DNA from: Mesorhizobium loti R88b
GTDB taxonomy: Bacteria; Pseudomonadota; Alphaproteobacteria; Rhizobiales; Rhizobiaceae
Direction of reading: 5' to 3'
Assembly: GCF_013170845.1 (NCBI RefSeq)
Contig: NZ_CP033367.1
Location: 62,001-126,000, forward strand
Length of the DNA: 64,000 nucleotides
The position numbers and the translations under genes were made by a program. This document shows, in pieces, positions 1 to 64,000 of this stretch. The notes beneath the pieces were generated by a model. The model was given only the letters and a program-made list of their open reading frames with translations. It did no database searches and had not been told where the DNA came from. Every line of letters begins with the position of its first letter. The stretch's first letter is position 1.

Positions 1-1590
1 CACCAGCCAGTTGCGGCCGGTCCAGGCGCGCAGTTTGGTCGTCAGCTCGTTGAGCAGCATCTTCGGCGCATCGGCGGTCAGGCCAACATCGATGCGGCCG
101 GGCTCGATGCGCACAAGTCGGATGCAGCTCTTGATCAGCACCTTGAAAGCGATGTCACGCTTGGCGTCGGCAAGCGCGACAATGTCGGCCAGCGATTTCA
201 AGGGTACCGGAGGCGCTTCCAATACAGGTTGCGGAGGGGCGACGAAAGCAGCCGGCGCTGGCGTGGCCTCGATCAGCCGCATGGTCTGCGCGCCGCCCGA
301 TCCGCCGGGCATGCGCGTCTGCGCCACCGCGCTGGTGCCATTGCCGGGGCCCGAGGGCGTTCCATTCGGGCGCGGCGCGCCATTTTGAACCGGTGTTGCC
401 CCCTCAAGGGATCGCAACGCCTCGTCCAGCGTCGGCAGGTCGGCGGCGTGCGCCAGCCGGATCAGCACCATTTCGGCGGCACTGACGGGCCGATTGGAGG
501 ATTGCACCTCGGGAATGCCCTTGAGCAGCATCTGCCAGGTCCGCGACAGCACGCGGACCGACAGCGCCCTGGCGAAATCGGCGCCGCGCTCTCGCTCGTC
601 CTGCGACAGCGAAGCGTCGTCCATGGCGGTCGGCACGAAACGCAGCCGGGTGACGAGATGGTTGAACTCGGCAAGATCGGTCAGCACCGCAGCCGGATCG
701 GCGCCGGTATCGTATTGCGTACGGAATTCGGCGAGTGCGGCTGCCACATCGCCCTTCATCACATGTTCAAACAGATCGACGATGCGGGCGCGGTCAGCAA
801 GGCCCAGCATGGCCCGCACCGCCTCGGCGCTGACGGAACCGGCGCCATGAGCGATCGCCTGGTCGAGGATGGAGAGCGAATCGCGAGCCGAGCCTTCCGC
901 CGCGCGCGCGATCATCGCCAGCGCGTCGTCGTCGACCGAAATGCCTTCCTTGGCCGAAATCGAAGAGAGATGCGCGACCAGCGCGCCGGCATCGATGCGC
1001 CGCAAATCAAAACGCTGACAGCGCGACAGGACGGTGATCGGAACCTTGCGGATCTCGGTGGTGGCGAAGATGAATTTCACATGCGGCGGCGGCTCCTCAA
1101 GCGTCTTCAGCAGACCGTTGAAGGCCTGCGTGGACAGCATGTGCACTTCGTCGATGATGTAGACCTTGTAACGGGCCGAGACCGGCGCGTAGCGCACGCG
1201 CTCGATGATGTCCCTGATATCGTCGATGCCGGTGTGCGAGGCGGCGTCCATCTCAATGACGTCGACATGGCGGCCTTCCATGATCGCCTGGCAATGCTCG
1301 CCGAGCACGGCGAGATCGACCGAGGGCTGGTCAACGGTCGAGGTCTTGTAGTTCAACGCCCGGGCCAGGATGCGCGCGGTGGTGGTCTTGCCGACACCGC
1401 GCACGCCGGTCAGCATCCAGGCCTGCGCGATGCGGCCGGTGGCGAAGGCGTTGGTGAGGGTGCGCACCATCGGCTCCTGGCCGACCAGCTCGGAGAAATT
1501 CGACGGACGGTATTTGCGCGCCAGGACGCGGTAGGCAGCGACCTTTCCATTCTCCAAGCTTTTTGGCCCCGAATTTCCGGCTTCGCTCAT
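1..1590 (-). CDS. dnaX: DNA polymerase III subunit gamma/tau, 3' end cut by window edge
   Basis: Clamp-loader ATPase that loads the sliding clamp during replication. The leftward frame begins at the ATG at 1588-1590 and is open for 530 codons to the window edge. Visible parts are a P-loop (GVRGVGKTT, residues 62-70), the Walker B DEVH (147-150), the LKTLEEPP segment and an SRC motif near residue 188. The zinc-binding cysteine cluster of E. coli DnaX, between the P-loop and the DAASH segment, is absent; only Cys100 remains there. As far as I recall this is usual in Rhizobiales. The C-terminal tau region is outside the window. All rightward frames here are antisense shadows. Confidence 0.97.
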   Translation of the reverse strand, partial: MSEAGNSGPKSLENGKVAAYRVLARKYRPSNFSELVGQEPMVRTLTNAFATGRIAQAWMLTGVRGVGKTTTARILARALNYKTSTVDQPSVDLAVLGEHCQAIMEGRHVDVIEMDAASHTGIDDIRDIIERVRYAPVSARYKVYIIDEVHMLSTQAFNGLLKTLEEPPPHVKFIFATTEIRKVPITVLSRCQRFDLRRIDAGALVAHLSSISAKEGISVDDDALAMIARAAEGSARDSLSILDQAIAHGAGSVSAEAVRAMLGLADRARIVDLFEHVMKGDVAAALAEFRTQYDTGADPAAVLTDLAEFNHLVTRLRFVPTAMDDASLSQDERERGADFARALSVRVLSRTWQMLLKGIPEVQSSNRPVSAAEMVLIRLAHAADLPTLDEALRSLEGATPVQNGAPRPNGTPSGPGNGTSAVAQTRMPGGSGGAQTMRLIEATPAPAAFVAPPQPVLEAPPVPLKSLADIVALADAKRDIAFKVLIKSCIRLVRIEPGRIDVGLTADAPKMLLNELTTKLRAWTGRNWLV

Positions 1591-1695
1591 TCGCCCGTTA
1601 AGCTCCAAAAGGCCGCGCCCAAAGGCGCCGATTCCTGCGCATAGTCTCGCCCGCGCTGCAATGCGTCGTCAATGTGGCGAGAAGGGCCGAAGAGG

Positions 1696-1793
1696 TGGGA
1701 GGCTGGAACAATGACCCGTTCCGGGCTCGTTAGGGCTGCTTCCTTCCGGACCTGACCCGGTTGGCGAGTGGATCGTCCACCACCAACCTCCCG
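1696..1793 (-). ncRNA. ffs: 4.5S signal recognition particle RNA
   Basis: Small bacterial SRP RNA that binds Ffh and targets nascent membrane proteins. The leftward strand carries the diagnostic tetraloop/internal-loop core GGTCAGGTCCGGAAGGAAGC (about 1736-1755). The distal ends can pair: GGGAGGTTGG near 1793 with CCAGCCTCCC near 1700. Length is about 98 nt; the exact ends are estimated from the pairing. It fills the gap between dnaX and the HIT gene, where I see no protein gene. Confidence 0.93.
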
Positions 1794-1934
1794 CAGTCCA
1801 TATCGGCAATTGCGCGATGAAATGCAAGTGCGCAGGCAAATTGGCGCCATCTCACGAGAGATTCGCTTGCAGCCCCGATGCAGCCGCTCTAGCGTTCATG
1901 GTTTGAGGAAACCAAGAAAAGCAAGGAAACGCCG

Positions 1935-2354
1935 ATGCTGCCGGGCCTGAAGGCCGGATTCACGCTGGATGCCCGGCTGGAGGCGGACAGCGAGCAGTTG
2001 ATGTGGCTTGGGCTATGCGAATTGCGGGTGATGAATGACCGCCGCTGGCCATGGCTGCTTTTGGTACCACAGCGGCCGGGCGCGGAGGAAGTTCACGAGA
2101 TGACGCCGCTCGACCAGGCCATGCTGACCTTCGAGACCAATATGGTGGCGCAGGCGCTGAAGAAAGTGAGCGGTTGCACCAAGATCAACACCGGCGCGCT
2201 CGGCAACATCGTGCGCCAATTGCATATCCATATCATCGCACGGTCCGAAGGCGATCCCGGCTGGCCCGGCCCGGTGTGGGGGCACGGCCTGCGCGAGCCC
2301 TATCAGCGTTCCGACCTGCGCCGGTTTGCCGAAACGGTAAGGGCGGCGCTATAA
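1935..2354 (+). CDS. HIT family protein
   Basis: Histidine-triad nucleotide-binding or hydrolase-like protein of 139 residues. The triad reads Q95-L-H97-I-H99-I-I, so the first His of the classical HxHxH is Gln, while the catalytic-position His99 is kept. A DPGWPGPVWG stretch follows, a feature of a proteobacterial HIT subgroup. The ATG at 1935 follows an AAGGAAA ribosome binding site. The substrate cannot be read from sequence. The gene lies just downstream of the SRP RNA on the opposite strand and upstream of nudC on the same strand. Confidence 0.9.
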   Translation: MLPGLKAGFTLDARLEADSEQLMWLGLCELRVMNDRRWPWLLLVPQRPGAEEVHEMTPLDQAMLTFETNMVAQALKKVSGCTKINTGALGNIVRQLHIHIIARSEGDPGWPGPVWGHGLREPYQRSDLRRFAETVRAAL

Positions 2355-2424
2355 GCCTTCCCCGTATTCATCCTGAAAACATGTTCATCCCCAGGCATGT
2401 CCATCCCAAAGCACCAGAGTCCGC

Positions 2425-3369
2425 ATGAGCTTTAGCCTGTTTGACGCGCCTTTGCGCGAACCGAGCCAGTTCGTCGGCTTTGCCGGCAACACGATCGACC
2501 GCCAATCCGAGAACCGCGCCGACGATTCGGTAGACAAGGTGCTGACCGATCCGACGACCCGTCTGCTGTTGATGAATGGCGGCCGGCTCCACCTGAAGCT
2601 CGGCGGTGGCGGCAGTCTCGACCCCTGGTTCAGCGTCGCCGAGAGTGAGCCCTTCAGGCCATCCTTCGCCCAGGGCGTCCTACTCGGCTTTTCCGAGCAG
2701 GGACCGGTGCTGGCGATGCCCGTCGGAATCGACGCCGAACAGCTGCCCGAGACCGTCAAGGCGATCGACTACCGGTCGGTCTACATGCAAGGGCTGATCG
2801 ACGAAGCGGCCGCCGGCGCGATGGCGCAAGGCGCCGCCCTGCTCGCCTGGCATGCCAGCCATCGTTTCTGCAGCAAATGCGGCACCGAATCCCAAATGCG
2901 GGCCGGCGGCTACAAGCGGCATTGCCCGAATTGCGGCACCGAGCATTTCCCGCGCACCGACCCGGTGGCGATCATGCTGACGGCGACGCGGGAGAAATGC
3001 CTGCTCGGGCGTGGCCGGCATTTCGCGCCGGGCATGTATTCGGCCCTTGCCGGCTTCATCGAACCGGGCGAGACGATCGAGGCGGCGGTGCGGCGCGAAA
3101 CGCTGGAAGAAGCCGGCATCAGGCTCGGCCGCGTCGTCTACCATGCCAGCCAGCCCTGGCCGTTCCCCTATTCGCTGATGATCGGCTGCTTCGGCGAGCC
3201 GCTCAACGAAGACATCCAGGCCGATCTCAACGAGTTGGAAGACTGCCGCTGGTTTGGCCGTGACGAGGTCCGCCTTATGCTGGCCCGGGAGCATGCCGAC
3301 AATCTGATCACGCCACCGAAAGGCGCCATCGCGCATCACCTGATCCGCGCCTGGGTCGACAGCGAATAG
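2425..3369 (+). CDS. nudC: NAD(+) diphosphatase (NADH pyrophosphatase)
   Basis: Nudix hydrolase that splits NAD(H) into NMN(H) and AMP; related enzymes also remove NAD caps from RNA. Of 314 residues, the N-terminal domain is followed by a zinc ribbon (C149, C152, C167, C170). The Nudix box runs from G210 to I232 with the REx2EE core, and the family signature SQPWPFPYS is at 242-250. All expected catalytic and metal-binding residues are present. It starts 70 bp after the HIT gene and is followed 10 bp later by a Dabb-domain gene, so the three are probably co-transcribed. Confidence 0.96.
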   Translation: MSFSLFDAPLREPSQFVGFAGNTIDRQSENRADDSVDKVLTDPTTRLLLMNGGRLHLKLGGGGSLDPWFSVAESEPFRPSFAQGVLLGFSEQGPVLAMPVGIDAEQLPETVKAIDYRSVYMQGLIDEAAAGAMAQGAALLAWHASHRFCSKCGTESQMRAGGYKRHCPNCGTEHFPRTDPVAIMLTATREKCLLGRGRHFAPGMYSALAGFIEPGETIEAAVRRETLEEAGIRLGRVVYHASQPWPFPYSLMIGCFGEPLNEDIQADLNELEDCRWFGRDEVRLMLAREHADNLITPPKGAIAHHLIRAWVDSE

Positions 3370-3379
3370 GAGCAGAAAA

Positions 3380-3682
3380 ATGATCCGTCACACCGTTGTG
3401 TTCACGTTGAAGCATCCACAGCAGTCCCTGGAGACGAAGCGGTTCCTCCACGATGCTCGGAAAATCCTTTCCGCGATCAAGGGCGTCACCCATTTCGAGC
3501 AACTGCGGCAGGTGAGCCCCAAGAACGACTATCAATTCGGCTTCTCGATGGAGTTCGCCGACCAAGCGGCCTACACCAGATACAACGACCATCCCGACCA
3601 CGTCGCCTTCGTGCGCGACCGCTGGGTGCCGGAAGTCGAGACATTTATGGAGATCGACTACGTGCCGCTCGGCTTTGGCTGA
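3380..3682 (+). CDS. Dabb (stress-responsive alpha/beta-barrel) domain protein
   Basis: 100-residue ferredoxin-like dimeric alpha/beta-barrel protein. It opens with the typical IRHTVVFTLK strand, has the central YQFGFSMEF strand, and ends with a YNDHPDHVAFV segment as in other Dabb proteins. The start at 3380 has an AGGAGCAG ribosome binding site. It follows nudC by 10 bp and converges on pheA. The biochemical function is not known; members range from stress proteins to cyclases. Confidence 0.85.
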   Translation: MIRHTVVFTLKHPQQSLETKRFLHDARKILSAIKGVTHFEQLRQVSPKNDYQFGFSMEFADQAAYTRYNDHPDHVAFVRDRWVPEVETFMEIDYVPLGFG

Positions 3683-3732
3683 AATTCAGGTGGGGCCGGC
3701 CTGCAAATGGCTGCCCTGAATTCAGGCCGCTG

Positions 3733-4596
3733 CTAATCCGCCACCTTCCACTGCTCGCGCGACTCGCTGGCGGGATAGACGCCCAAAATCCGCACTTCCT
3801 TTGAGAAGAAACGCAGCTCGTCCAGCGCAAGCTTGACCAGCGGATCGTCGGGATGGCCCTCTATGTCGGCGTAGAACAGCGTCGCCGTGAAAGCGCCCAG
3901 CTGGTAGCTCTCCAGCTTGGTCATGTTGATGCCATTGGTGGCGAAGCCGCCCATTGCCTTGTAGAGCGCGGCCGGCACGTTGCGGACGCGGAAGATGAAG
4001 GTGGTCATCATCTTGGCGTCGGCCGACGGCCGCTCGGCCCATTGCTTGTGCTTGGTCAGGACGACAAACCGGGTGACGTTGGAATCGGTGTCCTCGACAT
4101 TTTCCTCAATGATATCGAGCCCGTAGAGCGTCGCGGCCAGCGCCGGCGACAACGCGGCCATGGTGCGGTCCTTGACCTCGGAGACCATCTTGGCCGCACC
4201 CGCCGTGTCGCCGGCGACGATCGCCTTCCAGCCATTCTTGCGGATGTATTTGCGGCACTGGCCAAGCGCGTGGATGTGGCTGTGAACCGTCTTGATTTCC
4301 TCCCGCTTGACACCGGGCAGCACCATCAGCTGGAAATGGATGGGCAGGAAATACTCACCGACGATGTGCAGCTTCGATTCCGGCAGCAAATGATGGATGT
4401 CGGCGACGCGCCCGGCGATGGTGTTCTCGATCGGGATCATGGCGAGATCGGCCTTGCCGGTCTCGACCGCATTGAACGCGTCCTCGAAGGTCGGGCACGG
4501 CAACGGCTCCATCGAAGGATAGACATTGCGCGAGGCGGTGTCGGAATTGGCGCCCGGCTCACCCTGGAAGGATATTCTGTTGGTCTTTTCAGGCAT
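3733..4596 (-). CDS. pheA: Prephenate dehydratase
   Basis: Monofunctional enzyme converting prephenate to phenylpyruvate in phenylalanine synthesis; 287 residues. The periplasmic-binding-like catalytic domain spans about 6-185, with the TRF motif at 175-177 and the IENTIAG segment at 56-62. An ACT regulatory domain follows (about 197-280). The phenylalanine-binding motif, ESRP in many homologues, reads ESYQ at 229-232, so feedback control may differ. No chorismate mutase domain is present. It lies 26 bp downstream of kdsB on the same strand. Confidence 0.96.
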   Translation of the reverse strand: MPEKTNRISFQGEPGANSDTASRNVYPSMEPLPCPTFEDAFNAVETGKADLAMIPIENTIAGRVADIHHLLPESKLHIVGEYFLPIHFQLMVLPGVKREEIKTVHSHIHALGQCRKYIRKNGWKAIVAGDTAGAAKMVSEVKDRTMAALSPALAATLYGLDIIEENVEDTDSNVTRFVVLTKHKQWAERPSADAKMMTTFIFRVRNVPAALYKAMGGFATNGINMTKLESYQLGAFTATLFYADIEGHPDDPLVKLALDELRFFSKEVRILGVYPASESREQWKVAD

Positions 4597-4622
4597 GGGC
4601 CAGGTCTCGGTTCAAGGGTTTT

Positions 4623-5351
4623 TCAGTTTGCAAGAATGTTTCTGGCGCGCTCAAGGTCTTCCGGCGTGTCGACGCCAAGCGGCAGTGACTGGACGATCTC
4701 GGCGTCGATGCGCATGCCGGCTTCGAGCGCCCGCAGCTGCTCGAGCCGCTCGCGGCGTTCCAGCGGCGACGGCTTCAGCGCGACGAAGCGCTCCAGGGCG
4801 GCACGGCGATAGGCGTAGAGGCCGACGTGGTGATAGAGTGGCCCCTCACCCCAAGGTGCCGTGGCACGGGTGAAATAGAGCGCCCTCTGCCTGGTGGCCG
4901 ACAGCGGCGAACCGACGATCTTGACGACGTTCGGATTGGTCTTTTCCTCGTCGCGGACGATCTCGACGCCGAGCGTGGCGATATCCACGGCCTCGTCCTC
5001 GAAAGGCCTGAGGGAGGCCGCGATGATGCCGGGATCGATGGTCGGCAGGTCGCCCTGCACGTTGACGATCGTTTCGACCTTGCGCTGGGGATCAAGCGCG
5101 ACCAGCGCCTCGTGGATGCGGTCAGAACCCGATTCGTGATCGATCCGCGTCATCACCGCCTCGAAACCATGCGCGCGCACCGCTTCGGCGACGCTTTGCG
5201 TATCGGTCGCCACCACAACCCGGCCAAGGCCGGCCTCGGCCGCACGGCGCGCGACATGGACGATCATCGGCGCGCCGGTAATGTCGGCCAGCGGCTTGCC
5301 CGGCAGGCGGGTGGAGGCCATGCGGGCCGGGATCAGGATCAAGGTGGACAT
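4623..5351 (-). CDS. kdsB: 3-deoxy-manno-octulosonate cytidylyltransferase (CMP-KDO synthetase)
   Basis: Activates KDO with CTP for lipid A core synthesis in the cytoplasm. The start at 5351 gives 242 residues opening [20 protein letters not shown], the nucleotide-binding signature at the very N-terminus of family members. An upstream in-frame ATG at 5405 would add 18 residues that do not fit the family. The conserved NVQGDLP and [11 protein letters not shown] segments are present. It is probably co-transcribed with pheA and divergent from the cytochrome c gene. Confidence 0.95.
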
Positions 5352-5545
5352 CGTTATGGCAAGGCATTCGAAAAGAGGACAAGGAAAAGTGGCAAAAGGT
5401 CTCACTGGAAGCGCCCTTATAGGTGTTGCAACGCCGCAGCAAAAGACCTAGTTTCCGCCCGATTTGACCGGCTCTGCAGGGCAGGTTTCGATACCGACGG
5501 ACGGAGTGGACGGATCAGTCCGCCGGAAAAGGGAGCAAGGGGCGA

Positions 5546-6226
5546 ATGGATTCCAACGAAGTCAACAAACTGCTCGCCGGATTGCTTGGAACCGTTTTCA
5601 TCGTCTTCTCGGTTGGCCTGGTGTCGGACGCGCTGTTTGCCTCGCCGGCCCCGGAAAAGCCCGGCTTCATCATAGAGGCCACGGAGCCAGCCGAGGGCGG
5701 CCCGGCCGCACCTGCCGCCGTAGCCAAGCCGATCGCCGACCGTCTGGCCACCGCCAATGTCGAACAGGGTGCTGCCGTCTTCAAGAAGTGTCAGGCCTGC
5801 CATTCCGGCGAAAAGGGCGGCCCCAACAAGGTCGGCCCGGACCTGTGGGACCTCGTCGACCGCCCCGTCGCCGAGCATGAAGGCTTCGCCTATTCGGCCG
5901 GAATGAAGGAGTTTTCCAAGGGCGGCACCGAGAAGTGGACCTACGACAACATCGACCACTTCATCACCTCGCCGAAGAAATTCGTGAAGGGCACGGCCAT
6001 GGGCTTCGCCGGCCTGCCCAAGGACGAGGACCGCGCCAACGTCATCGCCTATCTGCGCACGCTGTCCGACAATCCCAAGCCGCTGCCGGCACCGGGTGCC
6101 GCCGCGGACGCCTCCGCGCCCGCAAAGCCGGCCGACGCGGCTGCCCCGGCCAAGCCGGCTGACGCCGCAGCACCGGCCAAGCCTGCGGCTCCCGCAGCAC
6201 CAGCTCCTGCGGCTCCGGCCAAATAA
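5546..6226 (+). CDS. CycM-like membrane-anchored cytochrome c
   Basis: 226-residue class I c-type cytochrome. An uncleaved N-terminal membrane segment (about 9-31) anchors it. The haem site is C82-Q-A-C85-H86 and Met152 in KGTAMGF is the likely sixth ligand. The KVGPDLW segment resembles mitochondrial-type cytochromes. By analogy with Bradyrhizobium CycM it would carry electrons from bc1 to an aa3 oxidase. The C-terminus (about 183-226) is a low-complexity Ala/Pro/Lys tail of repeated PAKPADAA units, probably a periplasmic linker. AAGGGG lies just ahead of the ATG, and a strong terminator follows the gene. Confidence 0.93.
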   Translation: MDSNEVNKLLAGLLGTVFIVFSVGLVSDALFASPAPEKPGFIIEATEPAEGGPAAPAAVAKPIADRLATANVEQGAAVFKKCQACHSGEKGGPNKVGPDLWDLVDRPVAEHEGFAYSAGMKEFSKGGTEKWTYDNIDHFITSPKKFVKGTAMGFAGLPKDEDRANVIAYLRTLSDNPKPLPAPGAAADASAPAKPADAAAPAKPADAAAPAKPAAPAAPAPAAPAK

Positions 6227-6250
6227 TCAGATATCATCTCGATGATCTTG

Positions 6251-6278
6251 AAAAAGCCGGGTTCAGCCCGGCTTTTTT
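6251..6278 (+). terminator. Rho-independent terminator after cytochrome c gene
   Basis: GCCGGG-TTCAG-CCCGGC stem-loop flanked by AAAAA on the left and TTTTTT on the right, 25 bp after the stop codon. The A/T flanks make it potentially bidirectional. Confidence 0.9.
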
Positions 6279-6389
6279 GTTGCGAAAATGTGAGGTGCGG
6301 CGACAAAGCCGGCGCATTGCGGTTTTCACGAGCGCCAAATCATCTAGGATCGCCCCTCTGGATGATCTGGCACGCGAAGAGGATAGTGC

Positions 6390-8267
6390 ATGACGGTTGG
6401 CCGAACGCTTCTCAAGCCGCTGCTGGCGGCGGTCCTGCTGGCGGCGGGACTGCAGGCGACCCGGGCCGACGAGTGGCGGACGACCTCATCGCTGATCGGC
6501 GAGTCCAAATATGGCGACAGTTTTCAACACTACGACTACGTCAACCCGAACGCGCCCAAGGGCGGTACGCTGAATTCGGTCCTGCTCGGCACCTATGACA
6601 GCTTCAATCCCTATATCGTCCAGGGATCGCCGGCGGCGGGCCTCGTCGGCTTCGGTGGCGGCCTGCTCTACGACACGCTGATGGAGCAGGCGACCGATGA
6701 GGGCAGCACCAGCCACCCGCTGATTGCCGATGCCTACAAGTACCCGGCCGATTATTCCTCGGCGACCTACCGACTCGATCCGCGTGCAAAATGGCATGAC
6801 GGCCAGCCGATCACCGTCGACGACGTGATCTGGTCGTTCCAGGTGCTGAAGGCGAACAGCCCGCAATACAACCGCTATTTCGAGAACGTCACCGATGCGG
6901 TGGCCATCTCCGACCGCGAGGTCGAGTTCCATTTCAACCAGAAGGGTAACCGCGAGCTGCCTAAGATCATCGGCGACCTCGCCGTTCTGCCCAAGCACTG
7001 GTGGGAAGGCACCGACGCCAATGGCAAAAAGCGCGACATCACCAAGGGAACGCTGGAACCGCCGCTCGGCTCCGCCGCCTACAAGATCGCCGGCTTCAAG
7101 CCGGGCTCGGAAATCGTCTGGCAACGCGTGCCTGACTATTGGGCGGCCAAGCTGCCGGTGAAGATCGGCCGCGAGAATTTCGACACCCGCCGATACACCT
7201 ACATCCTTGACGACAATGCCGCCTGGCTGGCCTTCACCAAGGGCGGGCTGGAAGACATAAACCGCGAGTACAGCTCCCGCAAATGGGCGACGGCCTATAA
7301 TTTCCCGGCCATCCAAGCCGGCGACGTCATCAAGAAGGACTTCAAGACCCAGTCGCCACAGCCTATGCAGGGCTTTGTGCTCAACCAGCGAAAGCCGTTG
7401 TTCCAGGACCGGTTGGTCCGCGAGGCACTGACCATACCGTTTGATTTCGAGAGCATGAATCGCACTTTGTTCTTTGGCTTTAACACCCGCACATCGAGCT
7501 ATTTCCAGGGCACCGAACTGGCCTCCAGCGGGTTGCCGCAGGGCAAGGAATTGGAGATCCTGCAAAAGTATCGCGACAAGCTGCCGCCTGACCTCTTCAC
7601 ACAGGAGTTCAAGCTACCCGTCTACGATTCGCCGCAAGCGGAGCGAAAGTACCTGAAGCAGGCTGTCGATCTCTTCGCCAAGGCCGGATGGGTCATCAAG
7701 GGCGGCAAGATGGTCAATGCCAAGACCGGCGAACCGTTCAAGTTCGAGATCCTCGGCTGGAACGACACCGACCAGGTGATCGCCAGTCCCTACATCGCCA
7801 ATCTGCGCAAGATCGGTGTTGACGCCTCGTTGCGCATCATTGACCAGACGCAGTACATCAACCGCGTCAACCATTTCGACTTCGATGTCGTCACGGGTCT
7901 GTTCGGCCAGTCCGACTCGCCCGGCAACGAACAGCGCGATTTCTGGAGCTCGAAGGCCGCTGACGCGCCGGGTTCGCGCAATCTGATGGGCATCAAGGAT
8001 CCGACCGTCGATGCGCTGGTCGACCGCATCATCTTCGCCACCGACCGCGATGATCTCGTCGCCGCCACCCATGCACTCGACCGTGTGCTGCTGTGGAATT
8101 TTTACGTCGTGCCGCAGTATTATCGGTCGGCGGTCTGGCTGGCCTATTGGGACAAGTTCAAGTTCCCCGACAAGCAGCCCGCTTATGTCGGTGCCGACAT
8201 TGATTCCTGGTGGATCGACATCGACAAGGAGAAGGCGCTGGCGGCCAAATACAAGGGCGGCAATTGA
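6390..8267 (+). CDS. Periplasmic peptide-binding protein, family 5, YejA type (first copy)
   Basis: 625-residue solute-binding protein of the YejABEF (microcin C/oligopeptide) importer family. A signal peptide covers about 1-26, ending near LQATRA. Family landmarks are the HYDYVNPNAPKGG segment near the mature N-terminus, ARWHDG-like ARAKWHDGQPIT and the LGSAAYKI strand. It begins a five-gene operon; its stop overlaps the next start. It is a paralogue of the following gene and probably binds a different range of ligands. Confidence 0.94.
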   Translation: MTVGRTLLKPLLAAVLLAAGLQATRADEWRTTSSLIGESKYGDSFQHYDYVNPNAPKGGTLNSVLLGTYDSFNPYIVQGSPAAGLVGFGGGLLYDTLMEQATDEGSTSHPLIADAYKYPADYSSATYRLDPRAKWHDGQPITVDDVIWSFQVLKANSPQYNRYFENVTDAVAISDREVEFHFNQKGNRELPKIIGDLAVLPKHWWEGTDANGKKRDITKGTLEPPLGSAAYKIAGFKPGSEIVWQRVPDYWAAKLPVKIGRENFDTRRYTYILDDNAAWLAFTKGGLEDINREYSSRKWATAYNFPAIQAGDVIKKDFKTQSPQPMQGFVLNQRKPLFQDRLVREALTIPFDFESMNRTLFFGFNTRTSSYFQGTELASSGLPQGKELEILQKYRDKLPPDLFTQEFKLPVYDSPQAERKYLKQAVDLFAKAGWVIKGGKMVNAKTGEPFKFEILGWNDTDQVIASPYIANLRKIGVDASLRIIDQTQYINRVNHFDFDVVTGLFGQSDSPGNEQRDFWSSKAADAPGSRNLMGIKDPTVDALVDRIIFATDRDDLVAATHALDRVLLWNFYVVPQYYRSAVWLAYWDKFKFPDKQPAYVGADIDSWWIDIDKEKALAAKYKGGN

Positions 8268-10150
8268 TGAGGCGGCAATCGATCACGATGCTGCGCCGCC
8301 GCGATTTCCTGGCCCTGGGTGGGGCTGCCGCGACTGCCGCCTTGCTGCCGGGACAAGCGTTCGCCGACATTGCGACCGGCGTCAAGCTGCACGGCCTGTC
8401 GGCCTTTGGCGACCTCAAATACAAGGCGGATTTCGCGCATTTCGACTATGTGAACGTCGAAGCGCCAACCGGGGGCATATTCAATTTCTCGCCACCCAAC
8501 TGGGGTTACAATCAGGACACACAAACCTTCAACACGCTGAACTCCTTCGCCGACAAGGGCGATGCGCCGCCGCGCATGGAGATGTGTTTCGATGGCCTCA
8601 TGGTGCGCGCGCTCGACGAACCGGACGCCGTCTATGGCCAGATCGCCGACGGCGTGACGCTGTCGGATGACCGCAACAGCTTCACCTTTTCGCTTCGCCC
8701 CGAGGCGCGTTTCCATGACGGCTCTTCGCTGACGGCGCAGGACGCCGCCTTCACCTTCAAGCTTTACAAGGAAAAAGGCCATCCCGATTTGTCGCTGGCG
8801 CTGACACACATGGCCGACGCCGTTGCCGTCGATGACCGCACGCTGCGACTTACCTTCTCGGGTAAGCAATCGGCCCGCACAGTACTCAACGTCGTGGAAT
8901 TCCCGATCCTGTCGAAGGCCTTCTACACGGCCAACCCATTCGACTCCTCGCAATTGAACCCGCCGCTCGGCTCCGGTGCCTACAAGGTCGGGCGCTTCTC
9001 GGCCGGCGCATGGATCGAGTACGACCGGGTGGCGGACTATTGGGGCCGCGACCTCCCGGTCAATCGCGGCCAGAACAATTTCGACATTATCCGCATCGAG
9101 TTCTACCAGAACCGCACTGCCGGCTTCGAAGCCTTCAAAAAGGGCGAGATCACCTACCGCGAAGAGTTCACCTCGCGCGTCTGGGCAACCGCCTACGACT
9201 TTCCTGCATTGACCGCCGGCAAGGTGGTCAAGCACGAATTCCCGGCCGAGAAACGCCCCACGATGCAGGGAACGGCGGTCAACCAGCGACGCGAACAGTT
9301 TCGTGACGCGCGGGTGCGTCAGGCAATTGCGCTGTGCTTCGATTTCGAATGGACGCGGCGCAACTTCTTTTACGGCTCCTACGAGCGCTCGCAATCGTGT
9401 TTCGAGAAATCGGATTTTCGTGCCGAAGGACCGCCATCGCCGCAAGAGTTGGCTCTGCTGGAGCCGCTGCGCGGCCAGATCCCGGCGGAGGTCTTCGGCG
9501 AGGCTGTCGCCCAACCTGCATCAGACGGCACCGGCCGCGACCGCAAGCTGCTTGGCCAGGCCGTGAAGCTGCTCAACGCGGCAGGCTGGAAACGGTCAGG
9601 TGACTTCGTCGTCAACGACAAGGGGGGCAGGCTCGCGGCCGAATTCATGGTCGATGACGACACCTTCGTTCAGGTCTATTCGCCTTGGGTCGCCAATATG
9701 AAAGCGATCGGCATCGACGCCACTATCCGGCTCGTGGATTCGGCCCAGTATCAGCTTCGCCAGAGTACGTTCGATTTTGACCTTATCTCGGCCGCTTTCT
9801 CATTTTCGGCGACCCCGACACGCGACGATCTTGAAGTCTTCTTCCACTCCAGAACCGCTGGCATTTCCGGCTCGCGCAACCTGCCGGGCGTCGCAAGCCC
9901 AGCAATCGATACGCTGATCGACGCGGTGGGGGCCGCAAAAGATCGCGAAAATCTGACGGTCGCAATGCGAGCGCTCGACCGGGTCTTGCGTGCGCGGTGC
10001 GATTGGATTCCTAGTTGGTCCCTGGCGAATCACCGAAGCGCCTATTGGGATATGTTCGGCTTTCCCGAGCAAAAACCCGATTTCGGCTTTCCGGTCGAGG
10101 CGCTGTGGTGGGTCGATAACGGCAAGGCGGCAAAAATTGGCAAAGGCTGA
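8267..10150 (+). CDS. Periplasmic peptide-binding protein, family 5, YejA type (second copy)
   Basis: 627-residue paralogue of the preceding gene, sharing HFDYVN, LGSGAYKVG and the C-terminal YRSAYWD-type region. The N-terminus carries a Tat-like motif (RRRDFLALGGAAA), so this copy may be exported folded, while the first copy has a plain Sec signal. The ATG at 8267 overlaps the previous stop (TGATG) and was chosen over an internal upstream ATG at 8210; an ATG seven codons later is also possible. Both binding proteins probably feed the same YejBEF transporter. Confidence 0.92.
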   Translation: MRRQSITMLRRRDFLALGGAAATAALLPGQAFADIATGVKLHGLSAFGDLKYKADFAHFDYVNVEAPTGGIFNFSPPNWGYNQDTQTFNTLNSFADKGDAPPRMEMCFDGLMVRALDEPDAVYGQIADGVTLSDDRNSFTFSLRPEARFHDGSSLTAQDAAFTFKLYKEKGHPDLSLALTHMADAVAVDDRTLRLTFSGKQSARTVLNVVEFPILSKAFYTANPFDSSQLNPPLGSGAYKVGRFSAGAWIEYDRVADYWGRDLPVNRGQNNFDIIRIEFYQNRTAGFEAFKKGEITYREEFTSRVWATAYDFPALTAGKVVKHEFPAEKRPTMQGTAVNQRREQFRDARVRQAIALCFDFEWTRRNFFYGSYERSQSCFEKSDFRAEGPPSPQELALLEPLRGQIPAEVFGEAVAQPASDGTGRDRKLLGQAVKLLNAAGWKRSGDFVVNDKGGRLAAEFMVDDDTFVQVYSPWVANMKAIGIDATIRLVDSAQYQLRQSTFDFDLISAAFSFSATPTRDDLEVFFHSRTAGISGSRNLPGVASPAIDTLIDAVGAAKDRENLTVAMRALDRVLRARCDWIPSWSLANHRSAYWDMFGFPEQKPDFGFPVEALWWVDNGKAAKIGKG

Positions 10151-10180
10151 GATAGCAGTCCAACGAGGGCATGAAGCCTG

Positions 10181-11275
10181 ATGGGCGCCTATATCCTGCG
10201 CCGTATCCTGCTGATGATCCCGACCCTGTTCGGCATCATGGCGATCTCTTTCGCCGTCATCCAGTTCGCGCCGGGCGGTCCGGTCGAGCAGATCATCGCC
10301 AAGCTGACCAATCAGGGTGGCAGCGACCGGCTCGGCGGTGGCGGCGGCGATGCGGGCGGCTCCAATTTCGATGCCGCCGGCGACGTCGGCTCGAAGTATC
10401 GCGGCGCCCAGGGACTCGATCCGGAATTCATCAAGAAACTGGAGAAGCAGTTCGGCTTCGACAAGCCGCCGCTCGAGCGCTTCGGCATGATGCTGTGGAA
10501 CTATGCGCGCTTCGATTTCGGCAATAGCTATTTCCGCGATATCTCGGTGCTCGACCTGATCCTGGAAAAGATGCCGGTTTCGATTTCTATCGGGCTTTGG
10601 ATCACGCTTCTTTCCTATCTGATCTCCATCCCGCTCGGCATTCGCAAGGCGGTCAAGGACGGCACACCCTTCGACATCTGGACGAGCGGCGTCGTCATTG
10701 TCGGCTATGCCATTCCGGGCTTCCTGTTCGGCATCATGCTGATGGTGCTGTTTGCTGGCGGCTCGTTCTGGGACTGGTTTCCGTTGCGCGGCATCGTCTC
10801 GGACAATTGGGACCAGTTGTCCTGGCCAGCCAAGATCGTCGACTATTTCTGGCACATGGCCTTGCCACTGACGGCGCTGGTGCTGTCGGCCTTCGCCACG
10901 ACGACACTTTTGACCAAGAACTCGTTCCTGGAAGAGATCCGCAAGCAGTATGTGGTGACCGCGCGCGCCAAGGGCCTGTCGGAACGACAGGTGCTCTATG
11001 GCCATGTCTTCCGCAACGCCATGCTCATCGTCATTGCCGGCTTTCCCGGTGCCTTCATCTCGGCCTTCTTCACCGGCTCGCTTTTGATCGAGAACATCTT
11101 TTCGCTCGATGGGCTCGGCCTGCTCGGCTTCCGCTCGGTGGTCGAGCGTGACTATCCCGTCGTGTTCGCCAATCTCTACATCTTCTCGCTGCTTGGGCTG
11201 TTCGTCGGATTGCTGTCCGACCTCATCTACACCTGGGTCGATCCGCGCATCGATTTCGAGCGGAGAGACGTCTGA
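10181..11275 (+). CDS. yejB: Oligopeptide ABC transporter permease YejB
   Basis: 364-residue inner-membrane permease of the DppB/OppB family. The N-terminal [18 protein letters not shown] segment and the PGGPVEQII loop are typical of YejB. A Gly-rich insertion lies at about 47-66. The cytoplasmic coupling EAA-type loop is in the [20 protein letters not shown] region. It starts 30 bp after the second yejA and overlaps yejE by one base. Confidence 0.95.
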
Positions 11276-12420
11276 TGTCGGAGGCAAGCGTTACCGCCGG
11301 AGTGGTGCCGGAGCGAATCGCACGGCCATTTCTGTCGCCGCTCAACAAGCGCCGCCTGCAGAATTTCAGGGCCAACCGGCGCGGTTTCTGGTCGTTGTGG
11401 ATTTTCCTTGTCCTGTTCGTGCTGTCGCTGTTTGCCGAATTCATCGCCAACGACAAGCCGATCATCGCCTCCTACAAGGGCGAGATCCTGTTTCCGGTGC
11501 TGGTTGCCTACCCCGAGGAAAAATTTGGCGGCTTCTATGCCGTCACCGACTATCGCGACCCGGTGATCCTGGACGAGATCAACACCCATGGCTGGATGAT
11601 CTGGCCGCCGGTGCGCTACTCCTACCAGACCGTCAACAACGCCATCCCGGAAGCCGCACCGGCCAAGCCGTCCTGGGAGTATGACGCCACGAAGCGCTGC
11701 AACCAGTATCCGCAAGGCGCTGCGGATCCGGCCTGCATCGTCGGCAACTGGAACTGGCTCGGCACCGACGACCAGGCGCGTGATGTGCTGGCACGGGTCA
11801 TCTACGGCTTTCGCATTTCGGTGCTGTTCGGCCTGATCCTGACCGCCGGCTCGGCCCTGATCGGCGTCGGCGCCGGCGCCCTGCAGGGCTATTTCGGCGG
11901 CTGGACCGATCTCCTGTTCCAGCGCTTCATCGAAATCTGGTCGGCGATCCCGGTGCTCTATCTGCTGCTCATCGTCGCCGCCATCCTGCCGCCGGGCTTC
12001 TTCATCCTGCTCGGCCTGATGCTGTTGTTCTCCTGGGTGGCGCTGGTCGGCGTCGTGCGGGCCGAGTTCCTGCGCGCCCGCAACTTCGAATATGTCAACG
12101 CGGCGCGCGCGCTCGGCGTGCCCAACCGCACCATCATGTTCCGGCATTTGCTGCCCAACGCCATGGTGGCGACATTGACCTTCCTGCCGTTCTTGCTCTC
12201 CGGCTCGATCTCGACACTGACCTCGCTCGACTATCTCGGCTTTGGCCTGCCGCCGGGTTCTGCTTCGCTCGGCGAACTGCTCAAGCAGGCGCAGCGCAAC
12301 CTCAATGCGCCGTGGCTCGGCATTTCCGGCTTCGTCGTCATCTCGCTGATGCTGTCGCTGCTGGTGTTTGTCGGTGAGGCGACGCGCGATGCCTTCGATC
12401 CGCGCAAGACGTTCAGATGA
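11275..12420 (+). CDS. yejE: Oligopeptide ABC transporter permease YejE
   Basis: 381-residue DppC/OppC-family permease. The N-terminal LSPLNKRRLQNFRANRRGFW and the long periplasmic loop with NWLGTDDQARDVLARVIYG are family hallmarks. The EAA loop is in NAARALGVPNRTIMFRHLLPNA. It overlaps yejB by one base and yejF by four bases (ATGA). Confidence 0.96.
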   Translation: MSEASVTAGVVPERIARPFLSPLNKRRLQNFRANRRGFWSLWIFLVLFVLSLFAEFIANDKPIIASYKGEILFPVLVAYPEEKFGGFYAVTDYRDPVILDEINTHGWMIWPPVRYSYQTVNNAIPEAAPAKPSWEYDATKRCNQYPQGAADPACIVGNWNWLGTDDQARDVLARVIYGFRISVLFGLILTAGSALIGVGAGALQGYFGGWTDLLFQRFIEIWSAIPVLYLLLIVAAILPPGFFILLGLMLLFSWVALVGVVRAEFLRARNFEYVNAARALGVPNRTIMFRHLLPNAMVATLTFLPFLLSGSISTLTSLDYLGFGLPPGSASLGELLKQAQRNLNAPWLGISGFVVISLMLSLLVFVGEATRDAFDPRKTFR

Positions 12421-14048
12421 GCGAAGCGCCCCTGCTCAGCGTACAGGATCTCAGCGTCGCCTTCAGCCAGGGCGGCGGCCAGTCTGTTGCCGTCGACCAC
12501 ATCTCCTTCGATATCGCCAAGGGTGAGACGGTGGCGCTGGTCGGGGAATCCGGTTCCGGCAAATCTGTGTCGGCGCTGTCGGTGCTCAAGCTGCTGCCCT
12601 ATCCCAGCGCCAGCCATCCCTCAGGCAAGATGCTGTTCCAGGGCGCCGACCTCTTGGCCATGAACGAGAAGCAGTTGCGGCAGGTGCGCGGCAACAAGAT
12701 CACCATGATCTTCCAGGAGCCGATGACCTCGCTCAACCCGCTGCACACGATCGAGCACCAGATCGTCGAGATCCTGAAACTCCATCAGGGCATGGCCGAC
12801 CGGCCGGCCAAGGCACGCACGCTTGCCCTGCTGAACGAGGTCGGTATCCGCGAGCCCGAAAAACGTCTCGATGCCTATCCGCACCAGCTCTCCGGCGGTC
12901 AGCGCCAGCGCGTGATGATCGCCATGGCGCTGGCCAACGAACCGGAACTGCTGATCGCCGACGAGCCGACGACAGCGCTCGATGTGACCGTGCAAGCGCA
13001 GATCCTCGAACTGCTGGCCGGCCTCAAAAGCCGCAAGGGCATGTCGATGCTGTTCATCACCCACGATCTCGGCATCGTGCGCAAGATCGCCGACCGGGTC
13101 TGCGTGATGACCAAGGGCAAGATCGTCGAGACCGGCCCGACCAAGGACATCTTCGCCAACCCGCAGCACGCCTATACCAAGCATCTGCTGGCGGCCGAAC
13201 CGAAGGGGAAGCCGCCGGCCGCCAACGCCGATGCCAAGCCGGTCATGACCGGCAAGGACATCAAGGTCTGGTTCCCGATCAAGAAGGGGTTTTTCCGAAC
13301 CCCCGTCGACAATGTGAAGGCGGTCGACGGCATCGATGTCACCGTACGCGCCGGCCAGACGTTGGGCGTGGTCGGCGAATCCGGTTCCGGCAAGACGACA
13401 CTCGGCCTGGCCCTGGCGCGCATGATCTCGTCGACCGGAACCATCCAGTTCAATGGGCGTGACATCAACCAGCTCACCTTCAACGCCATGCGGCCGCTCA
13501 GGCGCGAATTGCAGATCGTCTTCCAGGATCCGTTCGGATCGCTCAGCCCGCGCATGTCGATTGCCGAGATCATCGAGGAAGGGCTCAAGATTCACGAGCC
13601 GAAGCTGTCGCCGGACGAGCGCGATGACAAGGTGGCCGCCGTGCTGAAGGAGGTCGGTCTTGATCCAGCGACCCGCAACCGTTATCCGCACGAGTTTTCC
13701 GGCGGCCAGCGCCAGCGTGTCGCGATCGCGCGCGCCATGGTGCTCAACCCGCGCTTCGTAATGCTGGACGAGCCGACATCGGCGCTCGACATGAGCGTGC
13801 AGGCGCAGGTCGTCGACCTCCTGCGCAATCTGCAAGCCAAGCACGACCTCGCCTATCTCTTCATCAGCCATGACCTCAAGGTCATCCGGGCGCTTGCCAA
13901 CGACGTTATCGTCATGCGCAATGGCAGGATTGTCGAAGCCGGGCCTTCCCAGCAGATTTTTGAAAATCCGCAAACCGACTATACTCGGGCGCTGATCTCG
14001 GCCGCGTTCAAGATCGAGACGGCACCGGTCGGCATCGTCAGCGAGTAA
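12417..14048 (+). CDS. yejF: Oligopeptide ABC transporter ATP-binding protein YejF (two fused nucleotide-binding domains)
   Basis: 543-residue tandem ATPase that energises YejBE. Domain 1 has Walker A GESGSGKS at 43-50 and an LSGGQRQR signature. Domain 2 has Walker A GESGSGKT near 320-327 and FSGGQRQR. Each is followed by a DEPT Walker B. A YejF protein normally replaces the separate DppD and DppF subunits, so the operon is complete. Confidence 0.96.
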
Positions 14049-14077
14049 TCCATTTAAAGAGGGACCAGAACACCGCG

Positions 14078-15019
14078 ATGGAAAAAGGCCGCATCCTGCT
14101 TGCCGTCACAGGCTTTCATCCGCAGCGCTGGCGCGACCTTTTGTCGGCCGAGCGCGAGGTGGTGCTGGAGCCGGACGGCGCGAAGGATCCGTCGATCACT
14201 TATGCGGTGGTGTGGAAGCAGAAGCCGAACCTGTTGTCGTCGCTGCCCAATCTGCGCGCCATCTTCTCGATCGGCGCCGGCGTCGACCATGTCTTCGCCG
14301 ATCCTGGCCTGCCTGACGTGCCGATCGTCCGGGTCGTCGCCGACAACCTCACCCAGTACATGACCGAATATGTCGTCTGGCGGGTGCTCGATCACCATCG
14401 CCAGGGCCTGCTCTACCGACAACAGCAGCCGAAGAAGACCTGGCACGAGCCGCCGCAGAGGCCGGCCGGCGACATCTCAGTCGGCATTATGGGGCTTGGC
14501 AATCTCGGCCGCGCCGCGGCCTCGGTGCTTCTGTCGCTCGGCTTCGCGGTCAATGGCTGGTCGCGCAACGAACGGCCGATGCAAGGGGTTGCAACCTATG
14601 CCGGCGAGGCCGGACTGATCCCCTTCCTTAAGGCGACCGATATCTTGGTCGTGCTGTTGCCGCTGACGCCGGACACGCAAGGCATCATCAACTACGGCGT
14701 GCTGAAGGAATTGCGGAAACGCAACGGCCTCGGCGGCTCGGTGCTGATCAATGCCGGACGCGGCCGGCTGCAGAAAGATGCCGACATCGTGCGGGCGCTG
14801 GATGACGGCACGTTGAAGGAGGCGAGCCTCGACGTGTTCGAGGTCGAACCGTTGCCCAAGACCAGCCCGCTGTGGAGCCATCCGAAAGTGTTCGTGACGC
14901 CGCACGCCGCGGCGACCTCCGATCCCACGCATCTGGCGCCGATCATGCTGCGCCAGATGGACGCCTTCGAGCGTGGCGAAAAGCTCGATAATCTGGTGGA
15001 TCGCAAGGCGGGGTACTAG
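14078..15019 (+). CDS. ghrA: Glyoxylate/hydroxypyruvate reductase A
   Basis: 313-residue NAD(P)H-dependent D-2-hydroxyacid dehydrogenase. The Rossmann motif GLGNLG begins near residue 149. Conserved segments are SIGAGVDHV, NAGRGRLQ with the substrate-binding Arg, and the ASLDVFEVEPLP and THPH-like TPHAAA catalytic regions. It lies 29 bp downstream of yejF and may be co-transcribed. Its stop codon sits in a short CTAGCTG/CAGCTAG hairpin shared with the end of the convergent cytochrome b561 gene. Confidence 0.9.
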   Translation: MEKGRILLAVTGFHPQRWRDLLSAEREVVLEPDGAKDPSITYAVVWKQKPNLLSSLPNLRAIFSIGAGVDHVFADPGLPDVPIVRVVADNLTQYMTEYVVWRVLDHHRQGLLYRQQQPKKTWHEPPQRPAGDISVGIMGLGNLGRAAASVLLSLGFAVNGWSRNERPMQGVATYAGEAGLIPFLKATDILVVLLPLTPDTQGIINYGVLKELRKRNGLGGSVLINAGRGRLQKDADIVRALDDGTLKEASLDVFEVEPLPKTSPLWSHPKVFVTPHAAATSDPTHLAPIMLRQMDAFERGEKLDNLVDRKAGY

Positions 15020-15028
15020 CTGGTCCAG

Positions 15029-15586
15029 CTAGATCATACGGGAGAGCACTTCGTCTCGTTTGACGATGTGATGCCAAACGACCGCGGCCAGGTGCAAAGA
15101 AAGCGCGGCGAAAAAGACATAGGCGCCGTAGTGATGAACCGTCGCCAGCAAGCGCCCTGTATGTCGATTTTCCGGTAAGAGATTCGGCCAGTTGAACAGT
15201 CCGAACCATGGCAAGCTGCGCCCTTCGGACGCCGAAGTGATATAGCCGGACACCGGCATCGCCGCCATCAACAGATAAAGCGTGCCGTGTACCATGTGGG
15301 ACGCCAGCCGTTCATGCCGTGGAGGTGCGATCGTCCGACGCGGCTCCCCCAGCATCGCGCGCAGCGGTATGCGAAGCACGATGAGCACCAGAGCCGTCAT
15401 CCCGAGCGATTTGTGAATGTCCAGCAAGAACTGCCGTTCGGCCGATCCGGGTACGAGATAGGAGCAGTACAGTCCGATCGCCAAAGCCGCGATTATGACT
15501 ATTGCCATGAGCCAATGTACGAGCCGTTGTACCCAGTGGTATCGGATCGGCAGGTTCGCGATGGCCTCGATAGACCCTGGGCTCAT
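15029..15586 (-). CDS. Cytochrome b561 family protein
   Basis: 185-residue four-helix membrane dihaem cytochrome that may take electrons from quinol. Likely haem-ligand histidines are in HWVQRLVHW (helix 1), DIHKSLGM (helix 2) and HHYGAYVFFAALSLHLAA (helix 4). The ATG at 15586 is preferred because the protein then opens MSPGSIEAIANLPIRYHW, as in relatives; an in-frame start at 15649 would add 21 residues. The 250 bp upstream, before the next leftward gene, show no other gene. Confidence 0.88.
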   Translation of the reverse strand: MSPGSIEAIANLPIRYHWVQRLVHWLMAIVIIAALAIGLYCSYLVPGSAERQFLLDIHKSLGMTALVLIVLRIPLRAMLGEPRRTIAPPRHERLASHMVHGTLYLLMAAMPVSGYITSASEGRSLPWFGLFNWPNLLPENRHTGRLLATVHHYGAYVFFAALSLHLAAVVWHHIVKRDEVLSRMI

Positions 15587-15837
15587 CCGCTTGTTTCCCT
15601 TCTCGATGGCGTCTTTCGCCGTCGCCTGTGGCTCTCGGCAGCCAAGCATTCCGGTGATTCAGGAGAGGGAATTAGCGTTAAGCAGTCCGCCGCACGAGTT
15701 AATATTCTGTAAGAAACGCCAGGGCCTGGTGGCCCACATAGCGCCTCGTGCCTTTCGCGTCGTTTCGAGTTGGCCTCGAACGCCGCGCCTTGATGGTGGT
15801 GAATTGTTCCCGCTTAGAGGTGATCAGGAAAGGGCTC

Positions 15838-16365
15838 TTACCTGGCCAGGTCCCACTCCTGAAAGCACTTCTTGATCGCGTGCAGGGAAGACAGTTGCAG
15901 CTTTGGCAGATCGAGCTGCTCGAACATCGCCTGGTATCTCTGGCGGTTCTTCGGCGTGGTCACGGCGATGTGGTGGATCATGTCCCATTTGACGCTGTCG
16001 CGTCCGCCCGCCAGGGCGCCGCGCCTCTCCTTCTCGAACAGGGTTCGCCTGAAATAACGCAGCAGGCTTGCCGGCGTGGAGATGTCCAGCAGGATCAGCC
16101 CCGTCGCCCGCTGAAACCGTTGCGGCATGCAGTTCGAGTAGTTTCCATCCATCACCCAACGTTCGCCGGCAATCGCGGCGTCATGCAAGGCAATGAATTC
16201 GGACTTGGGACGCGGTTCCCAGTCCGTGTTGGGCAGGTGATGAAGCAGATCGAGGTGAACAGGCTCCAGGCCACGCTTGCGGGCAATCGCGTCGGCCAGG
16301 GTCGACTTGCCGCTGTTGGACGGCCCCAGGATGCATATGCGGTTTCCAAGATCCGAAAGATTCAT
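15838..16365 (-). CDS. P-loop NTPase, FlaR/adenylate-kinase-like
   Basis: 175-residue protein starting MNLSDLGNRICILGPSNSGK, with the Walker A GPSNSGKS at 14-21. The layout (P-loop, HLDLLHHLP, then ERWVMDGNYS, then LLDISTPASLLRYFRRTL) matches the FlaR-type group sometimes called DNA topology modulation proteins. These are small nucleotide-kinase-like proteins of uncertain substrate. The start at 16365 was chosen over a longer frame whose first 100 codons overlap the neighbouring lipoprotein gene. Confidence 0.8.
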   Translation of the reverse strand: MNLSDLGNRICILGPSNSGKSTLADAIARKRGLEPVHLDLLHHLPNTDWEPRPKSEFIALHDAAIAGERWVMDGNYSNCMPQRFQRATGLILLDISTPASLLRYFRRTLFEKERRGALAGGRDSVKWDMIHHIAVTTPKNRQRYQAMFEQLDLPKLQLSSLHAIKKCFQEWDLAR

Positions 16366-16424
16366 CCGATGTTGCCCGTACAAGGATGCAGCTTGGCGCC
16401 AACAAGTTTCTGGAGCGGCCTGTC

Positions 16425-16784
16425 TTAGCCGGGCAGAGTGAACTTCTTCTGCTTGTCCGGCTTGCCGCAGTCGCGGCGCTCGATCGACCGGTTCATGGCA
16501 TCGATCTCGCCTGACGCCTTGTCGCTGTCGCGCTGGGCCTTGGAGCGCATGTCGGGCGTGAACGGGCCGAAACCCATCGCGGGATTGTTGAAGGCCGGTT
16601 TCGCAGTCACTGGAAGGTTGTTCTGCTGCGCCAACCCATTGCGCTGCGCCAGCAACTGAGGGCACGGCACGCTGTCATATTGCAGCGAGGACTCAATGTT
16701 GGCGTCCTGCCGCTCGGACATCGAATTGCCGACGCAGCCAGCGGTTGCCAGGCAAGAGGCCAAGATCATCATGTTCCAGCGCAT
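16425..16784 (-). CDS. Small putative lipoprotein of unknown function
   Basis: 119 residues. The N-terminus MRWNMMILASCLATAGC looks like a lipoprotein signal with Cys17 as the acylated residue, although the -3 position is Thr rather than the preferred Leu. The mature part is polar and contains CPQLLAQRN and a PGFGP-like NPAMGFGPFTPDMRSK segment. A strong GGAGGGAG ribosome binding site precedes the ATG at 16784. I do not recognise a function. Confidence 0.7.
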   Translation of the reverse strand: MRWNMMILASCLATAGCVGNSMSERQDANIESSLQYDSVPCPQLLAQRNGLAQQNNLPVTAKPAFNNPAMGFGPFTPDMRSKAQRDSDKASGEIDAMNRSIERRDCGKPDKQKKFTLPG

Positions 16785-16933
16785 CTGATATGCTCCCTCC
16801 TGATATCTCGCGCGCCCCGTTTTACCCGCGCACGCGATTCGGGCTTTTTCGCAGCAGATGCTTAGCAGATACTGATGGGACAATACCCCTTTGGGGCAGG
16901 AAGCATCGCCGCATTGGCCCGATTGTGAACGCT

Positions 16934-17851
16934 TCAGGCTGCGTGGACTTTCCCGGCCACAACGACCAGCCCGTCGACGGGTTCCCGACGATCCTGCCGG
17001 ATCACGGTTGTTTCCAAGGATAGGATCGAAAACCCGTTGGCGGCCAGGATTTCACGCACATAGGTTTCCGAATGCGCGTAACGGCGCGATGGCCGCAACA
17101 CGAAATCGCCGCTGCCGCCCAATTTTTCGACGGAAAAGGCGAACAGGCCATCCCCGGCAAGCAAGCCGGCAATCGTCTTCACCATGCCGTCGAGCGCGCC
17201 GACATAGATGAAGACGTCGGCCACTGTCACCAGCTCGGCTTTCGGGCCGGCATAGGAGAAATCCCGCAGATCGGCCTTGCCGAGGAAATCATAGATGCCC
17301 TTGGCCCGCGCCTGCTTCAGCATTCCAGTCGAAATGTCATAGCCTTCCAGCCGGTCGGCAATCGGCCGGAGCCTCTGCCCCATCAGGCCGGTGCCGCAGC
17401 CGAGATCGAGCGCCAGCGGGAAGCGACCCGGCCTTGCCGTTCGAATGGCTCGATCCAGCAACCCAGGCAGCCGGTAACCCAGTCTGTCGACCAGTGACTC
17501 ATCGAAGCTCTCGGCATAATGGTCGAACAGTGTCTCGACGAAAGCGCTGGGGAGCGCGTCGGACGCCGGCGCCTTGCCGATCAATTGCAGGTTCAGCGCA
17601 GCACCCTGACGATCCGTCGGATCGAGTTGCAGCGACACCGTCCATGCCTGCGCGGCCAGATCCTGCGCACCCGCCGCTTGCTGCATTTCGCCAAGGCGGA
17701 ACCAGCCCATCGCCCATTGCGGGGTGAGTTCCAGAGCACCGAGCAGCAATTCCGCCGCCGCCGCGTGATCGCCATCGGCATGCAGCATCTCGGCATAGTC
17801 GGCGCGGCGGTCAGCGTTCAAGTCGCCGGACGAGGCCTGAAGCGGTTTCAT
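16934..17851 (-). CDS. SAM-dependent methyltransferase with N-terminal TPR repeats
   Basis: 305 residues. The N-terminal third (about 10-100) has tetratricopeptide-like helices (ADYAEMLHADGDHAAAAELL and a second repeat). A class I methyltransferase domain follows, with motif I LDLGCGTGLMG and motif II-like GYDISTGML. This matches the group annotated as predicted TPR-repeat methyltransferases; the substrate is unknown. The start at 17851 gives the family-like length. An open frame continues upstream to 18643, but that part is antisense to the exonuclease gene. Confidence 0.85.
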   Translation of the reverse strand: MKPLQASSGDLNADRRADYAEMLHADGDHAAAAELLLGALELTPQWAMGWFRLGEMQQAAGAQDLAAQAWTVSLQLDPTDRQGAALNLQLIGKAPASDALPSAFVETLFDHYAESFDESLVDRLGYRLPGLLDRAIRTARPGRFPLALDLGCGTGLMGQRLRPIADRLEGYDISTGMLKQARAKGIYDFLGKADLRDFSYAGPKAELVTVADVFIYVGALDGMVKTIAGLLAGDGLFAFSVEKLGGSGDFVLRPSRRYAHSETYVREILAANGFSILSLETTVIRQDRREPVDGLVVVAGKVHAA

Positions 17852-17956
17852 GGCGATGGGTCCTGCCGGCGGATGGAACCGGCGATGCTGTATGCGGGAG
17901 TCAGCAGTCTCTGACAACAGGCTTCCCGCCGCGGAATTATATCCTATCTCTAGATA

Positions 17957-18964
17957 ATGCGCGCCAGCGACCTGCTTCATCCCCGGCCCGAGGGCCTTTA
18001 TTGCCCGCCGGGCGACTTCTTCATCGACCCGGTGCGGCCGGTGAACCGGGCGCTGATCACACACGGCCATTCCGACCATGCGCGTTCCGGGCACCGCTCG
18101 GTGCTGGCGACGCGGCAGACGCTCGACATTATGGGTCTGCGCTATGGCGAGGATTTCGCCGGAACCACCCAAGCAGCACGCCTCGGCGAGACCATCGCCC
18201 TCGACGGCGTCAGCGTCAGCTTCCATCCTGCCGGCCATGTGCTGGGCTCGGCGCAGATATCGGTCGAGCGTCAGGGTATGCGCATCGTCGCCTCTGGCGA
18301 CTACAAGAGGCGCAAGGATGCGACCTGCGCGCCGTTCGAGCCGATCCGCTGCGACGTGTTCATCACCGAGGCGACTTTCGGCCTGCCGGTGTTTCGCCAC
18401 CCACCGGATACGGAAGAGATCGCCCGCCTGCTGAAATCGGCGGCGCAGTTTCCCGAACGCTCGCATCTGGTCGGCGCCTATGCGCTGGGCAAGGCGCAGC
18501 GTGTGATGCGGCTGTTGCGCGACGCCGGCTACGACAAGCCGCTCTACATTCATGGCGCGCTGGCCAGGCTCAGCGAGTATTATCAGAGCCAGGGCATCGA
18601 TCTGGGGATACTCTTGCCGGCGACGGTGGAGGGCGGCAAGCAAGATTTCGCCGGCGCCATCGTGGTAGGCCCGCCATCAGCCTTCGCCGACCGCTGGGCG
18701 CGACGCTTTCCCGACCCGATCTCGTGCTTCGCGTCGGGCTGGATGCGCATCCGCCAGCGCGCCAAGCAAGGTGGCGTCGAGCTGCCGCTGATCATCTCGG
18801 ACCATGCCGACTGGGACGAACTCACCGCCACCATCAAGGAGACCGAGGCCGAGGAAATCTGGGTCACACATGGCCGTGAGGAGGCGCTGGTGCGCTGGTG
18901 TGAGCTGGAAGGCATCGCCGCCCGGCCGCTGCATCTGGTGGGCTATGAGGACGAGGGCGACTGA
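17957..18964 (+). CDS. Ligase-associated DNA exonuclease (metallo-beta-lactamase/beta-CASP fold)
   Basis: 335 residues with the metal-binding motif H36-G-H38-S-D40-H41, a GHVLGSAQ segment and an SGDYKRRKD segment typical of the mRNA 3'-end-processing-exonuclease-like family that travels with an ATP-dependent DNA ligase. It is expected to process DNA ends before ligation. The stop is 4 bp from the ligase ATG, so the two form an operon. It is divergent from the TPR methyltransferase. Confidence 0.9.
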   Translation: MRASDLLHPRPEGLYCPPGDFFIDPVRPVNRALITHGHSDHARSGHRSVLATRQTLDIMGLRYGEDFAGTTQAARLGETIALDGVSVSFHPAGHVLGSAQISVERQGMRIVASGDYKRRKDATCAPFEPIRCDVFITEATFGLPVFRHPPDTEEIARLLKSAAQFPERSHLVGAYALGKAQRVMRLLRDAGYDKPLYIHGALARLSEYYQSQGIDLGILLPATVEGGKQDFAGAIVVGPPSAFADRWARRFPDPISCFASGWMRIRQRAKQGGVELPLIISDHADWDELTATIKETEAEEIWVTHGREEALVRWCELEGIAARPLHLVGYEDEGD

Positions 18965-18968
18965 GGGC

Positions 18969-20570
18969 ATGAACCGCTTCGCCGAACTCCTCGACCGCCT
19001 GGTGCTGACCCCGTCGCGCAACGGCAAGCTGACGCTGCTGGTCGACTATTTCCGCACCGTCGAAGACCCGGATCGCGGCCTGGCGCTGGCCGCCATCACC
19101 GGCGATCTCAATATCGCCGCGATCAAGCCGGCGATGCTGCGTACTCTGGTCACCGAACGCATGGACACGGTGCTGTTCGGCTATTCCTACGATTACGTCG
19201 GCGATCTCGCCGAGACAGTGTCGCTGGTCTGGCCGCAAACGCCGGGACACATTCCCAACCGTGAACCGACGCTCGGCGAGGTCGTCGCAAAACTGCAGGC
19301 GGCAAGCCGCTCGGACGGACCGAAGGTGCTGGCGGGGTTGCTTGACAGTGCCAGCATCTCGTCGCGCTTTGCCATCATCAAGCTGGTCACCGGCGGCCTG
19401 CGCATCGGCGTGTCGGCACGGCTCGCCAAACAGGCACTGGCGGATTTCGGCAAGGTCGACGTCGCCGAGATCGAGGAACTCTGGCACGGGCTGTCACCGC
19501 CCTACACGGCGCTGTTCGCGTGGCTGGAGGGCAAGGCCGACAAACCCCGGAATACGGCATTGGCGCTGTTCAGGCCGGTGATGCTGTCGAATCCGGTCGG
19601 CGACGGCGATCTCGAAAAACTCGATCCGGCCGACTACGCCGCCGAATGGAAATGGGACGGCATCCGCGTCCAGGCGGTGGCGGAAGGCGGCATCCGCCGG
19701 CTCTATTCGCGCACCGGCGACGATGTCTCCGGCGCCTTTCCCGACCTCGCCGACGCGATGAATTTTTCCGCGACGCTGGACGGTGAATTGCTCGTCGGCG
19801 ATCCGCGAGAGGCGACAAGAACCTTCTCCGACCTGCAGCAGCGGCTGAACCGCAAGACGGTGACACCGAAGATGCAGCAGCAATATCCAGCTTTCATGCG
19901 CTGCTACGACCTGCTTCAGATCGGCGACGAAGACCTTCGCGGATTATCGTTTCGCGAACGGCGTGGCCGCCTCGAAGCCTTCGTCAAAACGCTCGACCCG
20001 AGCCGTTTCGACCTGTCGCCCTTCGTCACCTTCACGGACTGGCAGGCGCTGGAGGCGCTGCGCCGCGCACCGCCGCACCCGATCATCGAAGGCGTGATGC
20101 TGAAGCGCTGGGATTCGCCCTATGTCGCCGGCCGGCCGAAAGGGCCCTGGTTCAAGTGGAAGCGCGATCCGCACACAGTGGATGCGGTGCTGATGTATGC
20201 CCAGCGCGGCCATGGCAAGCGATCGAGTTTTTACTCCGATTACACGTTCGGCGTCTGGTCCGGTCCCGAGGGCGAGGAGGAACTGGTGCCGGTCGGCAAG
20301 GCCTATTTCGGCTTCACCGACGAGGAACTGAAGCAGATCGACAAATATGTCCGTGACAACACCGTCGAACGTTTTGGGCCGGTACGCTCAGTGCGCGCCG
20401 ACCGCAACAACGGGTTGGTACTGGAAGTCGCCTTTGAGGGGCTCAACCGCTCGACCCGGCACAAATCCGGCGTCGCCATGCGCTTCCCCCGCATTTCACG
20501 GCTGCGCTGGGACAAGCCGGCCAACGAGGCCGACCGCATCGAGACCCTGCAGGCGCTGCTCGACCGCTAG
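18969..20570 (+). CDS. ATP-dependent DNA ligase
   Basis: 533-residue ligase of the bacterial PP_1105-like family, not LigD (no polymerase or phosphoesterase domain). The N-terminal DNA-binding domain covers about 1-200. The adenylation motif is E226-W-K228-W-D-G, with Lys228 as the nucleophile. The SRTGDD and DGEL nucleotidyltransferase motifs and the C-terminal OB-fold motif (FKWKRDP, GKAYFGFTDEEL) follow. In many bacteria the exonuclease/ligase pair travels with an Lhr-like helicase and a phosphoesterase; neither is next to this pair. Confidence 0.93.
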   Translation: MNRFAELLDRLVLTPSRNGKLTLLVDYFRTVEDPDRGLALAAITGDLNIAAIKPAMLRTLVTERMDTVLFGYSYDYVGDLAETVSLVWPQTPGHIPNREPTLGEVVAKLQAASRSDGPKVLAGLLDSASISSRFAIIKLVTGGLRIGVSARLAKQALADFGKVDVAEIEELWHGLSPPYTALFAWLEGKADKPRNTALALFRPVMLSNPVGDGDLEKLDPADYAAEWKWDGIRVQAVAEGGIRRLYSRTGDDVSGAFPDLADAMNFSATLDGELLVGDPREATRTFSDLQQRLNRKTVTPKMQQQYPAFMRCYDLLQIGDEDLRGLSFRERRGRLEAFVKTLDPSRFDLSPFVTFTDWQALEALRRAPPHPIIEGVMLKRWDSPYVAGRPKGPWFKWKRDPHTVDAVLMYAQRGHGKRSSFYSDYTFGVWSGPEGEEELVPVGKAYFGFTDEELKQIDKYVRDNTVERFGPVRSVRADRNNGLVLEVAFEGLNRSTRHKSGVAMRFPRISRLRWDKPANEADRIETLQALLDR

Positions 20571-20589
20571 ACGCCCGAGGCGGACGTCC

Positions 20590-21735
20590 TTACGGCTCGA
20601 TCGAGACGCGAATCTCGTAGATGTTGATCGCCTTGCCCTGCTTGTCGAAATCGGAATTGACGGCGATCGTTCCCGCCGAACCCGGATGCTTGTCTGGGAA
20701 TTGCACGTCGAACAGATATTCGTTGCGTTGCTGGCCGACGGCGTAGCGCTTGCGGCCGCAATCGCCGAGTTCACCAAAATTGCAGTCGACGGAGATCTGC
20801 GTGTCCTTGCCGTCCTCGGCGCGAGCGATGATATCGAACACGGCGTGCTTGCCGGCGAGCTTCTCCAGCACACCCTGCCCGACATCGAAAGCGACCGCCG
20901 AACCGGAGGGGCCGGACTGAATGCGCAGGAACGGCCCGCCGTCGTCCTTCATCACCTCGGCCTTGGCATCCGAGGGGGCGGCGACATGCGTCGGGTCGGT
21001 CGGTGAAAACACGTTGATCCAGTCGCGCGACTGGTCCGCAGCACCAGGCTTTGCCGGCGCGTTGGCGCCGTCGGCCGGCGTGAAATCGTCGCCTTCGACG
21101 GTTGGCGGCGCCTCCGGCGGTGCCGTGTCGAGCTGCGCCGCTGTCTTGAACACGCCGGTCTGTATGGCAAAGAACACGCCGATGCCGATCGCCGCAAGCA
21201 GCGTCACCGTCAAGAAGATGGCGGTCAGCGGCAGGCGGCGTCCGCGAATGCGGCGCTCATCGCGATCGGGGGCCACTTCGCTCGCAACTCCCGTGGCGGC
21301 AGGCGTGGACATGTCGATCGCCGGCGCACCAGGCAGGGTCGCGTCCGGCATGATGTCGGGAACGACCGGCAGCACGCGCGAGCGCGGCGCGTCGGATGCG
21401 GGTTGCCCGGGTCCGTCGACAGCGACAGCGGGCGATGGCGTCTTCTGGCCGATCTCGATCGCGGGCGCCGCAGTGGCCGAAGACCCGGCCGCCGGTGCAT
21501 CGACCTGCGGGCCGACATCCGGCACCGCCGGCAGGAACTCGGATTCGATTTCGGTGATCTTCTCCTGGATCGCCTTGCGGCGCTTGATGGCGACTTCCAC
21601 GGTCACACCGGGATTGGCCTGGAGCGCACGGTCGAGCGCGGCAAAGGCCGACCGATAGACCCTCTCGCGGAACGCGCGGTCCTCGGCATTGCCCTTCTCC
21701 AAGGCGTTCCGGATCGCTTTTTCGATCGCGTCCAA
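20590..21735 (-). CDS. Single-pass membrane protein of unknown function
   Basis: About 381 residues from the TTG at 21735, which has a GAGGGA ribosome binding site 6 nt upstream and gives an N-terminus reading LDAIEKAIRNALEKGN. An ATG at 21846 would add 37 residues but has no ribosome binding site. The cytoplasmic N-terminal region is helical, then Ala/Pro-rich. One membrane helix (LTAIFLTVTLLAAIGIGVFF) follows a basic RIRGRRLP stop. The periplasmic C-terminal half looks like a compact beta domain (RIQSGPSG to IYEIRVSIEP). I do not recognise a named family; similar proteins may exist in other rhizobia. Confidence 0.75.
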   Translation of the reverse strand: MDAIEKAIRNALEKGNAEDRAFRERVYRSAFAALDRALQANPGVTVEVAIKRRKAIQEKITEIESEFLPAVPDVGPQVDAPAAGSSATAAPAIEIGQKTPSPAVAVDGPGQPASDAPRSRVLPVVPDIMPDATLPGAPAIDMSTPAATGVASEVAPDRDERRIRGRRLPLTAIFLTVTLLAAIGIGVFFAIQTGVFKTAAQLDTAPPEAPPTVEGDDFTPADGANAPAKPGAADQSRDWINVFSPTDPTHVAAPSDAKAEVMKDDGGPFLRIQSGPSGSAVAFDVGQGVLEKLAGKHAVFDIIARAEDGKDTQISVDCNFGELGDCGRKRYAVGQQRNEYLFDVQFPDKHPGSAGTIAVNSDFDKQGKAINIYEIRVSIEP

Positions 21736-22023
21736 GCGAGGTCCCTCTGCAAATTGCCCCAACCTTCCCTGATGGTTAGCCGTAGGCGACCAATCAATCA
21801 ACGGGCGGGCGGCGCATTCTGCCTCGTTGGGCCCTCCAAAGTCCATCTTGGCGATGTTCCGGCAAACAAAATCGGACTATGTCGGCGATTCCAGCGTGGA
21901 GGGACGCACAAACCCTGGTTTCGATAGCGGCGGGCGTTCGTGCATGATTTGCCAAGTCGCATCTTGAATTCGCGGCCGGTTGAGTCTATCACCCAGCCCA
22001 TCTTGGAGGCTCTGGCCTCCCGG

Positions 22024-22099
22024 GCCGCTTTAGCTCAGTTGGTAGAGCACATCATTCGTAATGATGGGGTCAGGTGTTCGAGTCACCTAAGCGGCACCA
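22024..22099 (+). tRNA. tRNA-Thr (anticodon CGT)
   Basis: Complete 76-nt cloverleaf. The acceptor GCCGCTT pairs with AAGCGGC, the D arm is GCTCAGTTGGTAGAGC, the anticodon stem-loop is CATCA-TTCGTAA-TGATG, and the T arm is AGGTG-TTCGAGT-CACCT. The 3' CCA is encoded. Anticodon CGT reads ACG threonine codons. Confidence 0.96.
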
Positions 22100-22104
22100 A
22101 AAAT

Positions 22105-22407
22105 TCAGACCTTTGCCGACCCGAGTGATCCACCTTCCTCATCAATTGCCTCGGCGATGTATTCCCTGAGGTCACCGACCTCCTCTTGAATGTCCTCAGC
22201 CGCGATGCCTTTATCTTTCGCATCGGCGATGCACTGAGTGGCAAGTTCCTGCGCCACGTCGACCCCAGCGAGGACCCGGGTCGGTTGTTCGACGACGTGC
22301 TCCTCGATCCAATCTTCCACAAAGTGGCCGGTTCGGTTGACGATGAGGTCGGCGTCTTCCGAAAGGTCCGCCTCGGTTTTTAGATCATCCTTGGTCAATG
22401 CCTTCAT
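22105..22407 (-). CDS. DUF768 family protein
   Basis: 100-residue acidic protein. The FVEDWIEEHV...ADAKDKGIAAEDIQEEVGDLREYIAEAID pattern matches DUF768, a family I know chiefly from Mesorhizobium. Function unknown. The ATG at 22407 gives MKALTKDDLK; a longer frame from 22464 adds a Cys/His stretch without a clear ribosome binding site. It converges on the tRNA-Thr, ending 5 bp from it. Confidence 0.8.
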   Translation of the reverse strand: MKALTKDDLKTEADLSEDADLIVNRTGHFVEDWIEEHVVEQPTRVLAGVDVAQELATQCIADAKDKGIAAEDIQEEVGDLREYIAEAIDEEGGSLGSAKV

Positions 22408-22533
22408 GGGACTCACCTCAAAATGGACTGGGTTGCAACGTTCATGGGTCGTCAAAAGATGCATCGGGCTGACGAAAAATCACTGTCTCTCGTGTCGAGT
22501 TCTCAGTTCCGAGGGTGCCAACTCTGCATCGCG

Positions 22534-22559
22534 GGAACAGTTCGTCGTTTCGCAGCGTT
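22534..22559 (+). promoter_or_regulatory. Candidate EcfG general-stress promoter
   Basis: GGAAC at 22534-22538 and CGTT at 22556-22559 are separated by exactly 17 nt, matching the alphaproteobacterial EcfG/SigT consensus GGAAC-N16-17-CGTT. It lies about 96 bp upstream of the YihY-family start, on the same strand. Confidence 0.75.
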
Positions 22560-22654
22560 ACTGGACACGCTTTGGATATCTTTCCGAGCAAGGAGCGGGG
22601 CTATGATGGGCGAGGCATCCAGCACTCCAGTCGACATTGAGTAAGGAGCGCCGC

Positions 22655-23725
22655 GTGGCTTCGAAGGCGACACGGAGCCCGCAGCCCGCAGGCACGCGAT
22701 CCTCGTTGATCGATGGAGAAGCGGTCAGTCGCGCCGCGTCAATGACGCAGGACGATAAGGCGATCCTGCGGTCCGAGCCCGGAGACCGTGGGCGCGACGC
22801 GGCGTGGCCGTCAGAAATCCCGGCACTTGGCTGGAAAGATATCTTCTGGCGGCTCTGGGAAGAATTCAACAAGGACCGGGTCCTGCTGGTCGCAGCCGGA
22901 GCCACCTTCTACCTGCTGTTGGCGCTGTTCCCGGCGCTCGCCGCGTTCATCTCGATCTACGGCTTTGTCGCGGATCCGGTCACGGTTGCCGATCATGTCG
23001 CCTATCTCAGCGGATTGCTGCCGTCGGGCGGGCTCGACCTCATTCGCGATCAGTTGCAGGCCCTGGCGAGGCAGAAGTCCGGCACTCTCGGCACCGGTTT
23101 CTTTGTTGGCCTTGGCATCGCGCTGTGGAGCGCCAACAGCGGGATGAAGGCGCTTTTCGATGCCATGAACATCGCCTATGAGGAGCGCGAGAAACGCAGT
23201 TTCCTCATGCTCAACCTGAGGTCGATCCTGTTCACGGTGGGAGCGCTGCTGATCGGTATGGTGATGTTGCTGACGGTGGGCGTCGTTCCAGCGCTTTTGC
23301 GCTATTTCTATCTCGATGCCTGGACGGAAACGCTTGTCACTGTATCGAGATGGCCAATCCTGGTCGGCGCCATGCTGACCGGCATTTCCCTGCTCTATCG
23401 CTTCGGGCCGAGCCGCGAACACGCGAAATGGCGATGGCTGAGTTGGGGCGCCTTGATTGCGACGGTGGCGTGGATTGCGGCTTCCTGGCTGTTCTCGTTC
23501 TACCTACAGCATTTTGCCAACTACAACGCCACATACGGGTCGCTGGGCGCGGTTGTCGGCCTGATGATGTGGACGTGGATTTCGGTCATCATCCTCATCG
23601 CCGGCGCGGCCATCAATGCCGAGATGGAGCATCAGACGGCCGTCGATTCGACCACCGGTCCGGCCCGGCCGATGGGCAAGCGCGGCGCTGTCGTTGCTGA
23701 CACGTTGGGCAAGATCGCGGATTGA
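22655..23725 (+). CDS. YihY/virulence factor BrkB family membrane protein
   Basis: 356 residues from the GTG at 22655, which has AAGGAG 6 nt upstream; a TTG at 22637 lies ahead of that site and is unlikely. A hydrophilic N-terminal tail of about 60 residues leads into six predicted membrane segments, with family landmarks AAGATFYLLLALFPALAAF, NAYEERE-like NIAYEEREKRSF and a C-terminal NYNATYGSLGAVVGLMMWTW. Members are inner-membrane proteins of unclear function, once misnamed RNase BN. The candidate EcfG promoter upstream suggests general-stress control. Confidence 0.93.
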   Translation: MASKATRSPQPAGTRSSLIDGEAVSRAASMTQDDKAILRSEPGDRGRDAAWPSEIPALGWKDIFWRLWEEFNKDRVLLVAAGATFYLLLALFPALAAFISIYGFVADPVTVADHVAYLSGLLPSGGLDLIRDQLQALARQKSGTLGTGFFVGLGIALWSANSGMKALFDAMNIAYEEREKRSFLMLNLRSILFTVGALLIGMVMLLTVGVVPALLRYFYLDAWTETLVTVSRWPILVGAMLTGISLLYRFGPSREHAKWRWLSWGALIATVAWIAASWLFSFYLQHFANYNATYGSLGAVVGLMMWTWISVIILIAGAAINAEMEHQTAVDSTTGPARPMGKRGAVVADTLGKIAD

Positions 23726-23855
23726 TGTCTCGCTGCACAACAGTCCGTACGAACGGCTACTGCAGCGTCCCGCGCATGGTGCTGCTGCAATGCGGATAAT
23801 GCGTGCAGCTTGACTCTCGTCCAACGCACAGCGATATGCACGATGCCAGACGGGG

Positions 23856-24845
23856 TTGGTCAGCTTGCCAAAGTCGTGTTTCTTCCTCGCCGCGGACAGC
23901 AACTACTTCCCGTATGCCTGTCTCGCGGCACTGCGCATAACCGATGTCTCTATCCCGATCGACGGGTTCATCCTGCAGATGGGCGTCGGCCGCGACGACC
24001 TCGAAATCGCGCGAAAGCTGCTCGGTGACCGGATCAGCCTTATCGACGTTTCAACGTACCTGTCCGACTTCGCCGCAAAGAATGGCAGGCTTGGGCTTTC
24101 CGCCTACATTCGCCTTTTTGCCGACGAATTGCCTGAGTTCGCGTCCTATGACCGCATTGTCTATGTGGACTGCGATATCCTTTTCAACCGCTCGATCATG
24201 GATTTGGCCGATACCGGACTGAAGGCGCCGCTTCTCGCCGCACATGATATTCCGTCCTATTTCGACATGACCTATCGGCGAAGGCTGCCCTTGCGGCCGG
24301 GTGCCCCCAAGTTCAATTCCGGCGTGCTGGTGTTCAACATGCCGTTGGTGCGAAGCGGTGGCTTTTTGGCCAGTTCCCGGCGATTTGCCGTCGACCACCC
24401 CGAGCTCTGCCAGGCCTTCGATCAGGATGCCCTGAATGTTGCCTTTGAAGGGCAATGGCAAACCATGCACCCTGCCTGGAATGTGATGACCAATTTCAGC
24501 GGCCAGATTCCCTTCCACCAAGCCTATGCCCGGCATTTCAGCTGGGGAAAGCCATGGTCGGACAAGCCCCTTGGTGTCGAGGCGGAAGCCTTGGCCATCT
24601 ATCGCGGGCTGGCGAAGGGGACGCCATGGTCACCTCGCTTCGACCGGCATGCCTCTCATGTCGGGAATTTCATCAAGCGGTTCGGCCGGACGTTCGATCC
24701 GTTGATCGGCTTTCTGACCAAGGACGAAAAGCTGAAACGGCGATCGCGTTTCGATGCCATCAAGACCAATGATTTGTTCGCATCCCATGCGGATCAGGAG
24801 CTCCTGGCCGTGCAGTATCCGGAGAAGGCGGCGGGCTATACCTAA
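23856..24845 (+). CDS. Glycosyltransferase family 8 protein
   Basis: 329 residues, GT-A fold retaining glycosyltransferase of the LgtC/RfaJ type. The nucleotide-sugar and metal motif is D105-C-D107 in IVYVDCDILF. The family patterns FNSGVLVFNM and DQDALN follow, and then a HFSWGKPW stretch with the metal-binding His. It probably adds a sugar to lipopolysaccharide or a surface glycan. The start is a TTG at 23856, the best in-frame choice, but no strong ribosome binding site is seen. It stands alone after the YihY gene. Confidence 0.88.
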   Translation: MVSLPKSCFFLAADSNYFPYACLAALRITDVSIPIDGFILQMGVGRDDLEIARKLLGDRISLIDVSTYLSDFAAKNGRLGLSAYIRLFADELPEFASYDRIVYVDCDILFNRSIMDLADTGLKAPLLAAHDIPSYFDMTYRRRLPLRPGAPKFNSGVLVFNMPLVRSGGFLASSRRFAVDHPELCQAFDQDALNVAFEGQWQTMHPAWNVMTNFSGQIPFHQAYARHFSWGKPWSDKPLGVEAEALAIYRGLAKGTPWSPRFDRHASHVGNFIKRFGRTFDPLIGFLTKDEKLKRRSRFDAIKTNDLFASHADQELLAVQYPEKAAGYT

Positions 24846-24937
24846 CAGCGCGCGTACAAGGCCGGCAAATCATATCCGGCATTGTCGAGACCGGGGTTTG
24901 GTGGGACACTCCTTGGCCTCAGCACGGGAGGTCCAAA

Positions 24938-25126
24938 ATGCCCAACACTTTCAAGACCGGAGACGTCGTCAAGCTGAAGTCGGGAGGCCCGAAGATGACG
25001 GTCAGCGATGGCGCCGCTTCCGGCATGTATCTCTGCCACTGGTTCAACAAGGATGGCGACGTGTGGACCCCGCAGCATGCGGGCTTCAAGTCGGAACAGT
25101 TGGTAGCCGCCGACCAATCGACGTAA
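24938..25126 (+). CDS. YodC/DUF2158 family protein
   Basis: 62-residue protein matching the YodC family across its length: FKTGDVVKLKSGGPKMTV at the N-terminus and the YLCHWF segment in the middle. GGGAGG precedes the ATG at 24938. Function unknown; the fold is a small SH3-like barrel by family knowledge. Confidence 0.88.
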   Translation: MPNTFKTGDVVKLKSGGPKMTVSDGAASGMYLCHWFNKDGDVWTPQHAGFKSEQLVAADQST

Positions 25127-25146
25127 ATCGGGGCGATCGACCCAGG

Positions 25147-25188
25147 CGACCGACGGATTTCCCCCGTTGCGGCGTTTAACGGTTGAAG
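25147..25188 (+). promoter_or_regulatory. Candidate ECF-sigma promoter upstream of EF-hand gene
   Basis: CGACCGACGGA at 25147-25157 and CGTTTAACG at 25173-25181, 15 nt apart, then TGAAG. The same two blocks recur at 27283-27325 with a 16-nt spacing, upstream of the GCG_CRPN gene. The CGTT-type -10 and the spacing fit ECF promoters. Both flank the ECF sigma cluster, which suggests autoregulation. Confidence 0.55.
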
Positions 25189-25238
25189 CGTGACCATGGC
25201 AAGGCCGTGGCCAACGCGCCAACCGGAGACGCCGAAGC

Positions 25239-25682
25239 ATGAAAAACCGTTTGATCCTTGCCGCTGCCTTGAGTCTGCTGACCGTTGCGGCTCTCGCCCA
25301 GACAGCGACACAGCCTCCGGTCACCACGCCCCCCGCTGCCACGCCCCCTGCCACAGCCCCGGCCGCGCCAAAGGCCAAGTCGGAACTCACGCTGGCCAAG
25401 TTTCAGAAACGGCGGGAGAAGGCGATCATGGCCGCCGACACCGACGGCGACGGCAAGATCAGCCTGTTGGAGTGGGAGGCCTTCCAGGCCAAGCGCGGCG
25501 CCAAGGGTGACCCCGCCAAATCCTTCGCGCGGATCGATTCGAACCATGACGGCTTCATCGATCGCGCAGAACTCGATGCCTTTTTCGCCAAGCGCTTCGC
25601 CAAGTTGGACAAGAATGGCGATGGCGTGCTGACGCCGGACGAGATGCCAAGTCACAAATCCGCTCTCAAGCCGGCGCAATGA
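25239..25682 (+). CDS. Secreted EF-hand calcium-binding protein
   Basis: 147 residues. A Sec signal peptide (about 1-20, ending ALA) is followed by a Pro/Ala/Thr-rich linker. Three EF-hand loops follow: DTDGDGKISLLE (about 67-78), DSNHDGFIDRAE (about 99-110) and DKNGDGVLTPDE (about 125-136). Each has Asp or Asn at the calcium positions and Glu at position 12. Likely a periplasmic calcium binder. It is the first gene of the ECF sigma operon, ending 45 bp before the sigma start. Confidence 0.9.
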   Translation: MKNRLILAAALSLLTVAALAQTATQPPVTTPPAATPPATAPAAPKAKSELTLAKFQKRREKAIMAADTDGDGKISLLEWEAFQAKRGAKGDPAKSFARIDSNHDGFIDRAELDAFFAKRFAKLDKNGDGVLTPDEMPSHKSALKPAQ

Positions 25683-25727
25683 CCAAGAGGCTATGACGCG
25701 TAATGGATATCGGGAGTGCGCCAGCCG

Positions 25728-26264
25728 ATGAGCGCCGATCCGGACGAGGAGCTTGTTCGTCGGGTCGGTGCTGGCGATCCCGCGGCGGTGCAGGCGCTGG
25801 TCGCGCGCAAGCTGCCGCGCATCCTTTCGCTTGCCGTGCGCATGTTGGGCGACGCGGCGGAGGCCGAGGACGTCGCGCAGGAAACCTTTGTGCGTATCTG
25901 GCGTCATGCCTCGAGCTGGCGGCGCGGCAATGCGCGCTTCGACAGCTGGATCCACCGGGTGACACTCAATTTGTGCTACGACCGGCTGCGCCGGCGCCGC
26001 GAATGGGTGACAGACGAATTACCGGAAATGGTCGACCCTGCCCCGCTTCCCGACGCCGGCGAAGAGCCGCATCGGATCGAGCAGGCCTTGCAGGCAATCG
26101 CGCCGCGCCAACGCGAGGCGATCATCCTGGTCTACTACCAGGAGATGTCCAACATAGAGGCGGCCGCAACGCTCGAGATCAGCGTCGATGCGCTGGAGAG
26201 CCTGCTTTCGCGCGGCCGTCGGGCCTTGCAGATGATCCTGGCCAAGGACGGCGTCCATGACTGA
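25728..26264 (+). CDS. ECF-family RNA polymerase sigma factor
   Basis: 178 residues. Region 2 carries the AEDVAQETFVRIWRHASSW core-binding and -10 recognition segment; region 4 has IAPRQREAIILVYYQEMSNIEAA with the helix-turn-helix. ATG 25728 follows GGGAG; a GTG at 25716 is too close to that site. It sits between the EF-hand gene and a membrane protein that looks like its anti-sigma factor, a usual layout for ECF systems. Promoter specificity is inferred only from the repeated motif flanking the cluster. Confidence 0.93.
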   Translation: MSADPDEELVRRVGAGDPAAVQALVARKLPRILSLAVRMLGDAAEAEDVAQETFVRIWRHASSWRRGNARFDSWIHRVTLNLCYDRLRRRREWVTDELPEMVDPAPLPDAGEEPHRIEQALQAIAPRQREAIILVYYQEMSNIEAAATLEISVDALESLLSRGRRALQMILAKDGVHD

Positions 26265-26391
26265 GAAGAGCGCGACCATCAATGCCAGGCATTCATCGCG
26301 CCTTGCAAGCGCCGGCTGGGGGCCGGTTTGTCGCGTTTCCAAACCGCGTGGGCACGCGGCACCAATGGGCAAGGGGAAGACAAATGGCTGA
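26257..26391 (+). CDS. Possible 44-residue bridging ORF
   Basis: A small frame from the ATG at 26257 overlaps the end of the sigma gene by 8 nt and ends 8 nt inside the next gene. It fills the only 119-bp gap in the operon. The product is basic (MTEKSATINARHSSRLASAG at the start). It may serve only for translational coupling, or be spurious. No family is recognised. Confidence 0.25.
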   Translation: MTEKSATINARHSSRLASAGWGPVCRVSKPRGHAAPMGKGKTNG

Positions 26392-26830
26392 GGATACTGA
26401 AGACGGACCGGCAATGGATGCCAGGCGTTTCGCGGCGCTCGCCGAAGCCTATGGCGGCGATTTGCGGCGCTGGCCGGAAGCGGAGCGCAAAGCTGCCACG
26501 GCCTTTGCTTCAAACGAGGCGGGCCAGGCCATTTTGCGGCATGCCGGCACGCTTGACACCTTGCTTGACAGCCACAGCGTCCAGCACCCCGGCAGGGCGC
26601 TGCACGACACGATCTTGCGGACCGCCAACCGGCACCTCGTCCAGCGCCGACGCCAGCGGTTCTGGTGGCTGGGCCTGGGACTTGCCGGTATTGGCCTGGC
26701 CGGCGCCATCGCCGGACTGGCCCTGGTGACCGTCGTCACGCCCGAGGTCCCGCCCGACCATTATGTGCTCGATGCCAATGCGACAGCGTTCGGCGATGTC
26801 GGACCCGACACGATCGAGGAAGACCTATGA
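26384..26830 (+). CDS. Membrane protein, probable anti-sigma factor
   Basis: 148 residues. The cytoplasmic N-terminal part (about 1-88) has helical segments with RRFAALAEAYGGDLRRWPEAER. One membrane helix follows a basic RRRQRFWW anchor (about 93-116), then a short periplasmic tail. The position directly after the ECF sigma gene and the topology suggest an anti-sigma factor, but no zinc-type HxxxCxxC motif is present. AAGGGGAAGA precedes the ATG. The stop overlaps the next start (ATGA). Confidence 0.65.
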   Translation: MAEDTEDGPAMDARRFAALAEAYGGDLRRWPEAERKAATAFASNEAGQAILRHAGTLDTLLDSHSVQHPGRALHDTILRTANRHLVQRRRQRFWWLGLGLAGIGLAGAIAGLALVTVVTPEVPPDHYVLDANATAFGDVGPDTIEEDL

Positions 26831-27282
26831 GCACAGGCCGTAACCTCCTCATCGCGTCGGTGGTGCTGAATGTCTTCCTGGCCGGTGCGCTTGCCGGAGG
26901 GGCTGTCTGGATAAGAAGCGGCAAATCGGGCCAGGGCACTTCGCTGGAAGCGGCCGGCGGCCGGCTTCCCGACCAGCAGCGCATGCTGTTTCGCAAGGCG
27001 CTGCGCGAAGTGCGCCGCGAGTCGCACGACATCATCCTCGACGGCCAGCAGGCCAGGCGCGAGGCGGCGGATTTGCTGCGGCAGCCCGTCATCGACACCG
27101 TGGCCCTGGCAGCGGCGCTGGAGCGAGCCCGCAATGCCGACATCACGGTGCGCACGCGGCTGGAGCAGCGCATCATAGAGTTCGCAGCGGCAGGTTCGGC
27201 CGACGATCGCAGCGTGCTGGCGGAGGGCCTCGCTAGACGCAGCGGGACGCAGCCGTCAGCGACGCCAAAAAAATCACCGTGA
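26827..27282 (+). CDS. Putative periplasmic metal-sensor/heavy-metal-resistance family protein
   Basis: 151 residues. An N-terminal membrane anchor (about 7-30) is followed by a long periplasmic helical hairpin with LPDQQRMLFRKALREVRRES and ARREAADLLRQPVIDTVALAAALERAR. This resembles the CnrX/CpxP-like heavy-metal-resistance family (PF13801 type). No His/Met-rich metal site is visible, so metal binding is not supported directly. It is translationally coupled to the anti-sigma gene and may be its periplasmic sensor partner. Confidence 0.7.
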   Translation: MSTGRNLLIASVVLNVFLAGALAGGAVWIRSGKSGQGTSLEAAGGRLPDQQRMLFRKALREVRRESHDIILDGQQARREAADLLRQPVIDTVALAAALERARNADITVRTRLEQRIIEFAAAGSADDRSVLAEGLARRSGTQPSATPKKSP

Positions 27283-27325
27283 CGACCGACGGAAAACACC
27301 GACTGCACCCGTTTAACGAATGAAG
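27283..27325 (+). promoter_or_regulatory. Second copy of the candidate ECF-sigma promoter
   Basis: CGACCGACGGA at 27283-27293 and CGTTTAACG at 27310-27318, 16 nt apart, then AATGAAG, matching 25147-25188. It starts directly after the stop codon of the metal-sensor gene and precedes the GCG_CRPN start by about 70 bp. Confidence 0.55.
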
Positions 27326-27391
27326 GGCAGAACCTGCCGGACCATCTGGCACCGACAGGTTTTCAATCTCGGACAACTTCGGAGCATGGTC

Positions 27392-27670
27392 ATGAACTAT
27401 CTGACAAAATACGCGATCACCGCCGCTCTCGCGGTGACCGGAACGGTTGCTACGGTTGCGGCATCCTCGGCAATGCCGCTGGCGCCGCTTGCCGGCCCGG
27501 CGCTGGTCGAGCACGTCGCCTGGGGTTGCGGGCCTGGCTGGCATCCCAATCACTGGGGCCGCTGTGTCCCCAACCGTGTGGTGGTCTACCCGCACTATTA
27601 CTATGGGCCCGGCCCCGCCTTCTACGTCTGGCATCCGCATCACCACTGGCATCGCTGGCATCACTGGTAA
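27392..27670 (+). CDS. GCG_CRPN-type small secreted His-rich protein (copy 1)
   Basis: 92 residues. A signal peptide (about 1-26) is followed by the GCG_CRPN hallmark WGCGPGWHPNHWGRCVPNR and a Tyr/His/Trp-rich tail (HPHHHWHRWHHW). Function unknown; the His-rich tail could bind metal. The ATG at 27392 has GGAG 7 nt upstream; another ATG lies two codons earlier. A paralogue is at 32578-32832 on the other strand. Confidence 0.85.
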   Translation: MNYLTKYAITAALAVTGTVATVAASSAMPLAPLAGPALVEHVAWGCGPGWHPNHWGRCVPNRVVVYPHYYYGPGPAFYVWHPHHHWHRWHHW

Positions 27671-27677
27671 AGGCTAC

Positions 27678-27698
27678 GGGGCCGGCCGCGCCGGCCCC
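27678..27698 (+). terminator. GC-rich hairpin after GCG_CRPN copy 1
   Basis: GGGGCCGGC / GCCGGCCCC stem of 9 bp with a 3-nt loop, 8 bp after the stop. There is no T tract, so termination is uncertain; it may instead protect the short mRNA. Confidence 0.5.
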
Positions 27699-27782
27699 CA
27701 CGTCCCCAGTTGAACAGGCACGAAACGGCTCGAACGGGCTTCAAGCGCCGCGCGCAGGAAGCCCAAGCAATGGAGAGCTGAC

Positions 27783-29291
27783 TTGGCTATCCCGGCCTCC
27801 AAATCCCCGCCAGATCCAGCCCCAGATCCAGCCCTTGTCGCCTTCAACCGCTTCGGGCTTGGAGCACGGCCCGGTGACCGCGACAGGATTGCCGGCGACC
27901 CGCGCGGCTACCTGAAGTCGGAACTGCGGCAGCCCGACATCGCCCTGATCTCGCTCGATGATCCGGCCTATGACGGCCTGCTGGGCAGCACGTCAGCCAT
28001 CCATGCCAGCATGGCGGCAAATTTCCAGCGCAAGCTCGACCGCGAGCATATGGCCACTGCCCCAGCGCAGCCGGCGACGGCGAGCGTTAAGGCCATATCC
28101 GCGCAGGCCGCATCGGCCCAGGTTATGCCGGCCCAATCCGTATCGCCGCCCGCGGCTCCGGCCAAACCCGCCCCCCCAATCGAGGCCACGCTGTTTCGCG
28201 CCGAAGCCCAGGCGCGCTTCGACAAGGCCTTGCGGGCCGAGGCCGGCTTCGTTGAACGTCTCGTCTATTTCTGGTCGAACCATTTCTGCGTCTCGGTAGC
28301 GAAGGACAACATTGTACGGGCCAGCGCCGGTGCCTTCGAACGGGAAGCCATCCGCCCCTTCGTGCTCGGCCGCTTCGCCGACATGCTGATGGCGGTGGAG
28401 CGGCACCCGGCGATGCTGTTCTATCTCGACAACCAGCAATCGGTCGGCCCGGACTCCCGCGCCGGCAGGAACCGCCAGCGCGGCCTCAACGAGAATCTCG
28501 CCCGCGAGATCATGGAGCTGCATACGCTGGGCGTCGGCAGCGGCTATACCCAGGCCGATGTAACCAGCTTCGCCCGCATCCTGACCGGCTGGACGATGGC
28601 CGGGCGGGAAGGACGGCTGGGCGAACCCGGCAGTTCCGTCTTCAACGCCAATGCCCATGAACCGGGTGACGCGGTGCTGCTGGGCAAGACCTATCCGGCC
28701 GGCGGCATGGGCCAGGCCGAGGCGGCGCTCAACGACATCGCCAGCCATCCGGCAACGGCACAGCACATCGCCACCGAGCTCGCCCGCCACTTCATATCGG
28801 ACGAGCCGCCGCCGGCGGTGGTCGCGCGGCTCGCCAAGGTGTTCACAAAGAGCGACGGCAATCTCAGGGCACTGGCATCGACCCTCATCGACATGCCGGA
28901 GGCGTGGTCGACGCCCTTGGCCAAGATGCGTTCGCCCTTCGACTATATCGCCGCCATCCGCCGCGCAGCTGGCCCAGGTCCGGCGAGCGATCCCGGCCAG
29001 TCGCTCAACTGGCTCAATGCGCTTGGCGAACCGCTCTGGCAGCCGCCGGGGCCGAACGGCTTTTCCGACCAGGCGGACAGCTGGGCATCCGCCGAAGGCA
29101 TGAAGATCCGCCTCGATATCGCCTGGCAGGCGGCCCGCCAGGTCAAGGACATCGGCAATCCCAACGACATGCTCGACGCCGTCGTCGGCCCCTCCGCCTC
29201 GCCGGAGACACGGCAAGCTGTCGCCCGCGCCGAGTCCAAGCAACAAGGCCTGGCGCTGCTGCTGATGGCGCCGGAATTCCAGAGACGATAG
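27783..29291 (+). CDS. DUF1800 family protein
   Basis: 502 residues of the DUF1800 family, which is nearly always paired with DUF1501. Family segments are FNRFGLGARPGD at the N-terminus, RLVYFWSNHFCVS, NENLAREIMELHTLGVGSGY and LTGWT. A low-complexity Ala/Pro/Gln/Val stretch (about 93-135) interrupts the N-terminal part. The TTG at 27783 has GGAGAG 5 nt upstream. Function unknown; likely exported with its partner. Confidence 0.9.
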   Translation: MAIPASKSPPDPAPDPALVAFNRFGLGARPGDRDRIAGDPRGYLKSELRQPDIALISLDDPAYDGLLGSTSAIHASMAANFQRKLDREHMATAPAQPATASVKAISAQAASAQVMPAQSVSPPAAPAKPAPPIEATLFRAEAQARFDKALRAEAGFVERLVYFWSNHFCVSVAKDNIVRASAGAFEREAIRPFVLGRFADMLMAVERHPAMLFYLDNQQSVGPDSRAGRNRQRGLNENLAREIMELHTLGVGSGYTQADVTSFARILTGWTMAGREGRLGEPGSSVFNANAHEPGDAVLLGKTYPAGGMGQAEAALNDIASHPATAQHIATELARHFISDEPPPAVVARLAKVFTKSDGNLRALASTLIDMPEAWSTPLAKMRSPFDYIAAIRRAAGPGPASDPGQSLNWLNALGEPLWQPPGPNGFSDQADSWASAEGMKIRLDIAWQAARQVKDIGNPNDMLDAVVGPSASPETRQAVARAESKQQGLALLLMAPEFQRR

Positions 29292-29340
29292 CGCCAGCCA
29301 AGATACCCCCGGCACCGACAACTCCAGTGGAGACCACGTC

Positions 29341-30600
29341 ATGAGCCTGCTGTGTGAAACCCCTCACCCGTCCCGCCGCGCCATGCTGATGACCGGCGGC
29401 GCGCTGTTTGCGTGGGCCTATCTGCCGCGTTTCGCCCGGGCCGCCGACAATCGCGATCCGCGCCTGATCGTCATTGTCCTGCGCGGCGCGCTTGACGGCC
29501 TGTCCGCTGTCGGTCCGGTTGGCGATCCCGACTATGCCGGCCTGCACGGCGATATCGCTTTGTCGCTATCCGGCCCGCATGCGGCGCTGCCGCTCGATGG
29601 TTTCTTTGCGGTCAATCCGGCGATGCCGGTGTTTGCGCGGCTGTTCAAGGACAAACAGGCTGCTGTGGTTCATGCGGCCGCCACAGGCTATCGAGACCGC
29701 TCCCATTTCGACGGCCAGGATGTGCTGGAAAGCGGCTTTGCCGGCCCCGGTCATGTCGCCACCGGATGGCTCAACCGGGCACTGGAAAACCTGCCGGCGG
29801 GCGATCGCGTGGCGACACTTGGCGGGTTGGCCGTCGGACCGTCGACGCCGCTGGTGATCCGAGGTGCTGCCCCCGTGCTTGGCTGGGCGCCGCAATCCCT
29901 GCCGGCGCCCGCCGGCGATCTCGCGGCCCGGGTTCTCGACCTCTACCAGCATCGCGATCCGGTGCTGGCAGTGGCCCTGCAAAAGGGCCTCGACGCCGAC
30001 CGCATGGCGCTCGACGACCAGACGGGCGCCAATGCGATGAAGCCGAAGGGCGGGCCGATGAAGCCGAAGGGTGGCCTCGACAGCGCCGCCGGCATGCGGC
30101 AGGCCGCGCAAGGTGCGGCCAAGCTGATCGCGGCCGATGACGGGCCACGGGTTGCTGCACTGGCCTTCGACGGCTGGGACACGCATGTCAACGAGGGCGG
30201 CGCGACCGGACGGCTCGCCACCTTGCTCGGCGGCCTCGACGGTGCCTTCGAGGAGTTCGAAAAGGGCCTCGGCGAGCGTTGGAAAGACACGGCGATCGTC
30301 GCCATCACCGAATTCGGGCGCACGGCGCAGATCAACGGCACCGTCGGCACCGATCACGGCACCGGCACGGTGGTGCTGCTTGCCGGCGGCGCGATCAAGG
30401 GCGGCCGCGTCATCGCCGACTGGCCGGGCTTGAAGCCGTCACAGCTTTACGAACAACGCGATCTCGCCCCAACCAGCGATGTCAGGGCGGTGCTGAAAGG
30501 GTTGCTGGCCGACCAGTTCGGGCTGTCGGCTGCCGTTCTTGGGGACAAGGTGTTTCCGGAGTCCGCCGCGGTGACGCCGATGCGAGACCTCATTGTCTGA
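29341..30600 (+). CDS. DUF1501 family protein, Tat-exported
   Basis: 419 residues. The N-terminal SRRAMLMTGGALFAWA is Tat-like. The mature part has an alkaline-phosphatase/sulfatase-like fold by family knowledge, with VLRGALDGLSAV, HDRSHFD-like YRDRSHFDGQDVLESG, FDGWDTHVNEGG, TEFGRTAQINGT and TDHGTGTVVLL segments. A short tandem duplication gives MKPKGG twice (about 232-246). It follows DUF1800 by 49 bp. The biochemical role of the pair is not established. Confidence 0.9.
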   Translation: MSLLCETPHPSRRAMLMTGGALFAWAYLPRFARAADNRDPRLIVIVLRGALDGLSAVGPVGDPDYAGLHGDIALSLSGPHAALPLDGFFAVNPAMPVFARLFKDKQAAVVHAAATGYRDRSHFDGQDVLESGFAGPGHVATGWLNRALENLPAGDRVATLGGLAVGPSTPLVIRGAAPVLGWAPQSLPAPAGDLAARVLDLYQHRDPVLAVALQKGLDADRMALDDQTGANAMKPKGGPMKPKGGLDSAAGMRQAAQGAAKLIAADDGPRVAALAFDGWDTHVNEGGATGRLATLLGGLDGAFEEFEKGLGERWKDTAIVAITEFGRTAQINGTVGTDHGTGTVVLLAGGAIKGGRVIADWPGLKPSQLYEQRDLAPTSDVRAVLKGLLADQFGLSAAVLGDKVFPESAAVTPMRDLIV

Positions 30601-30722
30601 AGCACCACCGCGAGCCTGAACCTCGCGCCATATGGGCCAGCATTAAGGTTAAATTTACTATAGATTTGTTCTTGCCGCGCAAATATTCGAATAGTTTCCC
30701 AAAACTATGCTGAGGCATATCA

Positions 30723-32477
30723 ATGGGAAAATTTGCAGCTCAGCTTCAACATCTCTTTTGGCTAGTCTGCCATCCGCTGACGTTGGCCGTGATCAGTCTT
30801 GCCGGTGTCTTCGCCGCCAACCGCGCCGAGCACGAATGGCTTTCGGTGCCCTTCTCGCTGGCGCTGGTTGCGGCCCTTGCCGGACTGCTGTTCCTGGCTT
30901 CCGGCCGGCTTGCCTTCTCCGTCTATCTCGCCTGGATGGGCATCGCCTTCGTCACCGTGGTTTCGGCGATCAAGTTCCGCATGAAGGGTTTTTCCCTGCA
31001 TTTCTACGACGCGGTTTTCTTATCGAGGGATCCCGAAGTGTACCGCTTCCTGCTCGGCTCCTACCTCCATCTGATCCTGCCGGTTGTCATTGCGCTGGTG
31101 CTCGGCATCGCGGCCGCGATCCTGCTGTTCCGGATCGACCGAAAGATTGGCTGGCCGGTGTCGGCACGCGTTCTGGTGATGACGGCGCTCGCCATTCTGG
31201 TGCCGCTGACCTTTCCGGCCGAGGCATCCAAGGACCGCTATTTCTACTATATGCAGGGCCGGCACATGTCGGCCTTCTTCGTCTCGCTGCTCGACCTGCG
31301 CAACCTGGTTGTCGAGCAGGCATTCGAGAAGCGCCTGCAAGCCGTTACCCCGCAAGCACCTTTCGCCGACACGGTCGACTGCGGCGATCGGGCAAAACTT
31401 CCCGATATCTTTTTCGTGCTGAGCGAAAGCCAGTCCGACCCCGGCAACTTTCCTCAGGTGAGCGGCGGGGCAGGCTTCCTGCAGAGATTCGCCCCCAGGG
31501 CAGGCACGCCGCATCCAATGCAAGTCGAGACCTTTGGCGGCGGCACCTGGATCACCAATCTGTCGCTGATGACTGGCCTTTCAGCCACCGATTTCGGCTG
31601 GCGAAGCCCGTATCTGACGATCACTTTGCAGGACAAGGTGGCCGGCGCCCTGCCGGAGGTGCTGGCGCGCTGTGGTTATCGAACCGCCGTGATGACACCG
31701 ATGGATTTCACCTTCGTCAATGAAGGACCGTTCCTGAAATCGATCGGCTTCGAGACCGTGCTCGACATCAAGGACATCGCGGCGCCCTTCTATCATCTGC
31801 GCGACGTCTTCTACTACCATGCGGCCGAGGCGTTCATTGCCAGGCACCGCAAGGAAGACGGCCGGCCGCTGTTCCTCGAAATCCAGACCATGTTCCCGCA
31901 CTCGCCCTATGAGGGGCGGATGGATCCCGACCTGAAGGCCGCCGGCGAACCTTTCTCGGATGATTTCCAGGTCAACGAATATCTGCGCCGGATGGCGGTG
32001 GCGCGGAGTGACTTCCAGGATTTCCTCGACGACCGCAAGGCGGATGCCGGCCAACGCGGCGCCGTGGTGCTCGAGTTCGGCGACCACCAGTCGTCGGCGA
32101 CCAAGCCGTTTGTCGATGTGATCGGCGGTGAGGACACCTTGGCGAGGCCCAATTCGATTGCCTACCGCACCTTCTACACGCTCACCACCTTCAACCATCC
32201 GCTCAGCCATCCAATGCCTGACATGGCACCGCTCGATGTCGGCTTCCTCAGCGCCAGCCTGCTCGATGCCGCAGGCCTGCCAATGTCGCCTGTCATGGCC
32301 GATCTCGTGCGTTTGCGCGACCATTGCGGCGGCAGTTTCCATGGCTGCGCGGATCGCGCCGCAGTGGATGCGCATCTGCGCCGGCGCGTCGATTCAGGCC
32401 TGCTGCATTTGTTCCCGCAGGCCGCCCCACTGCGAGTTCCTGCGCAACAGCTTCAATCAGTGGCCGCCGCCCGTTAG
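30723..32477 (+). CDS. LTA-synthase-like/phosphoglycerol transferase membrane enzyme
   Basis: 584 residues. About five N-terminal membrane helices (1-175) are followed by a periplasmic sulfatase-like domain. Its landmarks are PDIFFVLSESQSDPG (about 227, metal Glu), GGGTWITNLSLMTGL (about 271, with the probable nucleophile Thr), FPHSPY and EFGDHQSS (about 450, metal Asp/His). Family members transfer phosphoglycerol to glycans; in rhizobia cyclic beta-glucan or another periplasmic or surface glycan is a plausible acceptor. The AT-rich 120 bp upstream probably holds its promoter. Confidence 0.85.
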   Translation: MGKFAAQLQHLFWLVCHPLTLAVISLAGVFAANRAEHEWLSVPFSLALVAALAGLLFLASGRLAFSVYLAWMGIAFVTVVSAIKFRMKGFSLHFYDAVFLSRDPEVYRFLLGSYLHLILPVVIALVLGIAAAILLFRIDRKIGWPVSARVLVMTALAILVPLTFPAEASKDRYFYYMQGRHMSAFFVSLLDLRNLVVEQAFEKRLQAVTPQAPFADTVDCGDRAKLPDIFFVLSESQSDPGNFPQVSGGAGFLQRFAPRAGTPHPMQVETFGGGTWITNLSLMTGLSATDFGWRSPYLTITLQDKVAGALPEVLARCGYRTAVMTPMDFTFVNEGPFLKSIGFETVLDIKDIAAPFYHLRDVFYYHAAEAFIARHRKEDGRPLFLEIQTMFPHSPYEGRMDPDLKAAGEPFSDDFQVNEYLRRMAVARSDFQDFLDDRKADAGQRGAVVLEFGDHQSSATKPFVDVIGGEDTLARPNSIAYRTFYTLTTFNHPLSHPMPDMAPLDVGFLSASLLDAAGLPMSPVMADLVRLRDHCGGSFHGCADRAAVDAHLRRRVDSGLLHLFPQAAPLRVPAQQLQSVAAAR

Positions 32478-32496
32478 CACGGCGCAATGGAAACCT

Positions 32497-32523
32497 GGTG
32501 GCGTCACAGGGGACGCCACCTTT
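32497..32523 (+). terminator. Terminator between convergent genes
   Basis: GGTGGCGTC / GACGCCACC stem of 9 bp with a 6-nt loop, followed by TTT, 20 bp after the phosphoglycerol-transferase stop and ahead of the convergent GCG_CRPN gene. Confidence 0.75.
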
Positions 32524-32577
32524 GGTCGAAACGCCGACACCGCTTCCGAGGCGGCGCCGCGTCGATCCGCTCCGTGA

Positions 32578-32832
32578 TTACCAGTGGTGGTGCCAGTGGT
32601 GGTAGTGATGGTACCGCCAGTGTCCCGGCCGGACTATTATCACGCGACGACGGTTGGGCACGCAATTTCCCCACCGGTTCACGTGCCAGCCAGGGCCGCA
32701 TCTCCAGCCGACGCTTTCGATTGGCAACGCAGCGGCGCTAGGCTTTGCCATGGGCAGGGCCTGCGAGCCGACGCTCGAAAGCGCCAATGTGCCTGCTGCG
32801 ACTGCGATCGGCAGAATGTATCTGGTGAGCAT
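32578..32832 (-). CDS. GCG_CRPN-type small secreted His-rich protein (copy 2)
   Basis: 84 residues. A signal peptide (about 1-26) precedes VGWRCGPGWHVNRWGNCVPN and a basic/His-rich tail (HYHHWHHHW). The ATG at 32832 has GGAGG 8 nt upstream. It is a paralogue of the copy at 27392, but the ECF-type promoter found there is not seen upstream of this one, so the two may be regulated differently. Confidence 0.83.
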   Translation of the reverse strand: MLTRYILPIAVAAGTLALSSVGSQALPMAKPSAAALPIESVGWRCGPGWHVNRWGNCVPNRRRVIIVRPGHWRYHHYHHWHHHW

Positions 32833-32991
32833 AATCTTGGCCTCCATGGTTCCACATTCACGAGAACGTTATAGCATCCCGCAGGCTGAAGCCGTGCGAG
32901 TGGTTCCATCACATATTCGTTAGCGGACAGAGCGCTCGCCATGTGACGACGCCACAGTCCTCGGCGCGGCGTCGTCTCGTCCTCATCTTGA

Positions 32992-35900
32992 TTAGGCGGC
33001 CTCGACCTTGGCGGCGGGCGCGTCCTCTCCCCGCACCAGTTTGGTCACGCCGGCGAAGTCGAGCTTACCCGAACCGAGCACCGGCACTTTCGGGACGACG
33101 CGCACTTCGGCGGGCACCATCAGGTCCATGGCGCCATTCGCCTTGGCGAAAGCGAGGAAGTCGGCGCGTGTGGCGCCTGGCGCCTCGGTGATGAGAACGA
33201 GCTTCTCGCCCTTGCGCGCATCCGGCACAGAAGCAACGGCCGACAACGAGCCTTTCCACATTTCGCCCGCCAGCGCCTCGACCGCGGCCAGCGAAATCAT
33301 CTCGCCGCCGATCTTGGCGAAACGCTTGGCGCGGCCGCGAATGGTGATGAAGCCGCCCTCATCGATAGACACGACGTCGCCGGTGTCATGCCAGCCGTCC
33401 GGCAGCGTTTCGAGCACGCCCGGCTTCTCGGCGCGCAGATAACCCGCCATGACATTGGGGCCGCGCACGAACAGCCGCCCGCCATCGTCGACACCGGGCA
33501 CCGGGTCGAGGCGGTATTCCATGCCCGGCATGATTTTGCCGACGGTTCCGGAACGGTTGTACATCGGCGTGTTGATGGAAATCACCGGCGCGGTCTCGGT
33601 GACGCCATAACCTTCCAGGATGCGCACGCCGAACTTTTCCATATAGGTCATGCGCGTCGACGCCTTGACCGGTTCCGCGCCGGCAAAGCAATAGCGTATC
33701 GAGCGGAAGTCGTACGGATGCGCCGTGCGCGCGTAGCCGCTGAGGAACGTATCGGTGCCGAAGATGATCGTCGCGTTGGATGCGTAGATCAGTTCCGGCA
33801 CGATGCGGTAGTGCAGCGGCGACGGGTAGAAATAGACCGGCACGCCCGAAATCAGCGGCAGCACCATGCCCGCCGTCATGCCGAAGGAATGGAAGATCGG
33901 CAGCACGTTGAACACCTTGTCGCCCGAATGGAAGTCGATGCGCGAGGCCGCCTGGGCGGCATTGGCCAGGATGTTGCGATGCGTCAGCACCACGCCCTTC
34001 GGCGTGCCTTCCGAACCCGAAGTGAACAGGATCACCGCCGGGTCGTTGGGCAAGCGCGGCGCGCGCGGCGTCGACTTGCGTAAGAGCCCGAGCAGCTTGT
34101 CCTTGAGACCGATGGTTTTGCGCAGATCGTCTAGCCAGACGATGTCGACCGAGCGACCGATCTCCTCGACCACCGCGCCGAGCTTTGCCTGCTCGACGAA
34201 CGCGCGGGAGGTGAGCACAGTCCGAACTTCGGCGGCCTTGCAGGCGGACAGGATATTGGCGGCACCTGCGGTGAAGTTGATCATCGCCGGCACCTTGCCC
34301 GCCGACATGACGCCAAGCAGCGTCGCGCATGAGCCGTTGGCATTGGGCAGCATGATGCCGAGCGTCTGCTGATCGGCATAAAGGTTCTGGAATTTCTCGC
34401 CAAGCACGGCGGCGGCCGTGAACAGCTTGCCGTAGCTCAGCGAACCGGTGACCGGATCCTGCACGGCGAGCTCTCCCATACCGCGTTCGTTCGCCGTCTG
34501 GATGATCTTTTCCAGGACCGTCTTGTCGATGTCCTGCGTGCGGAAGACGAGATCCGACATCACCTGATAGAGAGCCGCTCCCGCCGCGGCGCGGCGTTTG
34601 CGGCCCTTCAATTCCGGCGGCACTTGAAGCTTGACCGGTTCCAGAATGGTCACCTTGACCTTCGGGAACAGCCGGCGGCGCACATGTTGCGACGACAGCC
34701 GCGAAAAGTAGCTCTTCTCCAGCCCGTCGATGCGCACCGGCACGACCATTGAGCCCGTCTTGTCGGCGACCATGGCGGCGCCGTCATAGACCTTCATCAA
34801 CCCGCCGGTGACGGTGATGCGGCCTTCGGGGAAGATGACCAGCGGATCGCCGCCCTGCACGACCTTGATCAGCGTGCGGGTCGACATCGGCTTGGCCGGA
34901 TTGAGCGGCAGAGCACGGGCAAGCTTCATGAACGGCTTCATCCACCAGGCCTGGGCGATGGTGTAGTCGATGGCGAAGACCGGCTCCTCGTCGGTCAGCG
35001 TCAGCGCCAACGGACCATCGAGAAAGCTGACATGGTTGAGCGCCAGGATCGGCGCCTTGCCGGCCGCCTTGAGGTTGTCCATGCCCTCGACTTCCAGGCG
35101 CAGGAAGGCGCGGAACAGGATGGAGACGAAATCGCGGAACGCGTTGGTCGGCAGGAATTTCAGCATCAGCCAGGCGGCGACGGCGTTGGCCACGGCGAGC
35201 CCGAACAGAATGCCACCGGTGGAGACTTTCGTCTGGATCACGGCGACAAGAATACCGCCGACCGTCATGAAGCCGGCATTGACGATGCTGACGGCAGCGA
35301 CGACGCGGGCGCGGCGCGCTTCAGGCGACCAGGCTTGCACCGCGGCGAAGGTCGGCACCACGAGGAAGGCGCTGGCGATGGCCATGCCGGCAAGGTCGAT
35401 CGCAACACGGATCGTGTTAGGCCCGGCGAAGAACAGGGCAAGCGTCTCCGCCCTTGGCGAAGGCTGCATGCTCCAGATGGTCCAGGCCAGATGCAGGCCG
35501 AACAGCGCCAGCAGCGCCGTTCCGACCGGTGCGGGCAGAAGCACAATGCGGCCCTGCGACATCCATGCGGCAATGGCCGAACCGATGGCGATCGAGACGG
35601 CGAAGACAGCGAGATAGACGGTGACCGCTATCTCATCGCCGCCGAGCGAATCCTTGATCAGCGTCGGCAGGATCGACAGCACGATGGCGCCGATCAGCCA
35701 GAACCAGGAGGTCATCAGGCCGGCGCGCCAGATGCGCGTGTCGGTGCGCAATTCGCTGACCTGACGCCAGGTCGAACGGAAGATGTTCTTGTCGATGACG
35801 AGGTCGGGCGCCGCCGAACCGGTGGACGGGATGTAGCGGCTGACGAACCAGCAGCCGACGGCCAAGGCCATCATGATCGGTCCGAAGACCGTGACGCCGA

Positions 35901-36411
35901 TGCCATCGGCCGAAACGACGCCGCCGGCAATGGTGCCGCCGAGGATGGCGGCAAACGTCGCCGACTCGATCCAGGCGTTGGCCTTGGGCAGTTCCTTGCG
36001 CTCGAGGTGATCGGGCAGGATGCCGTATTTGATCGGTCCGAACAGCGCCGAGATGATGCCGAACATCAGCAGCGCCGTCATCAGCACCGGGATCGACGAC
36101 AGCGCGATACCGGCGACAGAGACGGCAGCAGCGGCAATCTCGGCGAATTTGAGCCGACGCGCGATCAGCGCCTTGTCGAAACGGTCGGCGATCTCGCCGC
36201 CAAGGGCCGATAACAACAGGAACGGGGCCATGAAGACGGCCCCCGCAAGCGTGACCAGCGAGGCCGCCTGACCCGCGGCCAGTGTGAAGAGGATCAGGAA
36301 CACCAATGTGTTCTTGAGGAAATTGTCATTGAAGGCGGACAGGAACTGCGTCCAGAACAGAGGCGCAAAGCGCCGGGACAACATCAGATGCGTGTTCATG
36401 GCGATTTCCAT
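32992..36411 (-). CDS. Fused MFS transporter / 1-acyl-glycerophosphate acyltransferase / acyl-ACP ligase (Aas-like)
   Basis: 1139 residues with three domains in order. The first is an LplT-like MFS part of about 12 helices (1-410, opening RRFAPLFWTQFLSAFNDNFLKN). The second is a PlsC-type acyltransferase with the H-x4-D site in NHVSFLD (about 459-465) and the FPEGRIT motif. The third is an AMP-forming ligase with TSGSEGTPKG near 797. The layout predicts flipping of lysophospholipid inward, activation of fatty acid and re-acylation. The ATG at 36411 or the one four codons later is the start. Three TetR-type operators lie upstream. Confidence 0.93.
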   Translation of the reverse strand: MEIAMNTHLMLSRRFAPLFWTQFLSAFNDNFLKNTLVFLILFTLAAGQAASLVTLAGAVFMAPFLLLSALGGEIADRFDKALIARRLKFAEIAAAAVSVAGIALSSIPVLMTALLMFGIISALFGPIKYGILPDHLERKELPKANAWIESATFAAILGGTIAGGVVSADGIGVTVFGPIMMALAVGCWFVSRYIPSTGSAAPDLVIDKNIFRSTWRQVSELRTDTRIWRAGLMTSWFWLIGAIVLSILPTLIKDSLGGDEIAVTVYLAVFAVSIAIGSAIAAWMSQGRIVLLPAPVGTALLALFGLHLAWTIWSMQPSPRAETLALFFAGPNTIRVAIDLAGMAIASAFLVVPTFAAVQAWSPEARRARVVAAVSIVNAGFMTVGGILVAVIQTKVSTGGILFGLAVANAVAAWLMLKFLPTNAFRDFVSILFRAFLRLEVEGMDNLKAAGKAPILALNHVSFLDGPLALTLTDEEPVFAIDYTIAQAWWMKPFMKLARALPLNPAKPMSTRTLIKVVQGGDPLVIFPEGRITVTGGLMKVYDGAAMVADKTGSMVVPVRIDGLEKSYFSRLSSQHVRRRLFPKVKVTILEPVKLQVPPELKGRKRRAAAGAALYQVMSDLVFRTQDIDKTVLEKIIQTANERGMGELAVQDPVTGSLSYGKLFTAAAVLGEKFQNLYADQQTLGIMLPNANGSCATLLGVMSAGKVPAMINFTAGAANILSACKAAEVRTVLTSRAFVEQAKLGAVVEEIGRSVDIVWLDDLRKTIGLKDKLLGLLRKSTPRAPRLPNDPAVILFTSGSEGTPKGVVLTHRNILANAAQAASRIDFHSGDKVFNVLPIFHSFGMTAGMVLPLISGVPVYFYPSPLHYRIVPELIYASNATIIFGTDTFLSGYARTAHPYDFRSIRYCFAGAEPVKASTRMTYMEKFGVRILEGYGVTETAPVISINTPMYNRSGTVGKIMPGMEYRLDPVPGVDDGGRLFVRGPNVMAGYLRAEKPGVLETLPDGWHDTGDVVSIDEGGFITIRGRAKRFAKIGGEMISLAAVEALAGEMWKGSLSAVASVPDARKGEKLVLITEAPGATRADFLAFAKANGAMDLMVPAEVRVVPKVPVLGSGKLDFAGVTKLVRGEDAPAAKVEAA

Positions 36412-36544
36412 TTTGCGGAACCCTGCGACGGTGTGCCGGGCTCTGCGGGTTGAAGGCGCTGTTTCATCTAAGTGATAGTCTTGAGCTGGTTAAACTTCCT
36501 TACTGCGCTTTTGATGGACATCCATGGCTTTCGTCAGCCGGAAA

Positions 36545-36613
36545 TGAACATCGTTCACATTCGCACCCTATCAGGTTTTGAACATTGTTCAAGCGAAAAA
36601 TGAACAGCGTTCA
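36545..36613 (-). promoter_or_regulatory. Three TetR-type operators upstream of the Aas-like gene
   Basis: Three copies of TGAAC-N3-GTTCA: TGAACATCGTTCA (36545-36557), TGAACATTGTTCA (36579-36591) and TGAACAGCGTTCA (36601-36613), centres 34 and 22 bp apart. They lie 134-202 bp upstream of the leftward Aas-like start. No TetR gene is in the window. The rest of the 255-bp gap (36412-36666) shows no gene. Confidence 0.75.
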
Positions 36614-36666
36614 CCGTAACCGAAGAACGGAACCGGTTGACTGGTGAGGTCTGTCAGGGCAAGCCC

Positions 36667-38253
36667 TCAGTTGCCGGTTGCCGGACCCGATCCAAGCGTC
36701 GCCACCGTCTTCAGCGCGCCGTCGAGCATGTCGCCCTTTTCGTCCTTCAGCGCTGCTTCGCGCAGGCGGCGGATCCAGTCGGCGGCATCGTCACGGCCCT
36801 TGAGCATAGGGAGCGCCGACAGCACGCGGTCGAATTTCGACTGGGCGCGGACATGGGTGTCGCTGTAGCCCTTGATCAGCCGGCGGCAATTGAGGATTTC
36901 GACCGCCAGCGCATAGTCCTGGGGCACATATCCAAGTGCCAATGCATACCAGCGATCGACATGGGTCATCTCGACCTTGTGACGCAGCAGGCTGCGGCGC
37001 CAGCGGCGCAGGCCGCCGATGAACCACAAGGCCGCAAAGCCGGCGAAGCTGTCGGTGCGGATGCGGCGGCCATGGTTGATGCGGCGGTCGAGGAAGGCGG
37101 CAAGCTTGGGCCGCGCCTCGATGTAGCTGCCCAGCCCCGCCGGCAACGTGCCGCAGAATTCCTCGATGCGCGGATGGAAATATTCAGTCACCTGCAGGAT
37201 CGAGCCGTGCTTGACGCCGACCTCCTTGCGGACACGTTTGTCGCGCGTCGAACGCGTTTTCAGATCGGCAACGCGGATCATGTCGTCGTAGCAGAGCGCA
37301 TTGGCGAGATGCTTGGCGGCGGCGATGGACAGCGCATGGGCATGGTCGTCACCATCAAGCGCAACGGCCTTGTCCAGCCTGTCGAGATACTCCTGCCCAT
37401 AGACGATATCCTGATAGTCGACGACCTTCCGCAGGCCCCGCAGCGCAATGTCGCGGACCGCCAAAGGCATCAGGTCGATGCGGGCGGCGAGCGCCTGCCA
37501 TCCCTGCAGCAGGTTTTGCGGACCGCTGACGCGCCCTGCCCCCGGGGCGGATTCGACAATCGCCGGCTCTACCGGCTTTGGCGCAGGTGCGACCGTGCCG
37601 CGCGCGCGGTCGTAGGCGGCGCCGAAGGCGGCGAGGCTGGCCTTCACGCCCCGGCCGCCGGCTCCGATCGCCTGCTCGTAGCTTTCACGCGTGAACGGCA
37701 GTGCGTCGGAGCCGGCCAGTGCGCCGAGCAGGCTGGCCGAGATCATCGAGCCATTGTCGGCTGCGATCTTTTCCATGTCGAAGGCGATGAAGCGTTTCGA
37801 TGCGGCTACCGCCGTCGCATGCACCTTGGATGACGAGGCACGGCCGTCGCCCGGCTCGATCTTTTCCGACACGGCGGCAATGCGGTGCGAGGAAGCGATC
37901 AGCGTGGTGCGTTCCGGGGTGACGAAGCCCCTGATGATGGCGCGGCCGGCCTCCATCAATTCGGCGGCGATCAGGATGTCGACATCGCCTTGCGAGGGCG
38001 ACAGCGCGAAGACAGGCAACCGGCCGGTGTCGCGGGCCATTTCGATATAATAAATGGTGGCGCCGGTGCGCTGGGCGACGCCGGCGACCGAGGTCGACTG
38101 TGCGACGTAACCGTTGCGCTCGGCAACGTCGGTGATCCAGTCGGCCAGCACGCCGCCGCCCTGCCCGCCGACCGCCAGCACGGCGAGCTTGATGACGAGC
38201 TCGTCGTCCTGGGCGCCGGGCCGGGCGCGGAAGGGCGGGACAGCGTCAAGCAT
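36667..38253 (-). CDS. Indolepyruvate oxidoreductase subunit beta family protein (extended form)
   Basis: 528 residues. The N-terminal ~190 match the gamma-type domain of 2-oxoacid:acceptor oxidoreductases (LAVLAVGGQGGGVLADWI, AQRTGATIYYIEMA). The remaining ~330 residues form an extra domain not found in the ~200-residue archaeal IorB. It overlaps the alpha subunit gene by 8 nt. It would pair with that subunit to decarboxylate an aryl-pyruvate to the aryl-acetyl-CoA, with ferredoxin or another acceptor. Confidence 0.88.
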   Translation of the reverse strand: MLDAVPPFRARPGAQDDELVIKLAVLAVGGQGGGVLADWITDVAERNGYVAQSTSVAGVAQRTGATIYYIEMARDTGRLPVFALSPSQGDVDILIAAELMEAGRAIIRGFVTPERTTLIASSHRIAAVSEKIEPGDGRASSSKVHATAVAASKRFIAFDMEKIAADNGSMISASLLGALAGSDALPFTRESYEQAIGAGGRGVKASLAAFGAAYDRARGTVAPAPKPVEPAIVESAPGAGRVSGPQNLLQGWQALAARIDLMPLAVRDIALRGLRKVVDYQDIVYGQEYLDRLDKAVALDGDDHAHALSIAAAKHLANALCYDDMIRVADLKTRSTRDKRVRKEVGVKHGSILQVTEYFHPRIEEFCGTLPAGLGSYIEARPKLAAFLDRRINHGRRIRTDSFAGFAALWFIGGLRRWRRSLLRHKVEMTHVDRWYALALGYVPQDYALAVEILNCRRLIKGYSDTHVRAQSKFDRVLSALPMLKGRDDAADWIRRLREAALKDEKGDMLDGALKTVATLGSGPATGN

Positions 38254-40399
38254 CGGCGAAGGTCAGGCGCCGGCTTTCGCGGCGGCGCTGCAACAGGCCG
38301 ATGGTGGCGCGGCGCGCGGATTCCAGGAAGCGATCCCAGCGGCTCGGATTGTGCACGACGTCAGCGCGATAGAAGGACGGACACAGCACGGCAGCATCCG
38401 CGACCTCGCCGCAATTGCCGCAGCCGACGCAGCTCTGGTCTATGCTTGCGACGGGATCGTCGCGCAGCGGATCGTCGAGCGACTTCACCGACAGCGACGG
38501 GCAGCCGGACAGCCGCATGCAGGCATGGTCGCCGGTGCAGATGTCCTCGTCGACGCCGAACTTCGGTTTCACCACGCGCTCGCCGCCCTTTACCGCTTTG
38601 TCGACCAGCGGCTTTTCGCGGCGCTGGCGGTTGAGCATGCATTCGGACGAGGCGACGATGACCTTCGGCCCCTTCTCGTCGGTGGTCAGTGCCTCGCGCA
38701 GCGTGTCCTGCATCTTGGTCACGTCATAGGTGCGGTCGACATGGCGCAGCCATTTGACGCCCATGCCTTTGACCGCCTCGGTGATCGGATGCTTTGTCGA
38801 CTTGGTCTTGTTGCCCGCGCGCGATGATAGGATGTCCTGCCCGCCGGTCGCGGCCGAGTAGAAATTGTCGACGATGACGATGACGCCGTCATTCTTGTTG
38901 AACACCGCATTGCCGATCGAGGAGGTCAGGCCGTTGTGCCAGAAGCCGCCATCGCCGACGAAAGAGATCGAGCGGCGTTTGGCGTCGGGCGAATTGAACG
39001 CCGAAGCAGAAGCCGGCCCGAGTCCATAGCCCATTGTGGTGGCGCCGAGCTCGAAAGGCGGCATGATCGAGAACAGGTGGCAGCCAATGTCGGAGGCGAT
39101 GTGGTGTTTGCCGAGTTCCTGCTCGACCAGCTTTGTCGCGGCAAATATCGGCCGCTCCGGGCAACCGATGCAGAAGCCCGGCGGGCGGCCGGGCACGACG
39201 TTGATCAGATCAGCGATGTCGACGCCGTCGCCGACTTTGTTGGGCGCACGCACTTCGCCCGGCAAGAGATGCGGCGCCTCGGCGCGCAGGAAGGTGCCGA
39301 TGCCGTCGAGCATGACCTGGCCGGTATATTCGCCTGCCATCGGCAGATATTCCTTGCCGACCAGCCTGGTGCCGCGCCCGGCCTTATGCAGCATCGCGGC
39401 AAAGGCCTGCTCGATGTAGTTGGGCTGGCCTTCCTCGACGACAAGCACCGCCTGCTTGCCTTCGCAGAAGCTGAGGAACTCGTCGTCAATCAGGGGGTAG
39501 ACGGCGTTGAGCACGTAGAGCGGCACGTCGGTCTCGCCATAGGTGTCGGCAAGGCCGAGACGCTGCAAGGCGCGGATGACCGAATTGTACATGCCGCCCT
39601 GCATGACGATGCCGACCGAGCCATGATCCGAGCCGAAGAACTCATTGATCTTGTTCTTGGCGATGAACTCAACCGCCGCCGGCCAGCGCCTTTGCACCTT
39701 CTCCTTCTCGTGCAGGAAGGAGGCGGGTGGCAGCACGATGCGGCCGGTGTCGCGGCGCGGTGCGTCGAGCGCATCGGCCACCGTCATGGGCGGGCGTCTG
39801 TTGTCCTTGGCGATGAAATGGCCGTGGACGTGGCAACAGCGGATGCGCACCTGCAGCATGACCGGCGTGTTGGAAATCTCGGAGAGCTCGAAACCATCCT
39901 CCACCGCCTTGACGATCGACGGCAGGTTCGGGCGCGGGTCGAGCAGCCAGACCTGGCTCTTCATGGCAAAGGCGTGGCTGCGCTCCTGCATGATCGAGGA
40001 GCCCTCGCCATAGTCCTCGCCGACGATGATCAGCGCGCCGCCGGTGACGCCGCCGGAAGCGAGGTTGGCAAGCGCATCAGAGGCGACATTGGTGCCGACG
40101 GTCGATTTGAAGGTCGCGGCACCACGGATCGGGTAATGCACCGAGGCGGCGAGCATGGCGGTGGCGGTGGCTTCCGAGGCACTCGCCTCGAAATGCACGC
40201 CGAGCTCGCCCAGAATGTCCTGCGCGTCGGCCAACACGTCCATCAGATGGCTGATCGGCGCGCCCTGATAGCCGCCGACATAGCCGACGCCGCATTGCAG
40301 CAGCGCCTTGGTGATGGCGAGAATGCCCTCGCCGGCAAATTCCTCGCCGGCGCCGAGCCTGAGCTTTTCGACTTCCTTGGCAAAAGACCGTTCGGCCAT
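38246..40399 (-). CDS. Indolepyruvate ferredoxin oxidoreductase alpha subunit family protein
   Basis: 717 residues. The pyrimidine-binding domain is N-terminal. The TPP-binding segment GDGGFWHNGLTSSIGNAVF lies near 475-495, followed by GVIVIVDNFYSAATGGQD. A C-terminal ferredoxin-like part has a canonical CVGCGNCGE...LCP cluster (about 650-672) and an irregular first one (CTGDHACMRLSGCP). AAGGAG precedes the ATG. It lies 44 bp after the MarR gene. Likely substrates are indolepyruvate or other aryl-pyruvates. Confidence 0.9.
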   Translation of the reverse strand: MAERSFAKEVEKLRLGAGEEFAGEGILAITKALLQCGVGYVGGYQGAPISHLMDVLADAQDILGELGVHFEASASEATATAMLAASVHYPIRGAATFKSTVGTNVASDALANLASGGVTGGALIIVGEDYGEGSSIMQERSHAFAMKSQVWLLDPRPNLPSIVKAVEDGFELSEISNTPVMLQVRIRCCHVHGHFIAKDNRRPPMTVADALDAPRRDTGRIVLPPASFLHEKEKVQRRWPAAVEFIAKNKINEFFGSDHGSVGIVMQGGMYNSVIRALQRLGLADTYGETDVPLYVLNAVYPLIDDEFLSFCEGKQAVLVVEEGQPNYIEQAFAAMLHKAGRGTRLVGKEYLPMAGEYTGQVMLDGIGTFLRAEAPHLLPGEVRAPNKVGDGVDIADLINVVPGRPPGFCIGCPERPIFAATKLVEQELGKHHIASDIGCHLFSIMPPFELGATTMGYGLGPASASAFNSPDAKRRSISFVGDGGFWHNGLTSSIGNAVFNKNDGVIVIVDNFYSAATGGQDILSSRAGNKTKSTKHPITEAVKGMGVKWLRHVDRTYDVTKMQDTLREALTTDEKGPKVIVASSECMLNRQRREKPLVDKAVKGGERVVKPKFGVDEDICTGDHACMRLSGCPSLSVKSLDDPLRDDPVASIDQSCVGCGNCGEVADAAVLCPSFYRADVVHNPSRWDRFLESARRATIGLLQRRRESRRLTFADA

Positions 40400-40443
40400 T
40401 TTTTGACTCCTTCCGTTACCGCTGGGGCTGGCGGCGCGTAGGT

Positions 40444-40926
40444 CTAGATGTCGTGCTTGCGAATGTTCTTGAGCATCTTCAGAAGCGTGGCGATCAGGGC
40501 TGCGTATTCGGCATCGTCGATATCCTCGAACATCGCCTCGAAGGCGTCATGCATGGCCGGCCAGGCGCGGGTGAATTCGGCGCGGCCTTCGTCGGTCAGG
40601 AAGACATGGCGGATGCGGCTGTCGGTGACGCCCTGTTCGCGCCGCACGAAGCCTTGCCCCTCCAGCGTGTCGAGCGTGCGGCTCAAGGTCGACTGCTCGA
40701 TGACGGTGTAGACCGAGAGATCATTGACGGTGACGCCATCGGCGACCGAAAGGACCGCAAGAGTACGCACCTGCGGAATGGTCAGCCCCTGTTTGCGGAA
40801 ATCGTCACGCAAGGTGGCGTTGTAGCGGCCCATGATGCGGTTCATCAGATAGGGCGCGAATTGCTGCAGGCCGATCTGCCCCAGGGTTGAAATGCGCTGA
40901 CGCTTCTCCGCGACCTTCTGTTCCAT
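40444..40926 (-). CDS. MarR family transcriptional regulator (island regulator 1)
   Basis: 160 residues with a winged helix-turn-helix: LTIPQVRTLAVLSVADGVTV, then VIEQSTLSRTLDTLEGQGFV as recognition helix, then the wing RREQGVTDSRIRHVFLT. The start at 40926 overlaps the stop of the FAD oxidoreductase gene (TGATG), so it is translated within that operon. MarR proteins of aromatic catabolism usually repress until bound by a pathway ligand. The palindrome at 43457-43470 in the operon promoter is the natural candidate operator. Confidence 0.92.
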   Translation of the reverse strand: MEQKVAEKRQRISTLGQIGLQQFAPYLMNRIMGRYNATLRDDFRKQGLTIPQVRTLAVLSVADGVTVNDLSVYTVIEQSTLSRTLDTLEGQGFVRREQGVTDSRIRHVFLTDEGRAEFTRAWPAMHDAFEAMFEDIDDAEYAALIATLLKMLKNIRKHDI

Positions 40927-42497
40927 CACAGCCTCCCCGCCAGCAGGAAGCCGGAACCGCCGCCGAGGCCGGCACCCGGATGGGTCGAGGCGCCGATATG
41001 GTAGAGGTTTTTGATGCCGGTCTGGTGGTTGCGACTGGTCTTGAACGGCCGCCACAGGAACGACTGGTCGATGGTCGAGGAGCCGCCATAGGGGTCGCCG
41101 CCGACCAGATTGATGTTCATCTTTTCGAGATCGGCCGGCGAATAGGCGCGCCGTGCAATGAGACTGTCCTTGAAGCCGTCGATATGGCTGGCGAGGATTG
41201 CTTCGACGCGATCGGCATAGGCCTCGCGCAATGCGTCGGTCCATTGTCCGTCAGCGGGAACCTGCAGCTTGCCAGCTGCGTCGCCTTTGATATGGCGCGG
41301 CGCCTCGGGCAGTTGCAGCCACAGGATCGCCTTGCCCTCCGGACAGCGTGACGGGTCAAGCGCATGCGGCTGTCCGACACAGATGGTGGGCACCTCCGGC
41401 AGCATGCCGCGTACCGCTTCGTTGCAGGCTTTCGAAACGCCATCCAAACCAGGCGTCAGGTGCAGCAACGCGACCTTGTCCAGGCCTTCGCCGCGCCAGG
41501 ACGGCGGCTTGTTCAGCGCATAGTGGATCTGGAAATTACTTTTGCCGTAGCGGTATTTCCGCGTTGCTTCGACATCGGCTTTTGGAGCATCCGCGCCGAG
41601 CAGTCTGCCGTAAAGCTGCGTCGGCGTGACCGAGCAGATGACGCTCTTGTTGGCCGCGATGGTCTCGCCGGATGCCAGCCGCACGCCTGTCGCGCGGCCA
41701 TCGCTCTGGACAATCGAGGCGACATCGGCACCGGTGCGGATGTCGCCGCCACGTTCCCGGATCAGGGCTTCGAAGGCGGCAAGCAGGTTCTTCGCCCCGC
41801 CCTTGACGATCGGCGCTCCGGCCGCCTCGAGCGCGAAGGCAATGACCTTGGCGATCTGGCCGGAGAAGGCATCCTCGGGCCCAAGCCCGGCATGCAGCAC
41901 CCAGGGCGCCCACAGCGCGCGGATGGTTTCGGACTGGTAGGTGCTTTCCAGCCAGCCACGCGCCGGCACCAGCGCTTCGCCGAGAAAGGCGGCAAGGCCA
42001 CGCGGGCCACGCCGCCAGGCGTCGCCGGCCAGCAGCTTCGCTGTGGGATAAGACCACAGGCTGCCGCCGAGCAGACCGAACAGCAGGCCGGCATTGCGTT
42101 CGATGCCGCCGACATCGTCCGCGTGCCTATCGCCATCGCCGGCGGCGAACGCGTTGAGGGCGGCGATATTGGCGGCGCGGTTCGTGCTAAGCACGGCATG
42201 GCTGCCGTCCGGCCGCAGCACGCCGGTCGGCGTGCCGGTGTGGCAGAACTCCAGCCCGTGCCGGGCCAGATCGCCGCCCAATGCCGCAAAGGCAGGCGAG
42301 GTGATGAACAGCACGAAGGTCGTCGCCATCACATCATGGATGAAGCCGGGCGCGGTGACCTCCTCGGTGCGCATGCAACCGCCGATGCGGTCGTTGCGCT
42401 CAAGCACGAGCACCTTCGCGCCCTTGCCGCCGAGCATCGCCGCGCAGACCAGCGCGTTGATGCCGCTGCCGACGATGATGTGATCCGGCTGGCTCAC
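40926..42497 (-). CDS. NAD(P)/FAD-dependent oxidoreductase, phytoene-desaturase-like (copy 1)
   Basis: 523 residues. The FAD Rossmann motif VGSGINALVCAAMLGGKG is at the N-terminus, followed by VLERNDRIGG. The C-terminal FAD motif is HIGASTHPGAGLGGGSGF. The substrate is not evident. A GTG at 42497 is the start. It is a clear paralogue of the divergent gene at 43487. It lies between the isatin-hydrolase-like gene (78 bp upstream, with a palindromic repeat between) and MarR (overlap). Confidence 0.88.
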   Translation of the reverse strand: MSQPDHIIVGSGINALVCAAMLGGKGAKVLVLERNDRIGGCMRTEEVTAPGFIHDVMATTFVLFITSPAFAALGGDLARHGLEFCHTGTPTGVLRPDGSHAVLSTNRAANIAALNAFAAGDGDRHADDVGGIERNAGLLFGLLGGSLWSYPTAKLLAGDAWRRGPRGLAAFLGEALVPARGWLESTYQSETIRALWAPWVLHAGLGPEDAFSGQIAKVIAFALEAAGAPIVKGGAKNLLAAFEALIRERGGDIRTGADVASIVQSDGRATGVRLASGETIAANKSVICSVTPTQLYGRLLGADAPKADVEATRKYRYGKSNFQIHYALNKPPSWRGEGLDKVALLHLTPGLDGVSKACNEAVRGMLPEVPTICVGQPHALDPSRCPEGKAILWLQLPEAPRHIKGDAAGKLQVPADGQWTDALREAYADRVEAILASHIDGFKDSLIARRAYSPADLEKMNINLVGGDPYGGSSTIDQSFLWRPFKTSRNHQTGIKNLYHIGASTHPGAGLGGGSGFLLAGRL

Positions 42498-42533
42498 TTC
42501 AGCGTGCTTTCGCTCAGGCTATGCTTTGTTGAT

Positions 42534-42584
42534 CGAGCATGATCTTCTCCGAAAACCGGCACCCACTTTTCGGGATCATGCTCG
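42534..42584. repeat. Rhizobial palindromic repeat
   Basis: CGAGCATGATC (42534-42544) and GATCATGCTCG (42574-42584) are perfect inverted arms around an inner imperfect CCGAAAA...CTTTTCGG pair. This element is, as I recall, very common between genes in Mesorhizobium and Bradyrhizobium. The right arm supplies the last codons and the TGA of the cyclase gene. Confidence 0.85.
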
Positions 42585-43367
42585 GGAAACCAGCGCCAGC
42601 GCGCGGATCGGGCTGCCGGTGCCGTGCTCGATCTTGAGCGGCGCCGCGATCAGGATCGCGCCCTTCGGCGGCAGCTGGTCGAGGTTGCAGAGGCTGGCCA
42701 GGCCATAGCGGTTGGCCTTGTGCATCAGCGTGTGCGCCGGGAAGGGCGGCTCCATGCCGCCGGCCTTGCCGGCATCGGTGCCGATCGTCTCCGAGCCCCA
42801 GCCCTTGATGTCCTTGCTGATCAGGAACTGGATGGCTTCAGCCGTCGGGCCGGGCGTGTGCGGGCCGGTCTCGTTGGCGTTGAGGAACTCGGCTTCCGAG
42901 CCGTTGCGCTTGTACCAGTCGGTGCGCATCACCACCCACTCGCCGGCGTTGATCGCGCCATGCTTGGCTTCCCATGCCTTGATATGGTCGACGGTGAGCA
43001 GGAAATCATGGTCGGCGGCGGCTTCCGCGGAGCAGTCGATGACATTAACCGGGCCGACGAAGTTCTGCACCGGAATGGTGTCGGTGGCGCCGTCCGGATA
43101 ATCCTTGCCGCTGATCCAGTGCTGCGGCGCATCGAAATGTGTGCCCGAATGCTCGCCAAGCTTCAGCCAGTTCCAGGCCCACCACGGGCCGTTCTTGTCA
43201 TAGCGCGAGATGTTGTGGATCTCGACCTTCGGCGTGTCCACGGCAAGCTCCGGCGGCAGCTTGATCAGGGGCGTATCGGGACCGAGCGGCGCGGACAGGT
43301 CGACCACCTTGATGGCGCCTGAAAGCAGCTGGCCGGCAACTTCGCCGAGGAGTTTTTGAGTGTCCAT
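42576..43367 (-). CDS. Cyclase family metal-dependent hydrolase, isatin-hydrolase-like
   Basis: 263 residues. The cyclase/kynurenine-formamidase signature is H73-S-G-T-H77-F-D79-A-P-Q-H83, the metal and catalytic site. The sequence fits isatin hydrolases (WWAWNWLKLGEHSGTHFDAP, GWGSETIGTDAG, PPFPAHTLMHKA), which open isatin to isatinate with Mn2+. Kynurenine formamidase is usually shorter and less similar. The ATG at 43367 is chosen over an in-frame start at 43400. First gene of the leftward island operon. The stop codon comes from a palindromic repeat. Confidence 0.85.
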   Translation of the reverse strand: MDTQKLLGEVAGQLLSGAIKVVDLSAPLGPDTPLIKLPPELAVDTPKVEIHNISRYDKNGPWWAWNWLKLGEHSGTHFDAPQHWISGKDYPDGATDTIPVQNFVGPVNVIDCSAEAAADHDFLLTVDHIKAWEAKHGAINAGEWVVMRTDWYKRNGSEAEFLNANETGPHTPGPTAEAIQFLISKDIKGWGSETIGTDAGKAGGMEPPFPAHTLMHKANRYGLASLCNLDQLPPKGAILIAAPLKIEHGTGSPIRALALVSRA

Positions 43368-43456
43368 TGTCTCTGTTCCCTCTTTGTCAGTGATGATCAA
43401 GGCTCGTCTCGGCCCTTAATATCCTACTAGACGAAAACATATGCATCTGCAATTAT

Positions 43457-43470
43457 CTTTAAGCATAAAG
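43457..43470. promoter_or_regulatory. Candidate MarR operator D in divergent promoter
   Basis: CTTTAAG-CATAAAG, a 14-bp inverted repeat with one mismatched pair, in the 119-bp gap between the leftward cyclase operon and the rightward FAD-oxidoreductase/ABC operon, 16 bp before the latter's GTG. It shares the pattern YTTYAAG-CNTRAAR with three other sites in the island. Confidence 0.6.
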
Positions 43471-43486
43471 GAAATGGGAACGGGGC

Positions 43487-45061
43487 GTGAGCGAGTTCGA
43501 CGCCATCTTTGTCGGGGCGGGCCACAACAGTCTGGCATGCGCCGCGCATCTGACGCTCAAAGGCTGGAAAACCGGGATTTTCGAGCGCAGTGCAACAATC
43601 GGCGGCGCCGTCCAGACCGGCGAATTCACCCTTCCAGGCTTCCGCCACGATTTCGGTGCGATGAATCTGAGCCTGTTTGCCGGCTCTGCCTTCCACCGGA
43701 AATATGCAAATGAATTGAAAGCGCAGGGTCTGGAGTTCGCGCCTGTCGCCGATTGTTTCGCCAGCGCCTTCCCGGATGGACGCTGGTTCGGCGTCAGCAA
43801 CGATCTGGAAAAAACCGCGACGCGCATGGCCGCGTTTTCAGCCACCGATGCCGCGACATGGCGCAAGCTGGTTGCCGCTTTTCCGGCCGAGGCCGAGCAT
43901 CTGTTCCGGCTGCTAGGCTCGCCAATGAGCGCCCGTGCGCTTGCCGGCACCGCCTGGAACCTGTGGCGCAAGAAGGGCATGTCCGGCACGCTCGACACCG
44001 GCCGGCTTTTGCTGTCCTCACCCCGCGCATGGCTGGAGGAAAATTTCGAGTCGCCCCACGTGCGGGCGACGCTCGCCACCTGGGGCATGCATCTCGACTT
44101 CGCCCCTGACATCGCCGGCGGTGCCGTGTTCCCCTATCTGGAATCGATGGCCAACCAGAGCTTTGGCATGGTGCTGGGCAAGGGTGGCGCTGACACCATC
44201 ATTCGTGCGCTGTCGGGCATGGTCACCTCGGCCGGCGGCAAGATCGTCACCGGCGCCGACGTGGTGGAAATCACCGTTTCCGCTGGCAAGGCGACCGGGG
44301 TGCGGCTCGCGTCCGGTGAGACGCATACGGCGACCAAGGCGGTCATCGCCGGTGTTGCGCCCAAGGCACTGACTGGGAAGTTGCTGGCCAACGGTTCCGG
44401 CGACGTCGGTTTCGATACGGCGATGCAAAAATTCCGCCATGCGCCGGGCACGATGATGATCCACCTGGCGATCGACGATTTACCCGACTGGCGCGCCGGA
44501 GCAGAGTTGCGGCAGTTCGCCTATGTGCATCTGTCGCCGTCGCTCGATGCGATGTCTCGCACCTACCAGCAGGCGATGGCGGGCATGCTGCCGGACGAGC
44601 CGGTGCTGGTCGTCGGCCAGCCCTCGGCGATCGATCCGTCGCGCGCGCCTCAGGGCAAGCATGTGCTGTGGGTGCAGGTGCGCATGCTGCCCGCCGAAAT
44701 CCTGGGCGATGCGGCCGGCAAGATCGCGCCCGCGCATTGGGATCAGGCCAAGGACACCTACGCTGACCGTGTCCTCGACATCATCGAGACCTATGCGCCG
44801 GGCCTGCGCGCGAAAATCCTTGGCCGTTCGGTGTTCTCACCCATCGACCTCGAGCGAGAGAACCCGAACCTCGTCGGTGGCGACCAGGTCTGCGGCAGCC
44901 ATCATCTGGCGCAGAACTTCTTGTTCCGCCCGGCGCGCGGCTATGCCGGCTGGAACACGCCGGTCGCCAATCTGCATCTCACAGGGGCCGCGACATGGCC
45001 GGGCGCCGGCACCGGTGCGGCCTCCGGCTTCATGCTCGCGCAACAGCTTGGCGGAGGGTAG
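43487..45061 (+). CDS. NAD(P)/FAD-dependent oxidoreductase, phytoene-desaturase-like (copy 2)
   Basis: 524 residues, paralogue of the gene at 40926-42497 with the same length and layout. The FAD motif VGAGHNSLACAAHLTLKG is N-terminal and the C-terminal motif is LTGAATWPGAGTGAASGF. The GTG start at 43487 follows AAGGAAATGGGAACGGGG. The two copies sit on either side of the divergent promoter and may act as partners or on successive substrates. Confidence 0.88.
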   Translation: MSEFDAIFVGAGHNSLACAAHLTLKGWKTGIFERSATIGGAVQTGEFTLPGFRHDFGAMNLSLFAGSAFHRKYANELKAQGLEFAPVADCFASAFPDGRWFGVSNDLEKTATRMAAFSATDAATWRKLVAAFPAEAEHLFRLLGSPMSARALAGTAWNLWRKKGMSGTLDTGRLLLSSPRAWLEENFESPHVRATLATWGMHLDFAPDIAGGAVFPYLESMANQSFGMVLGKGGADTIIRALSGMVTSAGGKIVTGADVVEITVSAGKATGVRLASGETHTATKAVIAGVAPKALTGKLLANGSGDVGFDTAMQKFRHAPGTMMIHLAIDDLPDWRAGAELRQFAYVHLSPSLDAMSRTYQQAMAGMLPDEPVLVVGQPSAIDPSRAPQGKHVLWVQVRMLPAEILGDAAGKIAPAHWDQAKDTYADRVLDIIETYAPGLRAKILGRSVFSPIDLERENPNLVGGDQVCGSHHLAQNFLFRPARGYAGWNTPVANLHLTGAATWPGAGTGAASGFMLAQQLGGG

Positions 45062-45171
45062 AGCCGAAGATTTCATGAAGGCGACGAGAGGCAAGGCGCT
45101 GCTGCCCACGAAGCCTGAATCAATGACCTGACATTGCCGCGCAAAGACAACAAACAACAAGGGGAACGACC

Positions 45172-46701
45172 ATGACAATCAACAGACGCGAATTGCTGGG
45201 ATACAGTGCCGCGGCACTTGGGGTGGCCGCAGTCGGCCTGCCACAGATCGCCAAGGCGGCGGCTGGCGAACTGACCATCGCCTACAACGTCAACCTGCCG
45301 TCCTGGGATCCGACCACCGGACCCTCGGCGGTGAACCCGACGATCCAGGGTCTTTACCAATCGGTGTTCGACCAGTTCATCCCACAGAAGCCGGACCTCT
45401 CCTTCGCGCCGGGCCTGCTCACCGAATGGGGCTGGAACGACGACCGCACCAAGGTGATGATGACGGTGCGCGAAGGCGTGAAATGGCATGACGGCTCACC
45501 GTTCACGCCCGAGGATGTGGTCTGGTCGCTGCAGCGGGCAGGCGACGAAAAGACCGGCAACCCGATCCAGTTCGTCTGGAAGAACGTCAACAATTTCAAG
45601 ATCGACGGCAATAAGATCACGGGCGATGTCGTTCAGTTCGACCCGGTCTATTTCAAATGGATGTCGTTCCTGACCGGCTACATCCTGCCCAAGGCCTATT
45701 ACGAGAAGGTCGGCGCCGAAGGCTTCGAGAAGGCGCCGATCGGCACCGGTCCGTATATGGTGGAAAAATTCGAGCGCAACGCCTTCCTGCGGCTGAAGGC
45801 CAATCCGACCTACTGGGGCGGCAAGCCGGCCTTCGAGAATGTGACGATCAAGTTCGTCACCGACGCGGCGAGCCGCGTCGCCGAAATCGAATCCGGTTCC
45901 TCGCAGGTGACGCTCGAGATCCCCTATGAGGAATACGACCGCCTGATCGCCAAGGACGGGCTGGCCGGCTCGTGCAAGAACGTCTCCGACATCGGCATGA
46001 TCTTCTTCAACAACAAGGACGCCATGCTGGACAAGAATGTCCGCCAGGCAGCCGTGATGGCGGTGGACAAGGAGCTTCTGGTCAAGCGGTTGCTGCGCGG
46101 CTACGGCCAGCCGATCGCGACGCTGGAAACGCCGGAATACGCCGCCTACGATCCGTCGATCAAGGTTGAGCACAATCCGAAGAAGGCCAAGGAATTGCTG
46201 GCGGCCTCCGGCTACTCACCGGAGAAGCCGGCCAAGATCACCATCCAGACCACCAAGGGCTTCAAGCCCAAGGACTACGAGATGGTGCAGGCGATCGTCG
46301 GCATGTGGCGCAAAGTCGGCATCGAGGCGACGATCGAAGTCTACGAGATCGCCAAGCATTACGAACTGCGCGCCGCCCACAAGCTGGCACCGGCGGCCTT
46401 CTACAACTGGGGCAATGCCATCGGCGATCCGACCACGTCGACCGGCTTCGCCATGTTCGGGCCGTCGCCGCACTCGTCGTGGAAGACCGACGACCTCGAT
46501 GCCAAGATCGGGCCGCTGTGGGGCGAGAAGGACGAAGCCAAGCGCATTGCCGGCTGGAAGGCCGTCGACAAATACATCGCCGAGCAGGCCTACGTGCTGC
46601 CGGTGCTGCAGTTCGCACAGCCGGTCGTGCATGCCAAGGGCGTCAAGGTGGTGCAGCATCTTTCCGGCGCGCTGCTGCCGGCGCTGATGACCCCGGCCTG
46701 A
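45172..46701 (+). CDS. ABC transporter substrate-binding protein, family 5
   Basis: 509 residues. Signal peptide about 1-30; the N-terminus NRRELLGYSAAALGVAA is Tat-like. Family segments are VKWHDGSPFTPEDVVWSL and GTGPYMVEKFERN. First gene of a complete peptide/nickel/opine-type importer. In this setting it probably captures the island's growth substrate or a conjugate of it; the ligand cannot be read from sequence. Confidence 0.93.
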   Translation: MTINRRELLGYSAAALGVAAVGLPQIAKAAAGELTIAYNVNLPSWDPTTGPSAVNPTIQGLYQSVFDQFIPQKPDLSFAPGLLTEWGWNDDRTKVMMTVREGVKWHDGSPFTPEDVVWSLQRAGDEKTGNPIQFVWKNVNNFKIDGNKITGDVVQFDPVYFKWMSFLTGYILPKAYYEKVGAEGFEKAPIGTGPYMVEKFERNAFLRLKANPTYWGGKPAFENVTIKFVTDAASRVAEIESGSSQVTLEIPYEEYDRLIAKDGLAGSCKNVSDIGMIFFNNKDAMLDKNVRQAAVMAVDKELLVKRLLRGYGQPIATLETPEYAAYDPSIKVEHNPKKAKELLAASGYSPEKPAKITIQTTKGFKPKDYEMVQAIVGMWRKVGIEATIEVYEIAKHYELRAAHKLAPAAFYNWGNAIGDPTTSTGFAMFGPSPHSSWKTDDLDAKIGPLWGEKDEAKRIAGWKAVDKYIAEQAYVLPVLQFAQPVVHAKGVKVVQHLSGALLPALMTPA

Positions 46702-46720
46702 TAGAAGGCCTGGAATTGCC

Positions 46721-46746
46721 GCGCGCCGTCGCCAGCGACGGCGCGC
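46721..46746 (+). promoter_or_regulatory. Intra-operon hairpin between binding protein and permease
   Basis: GCGCGCCGTCG-CCAG-CGACGGCGCGC, an 11-bp perfect stem with a 4-nt loop followed by ATTTT, 19 bp after the binding-protein stop. Such hairpins usually stabilise the binding-protein mRNA or partly terminate, so that the binding protein outnumbers the permeases. Confidence 0.75.
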
Positions 46747-46792
46747 ATTTTCCATCAGGCATACGAGCCCTCGGGCTCCTGCAAAGATTTAC

Positions 46793-47800
46793 ATGCTCCT
46801 GCAACGATTCCTGATTCGTCTTCTGACGATGCTGATCACGCTGTTCGGTGTGGCCGTCGTTGTCTTCGTCGTGATCCGCGTCGCGCCTGGCGATCCGATC
46901 GCCATGATGCTGCCGCCCGGCGCGACGGATGCCGACATTGCCCGGCTGCGCGCGCTCTACGGGCTCGACAAGACCATCGTGCAGCAATTCTTCATCTGGC
47001 TGTCCGGCGTTATCAGGGGCGATTTCGGCACCTCGATCTCGCTCAGGCAAGACGTGCTCGGCCTTGTCTTCAACCGGCTGCCGGCCACGCTGGAGTTGGC
47101 CATCGTCGCGCTGTTGATGGCCGTAGGGTTGGGCGGCACCACCGCGATCATCGGCGCGCGCGAGCGCGGCACGGCGGTCGAGGCTGGCATAGACATCGCC
47201 AGTGGTGCGGCCTTGTCCATCCCCGACTTCCTGTGGGGCCTAGTGCTGATCCTGCTGTTCGGTGTGCTGGTGCCGATCTTCGACATTTCCGGCCGCGTGT
47301 CACCGCAGCTCGACCTGCCCTTCGTCACGCAGTTCTACCTGTTCGAGAGCATTCTGCGCCTGCGCCTCGACCTGACCTGGGACCTCCTAAAGCACATGCT
47401 GATGCCGGCAGTGGCGCTGGCACTGCCGCTGGCGGCGATCATTTCGCAATTGCTGAAACAGTCACTGAAGGAAGTGCTCGACCTCGACTATGTCGTGCTG
47501 GCGCGGGTCAAGGGGTTTTCGGAAACGCAGGTCATCCTGCGCGAGGCGCTGAAGAACGCCGCCTTGCCAACGCTGACCCTGGTCGGTGTGCAGTTCACCT
47601 TTCTCATCGGCGGCACCGTCATCGTCGAGCGGCTGTTCTCCTATGAAGGCCTCGGCAACATGGCGATCGACGCCGTCATCAACCGCGACCTGCCGCTGAT
47701 CCAGGGCATCGTGCTGGTCTTCGCGCTGCTGTTCGTGCTGATCAACCTCGCCGTCGACATGATGTATGCGCTGCTCAATCCGAGGCTGCGCCGTGGATAA
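46793..47800 (+). CDS. ABC transporter permease, DppB type
   Basis: 335 residues, about six membrane helices. It opens LLQRFLIRLLTMLITLFGVAVVVF and has the RVAPGDPIAMMLPPGAT loop. The coupling loop is VLARVKGFSETQVILREALKNAALP. It overlaps the next permease by 8 nt. Confidence 0.94.
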   Translation: MLLQRFLIRLLTMLITLFGVAVVVFVVIRVAPGDPIAMMLPPGATDADIARLRALYGLDKTIVQQFFIWLSGVIRGDFGTSISLRQDVLGLVFNRLPATLELAIVALLMAVGLGGTTAIIGARERGTAVEAGIDIASGAALSIPDFLWGLVLILLFGVLVPIFDISGRVSPQLDLPFVTQFYLFESILRLRLDLTWDLLKHMLMPAVALALPLAAIISQLLKQSLKEVLDLDYVVLARVKGFSETQVILREALKNAALPTLTLVGVQFTFLIGGTVIVERLFSYEGLGNMAIDAVINRDLPLIQGIVLVFALLFVLINLAVDMMYALLNPRLRRG

Positions 47801-48641
47801 GCCAAGCACCTCAAGGCGCGGACTGAGCCCCAGGCTGTGGCTGGCCGGCGGCTGGCTGTTGCTGGCGCTGCTGGCGGCGATCTTCGCGCCGCTAATCGCG
47901 CCGCAGGATCCGCTGGCGCAGGATTTGATGCTGGAGCGGCTGCCGCCGTTCTGGCTCGATGGTGCCGAGCCCGGCTATTGGCTGGGCACCGACAGCCTCG
48001 GCCGCGATCTCTTGTCCCGCCTGATCTTCGGCGGCCGCATCGCCTTCATCGTCGCCTTTTCCGCCGCGATAGCCGCCTGCCTCGTCGGCTCGACGCTTGG
48101 GCTGATCGCCGGCTATTTCGGCGGCTGGGCCGACCGCATCATCTCGCGCATCGTCGATGTCTGGATGGCGTTTCCACCGGTGCTGTTCGCCGTCCTGCTG
48201 GTGGCTGTGCTCGGCACCGGCCTCAGCTCCGTCATCCTTGCGATTGCCATCATCGACTGGACGCGATTCTGCCGGGTGATCCGCGCCGAGGCGATGGGCC
48301 AGTCGCGCATGGACTATGTCGAGAATGCCCGCATCGCCGGCTATGGCCGCATCGGCATCATGGTGCGCGAGGTGCTGCCCAATGTGGTGCCATCGATCGT
48401 GGCGCTGCTGTCGCTGGAAATGGGTATCGCCGTCATCGTCGAGGCCATCCTGTCCTTCGTCAATCTGTCGATCTCGACCGATGATCCAACCTGGGGCGGC
48501 ATCATCGCCGAGGGTCGGCTTTCGATCCATCAGGCCTGGTGGGTGCTGGTGTTCCCGCTGATCACGCTGATCCTCACCGTTTTGTCGTTCAGCCAGTTCG
48601 GCGAGGCGCTGAAGACGCGCTTCGACCCGGTGCTGCGATGA
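47793..48641 (+). CDS. ABC transporter permease, DppC type
   Basis: 282 residues from the GTG at 47793, which overlaps the previous gene. Family marks are APLIAPQDPLAQD, YWLGTDSLGRDLLSRLIFGGR and the coupling loop ENARIAGYGRIGIMVREVLPNV. It overlaps the following ATPase start (ATGA). Confidence 0.94.
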   Translation: MDKPSTSRRGLSPRLWLAGGWLLLALLAAIFAPLIAPQDPLAQDLMLERLPPFWLDGAEPGYWLGTDSLGRDLLSRLIFGGRIAFIVAFSAAIAACLVGSTLGLIAGYFGGWADRIISRIVDVWMAFPPVLFAVLLVAVLGTGLSSVILAIAIIDWTRFCRVIRAEAMGQSRMDYVENARIAGYGRIGIMVREVLPNVVPSIVALLSLEMGIAVIVEAILSFVNLSISTDDPTWGGIIAEGRLSIHQAWWVLVFPLITLILTVLSFSQFGEALKTRFDPVLR

Positions 48642-49516
48642 GCGCCTGTCTCGACATCACCAATCTGAGCGCCGTGCTGCCGAACGGCCAGCGCGTGCTG
48701 CGCTCTGTGTCGCTCTCCGTGCAACCCGGCGAGGTCCGCGCGCTTGTCGGCGAGAGCGGCGCCGGCAAGACGATGATCGGCAAGGCGGTGCTCGGCGTGC
48801 TGCCATCCAGCGTGCGCATCGTCGAAGGCGATATGAAGCTCGAAGGCGAAGACCTGGGCAGGCTGCAGCCCAAGGCACGGCGCACGCTGATCGGCGCCCG
48901 CACGGCGCTGATCCCGCAGGATCCGCTGACCGCGCTCAACCCGTCGCGACGCATCGGCCCGCAGATGACCGACCGGCTGGTCCGCATTCTCGGCTGGAGC
49001 AGCGACAAGGCCGATCAGCGCGTCCGCCAGTTGCTCGACGAAGTGCAGATCCGCGACCCCGACCGCGTGCTGAAAAGCTATCCGCATGAACTGTCCGGCG
49101 GCATGCGCCAGCGCGTGCTGATCGCCGCCGCCTTCGCCGCCGAACCCCGGCTGATCGTCGCCGACGAACCGACGACGGCGCTCGACGTCACCGTGCAGAA
49201 GCAGATCCTGCGCCTGATCGCTGCGCTGCAGCGCGAGCACGGCACGGCGATCCTGTTCGTCACCCACGATCTCGGCGTCGTCGCCAAGATCAGCCAGAAG
49301 GTGTCGGTGCTTTATGCCGGCAAGGTGGTGGAGGAGGCCGACACGGCTGCTCTCTTCGCAGCACCCCAACACCCCTATACGCGGGCATTGATGGCCGCCA
49401 CGCCGCGCTACACAGACCCGTTCGCCTCGCTGAAGCCGGTAGACGACGCGGTGCTGGCAGGACTCGCTTCGGAAATCGCTGCGGCAGACCAAGCGTGGAG
49501 GCGGCCGCATGGCTGA
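48638..49516 (+). CDS. ABC transporter ATP-binding protein, DppD type
   Basis: 292 residues. Walker A GESGAGKT (about 43-50), Q-loop [11 protein letters not shown], signature LSGGMRQR and Walker [13 protein letters not shown] are all present. The C-terminal oligopeptide extension ([12 protein letters not shown]) identifies the DppD/OppD class. It overlaps the next ATPase by 8 nt. Confidence 0.94.
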
Positions 49517-50345
49517 GTCGCTCATCTCCGTGCGCGGGCTGAAGGTCGCGCTTCCCGACATGACGCGCAAGCCGCTGATCGGTCGCGCGCCTTTGGCTCA
49601 CATTCTGAAGGGGCTCGACTTCGACCTGCCCAGCGGCTCTGTGACAGGCATCGTCGGCGAATCCGGATCGGGCAAGTCGACGCTTGGCCGCGCGCTGGTC
49701 AGGCTGCTGGAGCCAAGCGCCGGCAGTATCAGCTTCGAGGGCCGCGATATAACCCACCTGCCGGAGGCGGAGTTGCGACCACTGCGCCGTGACCTGCAAA
49801 TGATCTTCCAGGACCCGATGTCGTCGCTCAACCCGCGCCGCACCATCGCTAGCATCATCGCCGCGCCGCTCAAGCAGAACGGCCTTGGCGACAATCTGAA
49901 GTCGCGCGTCGCAGAGGCCCTACAGCGCGTCGGCCTGCCGCAAAGCTTTGCCAGCCGCTACCGTCATGAACTGTCAGGCGGCCAGCGGCAGCGCGTCGGG
50001 ATTGCGCGCGCGCTGGCGCTGTCGCCGAAATTCGTGCTGGCCGACGAGATCGTCTCCGGGCTCGATGTGTCGACGCAGGCGCAGATCCTTACCTTGCTGG
50101 AGAAGCTGGCGGCGGAGATGGGCCTGACCGTCGCTTTCATCAGCCACGATCTGTCGGTCATCCGGCGGCTGTGCCAACAAGTGATCGTCATGCGCGAAGG
50201 CGTCATCGTCGAGGCCAGCGCCACCGACGCGTTGTTCGACAACCCCAAGCAGGCCTACACGCGCGATCTGATCGCAGCCATTCCGCTGCCCGAAATCGAC
50301 GCGGGCTGGCTGGATATTCCTTCCACGGCCAAGGCCCAGACGTGA
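49509..50345 (+). CDS. ABC transporter ATP-binding protein, DppF type
   Basis: 278 residues. Walker [10 protein letters not shown] (about 51-59), Q-loop IFQDPMSSLNPR, signature LSGGQRQR and Walker B FVLADEIVSGLD, with Ile rather than the usual Pro after DE. It completes the five-subunit importer begun at 45172. Confidence 0.94.
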   Translation: MAESLISVRGLKVALPDMTRKPLIGRAPLAHILKGLDFDLPSGSVTGIVGESGSGKSTLGRALVRLLEPSAGSISFEGRDITHLPEAELRPLRRDLQMIFQDPMSSLNPRRTIASIIAAPLKQNGLGDNLKSRVAEALQRVGLPQSFASRYRHELSGGQRQRVGIARALALSPKFVLADEIVSGLDVSTQAQILTLLEKLAAEMGLTVAFISHDLSVIRRLCQQVIVMREGVIVEASATDALFDNPKQAYTRDLIAAIPLPEIDAGWLDIPSTAKAQT

Positions 50346-50423
50346 ATGCATACGCACGCCGAGAAGCGGGCCTCGGACGTGCGACCGCAAAGACCCAGGT
50401 CCCGCCAATGGAGGAGGACTGAC

Positions 50424-51023
50424 ATGAAGACGACACTACGTAATGCAACGCTCGCCGCCGCTGTCCTTGGCAGCGCCGGCATAGCCTCGGCGGATTCGAT
50501 CCCAGGCATGCGCGGGCACGACCATACCGGCATCACCGTTCCCGACATGAAGCAGGCCGTCGACTTCTTCACCGAAGTGGTCGGCTGCAAGAAGGCGATG
50601 TCGTTTGGTCCATTCGCCGACGACAAGGGCACGTTCATGCATGATCTTCTGGGCGTCGATCCCAAGGCAGTCATCGAGCAGGTCACCATGGTTCGCTGCG
50701 GCTATGGATCGAACATCGAGCTGTTCAAATACACCGCGCCCGATCAGAAAGACCTGACGCCGAAGAACAGCGACATTGGCGGCTTCCACATCGCCTTCTA
50801 TGTCGATGATGTCGCCGCGGCGAAAGCCTATCTCGACGGCAAGGGCGTCAAGACAAGGCTGGGGCCTTTGCCGGTCAAGGAAGGGCCCGCTGCCGGCCAG
50901 ACCATCCTCTATTTCCAGGCGCCCTGGGGGCTGCAGCTGGAAGCGATCAGCTATCCCGACGGCATGGCCTATGAGAAGGGTGCCGAGACGGTGCTGTGGA
51001 GCCCGAAGAACCCGGACAAGTGA
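50424..51023 (+). CDS. Periplasmic VOC (glyoxalase/bleomycin-resistance fold) protein
   Basis: 199 residues. An N-terminal signal peptide (about 1-23, ending ASA) is unusual for VOC proteins, which are mostly cytoplasmic. The fold markers are HDHTGITVPDMKQAVDFFTEVVG, GFHIAFYVDDVAAAKAYL and a C-terminal FQAPWGLQLEAISYP with the metal-ligand Glu position. GAGGAGG precedes the ATG at 50424. It lies 78 bp after the ABC operon and may bind or modify the imported compound in the periplasm. Confidence 0.85.
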   Translation: MKTTLRNATLAAAVLGSAGIASADSIPGMRGHDHTGITVPDMKQAVDFFTEVVGCKKAMSFGPFADDKGTFMHDLLGVDPKAVIEQVTMVRCGYGSNIELFKYTAPDQKDLTPKNSDIGGFHIAFYVDDVAAAKAYLDGKGVKTRLGPLPVKEGPAAGQTILYFQAPWGLQLEAISYPDGMAYEKGAETVLWSPKNPDK

Positions 51024-51095
51024 TCCTTGGCGCGCGCTTGCGGAACGACACGCAGGCGCGCTGCCCGATGTCCGTAGAATGATTTCGATATAAAA

Positions 51096-51109
51096 CTTTA
51101 AGCTTGAAA
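51096..51109. promoter_or_regulatory. Candidate MarR operator A
   Basis: CTTTAAG-CTTGAAA, imperfect 14-bp palindrome with the AAGCTT core, 57 bp upstream of the aryl-CoA monooxygenase/reductase start. Same pattern as sites B, C and D. Confidence 0.6.
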
Positions 51110-51166
51110 TATCTTGTCGCCGGCGCGATACTCGAAGATGCAGCAAGCGAAGAGGAGATCGCAGAC

Positions 51167-53461
51167 ATGAAGGTTGCGGTTCTCGGCGGCGGACCAGCCG
51201 GCCTCTACTTTGCCATCTCTATGAAGCTGCGGGACGCCGCCCATGACGTGACGGTGTTCGAGCGCAACCGCGCCGATGACACGTTTGGCTGGGGCGTGGT
51301 GCTGTCGGCCGAAACGCTCGAAAATCTTGCCGAGAATGATCCGGTCAGCGCCGTCTGGATCAAGAAGCATTTTGCCTATTGGGACGACATCGCCGTTATC
51401 CATGACGGCGTGCGCACGGTCTCGTCAGGCCATGGCTTCTGCGGCATCGGCCGCAAGCGGCTGCTGGTCCTGCTGCAGCGCCGTGCGCGCGAACTCGGCG
51501 TCAGGCTGATGTTCGAGACCGATATCGCCGATCCCCGCCCCTATATGGAAACGCATGATCTGGTTGTCGCTGCCGACGGGCTGAATTCCCGGGCGCGCAA
51601 CACCTTTGTCGATGTCTTCAAGCCCGACATCGACACCCGCAAATGCAAGTTCGTCTGGCTCGGCACCAACCAGAAATTCGACGACGCCTTCACCTTCATC
51701 TTCGAGAAGACCGAGCATGGCTGGGTGTGGGCGCACGCCTACCAGTTCGACAGCGACACCGCGACCTTCATCGTCGAATGCAGCGAGCAGACCTGGGCTG
51801 CCTTCGGCTTCGGCGCGATGACGCAGCAGCAGTCCATCGCAGTCTGCGAGCGAATCTTCGCCAAGCATCTTGGCGGCCATTCGCTGATGACCAATGCCAA
51901 CCATATCAGGGGTTCGGCCTGGATCAACTTCCCGCGCGTGCTGTGCGAGCGCTGGTCTTACAAGAACCTGGCGCTGATGGGCGACGCGGCGGCATCGGCG
52001 CATTTCTCGATCGGCTCCGGCACCAAGCTGGCGCTGGAAAGTGCCGTGGCGCTGGCCGAATATGTCGAGACCGAGCCGGACCTCGAAGCTGCCTTCCGCA
52101 GATATGAGGATGCCCGCCGCACCGAGGTGCTGAAGCTGCAATCGGCGGCACGCAATTCACTGGAATGGTTCGAGGAGGTCGAGCGCTATCTCGGCCTCGA
52201 TCCGGTGCAGTTCAACTATTCGCTGCTGACGCGTTCGCAGCGCATCAGCCACGAGAATTTGCGGCTGCGCGATGCCGAGTGGCTGGGCGGCGCGGAAGAG
52301 TGGTTCCAGCGCCAGGCGGGTGCCGGCGGCAACAGGCTGCGCCGGGCGCCGATGTTCGCGCCGTTCAAGCTGCGCGACATGAAGCTGCAAAACCGTGTCG
52401 TCGTTTCGCCGATGGCGCAGTACAAGGCCGTCGACGGCTGCCCGACCGACTGGCATTTCACCCACTACGCCGAGCGGGCCAAGGGCGGCGCCGGCCTCGT
52501 CTATATCGAGATGACCTGCGTCAGTCCGGAAGGGCGCATCACACCCGGCTGTCCCGGCTTCTATGCGCCAGAACACGAGGTGGCCTGGAAGCGGTTGGTC
52601 GATTTCGTCCACGCCGAGACCGAAGCGAAGCTCTGCGCGCAGATCGGCCATTCCGGCGCCAAGGGTTCGACCCGGCTCGGCTGGGAAGGCACCGACGTAC
52701 CGCTCGCCTCTGGCAACTGGCCCATCATGGCGGCATCGGCTGTCGCGTGGTCGCCTGAGAATCAGGTGCCGAAGGCGATGGATCGCGCCGACATGGATCT
52801 GGTGCGCGGGCAGTTCGTGGCGTCGGCCGAGATGGCTCATCGCTGCGGTTTCGACATGCTCGAGATCCACGCCGCGCACGGTTATCTCCTGTCGTCCTTC
52901 ATCACCCCGGTCACTAACCGACGCACGGATGACTATGGCGGTTCGCTTGAGAACCGCATGCGCTACCCCCTCGAAATCTTCCGCGCCGTGCGCGCCGCCT
53001 GGCCGGCGGGCAAGCCGATCTCGATGCGCATCTCGGCCAATGACTGGGTCGGAATCGAGGGCGTCACACCGGCCGACGCGGTGGAGATCGCACGGCTGCT
53101 GCATGAGGCCGGCGTCGACATCTGCGACGTCTCGGCCGGCCAGACTTCGGCGCTGGCCAAGCCGGTCTATGGCCGCATGTTCCAGACGCCATTTTCCGAC
53201 CGCATCCGCAACGAGGTCGGCATGGCGACGATGGCGGTCGGCAACATCTATGAGCCGGACCATGTCAATTCGATCCTGATGGCCGGCCGCGCCGATCTGG
53301 TGGCGCTGGCCAGGCCGCATCTCGCCGATCCCTACTGGACGCTGCATGCGGCGGTGACGCTTGGTGACCGTGGTGTGAAGTGGCCGGACCCCTACCTGCC
53401 GGGGCGCGACCAGCTCTACCGTCTGGCCGAGCGCGATGCAGCCGCGGGGCTGAAAGTATGA
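51167..53461 (+). CDS. Fused aryl-CoA monooxygenase/reductase (2-aminobenzoyl-CoA or salicylyl-CoA type)
   Basis: 764 residues. Domain 1 (about 1-385) is a class A FAD monooxygenase ([10 protein letters not shown] at 7-16, then [16 protein letters not shown]). Domain 2 (about 393-764) is an old-yellow-enzyme reductase ([41 protein letters not shown]). This fusion is the hallmark of 2-aminobenzoyl-CoA monooxygenase/reductase, which hydroxylates and partly reduces the ring of anthraniloyl-CoA, and of salicylyl-CoA 5-hydroxylases. The sequence alone does not separate them; the isatin-hydrolase-like gene favours anthranilate. It overlaps the SDR start (ATGA). Confidence 0.9.
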
Positions 53462-54231
53462 CGGCCGCAACAGCGATCGCCGGCAAGCATGCGCTGGTCA
53501 CCGGCGGCGGCTCCGGCGTCGGCCGGGCCATCGCGCTGGCGCTGGCTGGTGCTGGCGTCAGTGTGACCATTTGCGGTCGACGTGAAGCCGAGCTTGCCAA
53601 GGTTGCGGGCGAAAGCGAAGGTATTTTCGGCATCGCCGCCGATGTCACCAATGAGACAGCGATGGCCGCGCTTTACGAAACGGCGGAGGCGACGCGCGGG
53701 CCGTTCGACATCGTCGTCGCCAATGCCGGCATGGCCGGAAGCACGCCGGCGCACAAGACCACACTCGCCGACTGGCAGCGGACGCTCGACGTCAATTTGA
53801 CCGGAGCCTTCCTGACGGTGAAGCCGGCGCTGACCGGCATGGCCGCGCGCAAGACGGGGCGGATCGTGTTCATTGCTTCGACGGCAGGGCTGAAGGGCTA
53901 CGCCTATGTCGCGCCTTATGTGGCGGCCAAGCACGGCGTCGTCGGCCTGATGCGGGCGCTTGCCGCCGAGACGGCGAAATCCGGTGTCACCGTCAACGCT
54001 GTCTGCCCGGGCTTCGTCGAGACCGACATGCTGGAGGAGTCCATTCAGCGCATTGTCGAAAAGACCGGCCGTTCGGTCGAGCAGGCGCGAACAAGCCTTT
54101 CCTCAACCAACCCGCAAGGCCGCTTCATCCAGCCGCAGGAAATTGCCGCCGCTGTGCTCTGGTTGTGTGGTGACGCCGCGCAATCGATCACCGGACAGGC
54201 AATTTCGATCTCAGGAGGCGAGACATGGTAG
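53458..54231 (+). CDS. Short-chain dehydrogenase/reductase
   Basis: 257 residues. NAD(P) motif TGGGSGVG at about 17-24, NAG at NAGMAG and the catalytic Ser-Tyr-Lys in [20 protein letters not shown] (Tyr-x3-Lys). The second half fits FabG/3-hydroxyacyl-CoA dehydrogenase-like members, ending [14 protein letters not shown]. In this operon it could oxidise the hydroxyl formed during the beta-oxidation-like ring breakdown. Stop overlaps MarR 2 by 7 nt. Confidence 0.9.
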
Positions 54232-54695
54232 CCGGCCCCCTGCCCGCGCCGTCGGGACCCGGCAAGGACCGCCTGCGCCTGTGGATCAGGTTGCTGCGTG
54301 CATCGCGCACGATCGAGGCCGAGCTGCGCGAGCGCTTGAAGAGGGACTTCGATACGACACTGCCGCGCTTCGATGTGATGGCCGCCCTCTATCGCGTGCC
54401 GGACGGCATGCTGATGAGCGACCTGTCGCGCTTCCTGCTGGTGTCCAACGGCAATGTCACCGGCATTGTCGACCGGCTGGTTTCGGAAGGGCTTGTGGCA
54501 CGCGCGCGCCGCAATGGCGACCGCCGCACCTCCATGGTGCGGCTGACGGATGAAGGCTCGAAATCCTTCGCCGTTATCGCTGCGGCACATGAGGGCTGGA
54601 TCGGTGAATTGCTGGGCAAGGTCAGCGAGGACGATGCGCGCCGGCTGACCGGCATGCTGACCTCGTTCCGCAGCAACTGGGAGGGACGCGAATGA
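54225..54695 (+). CDS. MarR family transcriptional regulator (island regulator 2)
   Basis: 156 residues with the winged-helix segment [46 protein letters not shown] and the wing [16 protein letters not shown]. It is co-translated with the SDR and the crotonase (overlaps at both ends). Sites A, B and C may be its targets. It is only distantly similar to the MarR protein at 40444. Confidence 0.92.
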
Positions 54696-55504
54696 CAGGG
54701 ATGGCCGGGCTCAAGCCGAAGCATTTCATGTGGGAGGTCGAGGGCAGGATCGCCAAGGTCCGGCTCGACCGGCCGGAACGCAAGAACCCGCTGACCTTCG
54801 ACAGCTATGCGGAACTCCGCGACACATTTCGCGACCTCGTCTACGCCGACGATGTCGACGCCGTGGTGTTCCTCTCGAATGGCGGCAATTTCTGCTCTGG
54901 CGGTGACGTCCACGACATCATCGGGCCGCTGGTCAAGATGGACATGAAGCAGCTCCTGGCCTTCACCCGTATGACCGGCGATTTCGTCAAGGCGATGCTG
55001 AATTGCGGCAAGCCGATCATCGCGGCGGTGGACGGCGTAGCGGTCGGCGCCGGCGCCATCATCGCCATGAGCTCCGATATCCGCATCGCCACGCCCGAAG
55101 CCAAGACCGCTTTCCTGTTCACCCGCGTCGGTCTCGCCGGCTGCGACATGGGCGCCTGCGCGATCCTGCCGCGCATCATCGGCCAAGGCCGCGCCGCCGA
55201 ACTGCTGTACACCGGCCGCACCATGACGGCAGCGGAAGGCGAGCGCTGGGGTTTCTACAACCGGCTGGTCGATGCCGCGGCACTGGAGGCCGACGCGCTC
55301 GATGTGGCGGCGCGCATCGTCTCCGGCCCGACTTTCGCCCACGGCATCACGAAGACGCAGCTCAATCAGGAATGGTCGATGGGGTTGGATCAGGCGATCG
55401 AGGCCGAAGCCCAGGCGCAAGCGATCTGCATGCAGACGCGCGATTTCGAGCGGGCGTACAGGGCGTTCGTGGCGAAGGAAAAGCCGGTGTTCGAGGGGAA
55501 TTGA
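54692..55504 (+). CDS. Enoyl-CoA hydratase/isomerase (crotonase) family protein
   Basis: 270 residues. Oxyanion-hole segments are [11 protein letters not shown] (63-73) and [10 protein letters not shown] (113-122). The two Glu residues of classical enoyl-CoA hydratase are replaced (Ile123 and the FLFTRV stretch at 141-146), while Asp152 sits in GLAGCDMG, where dienoyl-CoA isomerase has its catalytic Asp. So an isomerase, hydrolase or lyase role on a cyclic acyl-CoA is as likely as hydration. It overlaps the MarR stop (ATGA). Confidence 0.85.
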
Positions 55505-55521
55505 GGATGATCGGTTTTCAC

Positions 55522-55689
55522 CCAGGCACCCACCTCTGGCCTGCCGGCCATCTCCCCCGCAAGGGGGGAGATCGGCTGTATATTTTGTTTTCGCCAATCT
55601 CCAACGATGCAAGGTGGAAGCCGACGGCACGGCTGCCAATCTCCCCCCTTGCGGGGGAGATGTCCGGCAGGACAGAGGGGGGTGCCTGG
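55522..55689. repeat. Inverted-repeat intergenic element (RIME/MITE-like)
   Basis: About 168 bp with near-perfect inverted arms: 55522-55576 and 55632-55689. The outer ends are CCAGGCACC and GGTGCCTGG. Each arm carries its own small palindrome, ATCTCCCCC...GGGGGAGAT. Arms of this type are frequent between rhizobial genes. It separates the crotonase gene from the acyl-CoA dehydrogenase gene, ending 19 bp before the latter's ATG. No protein gene inside. Confidence 0.85.
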
Positions 55690-55708
55690 CACCTGGAAGG
55701 TCACCTTC

Positions 55709-56857
55709 ATGCCTGACCGCTCCTTCCTCTCCTGGCCCTTCTTCGAAGACCGCCATCGCCAGCTCGCCGATCAACTGGAATCCTGGTGCGCGAAAAACCT
55801 CCCCGTCGATCACCACGACGTCGATGCCGCCTGCCGCGAGCTGGTGGCGAAGCTTGGCCGCGACGGCTGGCTGAAGCCGACAGCGCTCGACACCGACAAT
55901 CCTGGCCCCCTCGACGTGCGCACTCTGTGCATCACGCGCGAGACACTCGCCCGCCATGATGGGCTGGCCGATTTCGCCTTTGCCATGCAAGGGCTCGGCA
56001 CCGGCGCGCTCAGCCTGTTCGGCACGCCGCAGCAGCAGCAATGGCTGACCAAGACGCGCGCCGGCACGGCGATCTCCGCCTTCGCTTTGTCGGAGCCTCG
56101 GTCCGGGTCGGATGTCGCCAACACCGAGATGACGGCGACCCGCGACGGCGACAGCTATGTGCTCACCGGCGAAAAGACCTGGATCTCCAATGGCGGCATT
56201 GCCGACCTCTACATCGTCTTTGCCCGTACCGGCGAGGGGCCGGGCGCCAAGGGGCTTTCCGCCTTTCTCGTGCCTGGCGATGCCAGTGGCCTCGGCATTG
56301 CCGAGCGTCTCGAAGTGATCGCGCCGCATCCGCTGGCGCGGCTGTCTTTCGACAAGGTCCGGCTGCCGGCCGCCGCACTGGTCGGCAAGCCTGGTGACGG
56401 CTTTCGTATCGCCATGTCGGTGCTCGACGTGTTCCGCTCGACCGTCGGCGCGGCGGCACTCGGCTTTGCCCGCCGGGCGCTCGATGAAAGCATCAAACGG
56501 GTGGCCGAGCGAAAGCTGTTCGGCGCGCCGATGGGCGAGTTGCAGATGGTACAGGGCCATATCGCCGACATGGCTCTCGACGTCGACGCGGCAGCCCTGT
56601 TGGTCTACCGAGCGGCCTGGACCAAGGACATGGGTGCGGCGCGGGTAACACGCGAGGCGGCGATGGCCAAGCTGTTCGCCACCGACAAGGCGCAGGAGGT
56701 GATCGATAAGGCCGTGCAGCTGCATGGCGGCGACGGCGTTCGCAAAGGCCACATCGTCGAGAGTCTGTATCGCGAGATCCGCGCGCTGCGCATCTATGAG
56801 GGTGCCTCCGACGTGCAGAAGGTGGTCATCGCGCGACAAGTGATGGGCGCGGCCTGA
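55709..56857 (+). CDS. Acyl-CoA dehydrogenase family protein
   Basis: 382-residue flavoenzyme. Signatures are [16 protein letters not shown] and [15 protein letters not shown] (FAD/substrate loop), [35 protein letters not shown] (C-terminal motif with the catalytic Glu in IYEG). The substrate is probably a CoA ester of the island pathway. The ATG at 55709 lies just outside the repeat; a longer frame reads through repeat sequence and is rejected. Confidence 0.92.
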
Positions 56858-56917
56858 CGAGACATTGACGGCATTCGATTTTGAGACTTGGTTTTTGGAA
56901 ATACCGGGAGGCTTGAA

Positions 56918-57313
56918 ATGCACAGGATTTTGCAGCCGGAAGGCTGGGCCAAACCGGTCGGCTATGCCAATGGCGTCGCTGCGCGTGGGCAGCTCATTTT
57001 CGTCGGCGGACAGGTCGGCTGGAACGGGCAATGCCAGTTCGAAACCGACGACTTTGTCGGCCAGGTGAAGCAGACGCTTCAAAACATCGTGGCGGTGCTG
57101 GCCGAGGCCGACGCCAAGCCGCAGCACATCACCTCGATGACCTGGTATTTCACCGACAAGGCCGAGTACCTCGCCAACCTCAGGGGTATCGGCGAAGCCT
57201 ATCGCGAGGTGATCGGTCGGCATTTCCCGGCGATGGCCGCCATGCAGGTGGTGGCGCTGGTCGAGGACCGCGCCAAGGTGGAGATCCAGGCTACGGCCGT
57301 CATTCCAGAGTAA
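56918..57313 (+). CDS. Rid (YjgF/YER057c) family protein lacking the catalytic Arg
   Basis: 131 residues. The fold is clear (ANGVAARGQLIFVGGQVGWN; TLQNIVAVLAEADAKPQHI; VEIQATAVIPE with the conserved Glu). In RidA a conserved Arg needed for enamine/imine hydrolysis lies in the PARxxV stretch; here the stretch reads FPAMAAMQVV, with Met at the Arg position. So it belongs to a Rid subgroup that may not be a deaminase. GGGAGG precedes the ATG. It is the last gene of the rightward operon, 60 bp after the acyl-CoA dehydrogenase. Confidence 0.88.
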   Translation: MHRILQPEGWAKPVGYANGVAARGQLIFVGGQVGWNGQCQFETDDFVGQVKQTLQNIVAVLAEADAKPQHITSMTWYFTDKAEYLANLRGIGEAYREVIGRHFPAMAAMQVVALVEDRAKVEIQATAVIPE

Positions 57314-57320
57314 TCTGCGG

Positions 57321-58415
57321 TCATTGTCCGCGAAGCCCGGCCTGCCTGAGCAGCGGCAGCACGTGGTCGCAGAAATAGGGTAGCTCCTGCGTGTAATTGA
57401 CGAAGGACAGCGCGATGCCCTGGTAGCCGTGCCCGGCAATGGCGGCCATGTCGGCAGCGATCGTTTCAGGGGTTCCGATCAGGGGATAGGTGCCGGCGCC
57501 GCCGGCGAAACGCTGCCGGTAGCGGTCATAGGCGTGCGGGTCGTGTGATTGCGAGAATTCCTTCTTGCCCGCCATATGGGCATCGACCGCATCATGGTCG
57601 GCCATGTCGACGGCATATCTGTTATAATAGGCCTGCGCCTCTTCCATCGTCGGGCGGCAGACGACATGCGCCACGGTGTAGACGCCGACATTGCGGCCGA
57701 CCTTGTCGGCCCGCTCGCTGATATCGGCGACGTGCCTGCCGGCATCGCTCATTTCGGAAAAAGTCGTGAACAGATAATCGCACCGGGCGGCGGCGAAATC
57801 GCGGCCCGGACCGCCGAAAGCGGCGTTCATGGTCACCGGGCGCGGAAGCTGCAGGCTGGCCGGCCGGCTGACCGCTTCCTTGAGATGATAGTAGGTCCCT
57901 TCATAGTCGAGTGGTTCAGCCGACGCATAGAGCTTTTCGAGGATCTCGATCCATTCGGCCGCCTGGTCATAGCCCTTCTCGACCAGCGGTGTGCCGAACA
58001 TGCCGAATTCCTTCGGGTTCCAGCCGCAGACGATGTTGAGGCCGGCGCGGCCGTGGCTGATGTGGTCGACCGTCGCCAGCGCTTTGGCGACGTAGAGCGG
58101 ATGCACCAGCGGCACGTGCACGGTCATGAACAGTCCGATCTGTTCGGTGGCCACGGCAAGAGCCGCCGCCCAGGTGAAGGTCTCGAACGACCATTCGCGC
58201 ACCTTGTTGCGGCCGCCAAAGCCGCGCCAGCGGGCGATCGGCAGCATGAACTCCAGCCCGGCGCGATCGGCGATCTGCGCCGCCGTCAGATTGTCCAGCC
58301 AGCTAGCCGTCCAGCGTTCCGGCACATCAGTGATGGCAAGGCCACCATCGGCGTTGGTCGAGAAGACGCCGAGCTTCAGTTTGTTCGGGCCGTGCAGGGG
58401 ATGCGCTTTGATCAT
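57321..58415 (-). CDS. LLM-class flavin-dependent monooxygenase
   Basis: 364 residues, bacterial luciferase-like TIM barrel. Landmarks are LKLGVFSTNADGG at the N-terminus, RWRGFGG, THVPLVHPLYVAKALATVDHISHGRAGLNIVCGWNPKEF-type region, and GTPETIAADMAAIAGHG. It resembles the RutA/dimethyl-sulfone monooxygenase group, so it may oxidise a small ring or chain using FMNH2 from a separate reductase. Substrate unknown. The start at 58415 (ATG) is chosen; a GTG at 58442 is possible. Its end is 7 bp from the convergent Rid gene. Confidence 0.87.
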   Translation of the reverse strand: MIKAHPLHGPNKLKLGVFSTNADGGLAITDVPERWTASWLDNLTAAQIADRAGLEFMLPIARWRGFGGRNKVREWSFETFTWAAALAVATEQIGLFMTVHVPLVHPLYVAKALATVDHISHGRAGLNIVCGWNPKEFGMFGTPLVEKGYDQAAEWIEILEKLYASAEPLDYEGTYYHLKEAVSRPASLQLPRPVTMNAAFGGPGRDFAAARCDYLFTTFSEMSDAGRHVADISERADKVGRNVGVYTVAHVVCRPTMEEAQAYYNRYAVDMADHDAVDAHMAGKKEFSQSHDPHAYDRYRQRFAGGAGTYPLIGTPETIAADMAAIAGHGYQGIALSFVNYTQELPYFCDHVLPLLRQAGLRGQ

Positions 58416-58462
58416 GTCTGAAACTCGCGGTAGGAGACCCACACGCTAGGCCCGTGCAAAAA

Positions 58463-58480
58463 TATTTCAAGCCTGAAATA
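58463..58480. promoter_or_regulatory. Candidate MarR operator B in divergent promoter
   Basis: TATTTCAAG-CCTGAAATA, an 18-bp inverted repeat with one mismatched pair. It lies in the 122-bp gap between the LLM monooxygenase (leftward) and the aldolase (rightward), about 48 bp from the first and 58 bp from the second. The core matches sites A, C and D. Confidence 0.65.
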
Positions 58481-58537
58481 GCTTCGCCTCGCCGCCGATT
58501 GCGGGTATGAATTTGGGCCAGACAAAAGGGGATGGAT

Positions 58538-59299
58538 ATGAGTGCGTTCCGCCAGAAATGCATTGGCAAGACGAGCCTCGTCGGCTCCTTCGCCGCCATT
58601 CCCCATCCCGTCGCTGTCGAAGTGATGGCGCTGGCCGGCCTCGATTTCCTCTGCATCGACTGGGAGCATGCGCAGATTTCGCGCGACGTGATCGAGGCCA
58701 TGGTGCGCGCGGCCGATGTCCACCGCGTGCCGGCCATGGTGCGCGTTCCCGGCCATGCCCCGGAAGCCATCCAGGCGGCGCTGGACAGCGGCGCGCAAGG
58801 CGTGCTCGTGCCGCGCGTCTCGACCGCCGCCCAGGCAGCGATGGCCGTCAAAGCCTCACGCTATCCGCCACAGGGCGAGCGTGGCGTCGGACCCGGCCGC
58901 GCTGCCGGCTACGGCTACCGCATTCCCGAATATCTGACCGGCGCCAATGACCAGGTCGTCGTCGCGGTCCAGGTCGAGACATCGGAGGGGCTGGCCAACA
59001 TCGACGCGATCGCGGCCGTCGACGGCGTCGATGTGATCTTCGTTGGCCCTGGCGATCTTTCGGTGTCGATCGATGCGATCGGACAGCAAGGCGCCGACAA
59101 GCTCAATGCGGCGATCCGAACGATCATCGGCGCGACAATCGCACACGACAAGACAGCCGGCATATTCTGCGCCAGCCCACAGGCTGTCGGCCGATGGGCA
59201 GCCATCGGCGCGAGTTTCTTCGTGCTGGCGAGCGACACGATGTTTCTGGGCGCCGGCGCCGCGGCCAACTCTGCCGCCGCACGTGACGAATTGGCATGA
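58538..59299 (+). CDS. HpcH/HpaI aldolase family protein
   Basis: 253-residue class II (metal-dependent) aldolase-like TIM barrel. Segments are CIDWEHAQIS, ERGVGPGRAAGYGY, VQVETSEGLANIDAIAAV with the metal-ligand Glu, and FVGPGDLSVSI with the metal-ligand Asp. Members split 2-keto-3-deoxy or 4-hydroxy-2-oxo acids to pyruvate or glyoxylate plus aldehyde. The ATG at 58538 has AAGGGG 6 nt upstream; the ATG at 58532 is too close. It is a plausible late step of ring breakdown. Confidence 0.9.
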   Translation: MSAFRQKCIGKTSLVGSFAAIPHPVAVEVMALAGLDFLCIDWEHAQISRDVIEAMVRAADVHRVPAMVRVPGHAPEAIQAALDSGAQGVLVPRVSTAAQAAMAVKASRYPPQGERGVGPGRAAGYGYRIPEYLTGANDQVVVAVQVETSEGLANIDAIAAVDGVDVIFVGPGDLSVSIDAIGQQGADKLNAAIRTIIGATIAHDKTAGIFCASPQAVGRWAAIGASFFVLASDTMFLGAGAAANSAAARDELA

Positions 59300-59701
59300 G
59301 ACGGACGCGGCCAGGCAAAAAGGGCGTATCGCCGGAGCAACAGGCTGGCCAAACTTTTTAAGCTTAAAACTTTCGCCTTGAAAAGCGTCGCACTTTGGAT
59401 AAGCATTCAAAGTCGATGGCGACTGCCGTGCCGGAGGGGCTTGCCGGCCAGTCCATCGTGATGCTCCGGGTGGGAAGGGTTCAGTCCTTGTCGTTCATGC
59501 TGCCCCAGTCATCGTCCAGAACGCGCTATGCTTTCGCTGGCGCGCGCGCCCGCGATCTGTACACCGAGAACATCGTCAACCGCGCGCGCATGGTCGCCGC
59601 CATGAATTGACGCCCCGCTGGGAGGTGGGACGGCAAGAAACCGTGCGGGGCCAGCCCCGCCCGATCAACAACCAGAGGGGAACACCCCAGAGGGAACACC
59701 T
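59300..59701. other. 400-bp intergenic region with operator C
   Basis: Between the aldolase and the amino acid binding protein. It holds the perfect palindrome at 59356-59369, a short GCGGGGC/GCCCCGC hairpin near 59645-59660, and two near-identical AGAGGG(G)AACACC repeats directly before the next ATG, the second acting as ribosome binding site. A 71-codon TTG-started frame (59395-59610) ends YTENIVNRARMVAAMN; it has no ribosome binding site and no recognised family, and could be a gene remnant. Confidence 0.6.
59356..59369. promoter_or_regulatory. Candidate MarR operator C
   Basis: TTTTAAG-CTTAAAA, a perfect 14-bp palindrome, 57 bp after the aldolase stop and about 330 bp upstream of the amino acid binding-protein gene. 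It is the most symmetric of the four island sites. Confidence 0.65.
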
Positions 59702-60499
59702 ATGAAGCTCAACCGTCGCAATCTCATCCTGTTCGCCGCCGCCATCGGCATCGCCGCCGGCCCTGCCACCGCTTACGCCGCCGATGTGCTGAATGTCGGC
59801 GCCTACCCGACCAATCCGCCCTTCGAGTACAAGAACGAGAGCGGCACCTTCGAGGGCTTTGAAGTCGACATCGTCAACGAAGCGGCCAAGCGCATCGGCA
59901 TGACCACCGACATTGCCGACCTCGGTTTCCAGGCGCTGTTCGCCGCTGTCAGCTCGAAGCGCATCGATGTTGCCATCTCGTCGATCACCATCACGCCGGA
60001 GCGGCTGAAATCGCTGTCGTTTACCCAGCCCTATTATGATTCCGACATGGGCATCGCGACGAAGACCGACAGCGCTGTCAACACCGAGGCCGACCTCAAG
60101 GGCAAGGTCGTCGGCGTGCTGTCCGGCTCGACCGGCGAGACCTGGGTCAAGGCGCATCAGGAGGCTGACGGCTACAGCGACGTGAAAGGCTACGACACGC
60201 AGCAGAATCTTCTGCTCGACCTGAGCGCCGGCCGCGTCGACGCCGCCGTCAGCGACATTCCTGGCATGCAGTACTCCTTCACCAAGATGAAGGATCTCAC
60301 CGTCAAGCAGCGCATCAAGACCGGCGAACAGTACGGCCTGATGCTGAGCAAGGACCATCCGCTGCTCGGCAAGCTGAACGACGCGCTGAGCGCGATGAAG
60401 AAGGACGGCACGCTGGCCGCGATCCACAAGAAGTGGTTCGGCAGCGACGCGCCGGCCGACTCGTCGACCGTCAAGGAAATGCCGCTGCCGAAGGCCTGA
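59702..60499 (+). CDS. Amino acid-type ABC substrate-binding protein, family 3
   Basis: 265 residues. Signal peptide about 1-28 ending AYAA. The family 3 pattern is VGAYPTNPPFEYKNESGTFEGFEVDI, with DLGFQALFAAVSSKRIDVAIS and FTQPYYDSDMGIA. It binds a polar amino acid or amino-acid-like compound, possibly an amino-acid conjugate used by the island. A downstream hairpin separates it from its permease. Confidence 0.93.
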   Translation: MKLNRRNLILFAAAIGIAAGPATAYAADVLNVGAYPTNPPFEYKNESGTFEGFEVDIVNEAAKRIGMTTDIADLGFQALFAAVSSKRIDVAISSITITPERLKSLSFTQPYYDSDMGIATKTDSAVNTEADLKGKVVGVLSGSTGETWVKAHQEADGYSDVKGYDTQQNLLLDLSAGRVDAAVSDIPGMQYSFTKMKDLTVKQRIKTGEQYGLMLSKDHPLLGKLNDALSAMKKDGTLAAIHKKWFGSDAPADSSTVKEMPLPKA

Positions 60500-60520
60500 G
60501 CGACACTCCGCGCTGAGATC

Positions 60521-60543
60521 GTGCCGGCTTTGCAGGCCGGCAC
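60521..60543 (+). promoter_or_regulatory. Intra-operon hairpin between binding protein and permease
   Basis: GTGCCGGC / GCCGGCAC, an 8-bp stem with a 7-nt loop and GTTTCATTT after it, 21 bp past the binding-protein stop. It probably limits read-through to, or stabilises the message before, the permease gene. Confidence 0.65.
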
Positions 60544-60657
60544 GTTTCATTTCATGCACCAGCGGCGACGGTTTTTCGCAAAGAGCGCTCCGCGCTCGGC
60601 GCAGCATACTGGTTTTAACTTGAGCACCCTTTTGCTCCAGGGTTCGGGAACGCTCCC

Positions 60658-61332
60658 ATGTCGCTGATCGACACCTTCTTCAATCCCGATGTCATCATGT
60701 CCAGCCTGCCGGCGCTGCTGCGCGGTTTCCTGAACACGCTGCTGCTCGGCATACTGAGCATCGGCATCGGTATCCCCATCGGCCTGGGGATCAGCCTGGT
60801 GCGGCTCTACGCGCCGAAGCCGCTGCGGTGGCTGGCGGTGGGCTACACCGACATCTTTCGCGCGCTGCCGGTGCTGGTGGTGCTGATCCTGATCTACTAC
60901 GCGCTGCCGTTTCTCGGCATACGCCTGTCGTCCTGGGCCTCGGCGGTGACTGCGTTCGCTTTCATCATGTCAGCCTATTCGGCCGAAGTGTTCCGCTCCG
61001 GCATTGAGAGTATTCCGAAAGGCCAGTTCGAGGCGTCGCAGGCGCTCGGCCTGCCGTTCCTTTTGACCTTGCGCAAAGTGGTGCTGCCGCAAGCGATCCG
61101 CGTGGTCATCCCGCCGATGACCAGCAACTGCGTTTCGATGTTCAAGGACACCTCGCTCGCCTCTACCGTGGCACTGCCGGAACTCTTGAAGGAGGCGACC
61201 AACGCGCAGTCGCTCTACGCCAACCCCTCGCCGCTGATCGGCGCCGCACTTGTCTATCTCATCTTCCTCTGGCCGATGGTCCGCCTCGTCAGCCTGCTTG
61301 AAGACCGCTTCAAGACCGAAAAGACGCGCTGA
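60658..61332 (+). CDS. Amino acid ABC transporter permease, HisM/GlnP type
   Basis: 224 residues, about five membrane helices. The EAA coupling loop is EASQALGLPFLLTLRKVVLPQAI and the family GYTDIFRALPVLVVLILIYYALP segment is present. Only this one permease is seen, so it probably forms a homodimer. No matching ATP-binding gene follows; the ATPase at 63145 is of the oligopeptide class and on the other strand. Confidence 0.93.
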   Translation: MSLIDTFFNPDVIMSSLPALLRGFLNTLLLGILSIGIGIPIGLGISLVRLYAPKPLRWLAVGYTDIFRALPVLVVLILIYYALPFLGIRLSSWASAVTAFAFIMSAYSAEVFRSGIESIPKGQFEASQALGLPFLLTLRKVVLPQAIRVVIPPMTSNCVSMFKDTSLASTVALPELLKEATNAQSLYANPSPLIGAALVYLIFLWPMVRLVSLLEDRFKTEKTR

Positions 61333-61374
61333 CTGCGCCAACCATCCGCAAAAATATTTCGCAGGAGACCACCC

Positions 61375-62640
61375 TTGAGCAATCCCCAGACCGCCGCCGG
61401 CGACTTCCCGGTTGCCACCATCCGCGCCATGTTCCCTGCCCTCCAGCGGGCCGGCGATTTCATCTTCCTGGACAACGCCGCCGGCGCGCAGATCCCGCAG
61501 AGCGTGCTCGACGCGGTGACCAACCATCTGGTTTCGCACAATGTGCAACGCGGTGGCCGCTATGGCCGGAGCGTCACCGTCGACCAGTCGGTCGCCGACG
61601 CGCGGACAAGCGTAGCGCTGCTGATCAACGCCTACAGCCCGGCGGAAATCTGCTTCGGCATGAACGCCACCTCGTTCATCCGCTTGGTCAGCCTCGGCAT
61701 CGGCCAGATGCTTTCTGAGCGCGACGAGATCGTCATCACAGACATGGACCATGACGCCAACATCGCCACCTGGCTGGCGCTGGAATCCGCCGGCGCCAAG
61801 TTCAAGTGGTGGCGCATGCGCGACGACGGCAATCTGCATGTCGACGATCTGCGCCCGCTGGTTTCCGACCGGACCCGCCTCGTCGCCTGCACGGTGACGG
61901 CGCATTCGATCGGCTCGATCGTCGATGTCGCGTCGGTGGCTGACATCGCGCACGACGCCGGGGCCGAAGTGTTCCTCGACTGCGTGCACTACGGACCGCA
62001 CGGGCTGATCGACGTGCAGGCCTGGGATTGCGACTACCTCGTCTGCTCCGGCTACAAGAATTTCTCGCCGCATATGGGTTTTCTGTGGGGCCGCTTCGAA
62101 ACGCTGAAGCGGCTGCCGACCTTCCGCGAGGACTTCATCCCGAACGAGCCGCCCTACAAGGTCGAGGCCGGCACCTTCATCTACGAGAACGTGTCGGGCA
62201 TGGATGCGGCCGTGCAGTACCTGGAACTGATCGGCCGCAATCTTGCGCCCTCCAACAACCGCTCTCGGCGCGAAAACATCGTCGCCGGCATGGGCGCCAT
62301 TCGTGACTACGAGCTGGTGCTGGCGCGCGAGATGCTTGGCGTGCTGAAAGACTGCGGCGCGACCATCTATGGCGTTGCCGACGAGGCGCGCATCAACGAA
62401 CGCGTGCCGACCTTCTGCTTCAACATCGGCAAGCTCTCACCGCAACGGATCGTCGAGGAAATGGCCGAGATGCAGATCGGCATCCGTGATGGCCACATGT
62501 ACGCGCCACGGCTGATGAAGCGCCTCAATTTGTCGATGGACAGCGGCGCCATCCGCGCCTCGCTTGTGCATTACAACACGGTCGAGGAGATCCGCCGTTT
62601 CGGCGATGCGCTGCGCGCCATCATCGCCAAGCTGTCGTGA
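61375..62640 (+). CDS. Cysteine-desulfurase-like PLP-dependent enzyme
   Basis: 421 residues, class V aminotransferase fold ([20 protein letters not shown] at the N-terminus; [12 protein letters not shown] with the PLP Asp; [16 protein letters not shown] with the PLP Lys). No Cys is visible in the loop where true cysteine desulfurases have their catalytic residue. A desulfurase role is therefore doubtful; a lyase, epimerase or kynureninase-like C-C or C-N cleavage is possible. The TTG start at 61375 follows GGAGACCACCC. The stop is 1 bp from the GNAT ATG. Confidence 0.85.
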
Positions 62641-62641
62641 C

Positions 62642-63118
62642 ATGACTGGTCCTGGCGGCACCGATGATCCGGACACGGATGGGGCAACGCCTCTGGTTGT
62701 CCTCAGCGACCCCACGCCAGACGATATCGTCGCGCTCGAGGACCAGCTCTACGGCTTCAACGTTGCCGCGACCGGCATCGATGACGGCCGCTATTTGTCG
62801 ATCTTCCTGAAGAGGGACGACGGCACGATCTATGCCGGTCTCCACGGGCACAGTTGGGCGGGCGTTTGCGAGATCAAGACGCTATGGATCGCCGACAGCG
62901 AGCGGGGCAAAGGCCTCGGCTCGCGCCTCCTTGCAGCCGCAGAACAGGAGGCGCGGCTGCGTGGGTGCCATGTCGTCCATCTCGCGTCCTTCACCTTCCA
63001 GGCGCCGGACTTCTATGAGAAGCATGGATTTCAGCGGCTGGTGCAGCTTGAGGACTTTCCGCGCGGTCACGCCAATGTCCTGCTTGCAAAGACACTGGTG
63101 CCGGAGCCACCAGTTTAG
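62642..63118 (+). CDS. GNAT family N-acetyltransferase
   Basis: 158 residues. The acetyl-CoA motif A is in CEIKTLWIADSERGKGLGSRLLAAAEQEA (R-G-K-G-L-G), followed by FTFQAPDFYEKHGFQRL, the usual motif B. The ATG at 62642 is one base after the PLP-enzyme stop, so both are co-translated. The substrate is not predictable; acylation of an amine from the pathway is one possibility. Confidence 0.88.
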   Translation: MTGPGGTDDPDTDGATPLVVLSDPTPDDIVALEDQLYGFNVAATGIDDGRYLSIFLKRDDGTIYAGLHGHSWAGVCEIKTLWIADSERGKGLGSRLLAAAEQEARLRGCHVVHLASFTFQAPDFYEKHGFQRLVQLEDFPRGHANVLLAKTLVPEPPV

Positions 63119-63144
63119 CAGAAGCTGGCCAGAGGTAGTCGGTC

Positions 63145-63972
63145 TCAGGCCGCCTTCTTCTTCGCCAGCCTCGCCTTGATCGAGGCGACATCGGCGCGCG
63201 GTGTCGCGGCGAACAGTGTCCTGGTGTAGCTGTGCTTGGGGTCTGAAAAGACCTCTTCGCGCGAGCCGTATTCAACCGCTTCGCCGAAATACATCACCAT
63301 CACGTCGTCGGCGATGTAGCGCACGACGGACAGATCGTGGCTGATGAAGACATAGGTCAGCTGGAACTCGTCCTGCAGGTCGGCGAGCAAGTTGAGCACT
63401 TGCGCCTGCACCGAGAGATCGAGCGCGGAAACCGGCTCGTCCAGCACAAGCAGACTGGGGTTGAGCATCAGCGCGCGGGCAATGGCGATGCGCTGGCGCT
63501 GGCCGCCCGAGAACATATGGGGATAACGATTGTAGTGCTCGGGTCCGAGACCGACCTTCTTCAGCATCTTCATCGCGAGGTCGCGCCGTTCCTCGGCCGA
63601 TTTGTCGGTGTTGATCAGCAGCGGTTCGCCGAGAACGTCGCCGATCTTCTGGCGCGGGTTCAGCGATCCATAAGGGTTCTGAAAGACGATCTGCACCTTG
63701 CGGCGCATCTCCTTGGAGAGCCCATCCTTGGCGATGTCGACCTTGTTGCCGTCGATGAACAACTCGCCTGACGTCGCCGGATCGATAAGCGTGATGATAC
63801 GCGCAAGCGTGGACTTGCCGCAGCCCGATTCGCCGACGATGGCAAGCGTCTTGCCTTTCTCGACACTGAAGGACACGCCCTTCACCGCATGCACGGTGCG
63901 GGCGCCGCGAAACAGGCCGCCACCGACATGGTAGTCGCGCTTGATGTCCTTGCCTTCGACAACAATGGTCAT
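63145..63972 (-). CDS. Oligopeptide ABC transporter ATP-binding protein, DppF type
   Basis: 275 residues. Walker A GESGCGKST (about 48-56), Q-loop VFQNPYGSLNPR, signature FSGGQRQR and Walker B LLVLDEPVSALD. The C-terminal extension HSYTRTLFAATPRADV marks the DppF/OppF class. It is the last gene of a leftward transporter operon that continues past the window edge; its ATG overlaps the upstream stop (ATGA). It converges on the GNAT gene. Confidence 0.93.
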   Translation of the reverse strand: MTIVVEGKDIKRDYHVGGGLFRGARTVHAVKGVSFSVEKGKTLAIVGESGCGKSTLARIITLIDPATSGELFIDGNKVDIAKDGLSKEMRRKVQIVFQNPYGSLNPRQKIGDVLGEPLLINTDKSAEERRDLAMKMLKKVGLGPEHYNRYPHMFSGGQRQRIAIARALMLNPSLLVLDEPVSALDLSVQAQVLNLLADLQDEFQLTYVFISHDLSVVRYIADDVMVMYFGEAVEYGSREEVFSDPKHSYTRTLFAATPRADVASIKARLAKKKAA

Positions 63973-64000
63973 GCGCTGGCTCCGGAAGGCGCCGGCTCGA
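63969..64000 (-). CDS. C-terminal end of an upstream gene, probably DppD-type ATPase
   Basis: Only the last ten codons are in the window (EPAPSGASA before the stop). The four-base overlap with the DppF-type start and the usual DppD-DppF order suggest the partner ATPase. The sequence is too short to confirm. Confidence 0.4.
   Translation of the reverse strand, partial: EPAPSGASA

Follow-up and report, generated by a model that had tools for sequence, protein, structure and literature searches.

A candidate island for channeling isatin to aerobic 2-aminobenzoyl-CoA degradation in Mesorhizobium loti R88b

Comparative sequence analysis suggests that a catabolic island of Mesorhizobium loti R88b funnels isatin into aerobic degradation by way of 2-aminobenzoyl-CoA, in which an IorAB pair would turn isatinate into 2-aminobenzoyl-CoA; we put the probability of this reading at about 0.55. 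The analyzed stretch, hereafter the window, comprises 64,000 nt (GCF_013170845.1, NZ_CP033367.1 positions 62,001–126,000, forward strand). The original prediction of a single connected pathway that runs through isatin, passes the level of anthranilate and ends in CoA intermediates is supported, and the genes it named are all intact frames at or very near their predicted positions.

In the proposed route, an indolic or oxindole compound would be imported via the SBP5-Dpp system and isatin would be made by the oxidoreductase FADox1, perhaps after FADox2 action, the simplest conversion being dioxindole to isatin. Isatin hydrolase, assigned by strong homology, would open isatin to isatinate (2-aminophenylglyoxylate, an aryl 2-oxo acid). 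In the central step, IorAB would use thiamine diphosphate and CoA to convert isatinate to 2-aminobenzoyl-CoA and CO2, and the route would therefore need neither ATP nor an aryl-CoA ligase. After dearomatization of 2-aminobenzoyl-CoA by the fused monooxygenase/reductase, the ring would pass to the SDR, crotonase and acyl-CoA dehydrogenase, enzymes of kinds that carry a dearomatized ring onward through beta-oxidation-type steps. MarR1 and MarR2 may each control one half of the island.

Gene content and conservation of the island

On the minus strand lie the genes for the IorB-like subunit (36667–38253), the IorA-like subunit (38246–40399), the regulator MarR1 (40444–40926), the FAD-dependent oxidoreductase FADox1 (40926–42497) and a B-type isatin hydrolase (42576–43367, counted from Met12; the longest frame reaches 43400). 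The IorB and IorA frames overlap by 8 bases, and the MarR1 ATG shares bases with the FADox1 stop (TGATG). The best solved relatives of MarR1 are 3cjn and then 7kym. FADox1 matches PF01593 above cut-off and CrtO/CrtI-type NCBIfam models below cut-off; its paralogue FADox2 (43487–45061, plus strand) is ∼40% identical. These two CrtO/phytoene-desaturase-type oxidoreductases, which flank the hydrolase on either side, were overlooked in the original prediction. A 217-residue minus-strand frame (43459–44112), antisense to FADox2 and without a family match, was rejected as a gene and omitted from the synteny queries.

Downstream of FADox2, the plus strand encodes a Dpp/Opp-type importer (45172–50345) consisting of the solute-binding protein SBP5 (45172–46701, PF00496) and DppB-, DppC-, DppD- and DppF-like permeases and ATPases (46793–50345), followed by a VOC-family protein (50346–51023, PF00903) whose N-terminus appears signal-peptide-like by eye. 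Next come the fused flavin monooxygenase/OYE reductase (51104–53461), the SDR dehydrogenase (53380–54231), MarR2 (54225–54695), a crotonase-family hydratase (54692–55504; NF006107 479.8 bits, cut-off 330) and an acyl-CoA dehydrogenase (55607–56857, PF00441); the real starts of the SDR and the acyl-CoA dehydrogenase are probably further downstream. A luciferase-like monooxygenase (LLM; 57321–58442, minus strand) and an HpaI-type aldolase (58532–59299, plus strand) are syntenic with the island. On the plus strand, an amino-acid-type importer (SBP3 and permease, 59702–61332), which adjoins hydrolase/IorAB genes also in L187 and L201, precedes a cysteine-desulfurase-like PLP protein (TIGR01976 597.6 bits, cut-off 352) and a GNAT acetyltransferase (61375–63118).

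By homology, the fused enzyme is of the 2-aminobenzoyl-CoA monooxygenase/reductase type. It scores 1260 bits against NF006101 (cut-off 1078), a model that NCBI names salicylyl-CoA 5-hydroxylase/oxidoreductase, so the model does not settle the substrate.

The best 80 of 232 hydrolase relatives include 76 from Mesorhizobium. Sixty-seven of those 80 loci span at least 20 kb, and in 66 of these every one of the twelve core genes is retained with ≥70% identity, which argues that the island is not a chance assembly; in the remaining one (L061), the monooxygenase is not within the stretch examined. The island is not universal in the genus: in a same-genus sample of 24 genomes, the monooxygenase is present at ≥91% identity in 16, at 52–55% in three and not at all in five. 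The right-hand genes, from the acyl-CoA dehydrogenase through the cysteine-desulfurase-like gene, are complete in five of six close-island genomes. The sixth, G004, is missing the LLM gene and the HpaI-type gene. In G454, whose island is divergent, the final, cysteine-desulfurase-like gene is lacking, and in G587, from another genus, no right-hand gene was detected past the acyl-CoA dehydrogenase.

Isatin hydrolase and its association with IorAB

The cyclase is, by homology, an isatin hydrolase. It aligns over its full length (residues 13–274) with isatin hydrolase B of Labrenzia (4j0n, E = 9e-128) and also matches 5nnb (E = 1.5e-92). The Mn-binding H-x3-H-x-D motif is present as HSGTHFD, and the predicted metal site H73/H77/D79 is exact when counted from Met12; in the longest frame the same residues are H84, H88 and D90. 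The product of isatin hydrolase is isatinate (PMC6117287). The gap that separates the hydrolase gene from the divergently oriented FADox2 gene contains a block (43412–43470) in which 49 of 59 columns are invariant across 81 aligned sequences (mean 99.7%), compared with 92–94% in the coding flanks and 75% in nearby spacer. This block is probably a promoter/operator, and a simple palindrome search of the hydrolase-FADox2 gap returned no operator.

FADox1 probably forms isatin, because its relatives adjoin indole monooxygenase genes elsewhere. In a tree that leaves out L109's split FADox2 and L182's second FAD gene, the latter missed by the search, the FADox1 clade includes single FAD genes adjoining an indole monooxygenase and a hydrolase (L115, L241 and L242). 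Relatives of the FADox1-hydrolase pair adjoin an indole monooxygenase and an SDR in these three loci and in L109 and L212.

IorB, with a 2-oxoacid oxidoreductase gamma domain and DUF6537 (PF01558, PF20169), passes the indolepyruvate oxidoreductase beta family model NF006179 (705.7 bits, cut-off 348). IorA combines a thiamine diphosphate domain (PF02775) with a C-terminal ferredoxin-like stretch whose Fer4 match is under its cut-off. The indolepyruvate ferredoxin oxidoreductase equivalogs fail for the pair (TIGR03336, 273 versus 651 bits for IorA; TIGR03334, 40.7 versus 206). Thirty-seven linked IorA rows, iad-like copies included, form one clade (support 100/100) apart from ten others, in a tree without the L192 and L205 pieces (<500 residues, 70% and 71% identical). 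The island IorA falls in the same clade as the copies from the iad-like clusters L186 and L189–L191, the comparison with iadA being made through these cluster copies.

Close-type IorB occurs in 24 and the hydrolase in 25 of 398 sampled genomes, with both in 23, counts that are inflated by shared ancestry (nine of the 23 are from one genus). All 23 carry the monooxygenase, versus 69 of the 398 overall, and the IorB type is present in 13 of 15 hydrolase-bearing genera. The exceptions are G583 and G496, with hydrolase and no IorB, and G521, with IorB and no hydrolase. Partial close-type IorB in G294 (L205; 52%, 261 residues) and G589 (56%, 124 residues) was excluded from the count; the hydrolase is absent from both genomes, and the L205 stretch holds neither hydrolase nor monooxygenase.

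Gene order points the same way. The hydrolase is followed by IorA-IorB in eight of ten hydrolase regions examined (from 57 plasmid records with a match), with MarR between them in seven. IorA-IorB lies beside the monooxygenase in L174, L178, L192, L193 and the actinobacterial plasmid L182, which additionally holds the hydrolase and two FAD oxidoreductases. The label 'mandelate' used for another locus, L179, was deduced from two genes, one for an alpha-hydroxy acid oxidase and one of the enolase family, whose NCBIfam matches both fall below cut-off.

In seven loci (L175, L176, L178, L180, L188, L192 and L193), a thioesterase gene follows IorB, which fits a CoA-ester product. There is precedent for such chemistry in the conversion of phenylglyoxylate to benzoyl-CoA and in the production of phenylacetyl-CoA from phenylpyruvate by IorAB (PMC9765128).

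Alternative routes and the auxin question

Following the scheme described for B. japonicum and Variovorax, isatinate could instead be oxidized or decarboxylated to free anthranilate and then activated by a ligase, leaving IorAB accessory. We judge this somewhat unlikely, while giving it real weight. Work on Variovorax detected isatinic as well as anthranilic acid (PMC9613470), and iadC-K2 without iadAB restores anthranilate in this genus (PMC12633357, preprint). Moreover, the aryl-CoA ligase that the original prediction had reported missing is indeed not found inside the window, but a benzoate-CoA-ligase-type gene lies 4.3 Mb away in the genome, next to genes for tryptophan dioxygenase and kynureninase. 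Its product is of the ABM ligase type (48%), and activation of anthranilate is therefore probably within the reach of this genome. In the flanks, where the original prediction had proposed to look, both sides (L235, L236) and window positions 1–36.7 kb yielded no reference-type oxygenase or ABM-type ligase. Two AMP-binding frames were rejected as aryl ligases: the one 4.6 kb beyond the window end (L235) scores 1032.8 bits against NF005463 (cut-off 869) and is a ligase for long-chain fatty acids, and that at 32992–36411 is an acyl-ACP phospholipid acyltransferase.

A contrast between loci with ligase or IorAB was also rejected as support. The ligase is present in nine of 12 monooxygenase loci without IorAB (L210, L217–L222, L243, L246, L248, L252 and L253; absent from L210, L246 and L253) versus at least five of 13 with IorAB (L109, L113, L174, L178, L182–L184, L187, L192, L193, L196, L209 and L213), giving a Fisher p of 0.11 for stretches of 8–29 kb, some of them truncated, that were picked by match rank rather than at random, with adjoining pieces covered for five of the thirteen. 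L237 was left out since it repeats the L217 genome. The five are L109 and L182, plus L183, L184 and L209 once the neighboring stretches L257, L266 and L259 (from G454, G457 and G587) were searched; the adjoining pieces of L192 and L193 hold no ABM-type ligase. A ligase often accompanies hydrolase, IorAB and monooxygenase in the same island, G642 (L201) being one such case. The failure of this contrast somewhat lowers our confidence both in the isatin-funnel reading and in the broader proposal on IadAB given below. Against free anthranilate as the intermediate, three Mesorhizobium genomes (G004, G010 and G014) have hydrolase, IorAB, the FAD pair and the monooxygenase with a best genome-wide ABM-type ligase match of only 33–35% (the ligase type is present in six of ten Mesorhizobium genomes searched), and 23 of the 25 hydrolase genomes retain close-type IorB.

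It is less probable still that IorAB is a true indolepyruvate oxidoreductase, supplying indoleacetyl-CoA at the start of the pathway while another enzyme handles isatinate. The family label and the phenylpyruvate precedent speak for it, as does iorAB in iad clusters (PMC9613470). However, the genome shows no path by which indoleacetyl-CoA could become isatin, having neither a full-length iad-type Rieske nor an IadH-like gene; the equivalog scores are far under cut-off, the linked IorA sequences group in a clade apart, and two plasmids (L110, L112) carry the unit hydrolase-MarR-IorA-IorB without other indole genes. The original placement of IorAB as an upstream indolepyruvate enzyme is not upheld; isatinate, as a candidate substrate, fits the gene order, co-occurrence and tree better.

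That the island degrades indole-3-acetic acid (IAA) by an iad-type route, as originally proposed, is highly improbable: iad loci have the same types of IorAB, cyclase and MarR, but searches whose positive controls worked found no full-length iad-type Rieske and no IadH-like dehydrogenase in the genome. For the Rieske (IadDE), the search started from the L108 Rieske alpha, whose context makes it iad-like, and the best genome match is 30% over residues 22–220 of 441, about half-length (controls, 66% in a genome and 82% on a plasmid). The IadH-like query also came from L108, where this dehydrogenase follows the thiolase and is so named by position only; it has no genome match at 1e-20 (controls, 46% and 55%). 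MarR1, compared with IadR by eye through 3cdh, keeps the Arg46 equivalent and not those of Ser28 and His32, and so seems to retain one of the three residues reported as IAA-carboxylate ligands.

Returning to isatinate as the IorAB substrate, a broader and more tentative proposal, to which we give slightly less than even odds, is that IorAB and IadAB are both isatinate:acceptor oxidoreductases acylating CoA. Under this proposal, the isatin route and the iad route would both naturally end in 2-aminobenzoyl-CoA, formed with no need of ATP or ligase, with the free anthranilate and C7H7NO of iadAB-less constructs being isatinate side products and FADox1 an isatin-forming dioxindole oxidase. Isatin and isatinic acid are intermediates of the iad route (PMC9613470, PMC12633357), and iadA/iadB are used as exclusive markers for iad-type auxin loci (PMC9613470); no function for them is described in the iad literature consulted. 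Counting against isatinate as the substrate, IorAB adjoins in iad clusters a thiolase and a ligase that might themselves yield a CoA ester. If the proposal is true, it would shift the end point of a plant-microbe auxin pathway from anthranilate to its CoA ester, give a function to a mislabeled enzyme pair, assign a defined substrate class to an island of 16 of 24 sampled same-genus genomes, and provide an ATP-free entry from an aryl-glyoxylate into an oxygen-using aryl-CoA pathway.

Comparison with known systems

The hydrolase shares sequence and Mn motif with Labrenzia aggregata isatin hydrolases A and B (PMC6117287), and no clear alignment difference was noticed. In the iif system, IifA/IifB lead to anthranilate and isatin was observed as a dead end (PMC12538310). 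The iif/ipo-dho indole clusters resemble the island in that FADox1-hydrolase relatives adjoin an indole monooxygenase and SDR, whereas the indole monooxygenase was absent from the island genome at the cut-offs used, with two positive controls. The anthranilate-CoA ligase clusters of Azoarcus and Arthrobacter Rue61a have the fused monooxygenase, SDR, MarR, crotonase and acyl-CoA dehydrogenase in common with the island, which differs in lacking the ligase from its cluster and in adding IorAB and isatin hydrolase; some related islands hold both.

The iad loci of Variovorax, Bradyrhizobium and Achromobacter share the IorAB homologues (iadA/iadB), an isatin-hydrolase-like cyclase and MarR (PMC9613470, PMC12633357). 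Beyond the Rieske and IadH-like genes discussed above, the island is set apart from them by two FAD oxidoreductases, another importer and a lower pathway within the same island. The phenylglyoxylate enzyme of Aromatoleum is multi-subunit, of other make-up and anaerobic. Phenylglyoxylate oxidation in that organism likewise takes an aryl 2-oxo acid to an aryl-CoA (PMC9765128), whereas the island would do so with an IorAB-type pair coupled to an oxygen-using pathway.

Organization and conservation of the island

The 7.2-Mb genome of this Mesorhizobium strain (G000) is a single contig, and gene calls in the window (G000:C1:62001-126000) resolve the island into two divergent runs. The leftward run encodes, in order, isatin hydrolase, an FAD-dependent oxidoreductase (FADox1), MarR1, and the two "indolepyruvate" oxidoreductase subunits IorA and IorB; the overlaps between FADox1 and MarR1 (TGATG) and between IorA and IorB (8 bases) fit the expectation for one operon. 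The rightward run encodes a second FAD oxidoreductase (FADox2), an SBP5-Dpp importer, a VOC-family protein, the fused flavin monooxygenase/reductase (hereafter the monooxygenase), an SDR, MarR2, a crotonase, and an acyl-CoA dehydrogenase, beyond which lie a luciferase-like monooxygenase (opposite strand), an HpaI-type aldolase, an amino-acid-type importer, a cysteine-desulfurase-like protein, and a GNAT protein. The N-terminus of the VOC protein (50346-51023) resembles a signal peptide, an odd location for that fold; a VOC gene also adjoins MarR1/IorA in loci L113, L183, and L184. Between the genes for crotonase and acyl-CoA dehydrogenase, a 23-base near-palindrome occurs twice, identical but inverted (55550-55572 and 55639-55661); it looks like a small dispersed repeat, and a search allowing up to 3 mismatches gave no further copies in the window.

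Among the best 80 of 232 cyclase relatives, 76 are named Mesorhizobium, which places the host in that genus rather than in Bradyrhizobium. We fetched 80 related loci, and all twelve core genes are retained at ≥70% identity in 66 of the 67 that span at least 20 kb, bearing out the gene island of the original prediction as a conserved metabolic island; the single exception (L061) is without the monooxygenase within its fetched stretch and has the other core genes. Conservation among the thirteen genes compared is highest for IorA (mean 96.1%) and the hydrolase (95.6%) and lowest for IorB (87.3%). Between the runs, a 59-base block (43412-43470) has 49 of 59 columns invariant across 81 sequences and is nearly fixed, while a nearby spacer averages 75%. 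The island is widespread yet not universal in the genus: the monooxygenase is present at ≥91% in 16 of 24 sampled same-genus genomes, at 52–55% in three, and absent from five. Next to an otherwise comparable island, G004 (L262) lacks the genes for the luciferase-like monooxygenase and the HpaI aldolase; both are therefore probably dispensable.

Isatin hydrolase and the FAD oxidoreductases

Over residues 13–274, the cyclase aligns with isatin hydrolase B of Labrenzia (4j0n) at 9e-128; the Mn-site motif is present, and A-type isatin hydrolases match at 1e-92 to 1e-89. FADox1 and FADox2, which are ∼40% identical, exceed the Pfam amine-oxidase cut-off, and their likeness to CrtO/phytoene desaturase falls below every NCBIfam cut-off shown. 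In a 31-row tree, the FADox2 copies form a clade of their own, and the FADox1 clade includes the single FAD gene found beside an indole monooxygenase and the hydrolase in Azospirillum (L115, 70% identical) and in two genomes from outside the class (L241, L242); L182, L113, and L201 sit on long branches, and the program cautions that groupings may be false, so their deep position is unsure. An indole monooxygenase is also close to the hydrolase in L109 and L212. This association of FADox1-type genes suggests that FADox1 acts after ring oxygenation and before isatin hydrolysis. The FAD enzyme occurs in 14 of 398 sampled genomes, 12 of which have both copies. G484 and G553 have one copy next to the hydrolase, and IorAB and the monooxygenase lie together on a different contig. 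In Alloyangia pacifica (L109, 20644-22166), the FADox2 match is split between two frames where no gene is listed.

IorAB and the proposed source of 2-aminobenzoyl-CoA

We sampled 398 genomes from the phylum (hydrolase E ≤1e-60; monooxygenase E ≤1e-180; IorB ≥44% identity over most of its length). The hydrolase is found in 25, close-type IorB in 24, and both in 23; G583 and G496 have the hydrolase without close IorB, and G521 the reverse. Six genomes with distant or partial IorB matches (G451, G106, G465, G490, and pieces in G294 and G589) were not counted. All 23 genomes with both genes encode the monooxygenase, versus 69 of 398 overall, and close IorB occurs in 13 of the 15 genera that have the hydrolase; Fisher p-values for this co-occurrence overstate the case, given shared ancestry and the 9 of 23 genomes that come from one genus.

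The hydrolase and IorAB also lie together on plasmids. From 57 plasmid records with the hydrolase we fetched ten regions, eight of which (L108-L114, L117; not L115 or L116) have the hydrolase followed by IorA and IorB; in Paracoccus sp. SMMA_5_TC (L110) and Sulfitobacter faviae (L112) the unit consists only of hydrolase, MarR, IorA, and IorB. Nine further regions came from 51 plasmid records with IorB: IorAB accompanies the monooxygenase in Azospirillum (L174), Caballeronia (L178), and the actinobacterium Tsukamurella (L182), joined in L182 by the hydrolase and two FAD oxidoreductases, and stands without it in six (L175-L177, L179-L181). In Azospirillum thermophilum the genes are divided between two plasmids: the hydrolase sits with an indole monooxygenase and the FAD enzyme on one, and IorAB sits with the monooxygenase on the other. 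An IorA tree of 47 rows (two fragments removed from 49 collected) splits 37 from 10 rows with support of 100/100. The larger group comprises hydrolase-, monooxygenase-, iad-like-, or thioesterase-linked loci plus L202, which has none of these in its stretch; the ten rows come from other contexts. One removed fragment (L205), 71% identical to the window protein, likewise has none of these neighbors in its stretch. Distant iorAB genes on a Delftia acidovorans plasmid (L181) accompany genes for a maleylacetate reductase and an enzyme of the protocatechuate-dioxygenase type, and a second iorA lies beyond an IS1071 transposase. On a Variovorax boronicumulans plasmid (L179), iorAB adjoins genes for an enolase-family protein and an alpha-hydroxy acid oxidase, which may indicate a mandelate-type route via an aryl-glyoxylate.

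Isatinate is 2-aminophenylglyoxylate, that is, a 2-oxo acid. The most likely working of the island is isatin to isatinate to 2-aminobenzoyl-CoA, followed by ring dearomatization. An indolic or oxindole compound would enter via the SBP5-Dpp importer and may be oxidized to isatin by FADox1, perhaps after FADox2. On strong homology, isatin hydrolase is predicted to open isatin to isatinate, the product given in PMC6117287. Comparative genomics and chemistry together point to IorAB converting isatinate to 2-aminobenzoyl-CoA, which the monooxygenase, again by strong homology, would dearomatize ahead of SDR, crotonase, and acyl-CoA dehydrogenase steps.

The aryl-CoA ligase originally listed as missing is indeed not in the window, where no ABM-type (benzoate-CoA-ligase-like) gene was found; the same genome has a homologue with 48% identity at 4.43 Mb, and a kynureninase gene (TIGR01814, 374 bits; cut-off 246) lies 0.9 kb away. 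Between them lies a tryptophan 2,3-dioxygenase (TIGR03036, 428 bits; cut-off 391) whose frame call overlaps the ligase, the three genes forming a row in L239 (G000:C1:4425001-4445000) at 7016-11007. This arrangement suggests a second feeder, in which tryptophan would yield 2-aminobenzoyl-CoA via kynurenine and anthranilate. The Mesorhizobium genomes G004, G010, and G014, which have the island core, gave no match above 35% to the ABM-type ligase, so that the pathway there cannot rely on that type; more distant ligases are possible. A first pass placed the ligase in 9 of 12 monooxygenase loci without IorAB and 2 of 13 with it. Ligases just past the stretch ends in G454, G457, and G587 raise the latter to at least 5 of 13, and this contrast was dropped as not significant (p 0.11).

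Auxin and comparison with known pathways

Auxin as the substrate, also proposed originally, is not supported. In G000 and four same-genus genomes we searched for the Rieske subunit and IadH-like dehydrogenase of an iad-like cluster (L108) and the indole monooxygenase of L109. G000 gave one partial Rieske match at 30% (positive controls 66% and 82%); there was no IadH-like match at 1e-20 (controls 46% and 55%) and no indole monooxygenase match at 1e-5 (controls 64–65%). Among solved structures, MarR1 is closest to 3cjn and 7kym; 7kym is one of those in PMC9613470. Of the three residues reported for MarR_73 (Ser28, His32, and Arg46), the arginine alone seems retained in MarR1, judged from a by-eye reading of the 3cdh alignment and a motif match.

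A mainly open-access literature search with few preprints, which left out PMC8271443 and PMC7345139 (isatin plus a CoA-ester term), found no paper, in the portions available, joining isatinate to 2-aminobenzoyl-CoA; this is no proof that the link is new. Assays of anthranilate-CoA ligases are described in PMC3534580, together with a putative monooxygenase, and PMC9765128 places phenylglyoxylate en route to benzoyl-CoA and has IorAB acting on phenylpyruvate; PMC6221969, PMC12538310, and PMC11630574 gave further background, and PMC10374108 contained nothing matching the terms sought. The iad loci, which degrade auxin (IAA), hold iorA/iorB homologues that serve as markers, and IAA is converted there to anthranilic acid, with isatin and isatinic acid as intermediates (PMC9613470). 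In a preprint (PMC12633357) whose main text mentions neither iadA nor iadB, anthranilic acid is restored by iadC-K2, and C8H7NO3 and C7H7NO build up only in strains overexpressing iadC-K2. C8H7NO3 was identified as isatinic acid in a different strain (PMC8383072), and C7H7NO matches 2-aminobenzaldehyde; carrying these identities over to the preprint's compounds is our own reading.
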